Source: an uncultured Sulfuricurvum sp.
Lineage (GTDB): Bacteria; Campylobacterota; Campylobacteria; Campylobacterales; Sulfurimonadaceae
Assembly (NCBI GenBank): GCA_903844635.1
Contig: CAIMUF010000043.1
Coordinates: 1 to 41,888, forward strand
Direction of reading: 5' to 3'
Length of the DNA stretch: 41,888 nucleotides
Positions within the stretch are counted from its first letter, which is position 1. Each line of letters opens with the position of its first letter. Under the pieces are notes generated by a model. It was not told where the DNA came from. It saw nothing but the letters and a program-made list of their open reading frames with translations, and did not search any database. Of this stretch, positions 1-41,888 are shown in pieces. A program made the position numbers and the translations under genes.

Positions 1-21
1 AGTGTAGTATTTAAAATCCAT
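1..21 (-). CDS. Possible 5' end of a gene running off the left edge
   Basis: On the minus strand an ATG at 19-21 opens a frame reading MDFKYYT up to the window edge. An AAGGA ribosome-binding sequence (31-35 on the plus strand as TCCTT) lies 9 nt upstream, which is good spacing. Only seven codons are visible, so the product cannot be named. The gene would be divergent from ssrA. Confidence 0.4.
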
Positions 22-103
22 CGTCGTAATTCCTTAAAGTTATGGGTGTCATTATCTCATCCTTTTTAGGGATTTGTCAAGGAAGAGTTTTAGTAAAATT
101 CGC

Positions 104-109
104 TATAAT
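104..109 (+). promoter_or_regulatory. -10 element of the ssrA promoter
   Basis: A perfect TATAAT lies 27 bp before the mature tmRNA start. No good -35 is seen at 17 bp; the nearest, TTGTCA at 74-79, is 24 bp away. Weak -35 elements are usual for Campylobacterota housekeeping promoters. Assignment to ssrA is by position. Confidence 0.55.
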
Positions 110-135
110 CCCACCCTAACTTCGGTTATCTATGT

Positions 136-507
136 GGGGGCGACATGGCTTCGACTGGATCAAGAAGGTTTAGGTTGCATCGCCGGACTGAGCAGCTCCG
201 TTATACGGCTCACACTTGCTTAAACGCAAACAATACTAATTACCGTCCTGCTTACGCTGTAGCGTAAGTTTAATTAAACTTTAGGACTGCGCTACCTTCC
301 TATGCTATAACTGGAAGGGCTTGGCGTATAACCCCTGTGATAGCTATATTCTTGGAATGTCTCGGACTTGAATGAATTTAGAGAATTGAATGCCGTAACT
401 TTGCTCGTTGTGTGAAGGCGTTTGAAACACAAACAACGAAACTAAGCATGTAGACGCCTTTACAATCTTGGTTTAGGACTCCGGTTCAATCCCGGACGCC
501 TCCACCA
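136..507 (+). ncRNA. ssrA: Transfer-messenger RNA (tmRNA)
   Basis: This RNA rescues stalled ribosomes and tags the unfinished protein for proteolysis. The 5' end reads GGGGGCGACATGGCTTCGAC, a hallmark tmRNA start, and its first seven bases pair with CGCCTCC at 498-504 to form the tRNA-like acceptor stem. The T-arm (GGTTCAATCCC) and an encoded CCA (505-507) are present. The resume frame starts at GCA 226 and runs to TAA 265-267, giving the tag ANNTNYRPAYAVA, which is close to Campylobacter and Helicobacter tags (ANN...PAYA...). About 372 nt is a normal length. The 3' end has served as an integration site: its last 14 bp are repeated at 5678-5691. Confidence 0.96.
494..507 (+). repeat. Putative attL (overlaps tmRNA 3' end)
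   Basis: GGACGCCTCCACCA forms the acceptor-stem 3' strand, discriminator and CCA of tmRNA. It is identical to 5678-5691. Sequence identity stops on both sides, so the shared core is 14 bp. Confidence 0.7.
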
Positions 508-525
508 ACTTTCACATCCAATCCA

Positions 526-534
526 TGATATAAT
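526..534 (+). promoter_or_regulatory. Extended -10 promoter of the toxin-antitoxin operon
   Basis: TGATATAAT is a perfect extended -10 (TGnTATAAT) 33 bp upstream of the antitoxin ATG at 568. It lies just inside the left island end. The same nonamer precedes the kinase operon at 1169-1177. No convincing -35 is seen. Confidence 0.5.
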
Positions 535-567
535 TTTCTGATAATACACAATACAAAAGGGGACGTT

Positions 568-795
568 ATGACAATGACAATCACCGTTAATGATAGTATT
601 GCTGATAAAGTAATGGCGTTTTTAAATACATTTCCTAAAGAAGCAGTAAAGATTGAACCATTACGCCCATGGTATGCCGATGAGGTTAAAAGCCGTATTG
701 AAGAGTACAAAAGCGGGAAGATGGAGACATATCCACTCGATCAAGATTTTTGGGATAGAATGGATAAGCGTATTGATGAAATGGATAGCCATTGA
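568..795 (+). CDS. Antitoxin of a type II toxin-antitoxin pair
   Basis: A 75-residue acidic protein begins MTMTITVNDSIADKV, a beta-strand-then-helix N-terminus like small ribbon-helix-helix or RelB-type antitoxins that set the register of a dimer. Its C-terminal half is charged (KSRIEEYKSGK...DKRIDEMDSH), as expected for a toxin-wrapping tail. The ATG follows a strong AGGGGACG ribosome-binding site. The stop overlaps the TTG start of the toxin gene, indicating translational coupling. Its role comes mainly from pairing with a recognisable toxin. It would normally repress its own promoter (526-534). Confidence 0.75.
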   Translation: MTMTITVNDSIADKVMAFLNTFPKEAVKIEPLRPWYADEVKSRIEEYKSGKMETYPLDQDFWDRMDKRIDEMDSH

Positions 796-1064
796 AGATT
801 AGACGAAGCGGACGTTTTGAGAATGAGCTTGGTGATGTCATCGATTATATCGCTAAAGACAAAAAGAGCGCCGCCAAAGCATTTAATAGAAATTTACAGT
901 CTGCCATTGAAACATTGATCGACAATCCCCATAAAGGTAGACCCACCGAAGACGGTGGTCGCGAACTCATCTGCAAACGTTACACGATTCCCTATCTCAT
1001 CGACGGTGAAGGTATAGTTATTATGGGAATTTTTAATCAGAATGAGTGGAGTAGAGAAAAGTAG
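792..1064 (+). CDS. ParE/RelE-family toxin
   Basis: This is a 90-residue basic protein of the RelE/ParE fold. Visible family features are the N-terminal RRSGRFENELGDVIDYIAKD helix region, the central ...DNPHKGRPTEDGGRELI block typical of ParE-like toxins (NP-x-G-R-P, then a strand), and a C-terminal IPYLIDGEGIVIMGIF strand pair. ParE members poison gyrase and RelE members cleave ribosome-bound mRNA; sequence alone does not decide between them. The start is TTG at 792-794, overlapping the antitoxin TGA at 793-795. The weak start codon plus overlap should keep toxin below antitoxin. It lies inside the ssrA island, where such pairs often stabilise the element. Confidence 0.82.
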   Translation: MKIRRSGRFENELGDVIDYIAKDKKSAAKAFNRNLQSAIETLIDNPHKGRPTEDGGRELICKRYTIPYLIDGEGIVIMGIFNQNEWSREK

Positions 1065-1093
1065 CTTTTCCTTTTTGCTTCATACTTTAAAAA

Positions 1094-1119
1094 AAGTGAA
1101 GATTGAATAGCTGACCCCT
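1094..1119 (+). repeat. REP-like inverted repeat, left copy
   Basis: This 26-bp sequence starts AAGTGAAGATTGAATA and ends TGACCCCT. It matches the reverse complement of 4002-4027 at 25 of 26 positions. Together the copies bracket the AT-rich kinase operon. The GGGGTCAG... motif resembles palindromic repeats mobilised by IS200-like (RAYT-type) transposases, but no such gene is in the window. Confidence 0.8.
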
Positions 1120-1168
1120 ATTTTTTTATCAAAACGACAAAAATGAAACTCTTAACATAAAATTAGTC

Positions 1169-1177
1169 TGATATAAT
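1169..1177 (+). promoter_or_regulatory. Extended -10 promoter of the kinase operon
   Basis: TGATATAAT lies 36 bp before the TTG start at 1214 and inside the left inverted repeat, so the bracketed segment carries its own promoter. Confidence 0.5.
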
Positions 1178-1213
1178 GCAATCAAACTAATTCCAATATT
1201 TTTAGGAATCACA

Positions 1214-1933
1214 TTGTCTTCTATATCAGATAACGAACAATCATTACTCGATGAGTTTATTAACGATTTTGATTCAAACAATAATAAAGAAAAAAAATTT
1301 GAACTTATCAATTTAATAATACAGTTAAAAAAAGATAATGAGCATTTTAGTGATGATTTATATAAACATATAAAAGATTGGATGTCTTTTTACGTAGAAA
1401 TAACTCTAGATAAGAAATATGGATATGATGAAATCATTCCAAATAAAGTAATTGAAATGGTCAATTGCCTAAAAACTGCAGAACAAATTAGTATTCTAAA
1501 CTTTTTTATTCGTTTATTAAAAAAGAATTTGTTAAATGATGAAATTGATTACTATGAAAATCATAGAAATATCCTCGAAATGAAGCTAGAATATGAAAAT
1601 CACTATTATCACAAATGGTTGATGAAAAAATCAATTTTAAATCTAAACAACTTATTTACAACGTTACTATATATTTTACTATTGTTAACTGGGCTTTTAC
1701 ACTTTTTATTGACAAGATTTGATTTTATAAAAATAACTACTGTTAATTATAGTTCAAACCATTGTTTAAATATTTTTATTAATATTATTGATTATATTTT
1801 TGAGCTGTCAGGTGATGTTAAACCTCAAGATATAGCAAGTGTAAGTTTTTTCTTATTTGTTAAATTTATTTTTTTCATCTTCATTGCATATTTCCTTGTT
1901 AACAAAATTACAAAAAAATTGGATAGATTATGA
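1214..1933 (+). CDS. Unknown two-TM membrane protein, first gene of kinase operon
   Basis: I do not recognise this 239-residue protein. Residues 1-145 are charged and mostly helical with no clear motif. Two hydrophobic segments follow at about 147-168 (LLYILLLLTGLLHFLL) and 209-230 (SFFLFVKFIFFIFIAYFLV), with about 40 residues between. A cytoplasmic N-terminal domain on a membrane hairpin is the simplest topology. The start is TTG at 1214 with AGGA six bases upstream. The stop overlaps the next start (ATGA at 1930), so it is co-translated with the kinase. The gene is very AT-rich compared with the chromosome, which suggests transfer. It could be the sensor partner or the membrane effector of the kinase-receiver pair. 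Confidence 0.75.
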   Translation: MSSISDNEQSLLDEFINDFDSNNNKEKKFELINLIIQLKKDNEHFSDDLYKHIKDWMSFYVEITLDKKYGYDEIIPNKVIEMVNCLKTAEQISILNFFIRLLKKNLLNDEIDYYENHRNILEMKLEYENHYYHKWLMKKSILNLNNLFTTLLYILLLLTGLLHFLLTRFDFIKITTVNYSSNHCLNIFINIIDYIFELSGDVKPQDIASVSFFLFVKFIFFIFIAYFLVNKITKKLDRL

Positions 1934-3600
1934 TTACAGTCACTTCCACTGAAATTTTCATCAAATACGCAACATCGATAGCATTCAGAATATTAATCAT
2001 TGTGTATGCAATTTTTATCTTACTAACTGAAGATAATTTATTTCATCCCATAATGTATATTCCAATAATATCGAGTTATCTGTATATATACTGGAAATTA
2101 CTGATGAAACAAAAACCAATCATTAGAACAATAAATGACTATATATTTATCTTTGTCATTCTGATTGGAAAAGATATATTTGAATTTCAAAATATGATTT
2201 ATCTTCTCTTTCCAATTATCAATGCTCCGAATCATACGCAAAATAAAAGACAGCCATTTCTATTGCTTTTTTTATCTTTTTTATCATTTTTGATCTTAAA
2301 TATGCTCGATAAAAATAAAATCGATATCGCAGCCCATTTTTACTTATTTATTTCATTTTCTTCATTAGTTTTAATTACATATTTTGAATATTATAGAAGT
2401 TCTATAATAAATAAATTACTGAATATCTATAACCAAATCGACATAATAGTCAGCAAAAAAAGTAATACTACTCAAATACCTGAAATCTACAATTTTATCA
2501 TTCAAAAATTAAATGAAGAAGCAAACATTAACGTTATTCAAATTATTGGATTTGAATACGAAAAAGAACACCATGCAATTGTTAAAAATTCATCCTCATT
2601 CATTCACAAATATAATATTAATGATGTTATGGAATCATTGAAGAAAGAAAATTTAGTGATAAATAAAAAAATTGTCATCAATGGCATAGAGTCTGATTCA
2701 AACTTTGCCATTAAAATTGAAAATTTTATTTTTTTAATAATTACCCAAGATAAAATAAAACCATTAAATTTTCTAAATGCTATAAAAGTTTATGAAATTT
2801 TAATTCCTATCTTTAAAAAAATTATTAAGATAATGGAGGTAGAGAAATTATTTCAAAAGCAAAAGTTTAAGACATTAAGTTTTATTAGTGCAAAGTCAAA
2901 ATATGTAAATACAATTATGAAATCAACGCACTATTTATCCAATCAGTTTTCACCAATTTCAAATTATTTTGATTTAAAAAAAGAATATGATTCTTTGCCA
3001 GATTTCGAGGAAAATTTAAAACCTCAATTATTGATTATATTAAAAGATGAAGAAGAACGAGCAAGAATATCCATAAAAAATATTTCCGAACGATCTTTAC
3101 GTATTTTAGATAAAGAGGATAGTCCTTTTATTCCCGATGGACTGAAAGAAAAAAAATATAAGTTAATATACATGATTATTAAAGATGTGTGGAAACATTA
3201 CTTTTCTGATAATGACATAGAAACTAAAAACTTTACGGAACATTTTGAGAATACTTTATTGACTGATTTGAATTCTTTGGAATATATTTGCAGTGATTTA
3301 TTTGAAAATATTAGAAAATATTCACTCAGTCATCATAAAATTGAATTTGATTTTGAGGATGGTATACAAATTAATATTGTCAATGATATTAAAAACTTTG
3401 AAGGAAATAAGACAGAAATTTTAGAAATTGTAAAAAATTTCAACAATGATGAAAAAATCGAAATTAATAAGAGAAAGGGTTATGGTCTTTCTCATGTAAA
3501 AGAATTGTCTTTATTGCTGAATATTGAGGTCAAATTATCACTTGATCAAGAGAAAGGTCTATTTCATACTAAACTACGTTTCAGAGGAGATAGTCAATGA
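1930..3600 (+). CDS. Membrane histidine kinase-like protein
   Basis: This 556-residue protein has five or six hydrophobic segments in residues 1-150, a GAF-like middle (about 180-290) and a C-terminal GHKL ATPase domain (about 390-556). The N-box reads DLFENIRKYS with the Mg-binding Asn at 460. The G2-box reads GYGLSHVKE at 517-525. His334 in THYLSNQFSPI is the best candidate phosphoacceptor; it precedes a long helical stretch, but the sequence differs from classical H-boxes. A receiver gene follows with a 4-bp ATGA overlap, so phosphotransfer between them is likely. Base composition is strongly AT-biased. The input signal is unknown. Confidence 0.82.
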   Translation: MITVTSTEIFIKYATSIAFRILIIVYAIFILLTEDNLFHPIMYIPIISSYLYIYWKLLMKQKPIIRTINDYIFIFVILIGKDIFEFQNMIYLLFPIINAPNHTQNKRQPFLLLFLSFLSFLILNMLDKNKIDIAAHFYLFISFSSLVLITYFEYYRSSIINKLLNIYNQIDIIVSKKSNTTQIPEIYNFIIQKLNEEANINVIQIIGFEYEKEHHAIVKNSSSFIHKYNINDVMESLKKENLVINKKIVINGIESDSNFAIKIENFIFLIITQDKIKPLNFLNAIKVYEILIPIFKKIIKIMEVEKLFQKQKFKTLSFISAKSKYVNTIMKSTHYLSNQFSPISNYFDLKKEYDSLPDFEENLKPQLLIILKDEEERARISIKNISERSLRILDKEDSPFIPDGLKEKKYKLIYMIIKDVWKHYFSDNDIETKNFTEHFENTLLTDLNSLEYICSDLFENIRKYSLSHHKIEFDFEDGIQINIVNDIKNFEGNKTEILEIVKNFNNDEKIEINKRKGYGLSHVKELSLLLNIEVKLSLDQEKGLFHTKLRFRGDSQ

Positions 3601-3983
3601 AAGTTTTAATATTTGAAAATGAAGTCTACTTAATTGAAAATACATTCAAAACAATTAATCTATTGTATTTTGGAAATACTTTAGAAATAAGATATGCACG
3701 AACATCACAAGAAATTTACCCAGTTGTGAATATTTCGGACTACGATATAATAATCGTGGATATTGATTTATCGTCAAAAAGTCATAAAGATGGTATTGCT
3801 ATTATTCAAGATATTAATAATTTTGATGTAAGTTTATTAAGCAAGACATTTGTTTTAACAGGATCAACAAAAGTGAAAGATAGATTGATTTCACTTGGTT
3901 TTAATTCTATTACAGTTATAAATAAGCCTTCTAATTATAATGAAATATACAAGGCAATGAAAAAAGTATTGGATGGAGAATAA
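3597..3983 (+). CDS. Stand-alone response-regulator receiver domain
   Basis: This 128-residue CheY-like protein has no output domain. Visible receiver residues are the acidic pocket Glu7/Glu9, phosphoacceptor Asp55 in IIIVDIDLS, the switch Thr88 in VLTGST, and Lys110-Pro111 in INKPSN. Its start overlaps the kinase stop (ATGA, 3597-3600). With no DNA-binding or enzymatic domain it must act through a partner, perhaps the membrane protein encoded at 1214. A kinase-receiver pair on a mobile island with a third unknown gene recalls the organisation of two-component-like phage-defence operons such as Detocs, but no nucleosidase-type effector is present here. Confidence 0.85.
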   Translation: MKVLIFENEVYLIENTFKTINLLYFGNTLEIRYARTSQEIYPVVNISDYDIIIVDIDLSSKSHKDGIAIIQDINNFDVSLLSKTFVLTGSTKVKDRLISLGFNSITVINKPSNYNEIYKAMKKVLDGE

Positions 3984-4001
3984 GCATTATAACTCAAAAA
4001 A

Positions 4002-4027
4002 AGGGGTCAGGTATTCAATCTTCACTT
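4002..4027 (-). repeat. REP-like inverted repeat, right copy
   Basis: This is the inverted partner of 1094-1119, starting AGGGGTCAGGTATTCAATC (25 of 26 identical). It is followed by TTTGAATTGCTTCAAA (4025-4040), a small 6-bp-stem hairpin, and then a second AAAAAGGGGTC half-copy near 4040. TTGCTTCA occurs both at 1075-1082 and 4032-4039, just outside the two repeats. Confidence 0.8.
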
Positions 4028-4040
4028 TGAATTGCTTCAA

Positions 4041-4492
4041 AAAGGGGTCTAAAAACCGACATAGGTTTGTAACTATGTTGAAAAATATGAAAATATCGAC
4101 AGATCATTTAGTGCTTTAAGTTGTTAGAATGAAAGCGTCCGCTTTGGTGCATACTTCTACCCTGGATATTGAAGCGTAATAATGTAGAGTCAGCTACAAG
4201 CAATCCAGAGTAAGAGTTAAGAGGCTAAGAGTGACTATGAAAATTATATGTCGAAGAAAAATCTTTTATTGATCTAGAAAATGGCATAGTTTTTTCTAGA
4301 AATAATTTTTGAAATAACCTATGAAAAACATCGTAAATAGGGGATCTTTTTTACTGCTTAGTATGTAATAGGGTTGAGAGACTTGGCTTTCAGCTGCAAG
4401 CAGTACCAGACAATGTGCGTCCGTCAAAAAGCCTAAGTTATGGAATGATAGAAGAAAAAAAGTTAAATAGCAATAATAAATTTTCCATTTAC
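4041..4492. other. Gene-poor spacer, no supported gene
   Basis: About 450 bp between the kinase operon and the HTH/Fic operon. It has short AT-rich inverted and direct repeats but no frame with a ribosome-binding site and recognisable protein. A 67-codon minus-strand frame here has no support. It could be decayed mobile-element sequence. Confidence 0.5.
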
Positions 4493-4521
4493 TTGACAAA
4501 TAGTATCACTTGTGATACATT
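4493..4521 (+). promoter_or_regulatory. Promoter of the HTH/Fic operon
   Basis: TTGACA (4493-4498) is separated by 17 bp from a TACATT -10 (4516-4521). Operator 1 (4503-4518) fills the spacer and touches the -10, so a bound repressor would block RNA polymerase. Confidence 0.75.
4503..4518. promoter_or_regulatory. Operator 1 (palindrome)
   Basis: GTATCAC-TT-GTGATAC has perfect 7-bp arms and lies between the -35 and -10. It shares the core TATCA-N4-TGATA with operator 2. It is the likely binding site of the HTH protein encoded just downstream. Confidence 0.75.
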
Positions 4522-4534
4522 TAGTAAAATTAAA

Positions 4535-4552
4535 AGTATCAAATATGATACT
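4535..4552. promoter_or_regulatory. Operator 2 (palindrome)
   Basis: AGTATCA-AATA-TGATACT has perfect 7-bp arms. Its centre is 33 bp, about three helical turns, from operator 1, so two dimers would sit on the same DNA face. It ends 14 bp before the ATG. Confidence 0.75.
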
Positions 4553-4566
4553 AAAAGAAGCCACTT

Positions 4567-4941
4567 ATGTTTAAATCATTGATCCTAACCGAACTCAAAA
4601 AACAAAAAGAGGCTCTATCTATCCCGTATGAGGCTATCGCTTCACGCTCAGGGTTAGGGATTGCTACGGTCAAGCGGGCATTTTCAGGGCATGATATATC
4701 CCTCGATTCCCTCGATAAAATAGCTGTAGCTTTAGGATGTGAGATTGCAATCAAACCGAAGCAATCAGCAAAAGCACTCTATCAGGCGCAAATTGAGAAA
4801 AAAGCGCATGAGATTGTTAGCCGAGTGATTCAAACTTCTGCCCTCGAAAATCAATCTCCACGTAGCGAAGCGCAAAACAAAATGTTTTCCCAAGCCAAAG
4901 CAATGATCTCTAAAATGCCAAAATCGCAAGTTTGGGCATGA
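4567..4941 (+). CDS. XRE-type HTH antitoxin/repressor paired with Fic
   Basis: This 124-residue protein has an N-terminal helix-turn-helix at about 17-60 (IPYEAIASRSGLGIATVKRAFSG). The C-terminal half is helical and charged. It is the upstream partner of a Fic gene with which it overlaps (ATGA, 4938-4941). The arrangement matches the 'mobile mystery protein' A/B pairs found on plasmids and islands. By family analogy it neutralises Fic and represses the operon through the two TATCA-N4-TGATA palindromes. AAAAGAAG upstream of ATG 4567 is a modest ribosome-binding site. It may be a divergent or unrelated HTH rather than a strict member of the A family. Confidence 0.82.
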   Translation: MFKSLILTELKKQKEALSIPYEAIASRSGLGIATVKRAFSGHDISLDSLDKIAVALGCEIAIKPKQSAKALYQAQIEKKAHEIVSRVIQTSALENQSPRSEAQNKMFSQAKAMISKMPKSQVWA

Positions 4942-5522
4942 TTACATTTGATAAAGAGGGGGAAACTCCCCTCGATGATATATCAGGGCTAAAACTCAAA
5001 AAAATCAACACCCGTGCAGAACTAGACGATGCCGAAGCGCAAAATATTCTAAAAGCCTATGTTAAATACACTCTCAACCCATCGGCTCTCAAAAAAGTAA
5101 CGTTTGATTTGAGCTTTTTCCGTAAACTCCATAAAGAGATGTTCGGGGATGTTTGGAGTTGGGCAGGAGAATTTCGTATCACACAAACCTCTATAGGTGT
5201 TGAAGCCAATATGATTCATCAACGTTTGTATCAACTTCAAGACGATCTCAAATATTGGGAAAGTGAATGGGATTATCAAGATACTGCGGTACGTCTGCAC
5301 CATACGTTAGTAAAAATTCATCCATTCCCAAACGGAAACGGTCGATGGGCGCGGTTTGCAACTGACTTATGGCTTTTAAAGATGGGGTATCAAGCTCTTT
5401 CATGGGGTGGGAACATTACCGAAGTGAGTGATGCACGATCCGCTTATATCGCTTCGTTGAAAGAAGCAGATCAAGGCAATCATGCACCGCTTAAGAACTT
5501 TATGTTTGGCACTGAAGATTAA
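4938..5522 (+). CDS. Fic-domain protein, mobile mystery protein B type
   Basis: This is a Fic protein of about 194 residues. Such enzymes transfer AMP or another nucleotide moiety from a nucleotide to target proteins. The catalytic motif is HPFPNGNGRWAR at 128-139, with the catalytic His128. The usual Asp/Glu at motif position 5 is Asn here, as in the mobile mystery protein B family. The N-terminal GETPLDDISGL...ELDDAEAQNI and WSWAGEFRITQTSIGV segments also fit that family. ATG 4938 is preferred because it overlaps the antitoxin stop as ATGA; a TTG at 4932 is an alternative. It is the last gene of the ssrA island and an AT-rich hairpin follows. Confidence 0.88.
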   Translation: MITFDKEGETPLDDISGLKLKKINTRAELDDAEAQNILKAYVKYTLNPSALKKVTFDLSFFRKLHKEMFGDVWSWAGEFRITQTSIGVEANMIHQRLYQLQDDLKYWESEWDYQDTAVRLHHTLVKIHPFPNGNGRWARFATDLWLLKMGYQALSWGGNITEVSDARSAYIASLKEADQGNHAPLKNFMFGTED

Positions 5523-5528
5523 GTGCAG

Positions 5529-5559
5529 AAAATCTATAATTCGATCACTATAGATTTTT
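5529..5559 (+). terminator. Terminator-like hairpin after the Fic gene
   Basis: AAAATCTATA (5529-5538) and TATAGATTTT (5549-5558) form a perfect 10-bp stem with a 10-nt loop, ending in a T run. It is seven bases after the Fic stop. The stem is AT-rich, so strength is uncertain. Confidence 0.55.
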
Positions 5560-5677
5560 AGTTATGTCGAGAAAATCGAAAAAAATCGATATACTATGTT
5601 GATCTAAGATTGAAACTAATGTACTTATTTAATTAATACGTCTTGTTAAGCACTTAAAATGTGGTATGTTTGATAGA

Positions 5678-5691
5678 GGACGCCTCCACCA
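5678..5691 (+). repeat. Putative attR (copy of tmRNA 3' end)
   Basis: GGACGCCTCCACCA is identical to 494-507. The bases before it (TTTGATAGA) do not continue the tmRNA T-arm, so it is not a second tmRNA gene. It marks the right island boundary. Confidence 0.7.
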
Positions 5692-5832
5692 CAACTTCAA
5701 ATGATTTTCCTCGCTATAAAAAGAAAACTATCACATCCACCATTCAACAATCAAGCAAAAAGTAAAAATTTAATACCTGACTCCTATTCTCTAAAATCTG
5801 TTTTACCATATTAAAATGAAATAGCAAACATG

Positions 5833-5838
5833 TATAAT
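5833..5838 (+). promoter_or_regulatory. Candidate -10 for the diguanylate cyclase
   Basis: A perfect TATAAT lies 38 bp upstream of the ATG at 5877. No recognisable -35 is present. Confidence 0.4.
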
Positions 5839-5876
5839 ATTCAAATAAAAACAAATCAAGATGGCGTGGTAAAAAA

Positions 5877-7160
5877 ATGAATACAGATACATTATCATTT
5901 CCAAAAATAGAAATTGATCAAATCGTAAGTTCTTCTAATTTAGGCGGGAGCCAATTTATCAATTACATGATCAGTCATATCAGCAATCTAATTTTTGTAG
6001 CGGATCGTAATAATCGTTTGGTTTATGTTAATGATGCAGTTATTAAAAAATATCAATACACAAAAGAAGAACTGCTCAATATGAGTATTAGTGATATTGA
6101 TATCCATTTTGACATATCGGCACTGGATGATGCCTATTGGCAAGAATTTGCTCACAAAAAAGTCGTCCAAATCCATAGTATTCATAGGGCAAAAGATTGG
6201 AGTTTATACCCCGTTTTAATTAACTCTCATTATCTGGAATATGAAGGACATGCTTATAATTTTGGTATTGTTGAAGATCAAAGCTATATTCAGCAGCTTA
6301 TCAATACACAAGAAGATTTTGTTGTTTTGACAGATGGGACTAAGCTTGTTATGGCAAATTCTAAAATGCTTAATTTCTTTGGGTATAAGGATTTTATAAC
6401 TTTTATAAGTGAGCATAAGTGTATTTGTGAGTTCTTTCTTGAAGAAGACGGTTATATTCATAATGAACCGACATGGGTAGCGCAAGTAGCATCATCACGC
6501 CATGCTAATGCAAAGGTAAAAATACAAAATCCACGCACAAATGAAGAGCATGTTTTTTTAGTGAGAGCGTCAGCGTTTGAAAATTATAGATTTGTCGTGA
6601 CATTTACAGATATCACTTATGAAGAGAAGTACAAAACTACATTGGAACATTTAGCGATTACGGATGCTATGACGCAGTTGTTTAATCGAGGCTATTTTAA
6701 TAAAATTATGCCAAGAGAGATCAATCGTGCAAAACGCAACAAGTCACAAATCGCATTCATAATGCTTGATGTTGATTTTTTCAAACTCTACAATGATACG
6801 TATGGGCACCAAAATGGAGATGAAGTTTTAGTGTCAGTAGCAAGTACAATTCAAAAATATTTTAATCGTGCAAGTGATTTTTGCTTTCGTTTAGGCGGAG
6901 AAGAATTTGGTATTATTTGTGCCGTAGATTCGATTGATGATGTTTATCAACAAACTGAAGAACTTCGTATCGCTATTGAGGATTTACATATAGAACATGA
7001 GCAAAACAGTGCTTCAAACTATGTCACGGTATCGATAGGAATCTCTATATGCGGCGGTTTAGGTTCGCTGGAAACATTGTATTCAGAAACAGATGCAGAA
7101 CTTTATAGAGCAAAAGGATCGGGGCGCAATACGGTTTCTATGGCTTTAAAGGTAGTTTAG
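5877..7160 (+). CDS. PAS-PAS-GGDEF diguanylate cyclase
   Basis: A 427-residue cytoplasmic enzyme making cyclic di-GMP from two GTP. PAS 1 spans about 28-135 (IFVADRNNRLVYVNDAVIKKY). A second PAS-like region spans about 140-255 (FVVLTDGTKLVMANSKML). The GGDEF domain covers about 262-427, starting TDAMTQLFNRGYF. The signature is GGEEF at 340-344, so it should be catalytically active. An RxxD inhibitory site (Arg331-Asp334) sits five residues before it, predicting product inhibition. No membrane segment is seen, so the PAS domains probably sense an internal signal such as redox, ligand or haem. It lies alone just right of the island. Confidence 0.93.
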   Translation: MNTDTLSFPKIEIDQIVSSSNLGGSQFINYMISHISNLIFVADRNNRLVYVNDAVIKKYQYTKEELLNMSISDIDIHFDISALDDAYWQEFAHKKVVQIHSIHRAKDWSLYPVLINSHYLEYEGHAYNFGIVEDQSYIQQLINTQEDFVVLTDGTKLVMANSKMLNFFGYKDFITFISEHKCICEFFLEEDGYIHNEPTWVAQVASSRHANAKVKIQNPRTNEEHVFLVRASAFENYRFVVTFTDITYEEKYKTTLEHLAITDAMTQLFNRGYFNKIMPREINRAKRNKSQIAFIMLDVDFFKLYNDTYGHQNGDEVLVSVASTIQKYFNRASDFCFRLGGEEFGIICAVDSIDDVYQQTEELRIAIEDLHIEHEQNSASNYVTVSIGISICGGLGSLETLYSETDAELYRAKGSGRNTVSMALKVV

Positions 7161-7467
7161 TATTTCCAAATCGTCGTAGGAAAAGGCAATTGTTTACGGC
7201 TGATTTTTAAAACTCATAAATAAGCACTTTTCTTCCTATCCTTTATTTAAACAAATTCTTCCTAACATGCCAAGATATTCTTTCTAAATCCTACCAAAAT
7301 TGATGAAACGACACAAGTAAGGTACGAATAAATTCCTTTTCTTTTTACAATTCACACTACAGTATAGAAAATAGTCCAAAATGATACTTACTATCGCTCA
7401 ATCCGATAGCAGTGACCGTAACAGAATCAAAGCTGATCCCAAATAAATCATAAAGCAGGAGAAAAAT
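7161..7467. other. Non-coding stretch before thiE
   Basis: In these 307 bp I see no gene and no TPP-riboswitch core. A short stem CTATCG/CGATAG (7391-7409, 7-nt loop) is present but lacks a T run. Confidence 0.5.
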
Positions 7468-8082
7468 ATGTCACTTAACGGGATTTACGCCATCACGGAT
7501 GAGATATTAACGCCCACTCACACCATTCTAGCTCAAGTAGAAGCAGCTCTGGAGGGCGGAATCTCTCTTTTACAGTATCGTAATAAAACGGCACGAGATG
7601 AAGAAATCGAAACAATTTGTGTTCATCTGCATCATCTTTGTCGACTTTATAATGTTCCTTTTATCATCGATGATCGTCCCTATCTAGCCGAAAAAATAGG
7701 AGTAGAAGGTCTTCATATCGGGAAAGATGATATAGACCTAAGAGATGCTCGCACAATTTTTACCAAAGGTTTTATCGGTGTCTCGTGCTATGGAAGCATC
7801 AAAAAAGCACTTGAAGCACAAAACGAGGGGGCAGATTACGTAGCGTTCGGCTCCTTTTTCCCCTCACCTACAAAACCCAACTCTGGAATCGTATCCATGA
7901 GTGTATTGACAAAGGCAAAAGAAGCGCTAACAATACCGGTTTGTGCCATAGGCGGGATAAATATCGTCAATATTCACGAAATCGCTGCTTCTAATCCCGA
8001 TATGATCAGTGTTGTCAGTGCCGTATGGGAAGGCAATATCGAACGAAATATTAAACAACTAAAACAAGGAATGAAGGTGTGA
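7468..8082 (+). CDS. thiE: Thiamine-phosphate synthase
   Basis: A 204-residue TIM-barrel enzyme that joins HMP-pyrophosphate and thiazole phosphate to form thiamine phosphate. Family landmarks in order are YAITD near the N-terminus, LLQYRNK (about 35-41), FIIDDR, GLHIGKDD, GVSCYG, YVAFGSFFPSPTKP and the phosphate-binding CAIGGI. Length is normal. AGGAG lies nine bases before the ATG. It stands alone and seems unrelated to the pigment cluster that begins 117 bp downstream. ThiE versus a TenI-like paralogue cannot be settled completely, but the SPTKP loop favours ThiE. Confidence 0.92.
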   Translation: MSLNGIYAITDEILTPTHTILAQVEAALEGGISLLQYRNKTARDEEIETICVHLHHLCRLYNVPFIIDDRPYLAEKIGVEGLHIGKDDIDLRDARTIFTKGFIGVSCYGSIKKALEAQNEGADYVAFGSFFPSPTKPNSGIVSMSVLTKAKEALTIPVCAIGGINIVNIHEIAASNPDMISVVSAVWEGNIERNIKQLKQGMKV

Positions 8083-8165
8083 AATTTTTTCGTACCATCG
8101 TCTTAAAAATAAATACAAAAAGAACGATATTCAAGCCTTTTACCTAATATTTTTGGAACCTTTTG

Positions 8166-8171
8166 TATAAT
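8166..8171 (+). promoter_or_regulatory. Candidate -10 for the start of the pigment cluster
   Basis: A perfect TATAAT lies 28 bp before ATG 8199. The upstream region is AT-rich and has no good -35. By position it would drive the long plus-strand operon that begins here. Confidence 0.45.
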
Positions 8172-8198
8172 TGCATTTAATTAGAATAATGCAGGGTT

Positions 8199-8531
8199 AT
8201 GTTTAAAATTATGAATATATTTACGCAGCAACTTTATACGATACAATCAAAAGATATTACTAGCGTTGTCATCGTTTTAGCCGATGAAAATCATCCGATT
8301 TTTAGAGCCCATTTCGAGGGGAATCCGCTTCTTCCTGCTTTTTTGCATGTTGATATTGCAGCGGAGATCTTTGGCTTTGAGGTTGTCGGGATTACTAGGT
8401 CAAAGTTTATGGAGCCGTTACTGCCCAATGATGAGGTGGTGGTCTCGATAGAGCAACGCCCTGTCGGTGTCAGGATTCGATTTGTACGGGATACGCGCAT
8501 TGCCAGTGAGATCAATCTTGAAATCCTATAG
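8199..8531 (+). CDS. FabZ-like 3-hydroxyacyl-ACP dehydratase (APE dehydratase)
   Basis: A 110-residue single hotdog domain. The catalytic pair is visible as His38 in AHFEGNPLLP and Asp52 in FLHVDIAAE, with the 14-residue spacing of the FabZ His/Glu pair; Asp replaces Glu as in FabA. It should dehydrate 3-hydroxyacyl-ACP intermediates to trans-2-enoyl-ACP during polyene extension, like ApeI. A second hotdog dehydratase is at 25648-26010. A start at ATG 8211 is also possible. The 3' end overlaps the next gene. It is short compared with FabZ (about 150 residues). Confidence 0.83.
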   Translation: MFKIMNIFTQQLYTIQSKDITSVVIVLADENHPIFRAHFEGNPLLPAFLHVDIAAEIFGFEVVGITRSKFMEPLLPNDEVVVSIEQRPVGVRIRFVRDTRIASEINLEIL

Positions 8532-9228
8532 CCTTTGTCTTCTTATTCCCGTTTACAATAATCCTCAAACCATTGCGCGTGTTGTGAGAGAGGTTTTAGC
8601 CTTTAATCTTCCTATTATTGTGGTGGATGACGGTTCGGATGTTTTTGTTGAAACATTGATAGAGAGGGATGCAAATGTAACGGTTGTGCATCATAATCAA
8701 AATCAAGGGAAAGGGGTTGCGCTTCGTACCGGTGCCTTGAAAGCCAAAGAGATGGGTTTTAGCCATTGTTTGACGATGGATGGGGATGGGCAACATTTTG
8801 CGCAGGATATTCCCAAGTTTTTGGAGCTTTTTGAAGATGCGTGCCGTGAAAATACGATGATTATTGGTGTACGTGATTTTGAGACGTGCAACCCTCCGAA
8901 ATCTTCAGTTATCGGACGACAGATCGGGAATTTTTGGGTGTGGGTTGAGAGCGGAGGATGGGTGAGTGATACCCAGACGGGCTTTCGCCTTTATCCGGTA
9001 GAATTTTTGAGCTATCCTTCTTCGACGGTACGCTATGAGTTTGAAATCGAAAATTTGGTAAAATTCTTATGGTCAGGCGGAAAAGTGATGGAAGTGACAG
9101 TAAAAACACTTTATGATGAGACCCGAGTGACCCATTTCGATAAACTGAAAGACAATCTCCATATGATATTTTTGCACGTAAAACTCGTTATTTTACGACT
9201 ATTTTTACTTAAAGGAATACTAAAATGA
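8518..9228 (+). CDS. Family 2 glycosyltransferase
   Basis: A GT-A fold protein of about 236 residues. It begins LCLLIPVYNN, followed by the nucleotide-binding DDG (37-39) and a metal-binding DGDG with Asp88/Asp90. The acceptor-side motif DTQTGFRLYP and YEFEIE follow, as in dolichyl-phosphate-mannose-synthase-like enzymes. The C-terminus is hydrophobic (LVILRLFLLKGIL). GT2 genes are common in aryl polyene clusters and may attach a sugar-like anchor. TTG 8518 is chosen because the conserved fold begins right after it; GTG 8467 would add 17 unlikely residues. It overlaps the dehydratase by 14 bp and ends in ATGA, overlapping a tiny ORF at 9225. Confidence 0.87.
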   Translation: MKSYSLCLLIPVYNNPQTIARVVREVLAFNLPIIVVDDGSDVFVETLIERDANVTVVHHNQNQGKGVALRTGALKAKEMGFSHCLTMDGDGQHFAQDIPKFLELFEDACRENTMIIGVRDFETCNPPKSSVIGRQIGNFWVWVESGGWVSDTQTGFRLYPVEFLSYPSSTVRYEFEIENLVKFLWSGGKVMEVTVKTLYDETRVTHFDKLKDNLHMIFLHVKLVILRLFLLKGILK

Positions 9229-9260
9229 ACACAAACACAATGGAGACACGACTCGCATGA
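9225..9260 (+). CDS. 11-codon bridging ORF
   Basis: ATG at 9225 overlaps the glycosyltransferase TGA (ATGA). The frame encodes MNTNTMETRLA and stops at 9258-9260, where its TGA overlaps the ATG of the ammonia-lyase gene (ATGA again). AAAGGA lies about eight bases before the start. Translation of this mini-ORF would carry terminating ribosomes exactly to the lyase start, so it looks like a coupling device rather than a functional peptide. That role is an inference from the double overlap. Confidence 0.45.
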   Translation: MNTNTMETRLA

Positions 9261-10777
9261 CAGTAACAATCAATGACCAATTTATCCCTTTTGAAAATGT
9301 AGCAAACGCTTCGTCGGTGTTGCTTGATAGCAGTGTTCTTTTTAGAGATAGAATTCGTGCGGCGGAAGCATTGCTGATGAAAGAAATTAGCGACGGCAAT
9401 CCGATTTATGGTGTAACCACAGGGTATGGCGATTCGGGGAAAAACTATTTAGTTTTGGAAGATGCCAAAACATTGCAAGTGAATTTGTACCGTTTTCATG
9501 GATGCGGCGTGGGAGAGATTCTTTCTGAAAAAGAGATTTTCAACATTGTTTTGGTTCGTTTGATTAGTATTTCCAAAGGCTTTTCAGGGGTGAGCGTAGA
9601 ACTTTTGGAAGCCATGTTGAAATTTCTCGAATTGGGCATTTTACCGGCTATTCCTTCCAAAGGTTCTGTTGGGGCATCGGGGGATTTGACACTGCTTTCG
9701 TATATCGCGGCAGCTCTTGCCGGAGAGCGAGAAGTGATTTATCGCTCCCAGCTTAGATCGACTGCTGAGGTATTGCAAGAATGCGGGATTGAGCCGTATG
9801 TATTCAAGCCTAAAGAAGCGCTGGCAATTATGAACGGTACGTCGGTCATGGCCGGAATTTTAGTGGTTCAAATTGAAAATTTCGAGCGACTTCTTTTGGG
9901 ATTAGAGAGTTTTTCTGCGGGATTATTTGAAGCGATGGAAGCGGATACTACTGCATTGGAACCGTTCGTTCATCAGGTGAAACCGTTCGAGGGGCAAATC
10001 AAATGTGCTTCGAATTTGAGAGAAAAGCTGACCGGTGCGACACTGGTACATACCCGCTTGACCCGTTATCAGAGCTTTTTTGATGCGGAGCATCATAATA
10101 TCCAAGACCGGTATTCCATCCGTTGTATTCCTCAGATTTTGGGTGTTGCGTGGGACAATCTTGCGTTGGCAAAAAAATGGGTTGAGACAGAGATTAACTC
10201 GGTAAGCGATAACCCGTTGATTAACTGCGATGAGCAAATCATCTATACCGGATGTAATTTTTACGGCGGATACATGGCGCATTCAGCGGACACATTGAAA
10301 ATTTGTTTGGCAAATATGGCGGATTTGTTGGACAAACAGTTTGCAGTTTTGGTGGACGATAAGTTTAACCGTGGATTGGGTGAAAATCTTAAACTCTCTA
10401 AAGAACATTATCACCATGGGTTTAAAGCGATGCAAATCACTTTGAGTTCACTCAGTGCCGATGTTATGATGCGAATGTTGCCATCAAGTGCATTTTCACG
10501 CTCTACAGAGTCAATGAATCAGGACAAGGTAAGTATGGGAACCACGGGCGCGTTGGGACTTAAAGGGGGGATTGATGAATTTGCATCAATGCTTGCCATT
10601 GCTATGTTGGGAATAGCGCAAGCGATGGATATTCGAGGCGTTGAGAAGTTTTCTCAGTTCGCACAAAGCTTGTATGCCAAAATCCGAGCTATATCAGCTC
10701 CTTTGATTGAAGATCGACGATTGGATGGGGACATTGTGACCCTTAAAGCCATGTTGCTTCGCGGAGAATTGGTGTGA
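9257..10777 (+). CDS. Aromatic amino acid ammonia-lyase (HAL/TAL/PAL family)
   Basis: A 506-residue MIO-dependent lyase that removes ammonia from an aromatic amino acid. The catalytic Tyr51 lies in YGVTTGYG and the MIO-forming Ala140-Ser141-Gly142 in GSVGASGDL; the SDNPL segment follows. In the substrate-selectivity loop LQVNLYRFHGCGVG the two key residues read Phe80-His81, unlike the usual His-Leu (tyrosine), Phe-Leu (phenylalanine) or Ser-His (histidine). In flexirubin-type clusters this enzyme makes the cinnamate/coumarate starter, which is the likely role here; histidine degradation is unlikely because no hut genes are nearby. Its stop overlaps the reductase start (GTGA, 10774-10777). Confidence 0.9.
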   Translation: MTVTINDQFIPFENVANASSVLLDSSVLFRDRIRAAEALLMKEISDGNPIYGVTTGYGDSGKNYLVLEDAKTLQVNLYRFHGCGVGEILSEKEIFNIVLVRLISISKGFSGVSVELLEAMLKFLELGILPAIPSKGSVGASGDLTLLSYIAAALAGEREVIYRSQLRSTAEVLQECGIEPYVFKPKEALAIMNGTSVMAGILVVQIENFERLLLGLESFSAGLFEAMEADTTALEPFVHQVKPFEGQIKCASNLREKLTGATLVHTRLTRYQSFFDAEHHNIQDRYSIRCIPQILGVAWDNLALAKKWVETEINSVSDNPLINCDEQIIYTGCNFYGGYMAHSADTLKICLANMADLLDKQFAVLVDDKFNRGLGENLKLSKEHYHHGFKAMQITLSSLSADVMMRMLPSSAFSRSTESMNQDKVSMGTTGALGLKGGIDEFASMLAIAMLGIAQAMDIRGVEKFSQFAQSLYAKIRAISAPLIEDRRLDGDIVTLKAMLLRGELV

Positions 10778-11466
10778 AGAAAGTTCTCATCACCGGTGGC
10801 ACAGGTGCAATCGGTGAAGCCACTGTGCGGATGTTTTCAGCCAATGGTTATTTTGTCTACATCCATTATCACAGCAATAAAGAAAAAGCCGATGCGTTGG
10901 TTGCGGAGTTGGGAAATGCGCAAAGTGTCGGGTTTGATATTGCTTCAGGGGAGAGTGTTCGTGCTGCTTTGGAGGGAATATCGGTCGATGTATTGGTTAA
11001 TAATGCCGGTAAAACGAAAGATAAACTTTTCTTTTGGATGGAAGATTCGGATTGGGATGATGTGATTCAAACCAATCTTACGGGAACGTATTATGTGACC
11101 AAAGCACTGCTTCCTGCAATGCAAAAGCAAAAATCGGGGGCTATTGTTAACGTCGCTTCCGTTGCCGGTGTGGTTGGGAATATCGGTCAAGCTAACTATG
11201 CTGCTTCAAAAGGTGGGATGATTGCGATGACCAAATCTCTTGCCCTTGAAGTGGCTCGCTATAAAATCCGTGCAAACTGTGTTGTTCCCGGATTTATCCA
11301 CTCAGAGATGACAGCCGGATTCAATGAAAAAGATTTTGAAAAGATGATTCCCATGAAGAGATTCGGAAACCCAGAGGAAGTAGCAGAAGTGATTTTCTTT
11401 CTTGCGGACAAGGCATCATATATGACGGCAGAAGTGGTCAATATTTCGGGCGGGATGGTACGATAA
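10774..11466 (+). CDS. FabG-like 3-ketoacyl-ACP reductase
   Basis: A 230-residue short-chain dehydrogenase that reduces 3-ketoacyl-ACP with NAD(P)H. The cofactor loop is GGTGAIG (8-14), then NNAG, and the catalytic Ser129, Tyr142 and Lys146 (YAASK). The C-terminus ends in the FabG-like YMTAEVVNISGGM. The start is GTG at 10774, overlapping the lyase stop. The stop overlaps the next ketosynthase start by one base. It is the only ketoreductase in the cluster, so it probably serves the polyene cycle, as ApeQ does. Confidence 0.9.
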   Translation: MKKVLITGGTGAIGEATVRMFSANGYFVYIHYHSNKEKADALVAELGNAQSVGFDIASGESVRAALEGISVDVLVNNAGKTKDKLFFWMEDSDWDDVIQTNLTGTYYVTKALLPAMQKQKSGAIVNVASVAGVVGNIGQANYAASKGGMIAMTKSLALEVARYKIRANCVVPGFIHSEMTAGFNEKDFEKMIPMKRFGNPEEVAEVIFFLADKASYMTAEVVNISGGMVR

Positions 11467-12686
11467 TGAGAAGAGTTGTGATTACTGGGACAGGTTTTTA
11501 TTCTCCAATCGGCGACAATATGGCAGATTTGCGCTCTTCATTGGAGCAAATGAAAAGCGGTATCCGTTTTATGAATGAATGGAGCGGTGTTAACGGGCTT
11601 GATGCTCGGATTGCAGGTGTTGTTCCTGTAAGTGATTTTAGTGAAATTCCACGAGCTTATCGTCGTACTATGGATCGTGTAGCGATGATGTGTGCCCTTT
11701 CTCTCAAACGAGCGGTTGCCCAAAGTGGATTGGACGTATCACAGATTAGTGCGCATAAAACAGGTATCTCGTTTGGGTCAGCGATGGGTGGCTTGGAAAC
11801 ATTGTTTGAATACGCTGAAGATGTTTCGCATAATAGTGGATTCGGACGTCAAAATGCGACGGCTTTTTTACGTTTTATGAGCCACACGGTCGCGGCAAAT
11901 TTAGCAGTGATGTTCGGTGTTATCGGACGTAATATTCCAACGAGTTCGGCATGTACCGCTTCTTCCCAGGCTATTGGTGCCGGATATGAATCGATTAAAT
12001 ACGGGATGAGTGATGTAATGCTTGTGGGTGGCGGTGAAGGATTGCACTACGTCGAAGCAGGAATTTTTGACAGTATGGGGGCAACCGCTATCGGGTTCAA
12101 CGATAACGCCCAATCGGCATCACGCCCGTTTGATATTTCACGCTCAGGACTTATTGTTTCAGAGGGCTCTGGGGCATTGGTACTCGAAGAGTATGAGTAT
12201 GCCAAGGCGCGTGGAGCAGTGATTTTGGGAGAAATCGTAGGATATGCTACGGGATGTGACGGTAGTCATATCACATTGCCCTCAGAACGCGGTATGGAGC
12301 AGGTGATGCGTGATGCGCTCGCCGATGCCAAGCTCAATCCTGAAGATATCGGTTACATCAATGCGCACGCAACCGCTACACCTAAAGGAGATATTTTCGA
12401 ATCGATTGCAGTCCATCATGTTTTCGGGCATAATACTCCTATTAGCAGTATCAAAGGCTATACGGGTCATATGTTTGGCGGTGGCGGAGCGTTTGAGAGT
12501 ATCGTCTCACTGATGGCCCTTAATGAATCGTTTTTACCTGCCAATAAAAATTTAGAGACCATTGATCCGGCGTGTGCCCCATTGGATTACATCCGTTCTC
12601 ATCGAGAAACAAAGGTCAAGGCCGTTATGAATAATAATTTTGCATTCGGGGGAATCAATACCTCGATCATCATCAAAAAAATTTAA
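11466..12686 (+). CDS. Beta-ketoacyl-ACP synthase (FabF/KAS II-like), APE chain extension
   Basis: A 406-residue thiolase-fold condensing enzyme. The triad is complete: Cys163 in SSACTASSQ, His301 in NAHATATPKGD and His335 in GYTGHMFGGGGAFES. C-terminal NNNFAFGGINTS is typical of FabF. It would extend the ACP-bound aryl polyene with malonyl-ACP. It is the most FabF-like of the three elongating ketosynthases here and is followed 12 bp later by an acyl carrier protein gene. Confidence 0.92.
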   Translation: MRRVVITGTGFYSPIGDNMADLRSSLEQMKSGIRFMNEWSGVNGLDARIAGVVPVSDFSEIPRAYRRTMDRVAMMCALSLKRAVAQSGLDVSQISAHKTGISFGSAMGGLETLFEYAEDVSHNSGFGRQNATAFLRFMSHTVAANLAVMFGVIGRNIPTSSACTASSQAIGAGYESIKYGMSDVMLVGGGEGLHYVEAGIFDSMGATAIGFNDNAQSASRPFDISRSGLIVSEGSGALVLEEYEYAKARGAVILGEIVGYATGCDGSHITLPSERGMEQVMRDALADAKLNPEDIGYINAHATATPKGDIFESIAVHHVFGHNTPISSIKGYTGHMFGGGGAFESIVSLMALNESFLPANKNLETIDPACAPLDYIRSHRETKVKAVMNNNFAFGGINTSIIIKKI

Positions 12687-12698
12687 AAGGGAGACTGT

Positions 12699-12944
12699 AT
12701 GAGCAGTGAAGTATTTGAAAAAGTTCAAGAAATTATTGTAGAGCAGTTTGAAAAAGAGCCTTCCGAGATTTCAATGGATAAATCACTTGTAGAGGATTTA
12801 GGGCTGGACAGCTTGGATATGTTTGATCTTATCTGTGCCTTAGAAAAAGAATACGGGTTTCATTTTGAACGCGAAATGGGCTCATCGATAGAAACGGTGG
12901 GTGACATAGTAGGGCAATTGGAACGAAACATTAATAAAGCATGA
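12699..12944 (+). CDS. Acyl carrier protein 1
   Basis: An 81-residue ACP. The phosphopantetheine attachment Ser38 lies in DLGLDSLDMFDLI, the canonical DSL motif at the start of helix II. AAGGGAG precedes the ATG. It sits between an elongating ketosynthase and a membrane acyltransferase, so it probably carries the growing polyene. Its last codons overlap the next gene (ATGA, 12941-12944). Confidence 0.93.
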   Translation: MSSEVFEKVQEIIVEQFEKEPSEISMDKSLVEDLGLDSLDMFDLICALEKEYGFHFEREMGSSIETVGDIVGQLERNINKA

Positions 12945-14185
12945 TTTTTACTCTGGGGTACATCCCCTTCGTGTTGATCGTATATCATTATTTTGGGGTA
13001 TCGATTGCCGGACTTTTACTGGCAGGAGCGGGCACTGTATTGGTCGCGTTATCGTGGATTACCCATCAACCGCTTAAAAATTTTGTCTCCCCTGTTATTG
13101 CGGCTGTACTTGGAATCGGGGCTTATTTTTCAGGAAGTTTTACCGCTCTTAAGCTTTACCCTTTGATTCTTTCTCTCCTTTTTTTGACCTATTTTATAGC
13201 TTCTGTTGTCACAAAACGGTATCCGCTTATAGCGTGGGTAGAAAAGTTTAAAAAACGCTCTCTTAGCGAGCAAGAATATCATGACATGATTGTTTCTCAT
13301 TGGTTTTGGATCGGTGTATTGGCGTTTAACAGTCTTATTCATCTTTATTTAGTGATGAACAGTGATACCGTATTTTGGGCTTTGTACTCTTTTGCGGGTT
13401 GGTATCTCTATTTTGGTCTTGCGATGGTGCTTCAGCTTAGTTTTGCGCATCGAGAACAAATTTTTCAATGGAGCAGGACAATTTGGGGATACGGACTTTT
13501 TGGTGGTGTGATTGTGATGGGATTTATCCCTGCAATCGTGGGATATACCTATAATCGGCTAATGAAAAAACCAAAACCCCATATTTTCTTTCAGCGAGTG
13601 ACTGCTGCAATGTTTCGATTATTTTTCCGTGCAGCACCGGGTGTCGGAAGGATAGAAATCATTGGCAGTTCAAATTGTAATCCTAATGTTACCACGTTGT
13701 ATGTCGCCAGTCACGAGTCGTGGCTCGATTACCCTCTGATGGGAGCGTACATTACCGATTTGTACCATTTGACCAATAAAAAAGATGCATTTTCATGGAG
13801 TATCCGAGGGATTGCAAAACTTTTGGGGGTGATTGATGGAGCGGGTAGCAATGCGCTTCATGCACTGTTGCAAAAACTGCGAGAGGGAAGTAATGTATTG
13901 ATCTTTCCTGAGGGTTCACGTGAGACGCAAGCGGTATTGCTGCCGTTTAAAAAAGGAGCATTCTCGCTTTCGATTGAATCGGGAGTGGCGATTGTTCCCG
14001 TTATCATTTCGGGGACACGGTTTTTAGTTCCCAAAGGGGCGACTCATTGGCAAGATATAAAAAATAGTACGATTACCATACAATTTTTAGAGCCGATAAC
14101 TCCCGCTCAGGGAGAGCGTGCTGAGGCATTAAAGAACAGAGTCTGGGATGTTATGAATGTGGCGCAAAAAAATCATAATGGTTAA
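12941..14185 (+). CDS. Membrane protein fused to a PlsC-like acyltransferase
   Basis: This is a 414-residue two-part protein. Residues 1-200 carry about seven hydrophobic segments resembling the small membrane proteins of APE clusters (COG4648-like). Residues 230-414 are a lysophospholipid acyltransferase-type domain with HX4D at His258-Asp263 (SHESWLDYP) and the substrate motif FPEGSR at 322-327. In related clusters these parts can be separate genes, so this may be a fusion. It probably moves the polyene acyl chain from ACP to a lipid or other anchor at the inner membrane. The 3' end overlaps the opposite-strand acyltransferase gene by 35 bp. Confidence 0.83.
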   Translation: MIFTLGYIPFVLIVYHYFGVSIAGLLLAGAGTVLVALSWITHQPLKNFVSPVIAAVLGIGAYFSGSFTALKLYPLILSLLFLTYFIASVVTKRYPLIAWVEKFKKRSLSEQEYHDMIVSHWFWIGVLAFNSLIHLYLVMNSDTVFWALYSFAGWYLYFGLAMVLQLSFAHREQIFQWSRTIWGYGLFGGVIVMGFIPAIVGYTYNRLMKKPKPHIFFQRVTAAMFRLFFRAAPGVGRIEIIGSSNCNPNVTTLYVASHESWLDYPLMGAYITDLYHLTNKKDAFSWSIRGIAKLLGVIDGAGSNALHALLQKLREGSNVLIFPEGSRETQAVLLPFKKGAFSLSIESGVAIVPVIISGTRFLVPKGATHWQDIKNSTITIQFLEPITPAQGERAEALKNRVWDVMNVAQKNHNG

Positions 14186-15020
14186 ACCACTGATCGGGAT
14201 GTGCTCTCACAACTTTTTCTAAAATATCAGCATACTCTTGGGCAGCAAATGCAATCGCTTCTTCTTTGGGGAGTGTACGATCATAGGGTGTTAGCCAGTA
14301 ATAATAGGCGTTGTAGTGATAGTCAGATTTTCGTAACGACAAAAGGGCAATAAGAGGAACTTTACGATTGTAGGCAACTTCAAATGGATTTTTATTCATA
14401 AGGATGTTTCTGCCCAAAAAAGTGACGCGTACGCTGCTGGATTGTGTCAAAAATCGATCTGCCATCATGGCAACAATCTCTCCGTTTTGAAACGCTTTTG
14501 CCACACGAATGGCAACGGCAATAGGTTCCTCTGAAAGATCAATGACTCTCATCGTATTAGCAGATTCACCTTCGATAAATTTTCCAAAACCTTGAATACT
14601 CTTTTTGATTACTTCTTGCATAACAATATTGATGGGGACATTTCGCTCCGATGGGAGAAGTCCGCAGGTACTCCAATCTCCCACATGGGAAAAAAGAAAC
14701 AATACTCCTTTGTTGGCATTCGTAAGATACGGTTTTTCATTTTGAGCATTTATGTGATAACGATTTGTAAATTGTTTACTTAAAAAGCGATCGGCAAAGA
14801 CAAGAGCAAACATAAAGAGATGCCGATAATAAATAAGGTAATTGAATTTACCGGTACACAAAAGATAATATTCACGTAAATATCGTTTAAGGGATGGGGT
14901 TGTGATAGAAAAATAGAAGACGACAAAAAAGAGGATAAAGCGTAATCCCTTATAACCAAAAAGGCGAAAAAAAAGATAGACGATAAAAAGACCAGTGCCA
15001 TTACCTCGCTGTTTAATCAT
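14151..15020 (-). CDS. LpxL/HtrB-like acyltransferase (COG4261 type)
   Basis: A 289-residue protein related to lipid A late acyltransferases. An N-terminal hydrophobic anchor lies at about 10-40. FLFSHVGDWSTCG around His112 is the catalytic-motif region, and VAMMADRFL...VTFLG and DQWFNHYDFF complete the family pattern. Such proteins are regular members of APE and flexirubin clusters. It is one of three minus-strand genes in or beside the cluster and overlaps the preceding plus-strand gene tail to tail by 35 bp. It starts 84 bp from the divergent ACP gene, so this gap must hold two promoters. Confidence 0.85.
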   Translation of the reverse strand: MIKQRGNGTGLFIVYLFFRLFGYKGLRFILFFVVFYFSITTPSLKRYLREYYLLCTGKFNYLIYYRHLFMFALVFADRFLSKQFTNRYHINAQNEKPYLTNANKGVLFLFSHVGDWSTCGLLPSERNVPINIVMQEVIKKSIQGFGKFIEGESANTMRVIDLSEEPIAVAIRVAKAFQNGEIVAMMADRFLTQSSSVRVTFLGRNILMNKNPFEVAYNRKVPLIALLSLRKSDYHYNAYYYWLTPYDRTLPKEEAIAFAAQEYADILEKVVRAHPDQWFNHYDFFAPHS

Positions 15021-15104
15021 CTTTAACCTTTAGTTTTTCGAGATTATAGCTTTTGGCGAGCTAAAATTGGATAAAATAAGACTAATAAACATTAGGAAGT
15101 AATT

Positions 15105-15356
15105 ATGGTTGAATATACAACAGTAAAAGAACAATTAATCGAAGCATTAGGACTTGAAGATATGAGTGCGGATGAGATTGATGACGATGCCGCATTGTTT
15201 GGTGAGGGGCTAGGTCTTGATTCTGTTGATGCCATCGAATTGGTGATTTATCTGGACAATCAATATGGGATTAAGATTGATAATGTGGGGCAATCCAAAG
15301 AAATTTTTGTCTCCATTCGTACGTTGACCGATTTTATTAATCAAAATAAAAAATAG
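15105..15356 (+). CDS. Acyl carrier protein 2
   Basis: An 83-residue ACP with Ser40 in LGLDSVDAIELV as the phosphopantetheine site. The acidic DEIDDDAALFGEG stretch before it and the wording LFGEGLGLDS recall ACPs of APE clusters. AGGAAG lies before the ATG. It is the first gene of a plus-strand operon with the ABC exporter; its TAG overlaps the GTG of the next gene by one base. Placement beside the exporter may mean it holds a finished or resorcinol-path acyl chain. Confidence 0.92.
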   Translation: MVEYTTVKEQLIEALGLEDMSADEIDDDAALFGEGLGLDSVDAIELVIYLDNQYGIKIDNVGQSKEIFVSIRTLTDFINQNKK

Positions 15357-16069
15357 TGATTGTTGTTCGTACCGTTACCAAATATTTTGGTGAAAAAGCA
15401 GCTTTAAATGGGATTTCATTTTCCGTTCCACGAGGTTCAATCACAGGATTGATAGGGCGTAACGGTGCAGGAAAAACAACACTGATGGGAATACTGTGCG
15501 GTCTTATACGTCCTGATTCCGGTTCAATACAAATCGGTGGTATCGAACTTTTTGATAATATGACGCTTGCTCGTGAAATGATTGGTTATGTACCGCAAAA
15601 AACGTCGCTGTATCCTGAAATGACAGGGCGAGAGAACCTAATGTATTTTGGTTTAATTCGAGGTCTTGGCGGGAAAAAACTGACAGATTCTATTCATGAA
15701 GTCATGGTTGCAACCTCATTGGAAGAGGTTTTGGATAGACGTGTGTCTCATTACTCCGGCGGGATGCAAAAACGTCTTAACCTCGCCATTGGCTTATTGG
15801 GAAATCCTCCGCTGTTGTATTTGGATGAGCCTACGGTTGGGGTGGATCGGGAATCACGTGAGATTATTTTAGAAACACTGTTAAAAATGTCTCATGAGAG
15901 GGGAACGACTATTTTGTATACGTCGCATTATCTGCAAGAGATTGAAAGGATTTGTGATAGATTGATCATTCTTGACCAAGGAGTAGTTGTGGCGAATGAT
16001 CTGTCAGTAAATCTTTTGCGTGAGAGTGAAAGTTTAGAACAGTACCTCGAAGAGAATATCCAAAAATGA
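15356..16069 (+). CDS. ABC transporter ATP-binding subunit
   Basis: A 237-residue ATPase of the ABC-2 exporter type (DrrA/CcmA-like). Walker A is GRNGAGKTT (34-42), the signature is YSGGMQKRLN, and Walker B is LLYLDEPTVG. A switch His lies in YTSHYL. The start is GTG at 15356. It overlaps the permease start (ATGA, 16066-16069). Together they should export or flip a pigment precursor across the inner membrane. Comparable ABC genes occur in flexirubin clusters. Confidence 0.93.
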   Translation: MIVVRTVTKYFGEKAALNGISFSVPRGSITGLIGRNGAGKTTLMGILCGLIRPDSGSIQIGGIELFDNMTLAREMIGYVPQKTSLYPEMTGRENLMYFGLIRGLGGKKLTDSIHEVMVATSLEEVLDRRVSHYSGGMQKRLNLAIGLLGNPPLLYLDEPTVGVDRESREIILETLLKMSHERGTTILYTSHYLQEIERICDRLIILDQGVVVANDLSVNLLRESESLEQYLEENIQK

Positions 16070-17262
16070 GAAAATATGCAGCAGGAATACTCAAAGAATT
16101 TTGGCTTTTAAAGCGCGACATTCATGCACTGATGGTATTGTTCGTGATGCCCTCATTGTTTATACTGATTATGAGTTTGGCAATGAGGGATGCATTTTCT
16201 CAAAATTCTGAAGTACATTTTAAAGCGATGGTTGCATGTGAAGAAAATAGCAGCGCATCCCGTGATTTTTTAGCGCATCTCAAAGCGATCAAAGGATTTG
16301 AGTGGAGCGAAGGAAAATCGACGCAGCTTCCTGCTTTGATGATGGAACACGATGTTTTGTTAGGGGTTATCGTTCGTGCTGGGTTTGACGAAGCAACTCA
16401 TAAAAACAGTTCACAAAATCCAAAGCTAACACTCCTTATTGCCCCTGAGGCAACGCCGCTTGCAAAGATATTATTTGAAACAGCTGTGGCCGGAACAGCA
16501 GCTAAAATCAATATGGTCAATCAAATGAGTTCGCTCAATCCATGGATGACGAGAGAAGAAAAAGAAGAAGCATTGGTGGATAAAGTTTGGTTTGAAGAAC
16601 ACTTTTTACAGGGTAAGGATATGACGGATATCCGTCCGACCTCTGTTCAGCAAAGTGTCCCCTCATGGCTTATTTTTTCGATGTTTTTTATCATCATTCC
16701 CATCTCGAATACTTTTGTCAATGAACGTCGTCTCGGAACATTGGCTCGGCTTGCCGTCATGAATGTGTCGATCGGAAATCTTCTTGTTTCCAAAATGATT
16801 CCTTATTTTGTGATCAACCAAATACAGTTTATTGCCATGCTTATGGTGGGAATGTTTATCGTTCCTTTATTTGGAGGGGATGCCTTGCGTATTGGTGATA
16901 ATATAGGTGCATTACTGGTGGTTTCATCCATCTTGAGTTTTGCCTCTATTTCGTATGCTCTTGCTCTGGCATCGTTTGTCCGTACCACCGATCAGGCTGT
17001 TACTATCGGAGGCGTGCTTAATATTATCTTTGCAGCCATAGGAGGGATTATGATACCGTTGTTTGTAATGCCTCCGTTTATGCAGCAATTAGCACTTTTT
17101 TCACCCATGTCATGGGGATTGGAATCATTTTTAGCCATCTTTTTGCATAATAGCGGATGGAATGATATTTGGCTCTCTTTAGGAGCTCTTATTCTTTTTG
17201 GCAGTTTTTGTTTGGGACTTGCTGCTTGGAAATTAAATCGTGAATTGAAGGAGGCTCAATGA
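16066..17262 (+). CDS. ABC-2 type permease
   Basis: A 398-residue membrane subunit. One TM segment lies near 22-42 (ALMVLFVMPSLFILIMSL), then a large periplasmic domain to about 195, then five or six TM segments to the C-terminus (SWLIFSMFFIIIPISN onward). This is the usual layout of YhfK/DrrB-like permeases. It is coupled on both sides by ATGA overlaps to the ATPase and to the third ACP, so all three belong to one transcript. The substrate is inferred from context only. Confidence 0.88.
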   Translation: MRKYAAGILKEFWLLKRDIHALMVLFVMPSLFILIMSLAMRDAFSQNSEVHFKAMVACEENSSASRDFLAHLKAIKGFEWSEGKSTQLPALMMEHDVLLGVIVRAGFDEATHKNSSQNPKLTLLIAPEATPLAKILFETAVAGTAAKINMVNQMSSLNPWMTREEKEEALVDKVWFEEHFLQGKDMTDIRPTSVQQSVPSWLIFSMFFIIIPISNTFVNERRLGTLARLAVMNVSIGNLLVSKMIPYFVINQIQFIAMLMVGMFIVPLFGGDALRIGDNIGALLVVSSILSFASISYALALASFVRTTDQAVTIGGVLNIIFAAIGGIMIPLFVMPPFMQQLALFSPMSWGLESFLAIFLHNSGWNDIWLSLGALILFGSFCLGLAAWKLNRELKEAQ

Positions 17263-17525
17263 GTGGATCACAGGATAATGAATTTAAAACAGCACTCAAA
17301 AAGCTGATTATTGAGGCATGCGATAAAGATATCGCACCTGAAGAGATGGATGATACCGAACCTATGTTTGGCGATGCTTCAGCACTTGCGTTAGATTCAA
17401 TGGATGCTTTGCAGCTTTCAATGGAGATACAGAAAGTTTATGGTGTTGTGCTGGCGGATAGTAAAGAACTTCGTCGAGTCTTCACGTCAATCAATGCTCT
17501 TGCCGATTATATAAAGCCTGAGTAA
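17259..17525 (+). CDS. Acyl carrier protein 3
   Basis: An 88-residue ACP with Ser47 in ALALDSMDALQLSMEI as the phosphopantetheine site. The sequence before it (DDTEPMFGDASALALDS) is typical of dedicated polyene or DAR ACPs rather than the fatty acid ACP. It overlaps the permease stop (ATGA), and the next ketosynthase starts immediately after its TAA. This places it with the ketosynthase/Cys-less partner pair that follows. Confidence 0.91.
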   Translation: MSGSQDNEFKTALKKLIIEACDKDIAPEEMDDTEPMFGDASALALDSMDALQLSMEIQKVYGVVLADSKELRRVFTSINALADYIKPE

Positions 17526-18674
17526 ATGAACTCTTCCGTTTATGTCCGTGAAGCAGTTACCTTTTGCTCTCTTGGCAATACCGCTGCGGAAATCACACAA
17601 AATTTTCACGCTGAATGCCCCAAAGCGTTCAAAGAGCTACGCTTTGGTTCTCAAATCATTTCGCGTGAATATCGAGAAATGCAGGAGAAAAAAGTTACTC
17701 AAACCGATGAATTTTATACCATACTAAAGCAGCTTCTATCGGAATTGATTAAAACGTCGAATTTAACGGAAGAAGAACTTTCGCAGTGTGCCCTTTTACT
17801 TGGCTCAACGGCGATGAATATCCCTTGCTCTGAATCTTTTTTTCGTGAAGGCACCGATCAAAGGATGTTACCTTATATTGGCTATGGTGAGATTGGTGAA
17901 CAGCTGAGTATGTCCTTTGGTATTGGAGGGGAAGTGTCGTTTTTTACAACGGCATGCACTTCATCAGCTAATGCTCTTTTATATGCGCAACGAGGAGTAG
18001 CCTCGGGAACATTTAAGCGTGCAATTGTTGTAGGTTTTGAGTTTTACAATGAATTAACCATGGCAGGATTTGAGACACTTGGATTATTGAGCCTTGAGGG
18101 ATGCCGCCCTTTTGATGCAAATCGATGCGGGATTGTACTTGGAGAGGGATGTGCCGCAGTTTTAATAGATACTGTTGCATCGTCCTACTCAACACAACTT
18201 TTACTGCGAGGCGGAGCTTCAGGGTGTGATATAGCCAGTCCAACATCGCATGGTATTGATGGTTCAGTTGTGGCAGAAACGATTAAAAATGCACTGAGTG
18301 ACGCAAAAAAATCCCTCAAAGATGTGAAGCTAATCAAAGCTCATGGAACGGGAACTGAAAACAATGATTGGGCAGAAGGGAAGGGACTGGAGCAATCTTT
18401 TGAGCGTGTTCCTTCGATTGTTGGACTAAAACCTTTTCTTGGGCATACGCTTGGAGGGTGTGGAGCTATTGAGCTTAGTGTTCTTTGGTTTTGTATGCGA
18501 GAGGGATTTGTGCCAAAAACAAAGGGCTTTGAATGCATTGATAATCGTATTAATATCTCGCCTTGTGTTGAAGAACAAGAAGCACATGAAGGAATTTTAC
18601 TTTTGAATCATTTCGGTTTCGGGGGTAGCGGGGTAGTTCTCGTTGCCCAGTTTCAAAACAAGGCAGATGCATGA
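17526..18674 (+). CDS. Beta-ketoacyl-ACP synthase, APE type
   Basis: A 382-residue condensing enzyme with a complete triad: Cys144 in TTACTSSANALL, His273 in KAHGTGTENND and His307 in GHTLGGCGAIE. It is divergent from FabF and shorter. It overlaps by four bases (ATGA) with a Cys-less ketosynthase-like gene, suggesting a KS/chain-length-factor heterodimer like ApeO-ApeC in E. coli aryl polyene synthesis. Assignment to one Ape subunit is uncertain. Confidence 0.9.
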   Translation: MNSSVYVREAVTFCSLGNTAAEITQNFHAECPKAFKELRFGSQIISREYREMQEKKVTQTDEFYTILKQLLSELIKTSNLTEEELSQCALLLGSTAMNIPCSESFFREGTDQRMLPYIGYGEIGEQLSMSFGIGGEVSFFTTACTSSANALLYAQRGVASGTFKRAIVVGFEFYNELTMAGFETLGLLSLEGCRPFDANRCGIVLGEGCAAVLIDTVASSYSTQLLLRGGASGCDIASPTSHGIDGSVVAETIKNALSDAKKSLKDVKLIKAHGTGTENNDWAEGKGLEQSFERVPSIVGLKPFLGHTLGGCGAIELSVLWFCMREGFVPKTKGFECIDNRINISPCVEEQEAHEGILLLNHFGFGGSGVVLVAQFQNKADA

Positions 18675-19480
18675 AACCGTTGTACATCGAAGCCGTCTCT
18701 TTACTGATCCAAGAAGTGAGTGCAACCAGTACCGAGTTAAAAAAAGAGCTTGAACGTACTGCCGGTCAGAAGTTTCGTCGTATTAATCATTTTGTTCTTT
18801 TGGCGTTGACAGCGGTTTTTAGGCTTCCTAATCTCTCTAGGATTGATCCTAAGTGCTCATTGTACCTAGGAACATCCAATGGATGCGCACGCGATACGCT
18901 CCATATGCTGGAACAGATGTATCGAGATACACAGCTTCCGATGCCGTTTACATTTATGGGCATATCTACCAATATGGCAGGCTTTCATATTGGACAAAAT
19001 TTGAGATTATCAGGGAGTAATCTCACTGTTTCGAACATTTACGACCCTTTTGGACAAGCTTTGGCATTAGCATGCATGGATATAGAAATGGAAAAAGTGT
19101 CTTCAGCCCTAGTGGGATGCGTGGATGAAGGGGTATTTCCACTCGATGAATTTAAGCGAGTAACGCACAAAAGTAAAAACGATTGCTTGCTAGAAGGAGG
19201 CGGATGGCTAAAGCTTTCATTGGCGTGTGTTAATCCATTGGCCGTCATCATTGCTCGAGAATCATTTAAGACACTAGCAGCAGTTGAAGATTATTGTGCA
19301 CAACAGGCATTGAATGAGCCGCTTACCGTGATACGAAATAGAGACTCAGGTTATGTTGGCGCAAGTGGCGGGATTGATTTTGTACAAGCACTTTTAACGC
19401 AGCGAAGCGGCATAATAGCGCTGATTTCACAAACTGGATTGATGCATTTTTCGGTGACACTAACTCGAATATTAGGGTAG
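18671..19480 (+). CDS. Cys-less ketosynthase-like protein (chain length factor type)
   Basis: A 269-residue protein with the N-terminal half of a thiolase fold (YLGTSNGCARDTLHML; VSNIYDPFGQALALACMD; SALVGCVDEG) but no nucleophilic Cys. The equivalent position appears to be Tyr124. The downstream His motifs are absent and the chain is about 110 residues shorter than its neighbour. It fits the short 'beta-ketoacyl synthase N-terminal' chain-length-factor proteins of APE clusters. It probably dimerises with the KS encoded just upstream and helps set chain length. A similar, shorter protein is at 30648. Confidence 0.8.
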   Translation: MKPLYIEAVSLLIQEVSATSTELKKELERTAGQKFRRINHFVLLALTAVFRLPNLSRIDPKCSLYLGTSNGCARDTLHMLEQMYRDTQLPMPFTFMGISTNMAGFHIGQNLRLSGSNLTVSNIYDPFGQALALACMDIEMEKVSSALVGCVDEGVFPLDEFKRVTHKSKNDCLLEGGGWLKLSLACVNPLAVIIARESFKTLAAVEDYCAQQALNEPLTVIRNRDSGYVGASGGIDFVQALLTQRSGIIALISQTGLMHFSVTLTRILG

Positions 19481-19522
19481 TTTGATTATAATAAATAGAA
19501 TTAAATCTCATAAAGGTATGAC

Positions 19523-20758
19523 ATGGAAGCCAAGACAATAGTATCGGATGTTTTGATTATCGGAGGGGGACCGGCAGGTTCAATCGCGGCCGCTTCGCTG
19601 GTTCAAAAAGGATATTCGGTTAGTGTTGTTGAAAAAGTTCCTTTTCCCCGTTTTGTTATCGGAGAATCATTATTACCGCGATGCAATGAGCTCTTAGAGA
19701 TGAACGGGATACTTGAGATGGTAGACAATCATGGCTTCACAGTTAAGCGGGGTGCGGCTTTTGATATGCATGGTGTTTTGGAAGCGTATGATTTTAGTGA
19801 AAACATTGGTCGGAAATTTGGGACATCGTATCAGGTGAAGCGCGAAGAATTTGATGATTTGCTTTTAAAACAAGCGGTTGGTTTTGGCGCAACACTGTTT
19901 GAAGAGACGGAAATCACCGCATTTGATCCTGAAACTACAACGGCTACAGCGGTGGATAAAGAGGGAAATATCTTGACGTTTAAAGCCAAGTTTGCCCTTG
20001 ATGCTTCAGGATACGGGCGCGTTTTCCCCCGTCTTTTAGGACTGGATGAACCCAGTGAACTCAAAGTCAGAAGTGCAGTATTTACTCGTATTACGGGTGA
20101 TATTCGTCCGACTGATGAGACGGAGGGGTATATTTATATCTATGTCCACGGAAACAATGACGCATGGATTTGGTGTATTCCTTTCTCAGATGGGATAACA
20201 TCGGTCGGGGTTGTGTGTACAGAGGAATATTTCAGCTCTTTTGGACTTGAAAACGAAGCCTTTTGGGATGAAATCATCAGTTCAACGGTGGGAGCAAAAG
20301 AACGATTTGCCAATGCCGTTAAAATTGTTCCCGTTGGAAAAATAGATGGATACAGTGCCAATGTTAAATCGATGGTAGGGAAAAATTACTGCATGGCAGG
20401 AAATGCGACGGAGTTTTTGGATCCTGTCTTCTCCTCAGGCGTGACGCTGGCGCTCGAATCGGGCAATCAAGCAGCGATTTTGATTGATAAGCAGCTCAAA
20501 GGTGAAGCGGTTGACTGGGAGAGTGAATATGTCGCGTACATGATGACTGGGATCAATGTGTTCCGTGAATTTGTCGGTGCGTGGTACGATGGACGGCTTC
20601 AAAGTATTTTTTGTGTTGAGGAAAAACCTGAAAAAATCAAGCGGGCTATTGCGTCGATTTTGGGCGGATATGTTTGGGATAATAACAATATTTTTGTAAA
20701 AAATCCAAAAAGTGCAATGGCAGCCGTCATTTCACAAATAACACCCAAAGGGCTTTAA
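19523..20758 (+). CDS. FAD-dependent halogenase/monooxygenase-like enzyme
   Basis: A 411-residue flavoprotein. The FAD-binding GGGPAGS lies near 15-21, then FPRFVIGESLLP, and the second FAD motif around FLDPVFSSG. The WxWxIP motif (Trp215-Ile-Trp-Cys-Ile-Pro220) and FxxPxxSxG (Phe298-Gly306) are both signatures of flavin-dependent halogenases that act on carrier-bound aryl groups. It may halogenate or hydroxylate the aryl head group, as xanthomonadins and flexirubins are modified. No dedicated flavin reductase gene is nearby. Family members without the motifs are reductases or hydroxylases, so halogenation is likely but unproven. Confidence 0.82.
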   Translation: MEAKTIVSDVLIIGGGPAGSIAAASLVQKGYSVSVVEKVPFPRFVIGESLLPRCNELLEMNGILEMVDNHGFTVKRGAAFDMHGVLEAYDFSENIGRKFGTSYQVKREEFDDLLLKQAVGFGATLFEETEITAFDPETTTATAVDKEGNILTFKAKFALDASGYGRVFPRLLGLDEPSELKVRSAVFTRITGDIRPTDETEGYIYIYVHGNNDAWIWCIPFSDGITSVGVVCTEEYFSSFGLENEAFWDEIISSTVGAKERFANAVKIVPVGKIDGYSANVKSMVGKNYCMAGNATEFLDPVFSSGVTLALESGNQAAILIDKQLKGEAVDWESEYVAYMMTGINVFREFVGAWYDGRLQSIFCVEEKPEKIKRAIASILGGYVWDNNNIFVKNPKSAMAAVISQITPKGL

Positions 20759-21837
20759 TGAATAATTTTTTTGATGTTTCTAAAATATCAGCGGCACAAG
20801 CACAGTATGAAGCTCAAAAAATTGCCTTTGCCCCCATCGTTTTTCAATCAGTGAGAGTATTGCGTGATAGCGGTATCCTCAAGACTCTCCATGAAAATAA
20901 ATCAGGGATGAGCATTGATGCAGTTGCCCAGCACCTATCCATGACTCCTTATGCTGTTACCGTATTGTTAGAGACAGGTTTCAGTGCGGGAGTAGTTGGC
21001 AAAAATGAGGAGATTTTTTCCCTCACAAAAATCGGATATTTTCTCCTCAATGACCCCATGACCCGTATCAACATGGATTACAACCATTATGTTAATTATT
21101 TGGGATTGTATGAGTTGGATAAGGCGGTAAAAGAGGGTGAACCTGCTGGATTAAAAGTATTTGGAGAGTGGGAGACGATTTATCCTGGGTTAACATCACT
21201 GCCTGAGGATGCGAAAAAAGCATGGTTTGATTTTGACCATTTTTATTCTGATTCGGCTTTCGGGGAAGCGCTTAAAATTATGGGGCAAAAGTCTCCGCAA
21301 CGGCTTCTGGATATAGGGGGAAATACCGGACGGTTTTCACGTCTTTGTGCGCAAACACTTTTGGAATGTCACGTCACCATCGTTGATTTGCCCCAACAGC
21401 TCGCTGTGGCATCGCTAGAAAATAAAGAGGCGGGATTATCGGAGCGAATCGACACCTATGCAGCAGATATGCTCATTGAAGATACCTATTTGCCAAGCGG
21501 ATATGATGGGGCATGGATGAGTCAGTTTTTGGACTGTTTTGGGGAGGAGGATATTGTAAAAATTCTCTCTAAAATAGAGCGTTCGATAGACGACAAGGGG
21601 AAAATCTATATTTTAGAACCGATGTGGGATCGACAAAAATACGAAACATCCGCCTACTGTCTCATCAATACTTCACCTTATTTTACCGCTATGGCAAACG
21701 GTAAAAGCAAGATGTTTAATCTGGGTGAATTGACACGCTGTATTGTCAAAGCAGGGTTGGTTATTAGTGAAATTCATGATAATGTGGGCTTTTGCCATTC
21801 GTTAATCGTGTGCGAAAAAAAATCAAAAGGTGAGTAA
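20758..21837 (+). CDS. SAM-dependent methyltransferase (O-methyltransferase type)
   Basis: A 359-residue enzyme with an N-terminal winged-helix dimerisation domain (about 20-100, SIDAVAQHLSMTPYAVTVLLE). The C-terminal class I SAM domain has motif I LLDIGGNTGRF (183-193) and the acidic VTIVDLP strand. This is the plant-type O-methyltransferase layout. Context suggests methylation of the aryl head group or its hydroxyl. It overlaps the flavoprotein stop by one base (TAATG) and is followed directly by the LolA-like gene. C- rather than O-methylation cannot be excluded. Confidence 0.86.
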   Translation: MNNFFDVSKISAAQAQYEAQKIAFAPIVFQSVRVLRDSGILKTLHENKSGMSIDAVAQHLSMTPYAVTVLLETGFSAGVVGKNEEIFSLTKIGYFLLNDPMTRINMDYNHYVNYLGLYELDKAVKEGEPAGLKVFGEWETIYPGLTSLPEDAKKAWFDFDHFYSDSAFGEALKIMGQKSPQRLLDIGGNTGRFSRLCAQTLLECHVTIVDLPQQLAVASLENKEAGLSERIDTYAADMLIEDTYLPSGYDGAWMSQFLDCFGEEDIVKILSKIERSIDDKGKIYILEPMWDRQKYETSAYCLINTSPYFTAMANGKSKMFNLGELTRCIVKAGLVISEIHDNVGFCHSLIVCEKKSKGE

Positions 21838-22317
21838 ATGAGAGTATGGTTTGTTTTAATTTTTTTAGTCGGGTCATTATGGGCAAAAGGCGAATTTACT
21901 GAAAAACGTTATATTTATGCGTTGGATAAAACAACAATTTTCAAAGGGTCGATTGTTATCACCGACGACTCAACCATTGTCCGTTATACCTCACCAGAGA
22001 AAAAAATCTTGACCCAAACGGGCAAAACCCTCACAATCGAGGATGTTGAAGCCAAAACATCCCAGACGATTGATCTTTCCAAACGTATTGACATGAGTTT
22101 GTATTTTAGTTTTATGCGCTCCATCAATAAAAAAGATTTTACGGGACTAAAAACCTATTTTGAGATAAACAAAGAGGGAAATACTTACTATCTCTCTCCA
22201 AAATCCGATGTGAAACGGGCAATTGCAAAAATGGAAATCACCATGCGCAATGATGAGATGAAACGTATGGTTATCTATTTTACCAACGAGGATGTTATTG
22301 AAATTGAAACACTTTGA
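21838..22317 (+). CDS. LolA-like outer-membrane carrier protein
   Basis: A 159-residue periplasmic protein. A signal peptide (MRVWFVLIFLVGSLWA, likely cut before Lys17) is followed by a beta-rich LolA/LolB-like fold with no other motif. APE clusters almost always encode such a protein next to an MMPL exporter, as here. Together they are thought to carry the polyene-lipid across the periplasm to the outer membrane. The start follows the methyltransferase stop without a gap, and the 3' end overlaps the exporter gene by 26 bp. Confidence 0.85.
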   Translation: MRVWFVLIFLVGSLWAKGEFTEKRYIYALDKTTIFKGSIVITDDSTIVRYTSPEKKILTQTGKTLTIEDVEAKTSQTIDLSKRIDMSLYFSFMRSINKKDFTGLKTYFEINKEGNTYYLSPKSDVKRAIAKMEITMRNDEMKRMVIYFTNEDVIEIETL

Positions 22318-24451
22318 ACGTCTCCGTTTTCTTATTCTTGCCCTTGTTTTTATAGCGATTGGAATCACCCTTTTTATCAAATATCCGCTACAAGGCGATA
22401 TTTCTAAAGCACTTCCCGAAGATAAAGCAACGGGCATTTTATCGCTTTATAATCAGTTTGATTCGTCCAAAAAACTGCTGGTATTGGTGGAGGGATTTAC
22501 CCCGGAGAGTCTGGAAAAAGCCAATACGATAAAAGAGAAATTGTCCCAACTAAGCCAAGTGGAGAGTGTCTATTTCGGAACGTCCGATATTGACCCAAAA
22601 GTGCGGGAGTATTTGGCGAAGAACTGGTACTATTTATCGGACTTTAATGCAACCGTTTTGAGCAGGGAAGAGGTCAAAAACAGACTGGTTGCACTCTCGG
22701 CTAAAATGCTAGAGGGGGGTGCGTATACGCAAGTTGATACGACCGACCCTTTGGGATTGTTCGAAGATCCGTCGTTTATGCAAGGAGCGCAAAAAGATGG
22801 GATGATGATTGTCCCAAATAGAGGATATTGCGTCATAGCCTCTATCCGTCCCTCAGTGGGAGATATGGAGGGCTCGCGCAAACTGTATGATGAGGTGAAC
22901 ACGGCATTGGCTCCTTACAAAGAGGGAATTGTCGTTTTTAGCCCTAACTTTTACAGCGTTGAAAACTCTGCGTACATTCAAAGTGATGTGGAAAAGATTA
23001 CCGCACTTACCATCGTGATGCTTATTGGTGTCTATTTTTTCTTACTTCGTAATAAAGTGATGCTGATTTTTAGCCTGAGCACTCTTTTTCTTTCAGGACT
23101 TATGGCAATTTTAGCGGTAAAGCTGATTTTTGCGGATGTATCGATGTTGGTGGTGGCTTTTGGTGCGGGGATCGCCACGATTGCTGAAGATTATCTTTTT
23201 ATGCTTTTTTTGAATGATGATTACAAAAACCGTCGTTTTAATTGGGCTGTTTTTTGGGGATTTGTAGCGACAGAAGTGGGCTTAGGCTCTTTGACTTTTA
23301 TTGATTTTCCTCTTATTTCGCAGCTGGCACTTTTCGCCTTTATCTCGTTGGCTCTTTCGTATCTCATCTTTGCCTTTGTCTTTCCCCGATTGGCATTTTA
23401 TCATGAGGACGTACCCCAAAAAAGTGATCTGTTGTTTGAGAAATTATGCAATCTTCGCCGTATTCCTCCGAGTGTTTTTACCATTCTTTCGCTTCTTTTG
23501 GTGGCATTGTCGATGTCACATCTGACGTTTGACTCTAATTTTCGCCATTTGGATTATCAAAACGGACCCCTTTTGGAAGCCGAAAAACTGTTTGCCGAGA
23601 CGTTGGGAGAAGACCGAATTCCTATCCTTATTGAAGCTAAAAACAGTGAAGAGTTGCTAAGTCGTGCGGAAATCCTAAAAAAACACGCCCCCAGCAGTTA
23701 TTCTCTTGCGAATATGGCGCTAAGCGGTGTGAAAAGTGCTCAGCGATTGGCTCAAATCCGAAGCTATGATTTTGCCTCGCTTCGTCAAAATTTGGAAGAG
23801 ACAAGTGCGGAGGCGGGTTTTAGAAGCGGGATATTTAAAAACGCATACTTACCGCTCCAAGAGCTTTCCCCTTACACCCTCGATACTGATGCTTTGCGTG
23901 TTTTAGGTTCTGAAATACTTAAAACCAATAACGGTGTCATGAGTTTGGCGTACATCAAAACGGATGAGTTCAAAGCACTTACTCCGTATCCATTTTTCAT
24001 AGCGATTGACGCAAAAGAGATTCTGTCTCACAGTGCCACCAATGCCCTCAAAGAATTTACCACGATATTTACGATTGGATTTTCTCTTTTGCTGATGATC
24101 ATTATTGCAGTCACCCGTCGCCGTGCCCTTTATGCCCTTAACTTTCTTTTCTTTCCAATGTCAGTGATTTTAGTAATGTTTGCACTCAGCGGAAGCTTTA
24201 ATCTGATGCACCTTTTTGCCCTCTTTTTGATGATGGTGTACGGGATAGATTATGGGATTTACCTCTCACGCGGAGAGATTTCGAACTCTATGCGGGCAGT
24301 GATTTATTCATGTCTAACAACTTTTGCAGGATTTGGGGTACTGATTTTGAGCGATGTTCCTGCGGTCCATTCGATAGGTGAAGTGACGATTGTGGGGATT
24401 ATCGCAATTATGATGCTATTTTTTCAAAAAGGTGAGCAATGCCGGGTGTGA
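22292..24451 (+). CDS. MMPL/RND-family exporter of the APE cluster
   Basis: A 719-residue membrane protein with two repeats of one TM segment, a large periplasmic domain and five further TM segments (first block about 230-370, second about 590-715). GAGIATIAEDYLFMLF and MMVYGIDYGIYL are the conserved proton-path segments; the Asp/Glu there couple to the proton gradient. It probably extracts the pigment-lipid from the inner membrane for the LolA-like partner. ATG 22292 is taken; TTG at 22298 or 22304 is possible. The next gene overlaps it by 13 bp. Confidence 0.9.
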   Translation: MLLKLKHFERLRFLILALVFIAIGITLFIKYPLQGDISKALPEDKATGILSLYNQFDSSKKLLVLVEGFTPESLEKANTIKEKLSQLSQVESVYFGTSDIDPKVREYLAKNWYYLSDFNATVLSREEVKNRLVALSAKMLEGGAYTQVDTTDPLGLFEDPSFMQGAQKDGMMIVPNRGYCVIASIRPSVGDMEGSRKLYDEVNTALAPYKEGIVVFSPNFYSVENSAYIQSDVEKITALTIVMLIGVYFFLLRNKVMLIFSLSTLFLSGLMAILAVKLIFADVSMLVVAFGAGIATIAEDYLFMLFLNDDYKNRRFNWAVFWGFVATEVGLGSLTFIDFPLISQLALFAFISLALSYLIFAFVFPRLAFYHEDVPQKSDLLFEKLCNLRRIPPSVFTILSLLLVALSMSHLTFDSNFRHLDYQNGPLLEAEKLFAETLGEDRIPILIEAKNSEELLSRAEILKKHAPSSYSLANMALSGVKSAQRLAQIRSYDFASLRQNLEETSAEAGFRSGIFKNAYLPLQELSPYTLDTDALRVLGSEILKTNNGVMSLAYIKTDEFKALTPYPFFIAIDAKEILSHSATNALKEFTTIFTIGFSLLLMIIIAVTRRRALYALNFLFFPMSVILVMFALSGSFNLMHLFALFLMMVYGIDYGIYLSRGEISNSMRAVIYSCLTTFAGFGVLILSDVPAVHSIGEVTIVGIIAIMMLFFQKGEQCRV

Positions 24452-25647
24452 CAGTCCTCCAAAATGATGGCACACGAATGTGCGAGCCATTGAGTTTTGA
24501 TTCTTATGGAGAAAAAAACGACAATAGTGCTTTTGTCATCCCTTCAAATAGTAATAAAATGACGCAAATTCGAGATATTATGGATGCATTGCGCGGCGGA
24601 AATATTCCGTTGTTGTTTGATGGCACGATGATATCAAGTAGCCAAAAAGTGCAAACGTTAGTGAACGACAATGCTAAAAGTTTTAATGAATCTGCCGCCG
24701 CACTGTTTTTTACCTCAGGCACGAGCGGAAATCCTATCGGCGTGGTGAAAACACAAGAACATCTCCAGTGCGAAACATTGACTCATACCAAATGGCTAAA
24801 AGATGAAAATTTTGAGCAGTGCCTTGTGACTGTCCCCTTTTTTCACATTTATGGATTTTTATTTGGCCTTTCAGTCCCTGCGGCCCTTGGTTTAGACATT
24901 GTGACAAAGGAAGATTTCCTTCCCCATGAAATCGTCAATCTTTGCAGGAATAAATCTACTTTGTGTATTACCAATCCCGTTTTTGTCCGTGCGATGCTGA
25001 GACTCAGGGAGGATATCGATCTCTCCAAGACTCTTTTTATCAGCTCAAGCGGTCCACTGGAACCTCACGAAGCATCGGCATTCGAGGAAAAATATTCCAC
25101 ACGGCTGACGCAGCTTTATGGTTCTAGTGAAACAGGCGGAATTGCGATACGCTCTGGAGGAAGCTGTGTATGGACACCATTGGACGGCGTAGGAATCTCA
25201 GAAGACGATGGTGTTTTATGTGTGGAATCTCCGTTTGTTTCAAGTACTGTGTATGATGAAACTTTCATTGCTATTCCATCTCCTTTTCGAACCACGGATA
25301 TTATAGAAATGGCCGACAATGGATTTAAAATCACAGGGCGGGCCAGTGAATTGGTAAAAATCGGAGGAAAACGACTTTCCATCGTAGAAATTGAGACATT
25401 TTTAGAAAAAATGGAGGGGATTGATGAGGCGTTAGGGTTTGTTGAATATCATCCCGAACAGCTTCGCGGAGAGAGTTTAACGCTTTATCTGGTAGGAGAT
25501 GAGACGAAAATTCATAAAACTATTCTCAAAAAAGCGCTTCATGATTATTTTGGCGGGATTCACATCGAGAGTAAAATCATAATGATGGAAAAAATCGAAA
25601 AGACCGCCATGGGGAAAAAGATTCGCTCACGACTGGTGACGTTATAG
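24439..25647 (+). CDS. Acyl/aryl-ACP ligase (ApeH-like AMP-forming)
   Basis: A 402-residue ANL-family enzyme that adenylates a carboxylic acid and loads it on an ACP. The P-loop FTSGTSGNPIG begins near Thr92, then PFFHIYG, YGSSETGG (A5), FRTTDI (A7), KIGGKRLS (A8) and the C-terminal Lys393 in MGKKIR (A10). It is shorter than stand-alone acyl-CoA synthetases. It likely activates the cinnamate-type acid made by the lyase at 9257 as polyene starter. Its TAG abuts the TAA of the opposite-strand dehydratase with no intervening base. Confidence 0.9.
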   Translation: MPGVTVLQNDGTRMCEPLSFDSYGEKNDNSAFVIPSNSNKMTQIRDIMDALRGGNIPLLFDGTMISSSQKVQTLVNDNAKSFNESAAALFFTSGTSGNPIGVVKTQEHLQCETLTHTKWLKDENFEQCLVTVPFFHIYGFLFGLSVPAALGLDIVTKEDFLPHEIVNLCRNKSTLCITNPVFVRAMLRLREDIDLSKTLFISSSGPLEPHEASAFEEKYSTRLTQLYGSSETGGIAIRSGGSCVWTPLDGVGISEDDGVLCVESPFVSSTVYDETFIAIPSPFRTTDIIEMADNGFKITGRASELVKIGGKRLSIVEIETFLEKMEGIDEALGFVEYHPEQLRGESLTLYLVGDETKIHKTILKKALHDYFGGIHIESKIIMMEKIEKTAMGKKIRSRLVTL

Positions 25648-26010
25648 TTAGAGTGACGTATAAAACACTGCAATTTCACCTGTTGCAACAGGGTTTTGTG
25701 AAGCGTTAGAGATGGCATTAAATTCAAAAAGATAGGAATCGTTAAACGAATGTTTGAGGGTGACGGTAGTGTCAAAATGAAGAGTATCAGTCTTGTTGCA
25801 GAGTTTAATATTTCGAAAAGATGAGACCACTCCGGCATTACAGTTGGGAGAAAGGGGAAAAAAACTTGTACCCTGAGCGGCGGCTTCGCAAAACATGGCA
25901 AGCGTTGGGACGAGAGGAAAGCGGGTTTCGAAGGTCACTTGCGTTTCATTTTGTTCTGAAAGCTGCCCAATAAAAATAAGGGGTTCTTTGTGAGGTAAGC
26001 GACTGTTCAT
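25648..26010 (-). CDS. Hotdog-fold dehydratase (ApeP-like)
   Basis: A 120-residue minus-strand hotdog protein. MNSRLPHKEPLIFIGQL at the start (His7) and FCEAAAQG with Glu42 match the predicted 3-hydroxyacyl-ACP dehydratases of APE clusters, where ApeI and ApeP work as a pair. The partner here would be the protein encoded at 8199. Its location about 17 kb from that partner and on the other strand is notable. The 63-bp gap to DarA is divergent and must hold both promoters. Confidence 0.82.
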   Translation of the reverse strand: MNSRLPHKEPLIFIGQLSEQNETQVTFETRFPLVPTLAMFCEAAAQGTSFFPLSPNCNAGVVSSFRNIKLCNKTDTLHFDTTVTLKHSFNDSYLFEFNAISNASQNPVATGEIAVFYTSL

Positions 26011-26073
26011 AAAATGAGTCCTGACTTTTTAGAGAAATGGTAGAATAAACTTACTTAAATACGAGGTATTACA

Positions 26074-26994
26074 ATGTCCAAACGGATTCTGGTCGTCTAT
26101 TATTCACAAAGCGGACAATTGGAAAATGTTCTCACCGCCATGCTGCATCCATTGATACTTGCTGATACGGTCGAGGTGACGATGTTACCATTACGCCCAA
26201 CGGAAGATTTTGTCTTTCCATGGTCTTTTTGGAAGTTTTTTGATGCGTTTCCTGAATCGGTTTATTGTGATGCGTTGCCTAATGTCCCATTCGAGCTTAT
26301 TGACTCTGAAAGCTTTGATCTGATTATTATCGGATATCAACCGTGGTTTCTTTCACCCTCGTTGCCCATTAGTGCCTTTATGAAATCCGATCAAGCGAAA
26401 GTCATTTTAAAAAATAAACCCGTTGTCACCGTCATAGCCTGCCGTAATATGTGGATAGAAGCCCAAAAAACCATGAAAGAGCTTTTGTTATCGTGTGAAG
26501 CACGTCTTATTGATAATGTTGTGCTAAGTGATCAAAGCGGTCCATTGGAGAGTTTTATTACGACCCCTCGTTGGATGCTTACCGGAAAACGTGAATCGTT
26601 TTGGGGATTGTCGGCGGCGGGTATTTCGGATGATGTTATCCAAAAAAGCAGCCGTTTTGGAGAAGCGATTTTGTCAGGACTTATCAGCAATAAAGAAGTT
26701 GAGAATACCCCGATGCTCACTGGTTTGGGTGCGGTGTGTGTTGATCCACGTTTTATTGCCTCTGAAAAGATAGGGAAACGGAGTTTTCGGATTTGGGGTA
26801 AGCTTATTCGGCTGTTTGGAAAAAGAGGTTCATGGAGCAGACGTCCAGTATTGGGTATCTATGTTCTTTTTCTAATAACATTGATTGTGAGTGTTGTTCC
26901 CCTAAATATGGCATTACAAAGCATTATTAGACGTTTATTTAAAGGAAAAATAGATAAAATAATACAAAGTATAGAAGCTCCTTCAGGCAAATAG
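26074..26994 (+). CDS. darA: Dialkylresorcinol condensing enzyme, DarA-like
   Basis: A 306-residue protein with a flavodoxin-like N-terminal domain (RILVVYYSQSGQLENVL, then LIIIGYQPWFLSPSLPI) and a hydrophobic C-terminal segment (about 266-287, LGIYVLFLITLIVSVVPL). This length and layout match DarA, which acts with DarB to cyclise and aromatise two acyl chains into a dialkylresorcinol. GAGG lies upstream of the ATG. A DarB-type KAS III gene follows 12 bp after its stop, the order seen in known dar loci. The gene name rests on recognition of the pair; a generic flavodoxin is less likely. Confidence 0.85.
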   Translation: MSKRILVVYYSQSGQLENVLTAMLHPLILADTVEVTMLPLRPTEDFVFPWSFWKFFDAFPESVYCDALPNVPFELIDSESFDLIIIGYQPWFLSPSLPISAFMKSDQAKVILKNKPVVTVIACRNMWIEAQKTMKELLLSCEARLIDNVVLSDQSGPLESFITTPRWMLTGKRESFWGLSAAGISDDVIQKSSRFGEAILSGLISNKEVENTPMLTGLGAVCVDPRFIASEKIGKRSFRIWGKLIRLFGKRGSWSRRPVLGIYVLFLITLIVSVVPLNMALQSIIRRLFKGKIDKIIQSIEAPSGK

Positions 26995-27006
26995 GTTTAA
27001 GACACT

Positions 27007-28149
27007 ATGAACAATGTATATATTACAAAAATGACCGCATTTTTACCCAATGACCCGGTATCTAATGATCAAATAGAAGAGGTTCTAGGGGCTGTAGGCG
27101 GTGTAAAATCCCGCGCTAAAAATGTCGTTTTGCGTAGTAATGGTATTAAGACTCGTCATTATATTCTTGACCCAAAAACACGACAGCCACTTTTTACCAA
27201 TGCCTCTATGACAGCTCAGGCAATTCGCGCGCTGGAAGATGAGACGTTTAGCTTAGACGAGATTGGATGTTTGGCGTGCGGTACGACGTCTCCTGACCAT
27301 CTTATGCCCAACCATGCGCTTATGACACAAGGAGAGCTAGGATTACATGCCTGTGAGGCGATTGCTACGTCGGGTATTTGCCTTAGCGGAATCACAGCGA
27401 TGAAATATGCCTATATGACAGTGGCCTGCGGTGAGTATACCAGCGCTGTATCGACAGGTTCTGAAATTTCATCGATGGGGATGAGAGCGGAAATGTTTAC
27501 ATGTGATGCTCAGGATAGTGAGAGTATTGAAAAGCGTCCTGAAATTGCATTTGGAAAAGATTTTTTGCGCTGGATGCTTTCCGATGGCGCAGGCTGTGCA
27601 CTGTTACAAGCCGCTCCAAATCCCCAAGGACTTTCACTGAAAATAAAATGGATCGATATCCTCTCGTATGCTGGGGAGATGCCGACATGTATGGTCAGTG
27701 GAGCACTTCAAGATAATGAGGGTAACTATCAGCCGTGGAGAGAGCTTGATCCCACTCTTTGGCGTGAGAAAACAGTCTTTGCCGTAGAGCAAGACGTCAA
27801 ACTTCTGAATGAAAATATTGTCCATTACACGGTGGAAAAACCGCTTCAAAGTATTATAAAAAAACGAAATTTGAGAGCAGATGAGATCGATTATTTCTTG
27901 CCCCATTATTCCTCAGAGTATTTTCGGGACAAGATGGCATTAGGATTGGAAAAGGTTGGTTCTGCCATACCGAGTGAAAAGTGGTTTACGAATCTGACCC
28001 AAAAAGGGAATACGGGAAGTGCGTCCATTTATATTATTCTCGAAGAATTGTTTAATTCCGGCAAGCTTCAAATCGGTGAAAAAATTCTCTGTTTTATTCC
28101 GGAAAGCGGACGTTTTTCGACCGCATTTATGTTGCTTGAGGTGGTATAA
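27007..28149 (+). CDS. darB: DarB-type beta-ketoacyl synthase III
   Basis: A 380-residue KAS III-fold enzyme with a complete Cys-His-Asn triad: Cys125 in SGICLSGITA, His300 in FLPHYSSEYF and Asn335 in KGNTGSASIYI. It differs from housekeeping FabH (about 320 residues) in length and surroundings. In DAR synthesis DarB condenses a beta-ketoacyl-ACP with an enone-type partner, and DarA finishes the ring. It is next to darA and followed directly by a small gene and a BtrH-like acyltransferase. Confidence 0.88.
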   Translation: MNNVYITKMTAFLPNDPVSNDQIEEVLGAVGGVKSRAKNVVLRSNGIKTRHYILDPKTRQPLFTNASMTAQAIRALEDETFSLDEIGCLACGTTSPDHLMPNHALMTQGELGLHACEAIATSGICLSGITAMKYAYMTVACGEYTSAVSTGSEISSMGMRAEMFTCDAQDSESIEKRPEIAFGKDFLRWMLSDGAGCALLQAAPNPQGLSLKIKWIDILSYAGEMPTCMVSGALQDNEGNYQPWRELDPTLWREKTVFAVEQDVKLLNENIVHYTVEKPLQSIIKKRNLRADEIDYFLPHYSSEYFRDKMALGLEKVGSAIPSEKWFTNLTQKGNTGSASIYIILEELFNSGKLQIGEKILCFIPESGRFSTAFMLLEVV

Positions 28150-28554
28150 ATGAAAAGAGACGAAGCACCGCAGGATAATATCGCCATGTATCATGGGGGA
28201 CGAAAGGCCCTTTATGCAGTAGCGGATGAAGGAAAATTTGAGATTACGCAAAGCAGTGGGTGGAGTGTTGAAGAGATGGCAACATTGCAAGCAGTAGATG
28301 AGTTTGAGCGTTTGGAGCGTGAAGCATATCGTGAGTTTAGCGAAGGGAAAAATTCACCATTAGGTGTTTGGATGTATCGTCGTCGTATGAGTATTGCCAC
28401 GTTATCCCAATGTTCAGATTTTTGGCAATGGAGTATCAATCGTCATCTAAAACCCGATGTTTTTAAGAGACTAAGCCCCAAAAAAATTGCTCTTTATTGT
28501 GATGTTTTCGATATAACAGCCGCAGAACTATTCAATCCAAAGGAGCCAAAATGA
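28150..28554 (+). CDS. Unknown 134-residue protein in the DAR module
   Basis: I do not recognise a named family. The C-terminal half (about 77-130, PLGVWMYRRRMSIATLSQ to YCDVFDITAAELFNP) resembles the helical pattern of XRE-type HTH proteins, with the final helix and 'AAELFNP' similar to their ends. The N-terminal half is charged and has no motif. It sits without a gap between darB and the BtrH-like gene and overlaps the latter (ATGA, 28551-28554), so it is made together with them. It could be a small regulator or an assembly partner of the condensing enzymes. Confidence 0.75.
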   Translation: MKRDEAPQDNIAMYHGGRKALYAVADEGKFEITQSSGWSVEEMATLQAVDEFERLEREAYREFSEGKNSPLGVWMYRRRMSIATLSQCSDFWQWSINRHLKPDVFKRLSPKKIALYCDVFDITAAELFNPKEPK

Positions 28555-29543
28555 GTAAGGCGTTTGTTCATAGTCATGCGGCACATTGCGAAAGCGGTGT
28601 CGTTTCATCGCTCCTTACACACGCAGGGTATCCTATCAGTGAGGCGATGGCGTTTGGCATCGGAAATGGGTTGACATTTGCCTATTTACCGATTGTAAAA
28701 ATCGATGGAATGCCTCTTGTCGCGTATCGAATGCCGCCCAAAAGTATCCTCAAAACGGTCGAAAAAAGACTGGGCCTTGAGGTTAAAATCAAAAAATATT
28801 CCAATCCTCAAAGCGCCCGTGAGGATTTGATAAAAATGGTGGATGCGGGTAAATTCGTGGGGCTGCAAACGTCCGTCTTTTATCTCCCTTATTTTCCTCC
28901 GGAGATGCGGTTTCATTTTAATGCTCATAATTTAGTGGTATATGGGAAAAATGATACGGGATTTTTAATCAGTGACCCGGTGTTCGAGCATCCTGTGGAA
29001 GCAGAGTTTAATGCACTGGATAAAGCCCGTTTTGCCCGTGGAGTATTTGCTCCCAAGGGTGCGTGTTATACGATAGAAAAAATTCCTGAAAGAATTGATT
29101 TGGCAAAAGCGATTAAAAAAGCCATCAACCGTACTTGTAATATGATGCTTTATACTCCTTTCCCGTGGGTGGGATTACGTGGTATCGGGATGATGAAACG
29201 TGCTATTCTCAAACTTCCAACTCATCCTCATAAACGGTATGCTTCTTTGTATTTAGGGCATATTATCCGAATGCAAGAAGAGATAGGGACGGGCGGGGGC
29301 GGATTTCGTTTGATGTATGCAGCCTTTTTGTCTGAGTGTGCAGAGGTACTTGGGCGTGAGGAACTAAAAACTGCATCGTCTATGATGGGTGAGGTTGGGG
29401 ATAAATGGAGAGTATTCGCACTCTCGTGCTCTAAAGCGTGTAAAGGAAATGAATACTCCGTTGAAGAAATTGCCCAAAAACTTCAGGAATGCAGAGACAG
29501 TGAAGAGCGTGTATATCGTTTTTTAAAAGGGTTGAAATTATGA
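28551..29543 (+). CDS. BtrH-like acyl-ACP acyltransferase
   Basis: A 330-residue protein of the BtrH N-terminal/DUF4872 type. BtrH moves an acyl group from an ACP to a hydroxyl or amine acceptor in butirosin synthesis. The papain-like start is visible: Cys13 in HAAHCESGVVSSLL, His126 in FNAHNLVVYG and Asp142 in ISDPVF are the likely catalytic residues. In this cluster the obvious reaction is transfer of the finished aryl polyene from ACP to a resorcinol hydroxyl, giving the flexirubin-type ester. That role is an inference. It overlaps the next ketosynthase gene (ATGA, 29540-29543). Confidence 0.82.
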   Translation: MSKAFVHSHAAHCESGVVSSLLTHAGYPISEAMAFGIGNGLTFAYLPIVKIDGMPLVAYRMPPKSILKTVEKRLGLEVKIKKYSNPQSAREDLIKMVDAGKFVGLQTSVFYLPYFPPEMRFHFNAHNLVVYGKNDTGFLISDPVFEHPVEAEFNALDKARFARGVFAPKGACYTIEKIPERIDLAKAIKKAINRTCNMMLYTPFPWVGLRGIGMMKRAILKLPTHPHKRYASLYLGHIIRMQEEIGTGGGGFRLMYAAFLSECAEVLGREELKTASSMMGEVGDKWRVFALSCSKACKGNEYSVEEIAQKLQECRDSEERVYRFLKGLKL

Positions 29544-30658
29544 AGCTTGCGAATAAAGTTTACCTAAATGCCTTTAGTTGCGTATGTGCAGCAGGCCTGA
29601 ATATCGAAGAAATTTTTGAGACACTGCTTCGTGGAAACTCTGCAATTACGAACCAAAGCGGTTATGTCGACGGTGCGGTTATGCCTTTAGGTAAGATACC
29701 AAGTGAAGATGATTTTTTCGAGTTGTTAGAGGAAAATGTAGCATCGCTCCTTACTAAAACTCCATGGTTAGTTCCCAGTGAGACGATTGTCTTGGTTGGT
29801 TCTTCGGTGGGAGGGATGTGTGTAGCCGAGAAGATGTTTTTTACTGAGAGTAACTTCAAAAATATCACTGTTGAAGAACTCTCCATTCGTGCTATTGCGG
29901 ATAAAGTTGTAGAAAAATTTGGCTTTAAATCGGCATTATCCTTTTCAACGGCCTGCACGAGCAGTTCTATTGCTATTGATTTTGCTTACGATTTGATAAC
30001 TCAAAGGCTTTATAAAACGGTAGTGGTCATCGGTGCGGATGAGCTAAGCCGTTCTGCCGTCAATGGTTTTGACAGACTAGGGATTGCTTCACATTCTCCC
30101 ACGCGCCCTTTTGATGTGCAACGTAATGGTATCAACGTAGCGGAGGGGATAGCGGTATTGGCTCTTTCTTCTTCGAAGACATTGCAGTGCGTTGAAATTA
30201 TGGGGTGCGGGGTAAGTTCCGATGCCTATAATATCACTCATCCGCATCCCCAAGGCGAGGGGGCGATGGCTGCCATGAACCAAGCATTGCAAGCCGCTGG
30301 GATAGATGCTTCTAGTATCGATTATATCAATGCGCATGGGACGGGGACGATTGCTAACGATGAGATTGAGAGTGCTTCCATTGAAAAACTTTTTGGCAGA
30401 CATCCTTTTGTTGTTTCAACTAAAGCCGTTACGGGGCATACTTTAGGGGCTTGCGGTGCATTGGAAGCGGCGATTAGTGCGATGAGTATTATCCATAACA
30501 TCATACCTGCGTGTACCAATCTCACAACACCGGTCAATGGTTCACTTTCACATCCGTTAGAGTCAATACAGACAGAAGTTAATTATGTACTTTCGAATGC
30601 TTTTGGTTTTGGCGGCGGTAATGTGTCACTTGTATTAGGAAAAGTTTATGCAGATTAA
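29540..30658 (+). CDS. Beta-ketoacyl-ACP synthase, APE/DAR cluster
   Basis: A 372-residue condensing enzyme with Cys139 in STACTSSSIAID, His266 in NAHGTGTIAND and His300 in TGHTLGACGALEA, all intact. It is the third elongating ketosynthase of the cluster. Its 3' end overlaps by 11 bp with a Cys-less ketosynthase-like gene, so the pair repeats the KS plus chain-length-factor layout at 17526-19480. One pair may extend the polyene and the other make the beta-ketoacyl chain for DarB. Confidence 0.9.
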   Translation: MKLANKVYLNAFSCVCAAGLNIEEIFETLLRGNSAITNQSGYVDGAVMPLGKIPSEDDFFELLEENVASLLTKTPWLVPSETIVLVGSSVGGMCVAEKMFFTESNFKNITVEELSIRAIADKVVEKFGFKSALSFSTACTSSSIAIDFAYDLITQRLYKTVVVIGADELSRSAVNGFDRLGIASHSPTRPFDVQRNGINVAEGIAVLALSSSKTLQCVEIMGCGVSSDAYNITHPHPQGEGAMAAMNQALQAAGIDASSIDYINAHGTGTIANDEIESASIEKLFGRHPFVVSTKAVTGHTLGACGALEAAISAMSIIHNIIPACTNLTTPVNGSLSHPLESIQTEVNYVLSNAFGFGGGNVSLVLGKVYAD

Positions 30659-31298
30659 TTTAGAAATACTTGGCTTCGCTACGGTTGAAGATCCTCAAAA
30701 ATGTACGACGTTAAATGAAAAAACTGTAGTAAGCGATATGATGTTGCGCAGACGATTGACCCGTAATGCCCGTATGGCTCTTTATTTAACCGATCAAATT
30801 GGTGATTTTACTTCTCCTATTGTCATTGGTAATGCATATGGAGAAGTATCTGAAACATTTGATATTCTCCGTTGTATCGCTGCCAATGAAACTGTAAGTC
30901 CTACCGCATTTCAAAATTCCGTGCACAATACCCCAGCATCTTATCTCTCTATTGTTGGGCAAAACAAGGGATATATTACGACCGTAAGTGATTTACACGA
31001 AACCTCTGCTTCGGTCTTAAAAGTGGGTGCGGTCAAATCTCTCACCTTCGAAACATTGCTCCTTATTGTCAGTGACTCCATTGATTTTGAGCGAGTTGAA
31101 GAACTCAATCGTTGCGGTATAACACTAAAAGAGTGCGCAGTAGCATTACAAGTACGTCATAGTCAAAAAGAGGCGACAATGACATTGAGCGGTAAAGCAT
31201 ATGACGGATATTCGCCGAGCATTTGGGCTATGCTGGAAATTATTGAAAAAATGGTTGAAAGCAATGGTTCTGAGGTTATTGTCGCTATCGAGATTTAA
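30648..31298 (+). CDS. Short Cys-less ketosynthase-like protein
   Basis: A 216-residue protein of the short 'beta-ketoacyl synthase N-terminal' type. Recognisable parts are FTSPIVIGNAYGEVSETFDIL, SPTAFQNSVHNTPASYLSI and TTVSDLHETSASVLKVGAV. In the last segment the nucleophile position holds no Cys. TAFQNSVHNTPAS is typical of these chain-length-factor-like proteins in APE clusters. It probably pairs with the KS encoded just before it. It ends the plus-strand cluster, with its stop overlapping the opposite-strand hydrolase gene by four bases. Confidence 0.82.
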   Translation: MQINLEILGFATVEDPQKCTTLNEKTVVSDMMLRRRLTRNARMALYLTDQIGDFTSPIVIGNAYGEVSETFDILRCIAANETVSPTAFQNSVHNTPASYLSIVGQNKGYITTVSDLHETSASVLKVGAVKSLTFETLLLIVSDSIDFERVEELNRCGITLKECAVALQVRHSQKEATMTLSGKAYDGYSPSIWAMLEIIEKMVESNGSEVIVAIEI

Positions 31299-32071
31299 AA
31301 TGCAACGGTGTCGTAATCGTTAAGTATTTTTCCTCCGTTACGAAGTAATTGCAGGGTTTTTAGCTCATGGATGATGGTGGGGGAAAACAGCGTTTTAAGA
31401 TGCATGGCATAGATTCTAAAATCATCTCTTTGACACTGTTCGAGTTCACTTTTTAGCAGGGCAGGGGTGAGGTGCTTACTGTCAAATGCGAGTTTCTCAA
31501 AGCTTGAGGGAAAAGATACCTCAATAACGAGCGTATGAATATGCGGATTTTTATCCAATAATTCCCAAATACGGGGACATCGGTAGGTGTCGGCACTAAA
31601 AAGAATCCCTGCACCATTTTTTTCGATGATATAGCCACAGCTTCCATCGGTATGATCGGTTTTAAAAGGAGTTAATACGACATCATCTATTGGGTAGCTT
31701 TTATCGATTTCTATTTCAATCAGCTCAATGGTTTTGTCATCATGCCCGATGAGGTTGATCTCTTCAAAATTAGGCCATATGCGATGGTTAAAAATAAATT
31801 GGCGCAAATCATCCAATGTTGCTTTCAGTCCGTAAATCTTGAGGGCAATTGATTTTTGGGTAACAAATAAATCCGCCAGAAAAGGGATGTCAATAATGTG
31901 ATCCAGATGCGAATGAGTTAGAAAAATATGCTCAATTTTAAAAACATCTTCTTCAAGAGTATTGATAAGATTACCGGCATCGATAACACAGTGTTTGGAT
32001 ACGCGAACGCAGGTTGTTCCTTGTGTGCGGGTACGTGTTCCACCGGTGCCTAAAAATTCGATAGCGTTCAT
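31295..32071 (-). CDS. Metallo-beta-lactamase-fold hydrolase, class II cyclic nucleotide phosphodiesterase-like
   Basis: A 258-residue hydrolase with zinc motif THSHLDH (52-58). HTDGSCGYII and FSADTYRCPRIWELL follow, then SFPSSFEKLAFDSKHLTP, which is characteristic of class II cAMP phosphodiesterases (PDEII) rather than beta-lactamases or RNase Z. It would hydrolyse 3',5'-cyclic nucleotides or a related phosphodiester. It converges on the last pigment gene with a 4-bp overlap of stop regions. A link to the pigment pathway is not evident. Confidence 0.85.
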   Translation of the reverse strand: MNAIEFLGTGGTRTRTQGTTCVRVSKHCVIDAGNLINTLEEDVFKIEHIFLTHSHLDHIIDIPFLADLFVTQKSIALKIYGLKATLDDLRQFIFNHRIWPNFEEINLIGHDDKTIELIEIEIDKSYPIDDVVLTPFKTDHTDGSCGYIIEKNGAGILFSADTYRCPRIWELLDKNPHIHTLVIEVSFPSSFEKLAFDSKHLTPALLKSELEQCQRDDFRIYAMHLKTLFSPTIIHELKTLQLLRNGGKILNDYDTVAF

Positions 32072-32220
32072 TTTAATTTTCCCCTCGTAAAATTTAATTA
32101 TAGTGTAAATAAAGTGAATTTAACCCTTATATTAAACTGTGCATTTATTGACCATTATTCGGTCGTTATTTTAGAGAAATTTGTGCTATCCTTGTTTATA
32201 AACTTGCACAAGGAAGCCCG

Positions 32221-35200
32221 ATGTCGCTCAAAGTTGTCCTCTCACATAAAACACATTATGCATTTGATAAGCCGATTAACCTTTCTCCTCATATTATTCG
32301 TCTCCGTCCTGCCCCTCATAGCCGTACTCCAATCGAAGCATATTCTCTGAAAATTAAGCCCGATAACCATTTTATCAACTGGCAGCAAGATCCGTTTGGA
32401 AACTATCTTGCCCGAATTGTTTTTCCCGAAAAAACGACGGAGCTTTCTATTGATGTGGAGGTACTTGCCGAGTTGGTGAGTATTAATCCTTTTGACTATT
32501 TTGTTGAAGAGAGTGCTGAGCAATTTCCTTTTAGTTACAGCAAGGCGATGGAAAAAGAACTTTCGCTTTATTTGGAAGTCACTGAAAACGGTAAAAAACT
32601 TAAAGCTTTTGTGGATTCCATTGATTTAACGCCTCGTCCTCTTAATGATTTCCTCGTAGGGCTTAATACAAAAATCAATCAGCATCTCAACTACACCCTT
32701 CGTATGGAACCGGGAGTGCAAACGTGTGCACAGACGCTGAAAACTCAATTGGGCTCTTGTCGTGACTTCGCATGGCTGTTTGTTCAGGTATTCCGTCATT
32801 TGGGACTGGCTGCTCGTTTCGTATCAGGATATTTGGTACAGCTTGCCGCCGATGTTAAATCGCTTGACGGTCCTAGCGGTCCTGCGGAAGATTTTACCGA
32901 TTTACATGCTTGGACGGAAGTTTATATTCCGGGCGCAGGCTGGATCGGGTTGGACTCTACGAGCGGATTGTTCGCAGGGGAGGGGCATATCCCCTTGGCG
33001 TGCACTCCTAGTCCTGAGAGTGCTGCCCCTGTTGAGGGCGGTATGGATAAATGTGAAGTAGAGTTTACCTACTCTAACACCGTGACGCGCGTGTTTGAAT
33101 CTCCACGTGTTACGAAGCCGTACCGTGAAGAGCAATGGGATGCGATCAAAGCTTTGGGGTACGAAGTAGATAAAGAGCTGGTTGCCAATGATGTTCGAAT
33201 GACCATGGGAGGAGAGCCGACATTTGTTTCTATCGATGATCAAGAATCACCTCAATGGAACACCGAAGCTGATGGTCCGCACAAGCGACAGCTTGCCAAT
33301 ATTCTTGCTCGTAAATTGCTTAATACCTTTGGAAAAGGGGGGATGCTTCATCATGCGCAGGGTAAATGGTATCCTGGAGAGCCGTTGCCACGATGGATGA
33401 GCACGGTTTTCTGGCGTAAAGACGGTCAGCCGATTTGGAAAAATCATGATCTTTTGGCAGGACTGGATCAAACCTTTGATTATACCCATGAAGACGCACA
33501 GAATTTTTTGTCTAAACTCAGTCTTAATCTGGGAATCAGCGATCAAAATATTCAAGGGGCATACGAAGACCCTCTCGTAGCACTTTTAAACGAGGCACTG
33601 CTGCCTATCGATGTCGATCCGTTAAAAGCCAATCTTAAAGACCCGCTGGAGCGGCGTGCTCTCGCCAAACAGCTTAGTCACGGATTGGATATTCCCAGCG
33701 GATATGTATTGCCATTAGGATGGGGATCAACGCGTTGGATTACCTCTGGATGGGAATTCCGTCGTGGTCATTTATTCCTTGCAGCAGGAACCTCGGCGGT
33801 AGGATTGCGATTGCCGTTGGATTCGTTAATGCTCAAACCTCATACTGAGTTGGAACAAAGCTTCGAGCCTGATTTGTTTGCATCCTATCCGGCATTGGGT
33901 GAATATCATACAGCAGTTGAAAGTCGTGCCACAAAAACGACCAAAAATACAAAAGACAGTACTGATTACGAGGCATTTGTCCGTACGGCAATTTGTGCTG
34001 AAGTAAGAGAAAAAAAGCTTTATCTCTTTCTTCCTCCGATCATGCAGCTTGAAGCCTTTTTAGATTTGATAGCGTCCATCGAAATAACAGCATCCCAGCT
34101 TAATATGCCGGTGATGATTGAGGGCTATGAACCTCCGAGTGATTTACGCATCGAAAAAATCCGAGTTACACCGGATCCGGGAGTTATCGAAGTCAACATC
34201 CACCCGACAAGCAGTTGGGAAGAGCTCAATGACGTGATCGGGACATTGTATGAACAAGCCCATTTTTCACGTTTAGGGACAGAAAAATTTATGCAAGACG
34301 GTAAACACACGGGGACAGGAGGAGGAAACCACGTTACCATCGGTGGACTCACTCCAAGCGACAGTCCATTGTTACGAAATCCTGACTTGTTACGTTCATT
34401 GATCACGTTTTGGCAACACCATCCGGGTTTATCCTATCTCTTTTCGGGACCGTTTATCGGACCAACATCTCAAGCCCCTCGTGTTGATGAGGGAAGAGCT
34501 GAAAATCTTTATGAGCTTGAAATCGCATTTTCACAAATCCCGGAAGGACAGGAAGTACCGTTTTGGCTCACCGATCGACTTTTCCGACACATGCTCACCG
34601 ACATTACGGGAAATACCCATCGCAGTGAGTTTTGTATCGACAAACTGTATTCGCCGGATTCATCAACAGGGCGATTGGGGATTTTAGAGTTACGCGGGTT
34701 TGATATGCCTCCGCATGCTCAAATGTCGTTGATGCAAATGCTGTTAGTGCGTACGTTGGTATCTCTATTTTGGCGTAAACCGTACAAACATAAACTGGTA
34801 CGCTGGGGCACACAGCTTCATGATAAATTTTTGATCGAACATTATGTCAGGGAAGATATTAATGATGTTGTTGAGTTTTTACGGGGTGAAGGGTATGGAT
34901 TTGAACTGAGCTGGTTTGATCCTTTCTTTGAATTTCGTTTCCCGCTCCACGGTATGAGCAATGTTGGAAATATTCAATGTGAATTACGAGCAGGTATCGA
35001 ACCATGGCATGTATTGGGTGAGGAATCAAGCTCTCAAGGAACAGCGCGTTATGTTGATTCATCTTTAGAGCGTGTGCAGGTAAAAGTGCGCGATTTCGTC
35101 CATGAACGGCATATTTTGACGTGTAATGGCGTGAAAGTACCCTTGGTCAATACAGGCGTTGAGGGCGAGTACGTTTCGGGTGTCCGCTACCGTGCTTGGC

Positions 35201-35595
35201 AGCCATGGTCGGCATTGCATCCAACGATTGGCGTAGATACACCGTTGGTCTTTGATGTGGTTGACACATGGAGCAAACGATCATTGGGTGGATTTACGTA
35301 TTTTGTTTCGCATCCGGGCGGACGATCGTATGACAGCTTTCCTGTAAATTCTCTGGAAGCGCAATCACGTCGAATCAGCCGATACTGGGGCTTTGGGCAC
35401 ACGCAAGGAGAAGTAGAAGAGTTACGTCCTCCGGTCAAAGAGCAAGAGCCTAACGATAAATCGGAAACATCACGCAGTGTGCTAAAAAATGATAGCGCTA
35501 AAACATTCCAGTATCAAGAGCTAGAGGGAAGTCTGGAATACCCTCACACCTTGGATTTACGTCGCAAGTGGAGCCCCAATGAGACGAAAAGGTAA
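32221..35595 (+). CDS. Transglutaminase-like/DUF2126 protein
   Basis: A 1124-residue cytoplasmic protein. Residues 1-290 are a bacterial transglutaminase-like domain with a complete triad: Cys180 (LGSCRDFAW), His229 (DLHAWTEVY) and Asp245 (LDSTSGLF). Residues 300-1124 are DUF2126, with MGGEPTFVS, GTGGGNHVTIGG and SEFCIDKLYSP as visible conserved blocks. This architecture is found next to circularly permuted ATP-grasp/alpha-E genes, as here, in predicted amide-bond-forming (amidoligase) systems. Substrate and product are unknown. AAGGAAG precedes the ATG. It is first of a three-gene operon. Confidence 0.9.
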   Translation: MSLKVVLSHKTHYAFDKPINLSPHIIRLRPAPHSRTPIEAYSLKIKPDNHFINWQQDPFGNYLARIVFPEKTTELSIDVEVLAELVSINPFDYFVEESAEQFPFSYSKAMEKELSLYLEVTENGKKLKAFVDSIDLTPRPLNDFLVGLNTKINQHLNYTLRMEPGVQTCAQTLKTQLGSCRDFAWLFVQVFRHLGLAARFVSGYLVQLAADVKSLDGPSGPAEDFTDLHAWTEVYIPGAGWIGLDSTSGLFAGEGHIPLACTPSPESAAPVEGGMDKCEVEFTYSNTVTRVFESPRVTKPYREEQWDAIKALGYEVDKELVANDVRMTMGGEPTFVSIDDQESPQWNTEADGPHKRQLANILARKLLNTFGKGGMLHHAQGKWYPGEPLPRWMSTVFWRKDGQPIWKNHDLLAGLDQTFDYTHEDAQNFLSKLSLNLGISDQNIQGAYEDPLVALLNEALLPIDVDPLKANLKDPLERRALAKQLSHGLDIPSGYVLPLGWGSTRWITSGWEFRRGHLFLAAGTSAVGLRLPLDSLMLKPHTELEQSFEPDLFASYPALGEYHTAVESRATKTTKNTKDSTDYEAFVRTAICAEVREKKLYLFLPPIMQLEAFLDLIASIEITASQLNMPVMIEGYEPPSDLRIEKIRVTPDPGVIEVNIHPTSSWEELNDVIGTLYEQAHFSRLGTEKFMQDGKHTGTGGGNHVTIGGLTPSDSPLLRNPDLLRSLITFWQHHPGLSYLFSGPFIGPTSQAPRVDEGRAENLYELEIAFSQIPEGQEVPFWLTDRLFRHMLTDITGNTHRSEFCIDKLYSPDSSTGRLGILELRGFDMPPHAQMSLMQMLLVRTLVSLFWRKPYKHKLVRWGTQLHDKFLIEHYVREDINDVVEFLRGEGYGFELSWFDPFFEFRFPLHGMSNVGNIQCELRAGIEPWHVLGEESSSQGTARYVDSSLERVQVKVRDFVHERHILTCNGVKVPLVNTGVEGEYVSGVRYRAWQPWSALHPTIGVDTPLVFDVVDTWSKRSLGGFTYFVSHPGGRSYDSFPVNSLEAQSRRISRYWGFGHTQGEVEELRPPVKEQEPNDKSETSRSVLKNDSAKTFQYQELEGSLEYPHTLDLRRKWSPNETKR

Positions 35596-35605
35596 ACAGT
35601 AACGA

Positions 35606-38197
35606 ATGATGTTTGAGCACTATAAGAGTTCGTCGTATGATGAAATGTTTGATAAAAATGGAGTTGTACGAGAGCATTGGAAGCAGTTGGCAGCTAATCT
35701 CGAAGAACTGGGATGTGACCAGCTGGAAGCAAAACGTCAAGAGATTGATTGGCGCTTAGAAGATAATGGTGTTACCTATAATGTCTACAATGACCCCAAC
35801 GGCATGTCCAGACCGTGGAGCCTTGATCCGATTCCGCTTATTTTAGAAAGCAGTGACTGGAAAAATATTGAAGAAGGAGTAAGGCAGCGGGCAACGCTCA
35901 TGAACTTACTTTTCAAAGATATTTATGGTGAACAGCGGATTTTAAAAGAGGATATCATTCCCTGTGAAGTCATTTTTCCTCATAGTGGTTTTTTGCGTGA
36001 AGCGCATGGATTGTTCGATCATCTCGATTATCCGATGATGATGGTAGCTGTGGATTTAGCGCGAGGACCCGATGGTAAAATGTGGGTAGTAAGCGACCGA
36101 ACGCAGGCCCCTTCAGGATTGGGATATGCGGTTGAAAATCGGCTGACAATGAACAGTGCGATGCAAGTATTGTATAAAAATATTTCGATTCGACGTTTAC
36201 ATGTTTTTTTCGATTCTTTCAAGACCATGCTTTTAGGATTGGGAAAAAATAGTTCTAGAGAACCGCTCAATGTTCTTCTTTCCCCCGGTCCACACAATGA
36301 AACATATTTTGAACATGCCTATTTGAGTTCTTTTTTAGGGCTTACCCTCGTCCAAGGACAAGATTTATTGGCAAAGGGCGGAGCTTTATGGCTTAAAAGT
36401 CTAAAAGGCTTACGCCGCATCGATGCGATAGTTCGACGGGTGGATGAGAGTTATTGTGATCCATTGGAACTGCGTGCTGATTCTAAGCTTGGTGTCTCTG
36501 GATTGGTTCAGGTTCTGCGTAAAAAAGGGGTCTCGATGGCAAACCCTTTAGGTGCAGGTGTTTTGGAAAACTTGGGGCTCTATCCCTTCTTGCCGATACT
36601 TGCCCGTTATTTTTTAAATGAAGAATTGATTTTGCCTCAGATTGCAACATGGTGGTGCGGTCAAGACAAAGAGCGTGACTACGTTCTTAAAAACCTCTCA
36701 ACTCTAGTGATTAAAACCATTGATCGTAATGCGGATGAACCTTCTTTGTATTTGGGCAAAAACTTATCTTCCGAAGAACTTGAGGCTTTACGACAAAAAA
36801 TTCAAGAGCAGCCGTATCGTTATGTAGGTCAAGAAGAGGTTCAATTTGCTACGGCTCCAACTTTTATCCAAGGTGAGGTCGTTCCCAGAAAAGTGGTTAT
36901 ACGCTCGTTTGCCATAAAAGCAGAGACTTCCTATGAGGTAATGCCGGGCGCGCTGGTGCGAGTAGGCAGCAGTGATGATGCATTGGCAGTTTCAGGTCAA
37001 GTCGGAGGAAGCAGTAAGGATCTTTGGATTTCAAGTCAACCGGATACTGCTCTCCCATCGGCATCAACAACTCAAATAATGTCTCAAAGTATGGGACAAG
37101 ATTCGATGCAAAGCATGTCTCAAATGTCGTTGCAAGCTACTGCACCGATGGCAATGGCCAATGTTTTTAAAGCGAGAGGCGGATTAGAAAATTCGTTAGA
37201 AAACATCCCGACCCTTCGAGCCGAAAATCTTTTTTGGCTCGGGCGCTATTTGATGCGTTCCATTACGAGTGCTCGGATGATTCGAATGACCCTTAAAAGC
37301 CTTGCCAACTCCACACGGTATAATCGTAATGGGGATGATCAAGTGCAAGAGATATTGTGCAGCGCATTAACCCATTTGAGTATGACTTATCCAGGATTTT
37401 TGGGTATAAAAGATCATAAAATCACAGATCCTTTAAGTGAGATTTGGTCGGTTATGTCCGACTCGACACGTGTTGGTTCGCTGTCTCAGGTGATAATGAT
37501 GCTTTCCAATGCCAGCACCAGCACCAAAAATCTTTTACCGTTAGAGGGATGGAGAATATTTGACCGGTTATCGCGCGAATGGAGTGAGTTTACCCATAAA
37601 AGAAAACCGGCGCATCGAGATATGATTGCGGGAGTGGATAAGCTACTCGTACATCTGATGGCGTACAAAGCACTCATCGAAGAGACATTATTTGCAGAAC
37701 AAGGTCTTGTTTTGTATGATATAGGGGCACGATTAGAGCGCTCAAGTCTATTGATTGCAAAAGCTCGGGCAATGCTCACGTCTGTGTATGAGCCTTTTGT
37801 TGAATACGAGATTTTAGAAACACTGTTGGGAACGAGTGAGAGTTTAAATGCGTATCGGGCACATTACCGCTCTTCTATTGAGTTTGCTCATGTGAGTGAG
37901 TTTTTACTTCTTGATATACATTTTCCAAAATCACTCATCAGTGAAATCAACCAATTGTTAAAGGCGTTACCAAAATTGCCAAAATTTAAACATGAAATGT
38001 ATCTCAGTCGTTATGAACAGCCTCTTTTTGAAGCTTTTTCTCTCCTACGGCTTGAGCGAACCGAAAATTTGTGTGTTGTAGAAAAAGATGTTTTTATCCG
38101 CGACAGTATGGATGCATTGCTGTCCTCTATTGCGGATAAGCTGATTGTGTCTGCCGATGAATTGTCCAAAACTTATTTTTCTCATTATGATGAGTAG
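35606..38197 (+). CDS. Circularly permuted ATP-grasp/alpha-E fusion protein
   Basis: An 863-residue protein. Residues 1-480 are a circularly permuted ATP-grasp type 2 domain (YNVYNDPNGMSRPWSLDPIPLIL; NLLFKDIYGEQRIL; VVSDRTQAPSGLGYAVENR). Residues 540-863 are an alpha-E helical domain (RAENLFWLGRYLMRS). The two are often separate genes. A linker at 489-518 is very rich in Met, Gln and Ser. ATP-grasp enzymes join a carboxylate to an amine using ATP, so with the transglutaminases on either side this may build and trim a peptide-like product. ATG 35606 or 35609 is the start. Confidence 0.9.
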   Translation: MMFEHYKSSSYDEMFDKNGVVREHWKQLAANLEELGCDQLEAKRQEIDWRLEDNGVTYNVYNDPNGMSRPWSLDPIPLILESSDWKNIEEGVRQRATLMNLLFKDIYGEQRILKEDIIPCEVIFPHSGFLREAHGLFDHLDYPMMMVAVDLARGPDGKMWVVSDRTQAPSGLGYAVENRLTMNSAMQVLYKNISIRRLHVFFDSFKTMLLGLGKNSSREPLNVLLSPGPHNETYFEHAYLSSFLGLTLVQGQDLLAKGGALWLKSLKGLRRIDAIVRRVDESYCDPLELRADSKLGVSGLVQVLRKKGVSMANPLGAGVLENLGLYPFLPILARYFLNEELILPQIATWWCGQDKERDYVLKNLSTLVIKTIDRNADEPSLYLGKNLSSEELEALRQKIQEQPYRYVGQEEVQFATAPTFIQGEVVPRKVVIRSFAIKAETSYEVMPGALVRVGSSDDALAVSGQVGGSSKDLWISSQPDTALPSASTTQIMSQSMGQDSMQSMSQMSLQATAPMAMANVFKARGGLENSLENIPTLRAENLFWLGRYLMRSITSARMIRMTLKSLANSTRYNRNGDDQVQEILCSALTHLSMTYPGFLGIKDHKITDPLSEIWSVMSDSTRVGSLSQVIMMLSNASTSTKNLLPLEGWRIFDRLSREWSEFTHKRKPAHRDMIAGVDKLLVHLMAYKALIEETLFAEQGLVLYDIGARLERSSLLIAKARAMLTSVYEPFVEYEILETLLGTSESLNAYRAHYRSSIEFAHVSEFLLLDIHFPKSLISEINQLLKALPKLPKFKHEMYLSRYEQPLFEAFSLLRLERTENLCVVEKDVFIRDSMDALLSSIADKLIVSADELSKTYFSHYDE

Positions 38198-39104
38198 CCC
38201 TATGTTGTATCAAATTTATCACAGCACCCAGTTTACCTATCAGCAGTGGGTCAGTTTTAGTCATAATTTAGTTCGTCTGAAACCTCGAAATACTCAGTCT
38301 CAAACCTTGGTTGATTTTTCATTATCTACCGATCCTGCAGTGACTGAGATGGAAATGTATGATGATTATTTTGGCAATCATCTTTATCATATGCTCATAC
38401 GTCAGCCGCATCATCATCTAAAAGTGACAGCACGTTCTTGTGTTGCCATGGACAGAGAAGCGATTGATCAACATTTGGCTTTGGCGCAAGAAGCACGATT
38501 ATCCACATATTCACAGGTATTAAATGCACTTAGGGCAAACACCAGCGATGTTATTGATGCAAAACAGTTTTGCCTTCCAAGTCGTTTTGTAGCGCAAGCA
38601 AGCCGTGATTTGCATGAATACGTACGGCTTTCTTTTTCAGCTGAAAAATCGTTGTATGACAGCGTAGAAGAGTTTATGGGTCGAATTTTTAATGATTTTC
38701 AATTTGTATCAGGATTTAGTGATCTTAGTACACCGGTTGATGAAGTCTTTAGAGAACGCAAAGGGGTATGTCAGGATTTTTCCCATTTAGCGATAGCCGC
38801 ATTGCGTTCGCTAGGGTTAAGTGCCCGTTATATGAGTGGATATTTAGAAACTCATCCGGCTGAGGGAAGTGAGAAATTTTTTGGCGCAGATGCCTCTCAT
38901 GCATGGTTTTCTGTCTTTATACCGGGTTTCGGATGGTTTGATTTTGACCCTACGAACAACATTGTCCCCTCACATCAGCATATTGTTTTGGGATACGGAC
39001 GCGATTACGGCGACTGCTCACCGATGCAAGGGGTTGTTCAAGGCAGTGGAGTGAGTCATTTAAATGTAATGGTCGATGTCTCACGGGATGAATCTGAGGA
39101 ATGA
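38190..39104 (+). CDS. Transglutaminase family protein
   Basis: A protein of about 304 residues with an N-terminal bacterial transglutaminase domain (YQIYHSTQFTYQQWVSFSHNLVRLKPR) and a transglutaminase core. The triad is Cys194 (KGVCQDFSH), His237 (ASHAWFSVF) and Asp253 (FDFDPTNN). It probably acts as a protease or acyltransferase in the amidoligase operon. ATG 38190 overlaps the preceding gene end by eight bases; ATG 38187 and ATG 38202 are alternatives, while a GTG at 38145 would add residues unlike the family. Confidence 0.88.
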   Translation: MSSPMLYQIYHSTQFTYQQWVSFSHNLVRLKPRNTQSQTLVDFSLSTDPAVTEMEMYDDYFGNHLYHMLIRQPHHHLKVTARSCVAMDREAIDQHLALAQEARLSTYSQVLNALRANTSDVIDAKQFCLPSRFVAQASRDLHEYVRLSFSAEKSLYDSVEEFMGRIFNDFQFVSGFSDLSTPVDEVFRERKGVCQDFSHLAIAALRSLGLSARYMSGYLETHPAEGSEKFFGADASHAWFSVFIPGFGWFDFDPTNNIVPSHQHIVLGYGRDYGDCSPMQGVVQGSGVSHLNVMVDVSRDESEE

Positions 39105-39113
39105 GTATTTTTT

Positions 39114-39173
39114 AATCACTTTCGTAGTGTAATGGTAATCTTTTTGATCTATTATACGTTCTATGAAAGTGAT
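39114..39173. promoter_or_regulatory. Inverted repeat around the start of the thioredoxin-like gene
   Basis: ATCACTTTC (39115-39123) and GAAAGTGAT (39165-39173) are perfect 9-bp arms about 40 bp apart; 11 of 13 pair when extended. The right arm covers the ATG at 39163. The spacer holds TATTATACG, a possible -10. It could be a repressor site or an mRNA structure hiding the start. Confidence 0.4.
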
Positions 39174-39645
39174 AAAAATACAATTATTTTATGTCTTGCT
39201 GTTGATGTTTGGCGTTGCAGATTGTTTTGCAGCAGAACTTTCAACAAAACGGATGGTTTCAATGATTCGTCCACTGGAGCAGTATGCAATGCAATATGGA
39301 GAAGGTGATATTAAAGCATACGTATTCGTTGATCCGAAATGCCCCCATTCACGAGATTTTATTTCGATGATTCATGATAATGAAAAAATGCGAGGAATTT
39401 ATCGTTATTACATCTTTTTTTACGAGCTCAAACGCTTTAATTCCCATAAACTTATCGGTACTATCTATTCATCCACGTCGCCATTGCAAAAAATGTTAGA
39501 AGTCATGGTAGGAGGCAAGGAGATTGAACCGTTACCTTCACTTTCACCCCAAATTGAAGAAGAAATCGGTGATATTGATCATGTTGCGGCAGAACTGGGT
39601 GTGAATAAGCGTCCCTATTTAATTATTGCGAAAGAGTGGAATTAA
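39163..39645 (+). CDS. Exported thioredoxin-fold protein with CPHS motif
   Basis: A 160-residue protein. The signal peptide is about residues 1-23 (IQLFYVLLLMFGVADCFA, then AEL). The mature part has the thioredoxin-like YVFVDPKCPHSRDF, where the active site is Cys60-Pro-His-Ser63, and RPYL supplies the expected cis-proline. With Ser in place of the second Cys it cannot form an internal disulfide and would act as a DsbC/G-like reductant or binder. No ribosome-binding site is obvious before the ATG. The RND exporter gene follows after two bases. Confidence 0.78.
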   Translation: MKVIKIQLFYVLLLMFGVADCFAAELSTKRMVSMIRPLEQYAMQYGEGDIKAYVFVDPKCPHSRDFISMIHDNEKMRGIYRYYIFFYELKRFNSHKLIGTIYSSTSPLQKMLEVMVGGKEIEPLPSLSPQIEEEIGDIDHVAAELGVNKRPYLIIAKEWN

Positions 39646-39647
39646 CG

Positions 39648-41741
39648 ATGTACTATCACACGCCAAATGTCTCAAAATATGTTCATTTTATTCGTCGATT
39701 TCGGGCATGGATACTATTTGCCTTTATCCTCTTTTCAGTCATAGCGTTCAGTTTATTGCGACCTGAGATTATCTCTTCAGATACTCTTTATTGGCTCAGT
39801 GAGTCCAAAGAGTATCAAAAAACAAAAGACAATAAATTTGAAACGGTTTATATCAGTCGTCTAAGTGTGGATGTCCCTGTATTTAATAATCAATCAAAAG
39901 CCGTCTTAAGCGCACTGCAATCTGAGCTTGAATACCGTAAAGATATTACAAAAGTAGAATCTTTGTTTTCATCCTACAAAATTTATAATGAAGGCGGTGA
40001 TGAATCGGCGATGATTAGAGCTTTGCCGATTCATGAACTGGATGCATCTAAAATACAAGGATTTATTCGTTTATTCCCTCAACAGTATAAACAATTTGTG
40101 GATGCAGATTTTAAACATTTTTATTATACGATTGAATCCACATCCTCCATTGATCCTTCCAGCTTTAAAATACCTTATCCCTATCATTACTCTTCAGTAA
40201 ATTCCGAAGCACAGTTCCGCCATTATGTAGGATATATTTTTATTTTTGTTACGATGATACTTTTTATGTCAAGATGGCTGTTTAAAAATTATATTGCAGC
40301 CATTGGTGCGTTGAGCGTTACTGTATTAACGATGATATTCACATTTGGTATCATTAAATTGCTAACAGGACATAATCAAGTCCATATTGCAATGACATTA
40401 ATGGTTTTGAGTGTTTCTATTGGTCATTTTCTCTATTTTTATTATCGATGGCACGTATCCCAGTTTAAAAGTGATCCTATTCGAGCCATGGAAAAAAGCA
40501 TTGATCGTAATCTTTCTCCTGCTCTTTGGACCTTACCGATTTTAGCTATTAGCTTGGGATCATTGCTTTTTGTTGATTCTATTATTATTGAAATGTTGAG
40601 TTTAAGTTTATTGATCTCTTCAGCAATGGCATACTTTATTAATATTACATTTTTACCGGCGCTGCTTAGCTATTTTACCGTTAAGCATCCTCGTGTAGGA
40701 TTCGCAAGGACGTGTTATGGATTCGCAAACCGTGAAATTCATTACAGTCCACGACTTCTTCAGCTTTTTATTGCTCTGACAGTCATTATTATGGCAGTCA
40801 TCGTTTTACGATTTGGGGCCGGATCCCAAAGCATGTTTGATACACAAGTGAAACATCAAACCATCACATTAAAACTTCCTTTTGAAGAGATTGATCTCTC
40901 AACCATAAAAGCATTAGAACGATTTGAAATGGATTTACGACAAAATAATTCTGGGATTGAAAAAGTAGATTCTATTGGGAGTGTTTTGCATCAGCTTGAT
41001 ATGGCAAGTTCACCCAAAGGACCGCTTGATGAGCAACGAGTACTTCAAGCGCTATTTTTCTTGGAACTTTACGACATGGAACATACCTATATAGATGATA
41101 AAGCACTTAATATTACGATTACATTGGAAAATGCCGATCATTCTGACGTAATTCGATGGTTGAAAGGGTACAAAAATCTTCCGCTGTATTTTACGGATAG
41201 AGATACTCTCTCAGAAAGTGCAAAAATGGATAAGAGAATTGTATTGGCCTCTTCACTCTTTTCCGCACTTGTTATGATTGGCGTTGTCATGGGATTGGTA
41301 TTTCGATCATTGAAAATTGGATTTGTCGGTTTTATTGCAAATACAATACCCGTCATATGGTTTGGACTCTTTATGGTTGTCTTTAATTTTACCCTTAGTA
41401 TTGAAGCATTGATCGCTATGACCATATCGGTCGGTTTGACATCAGATACTATTATACATTTTGCTTACAAATATTTTAGGAGTCGATATTTTGGTCGAAC
41501 AAAAAAACATGCACTAGAAATTATGTTCTTCTATGCAGGTGTTCCTACAATAGTCGGAGCAATTGTTTTAATGGGAGTATTCGGATTGTTGAGTTTGACA
41601 GGTCTTGAGACATTAGTTCTCATTGGAGGCTATGGAGTCGTCCTTATGTTCTTTTCATTAATAAGCGATTTGTTCATTTTGCCCGTATTGCTACTGGCAA
41701 TTGATGAGCAAAAAGATACAAATACAACGAGTAGAAGTTGA
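39648..41741 (+). CDS. RND/MMPL-family exporter
   Basis: A membrane protein of about 697 residues with two MMPL-like halves. Each has one TM segment, a periplasmic domain and five TM segments; AWILFAFILFSVIAFSLL is the first TM. VLSVSIGHFLYFYYRW and ISVGLTSDTIIHFAYKYF are the conserved TM4 segments, the latter with the Asp expected for proton coupling. It is only distantly similar to the APE exporter at 22292. ATG 39648 is preferred because of its position after the neighbour's stop; GTG 39636 would overlap that gene. The substrate is unknown, perhaps a lipid-like molecule. Confidence 0.87.
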   Translation: MYYHTPNVSKYVHFIRRFRAWILFAFILFSVIAFSLLRPEIISSDTLYWLSESKEYQKTKDNKFETVYISRLSVDVPVFNNQSKAVLSALQSELEYRKDITKVESLFSSYKIYNEGGDESAMIRALPIHELDASKIQGFIRLFPQQYKQFVDADFKHFYYTIESTSSIDPSSFKIPYPYHYSSVNSEAQFRHYVGYIFIFVTMILFMSRWLFKNYIAAIGALSVTVLTMIFTFGIIKLLTGHNQVHIAMTLMVLSVSIGHFLYFYYRWHVSQFKSDPIRAMEKSIDRNLSPALWTLPILAISLGSLLFVDSIIIEMLSLSLLISSAMAYFINITFLPALLSYFTVKHPRVGFARTCYGFANREIHYSPRLLQLFIALTVIIMAVIVLRFGAGSQSMFDTQVKHQTITLKLPFEEIDLSTIKALERFEMDLRQNNSGIEKVDSIGSVLHQLDMASSPKGPLDEQRVLQALFFLELYDMEHTYIDDKALNITITLENADHSDVIRWLKGYKNLPLYFTDRDTLSESAKMDKRIVLASSLFSALVMIGVVMGLVFRSLKIGFVGFIANTIPVIWFGLFMVVFNFTLSIEALIAMTISVGLTSDTIIHFAYKYFRSRYFGRTKKHALEIMFFYAGVPTIVGAIVLMGVFGLLSLTGLETLVLIGGYGVVLMFFSLISDLFILPVLLLAIDEQKDTNTTSRS

Positions 41742-41766
41742 ATTTTGTAATTCTTTCCAAAACCTC

Positions 41767-41795
41767 TTGACATTCCTTTCTAAATCCCCTATAAT
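41767..41795 (+). promoter_or_regulatory. Consensus sigma70 promoter, probable rRNA operon
   Basis: TTGACA (41767-41772) and TATAAT (41790-41795) are both perfect and spaced exactly 17 bp. Such a promoter is unusual in a Campylobacterota genome, where -35 elements are weak, and is typical of rRNA operons. The sequence after it (GATCATTGAAAACTAAGCAG, about 41850-41869) resembles a 16S leader. The mature rRNA lies beyond the window edge. Confidence 0.72.
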
Positions 41796-41888
41796 TCCCG
41801 TCCACAAACACTGGGAAGCCATTAAAAGCCAACTAGATTTGAGTTTGAGATCATTGAAAACTAAGCAGAGGTGACGGTCAGGCGAATG

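Follow-up and report, generated by a model that had tools for sequence, protein, structure and literature searches.

A one-block aryl polyene–dialkylresorcinol gene cluster in Sulfuricurvum probably encodes a flexirubin-type pigment

Flexirubin-type pigments, aryl polyene esters of dialkylresorcinols with a yellow-orange colour that shifts in base, are known mainly from Bacteroidota, and flexirubins still serve as a chemotaxonomic mark of that phylum. The window analyzed here, a stretch of 41,888 nucleotides from an uncultured Sulfuricurvum, raises the question of whether a member of the Campylobacterota encodes such a pigment and, if so, of which type. A sequence-only reading had proposed a complete cluster joining aryl polyene (APE) and dialkylresorcinol (DAR) genes at positions 8199–31298, and every part that it named is present as an intact open reading frame (ORF). 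The 23 kb block comprises 26 intact ORFs for APE, DAR, tailoring and export functions, mostly on the + strand, with neighbors that abut or share a few bases; 14151–15020 and 25648–26010 alone lie on the − strand:

8199–8531, +: FabA-like hotdog dehydratase, ApeI-like (PF07977, E 1.5e-4, just under cut-off)
8518–9228, +: family 2 glycosyltransferase, GT2 (PF00535, E 1.4e-18)
9257–10777, +: aromatic amino acid ammonia-lyase, predicted tyrosine ammonia-lyase (PF00221, E 4.4e-139)
10774–11466, +: FabG-like ketoreductase, ApeQ-like (PF00106/PF13561; YxxxK)
11466–12686, +: KS1, Cys-His-His ketosynthase, ApeR-like (top PDB match 7f27_A, E 4e-100)
12699–12944, +: ACP1 (NF002148, above cut-off)
12941–14185, +: membrane N-terminal part fused to an AGPAT-type acyltransferase (PF01553; HxxxxD)
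14151–15020, −: LpxL/HtrB-like acyltransferase (PF03279, E 4e-15)
15105–15356, +: ACP2 (PF00550; PRK09184-type)
15356–16069, +: ABC transporter ATPase, DarF-like (PF00005)
16066–17262, +: ABC-2 permease, DarI-like (PF12698)
17259–17525, +: ACP3, DarC-like (PF00550)
17526–18674, +: KS2, Cys-His-His ketosynthase, DarJ-like (PF00109/PF02801)
18671–19480, +: Cys-less chain-length-factor-like partner of KS2, DarK position, 269 aa (predicted fold, pLDDT 91)
19523–20758, +: FAD-dependent halogenase-like enzyme (PF04820; WxWxIP motif, WIWCIP at 215)
20758–21837, +: FlxJ-family methyltransferase (NF053543, 479.6 bits, cut-off 560)
21838–22317, +: LolA-like periplasmic carrier (predicted fold matches LolA, TM 0.81)
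22292–24451, +: RND/MMPL-type exporter (HpnN partial, E 2e-5, a weak profile match)
24439–25647, +: AMP-forming aryl-CoA/ACP ligase, FlxY/ApeH-like (PF00501, AMP-binding; TSGTSG motif)
25648–26010, −: second hotdog protein, ApeP-like dehydratase (cluster conservation in relatives, 23–36%; LPH...EAAAQ motif)
26074–26994, +: DarA, dialkylresorcinol aromatase (full-length homology to the gene beside darB)
27007–28149, +: DarB, condensing/cyclizing ketosynthase (NF005293, 575.6 bits, cut-off 450, StlD/DarB subfamily)
28150–28554, +: DarG-family protein (NF053536, 149.8 bits, cut-off 70)
28551–29543, +: DarH, BtrH-related acyltransferase, candidate ester-forming enzyme (NF053550, 463 bits, cut-off 300; PF14399 and PF16169)
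29540–30658, +: KS3, Cys-His-His ketosynthase, ApeO-like (top PDB match 6qsp_A)
30648–31298, +: Cys-less chain-length-factor partner of KS3, ApeC-like, 216 aa (PF13723; PDB 7f28_A, 6qsp_B)

The ABC ATPase and permease, the FAD enzyme, the methyltransferase, GT2, the two acyltransferases and DarG go beyond the genes listed in the sequence-only reading. The GT2 ORF opens at 8467, and its start was placed near 8518 by comparison with the relative G424; in some relatives, the membrane and AGPAT parts of 12941–14185 match two genes and not one. Within the 26-ORF block, neither a dedicated thioesterase nor a phosphopantetheinyl transferase was found.

Motif checks found the catalytic residues intact in the ACPs, ketosynthases, ammonia-lyase, SDR, AMP-ligase and DarB, including an Asp-Ser phosphopantetheine site in each of the three ACPs and Cys-His-His in each of KS1, KS2 and KS3. 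Profile and motif matches together bear out the ammonia-lyase, aryl ligase, ketoreductase, three ACPs and three ketosynthases proposed earlier. By their nearest solved structures, KS3 and its partner are like ApeO/ApeC and KS1 is like ApeR (we take 6qsp to be ApeO/ApeC and 7f27 to be ApeR). Close relatives of KS1 (55–56%) occurred only in G105 and G333, and the top match in the seven other cluster carriers tested was a general ketosynthase at 35–38%. Both Cys-less partners were recovered, 30648–31298 through PDB chains 7f28_A and 6qsp_B, its sole matches in that search, and 18671–19480 through its predicted structure, a ketosynthase/chain-length-factor fold with the ishigamide chain-length factor as top PDB match (E 3e-14); the latter protein had no sequence match in Pfam or PDB.

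Two elements of the earlier proposal held in part. Both hotdog genes are sub-threshold by profile, the second with no profile or PDB match at all, yet they are kept in clusters across the phylum; the FabA-like protein reads with His and Asp at catalytic spacing (HF...D), and its gene also lies next to GT2 in relatives. Of the LolA/MMPL export pair, the carrier was upheld by its fold, and the exporter is less firmly placed, the MMPL profile giving a weak match in 2 of its 16 relatives.

For the DAR half, the homology of DarA and DarB, whose failure had been named as a possible refutation, held for DarB by profile and for DarA by full-length identity. DarA had no Pfam or NCBIfam match; it is 36–40% identical over ~300 aa to the gene preceding darB in Flavihumibacter, Epilithonimonas and Chryseobacterium (loci L008–L010), and 42–54% identical to counterparts in other Campylobacterota. 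DarB carries a likely nucleophile at Cys125 and scored 475 bits on the narrower NF053539 model, under the cut-off of 550. The predicted BtrH-like acyltransferase is DarH. The three Bacteroidota loci also have DarG, DarH and an ABC pair downstream, with the ABC ATPase after darH, and the ABC-ABC-ACP-KS-partner order of 15356–19480 is common to relatives, where it adjoins darABGH.

We then considered the starter enzymes. The ammonia-lyase bears the MIO triad Ala-Ser-Gly at residues 140–142, and this ASG is invariant in the 17 sequences aligned. The enzyme is 52–58% identical to Campylobacterota ammonia-lyases outside the genus Sulfuricurvum. We infer tyrosine as its substrate, and keep this as a prediction because identity to the enzymes of three DarB-carrying Bacteroidota genomes is 33–35% and the score on the FlxA model is 339 bits, under the cut-off of 700.

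Assignment of the host to Sulfuricurvum, and so to the Campylobacterota as had been suspected, was confirmed by a 97% identical DarB in the Sulfuricurvum MAG JAUYRN010000013, in which the neighboring MBL gene is 99.6–100% identical. The closest named DarB relatives are from Sulfuricurvum MAGs and one Campylobacterales MAG (97, 92 and 90% identity). The right border is clear, because an MBL-DUF2126 pair adjoins the cluster on that side in all five Sulfuricurvum copies (directly in four, across a 3.1 kb gap in G418) and is retained in the cluster-free G423 and G308. The left flank is variable, and no clean empty site could be delimited. Composition gave no sign of a foreign island; cluster GC (0.39–0.44) is close to that of the right flank (0.36–0.46), and a recent island was not upheld on this measure.

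To place the cluster in its phylum, we searched an evenly drawn sample of 397 Campylobacterota genomes for DarB (E below 1e-130). Twenty-two genomes, including the present one, were positive, and they belong to six families (f1, f3, f4, f7, f10 and f12); within Sulfuricurvum, DarB occurs in 5 of 41 species. This patchy recurrence rules out a cluster unique to the present genome. Four Sulfuricurvum relatives keep copies with DarB identities of 81–97%. Two relatives have foreign inserts at the junction of the ligase and second hotdog genes. Most DarB-positive genomes of the sample hold the entire gene set in a single neighborhood, and an ammonia-lyase is present in all 21 of the others, in the fetched neighborhood in 16 and elsewhere in the assembly in 5. 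In G410, a DarB-positive Sulfuricurvum, the ammonia-lyase was not found; its contig breaks off within the cluster, and genome completeness is 81%.

In a DarB tree whose comparison set comprised Bacteroidota, Streptomyces and Pseudoalteromonas and no betaproteobacterial DarB, a branch (94/89) separated all Campylobacterota sequences from the sampled outsiders. Within this clade, G333, a family-mate of Sulfuricurvum, grouped with f12 (96/94) and apart from Sulfuricurvum, and members of f10 and of f4 were each placed in two positions. Because the branching cuts across families, transfer between families within the phylum is likely and the simplest reading of the tree, with repeated loss as the alternative. 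The StlD/DarB genes that a plasmid search for DarB returned were all distant and stood in other surroundings.

Together, these data suggest that the block probably makes an outer-membrane pigment of flexirubin type, a 4-hydroxyphenyl-polyene carboxylic acid ester of a 2,5-dialkylresorcinol. The reading is supported because nearly every step has a profile or homology match and because DarB and the ammonia-lyase are co-inherited; the route given here is built from gene identity, intact active sites and conservation as a set, each reaction being inferred. The ammonia-lyase would convert tyrosine to 4-coumarate, which the ligase would load onto CoA or an ACP. KS1 would initiate, and KS3 with its partner would elongate with malonyl units, the ketoreductase and hotdog dehydratases leaving one double bond per round. 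The aryl ring could be decorated by the methyltransferase with a methyl group and probably also by the FAD enzyme, perhaps with Cl or Br. An acyl chain would come from KS2, its partner and ACP3; DarB would condense and cyclize two chains, and DarA would aromatize the ring. DarH is the candidate for joining polyene acid and resorcinol, and the ABC pair, MMPL-type exporter, LolA-like carrier and acyl- and glycosyltransferases may carry the product to the outer membrane or fix it there.

A different outcome of the same genes would be two products that are never joined. One would be an APE lipid fixed in the outer membrane through the glycosyl- and acyltransferases, on the model of E. coli and Xenorhabdus; the other would be a free DAR, released through the ABC pair to serve as a radical scavenger or a signal. 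The presence of GT2, LpxL-like and AGPAT-like genes suits an APE lipid pathway (PMC8253772), the ABC pair co-travels with the DAR half, and the halves can lie far apart, as in G276, where ~0.6 Mb of a single chromosome/contig separates them and both are retained. However, identical glycosyltransferase, acyltransferase, LolA and exporter gene types occur in flexirubin and arcuflavin clusters that give an ester or hybrid (PMC3992019, PMC3949708), DarH lies close to DarB in nearly all loci examined across the phylum, and DarB was never seen without an ammonia-lyase in the phylum sample; we therefore regard separate products as unlikely. Less probable still is an arcuflavin-like (xanthomonadin-DAR) pigment built on a hydroxybenzoate starter. 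It would fit the combination of APE and DAR genes with halogenase-like and methyltransferase genes seen in Azoarcus (PMC3949708), but profile scans found no XanB2-type chorismatase among the 26 ORFs of the block, on which ground the arcuflavin-type reading was rejected, and an MIO-intact ammonia-lyase, conserved in all sampled relatives, is present instead. It is very improbable that the cluster, which comes from a metagenome-assembled genome, is decaying or silent; the patchy distribution in 5 of 41 Sulfuricurvum species and the inserts in two relatives might point that way, but all ORFs are intact and coupled, with active-site residues present, and four relatives retain copies.

Judged by its genes, then, the cluster is flexirubin-type and not arcuflavin-type, because the ammonia-lyase and ligase start stands where arcuflavin has the XanB2-type ArcB (PMC3949708); the sequence-only reading had left both types open and is otherwise supported in the main. 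The genes for the FAD enzyme and the methyltransferase, which sit between the cluster halves, vary across the phylum. In the fetched neighborhoods outside Sulfuricurvum, the FAD enzyme was found in six genomes, the methyltransferase in seven and both in one (G394), counts that rest on ~18 kb flanks, so that some copies may lie beyond; the Sulfuricurvum copy in G414 is without the FAD enzyme. The PDB search with this enzyme gave 3nix_A at E 2e-92 and known halogenases at E 1e-40, and naming it a halogenase is a guess because 3nix, its nearest solved relative, is annotated simply as a flavoprotein. Tentatively, and with clearly less confidence than for the pigment class, the Campylobacterota might have their own flexirubin lineage, spread by inter-family transfer, in which species differ in whether the ring carries methyl, halogen, both or neither; the present genome would then make a perhaps halogenated and methylated, lipid-anchored DAR ester, a pigment not yet isolated.

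The most likely product, an APE-DAR ester, may act as a radical quencher in the outer membrane, a role suggested by work on other APEs and flexirubin-like pigments and fitting life at oxygen-sulfide boundaries. In the literature searched for flexirubins or aryl polyenes in Sulfuricurvum, Arcobacter, Campylobacterota or Epsilonproteobacteria, we found no description, and no characterized cluster in the phylum, in agreement with the earlier expectation; Table S7 of PMC3949708, which covers 39 polyene-cluster genomes, may include members of the phylum. A complete cluster in a sulfur-oxidizing Campylobacterota, with carriers in ~5% of sampled species, weakens flexirubin as a mark of Bacteroidota and points to further hosts. 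Moreover, the gene orders separate the genes that accompany the APE half from those that accompany the DAR half, and this aids testing which enzyme joins the two halves.

Finally, we compared the cluster with known systems. The flexirubin clusters of Flavobacterium johnsoniae and Chitinophaga pinensis share with it the ammonia-lyase and aryl ligase start, the type II KS/KR/DH set, the FlxJ-family methyltransferase, the LolA/exporter/acyltransferase/glycosyltransferase genes, darA-darB-darG-darH and the ABC pair (PMC3992019). For C. pinensis, a starter pair of this kind was demonstrated to form 4-coumaroyl-CoA for flexirubin; its genes occupy two loci, whereas Sulfuricurvum has a single 23 kb block, and module order and phylum differ (PMC3992019). 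The arc and dar loci of Azoarcus sp. BH72, whose APE plus DAR genes yield an APE-DAR hybrid, likewise have an annotated halogenase and methyltransferase and DarB-DarA, and their darF, darI, darC, darJ and darK correspond in kind to 15356–19480; unlike Sulfuricurvum, arcuflavin starts from the XanB2-type chorismatase ArcB, is encoded at three unlinked loci and has no ammonia-lyase (PMC3949708). The ape clusters of E. coli CFT073, Xenorhabdus and Acinetobacter share the ApeO/ApeC pair, ApeR, the ketoreductase, two hotdog dehydratases, ACPs, a LolA-like carrier and an RND exporter (PMC8253772; PDB 6qsp, 7f27, 7f28). These ape clusters are without DAR genes, in contrast to Sulfuricurvum. DAR operons (darB/StlD) of Pseudomonas and Photorhabdus, which yield free DAR, have DarB and DarA in common with the Sulfuricurvum cluster, which adds DarH and a complete APE pathway. 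Systems of this kind are already known; what is new is the occurrence in this phylum, the layout in one block and the variability of the halogenase/methyltransferase pair.

Within the pigment cluster, the junction between the APE (aryl polyene) and DAR (dialkylresorcinol) halves, where the ligase gene meets that of the second hotdog protein, is an insertion spot in other Sulfuricurvum genomes. In G418 (loci L117/L118), approximately 8 kb separates the two genes and resembles a type I restriction-modification set (assigned by eye), while G424 (L115) carries an AT-rich 2.6 kb insert at the same junction with a REP-transposase-like ORF, likewise assigned by eye.

Outside the cluster, the window holds the following features on its flanks:

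568-3983, a pair of antitoxin/ParE type, together with 239-aa and 556-aa proteins and a response-regulator-like protein
4567-5522, genes for an HTH protein and then a Fic/DOC protein
32221-39104, a DUF2126 transglutaminase/amidoligase, a circularly permuted ATP-grasp/Alpha-E protein and a second transglutaminase

The first of these stretches is AT-rich, with a GC content of ~0.24; it lies immediately 3' of the tmRNA gene (136-507) and resembles a small mobile island sited at ssrA; its 239-aa and 556-aa proteins returned no matches in Pfam or PADLOC. The Fic/DOC protein matched the PADLOC candidate PDC-S04 (E 2e-24), and a 95% identical Fic copy is present in the cluster-free genome G308, ~9 kb from the MBL gene of that genome. 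The right-flank operon is also kept in Sulfuricurvum genomes that lack the cluster.

Elsewhere in Campylobacterota, APE-only clusters probably also occur, because the ApeC-like partner was matched in two genomes without a full DarB (G056:C1:2473510-2474112 and G079:C1:1091312-1091572). In G122, which carries the pigment cluster, very long open frames of 1557-3241 aa matching ketosynthase were found ~110 kb from that cluster (G122:C1:2180270-2196747); this Campylobacterota locus probably encodes a synthase of the modular or PUFA type.
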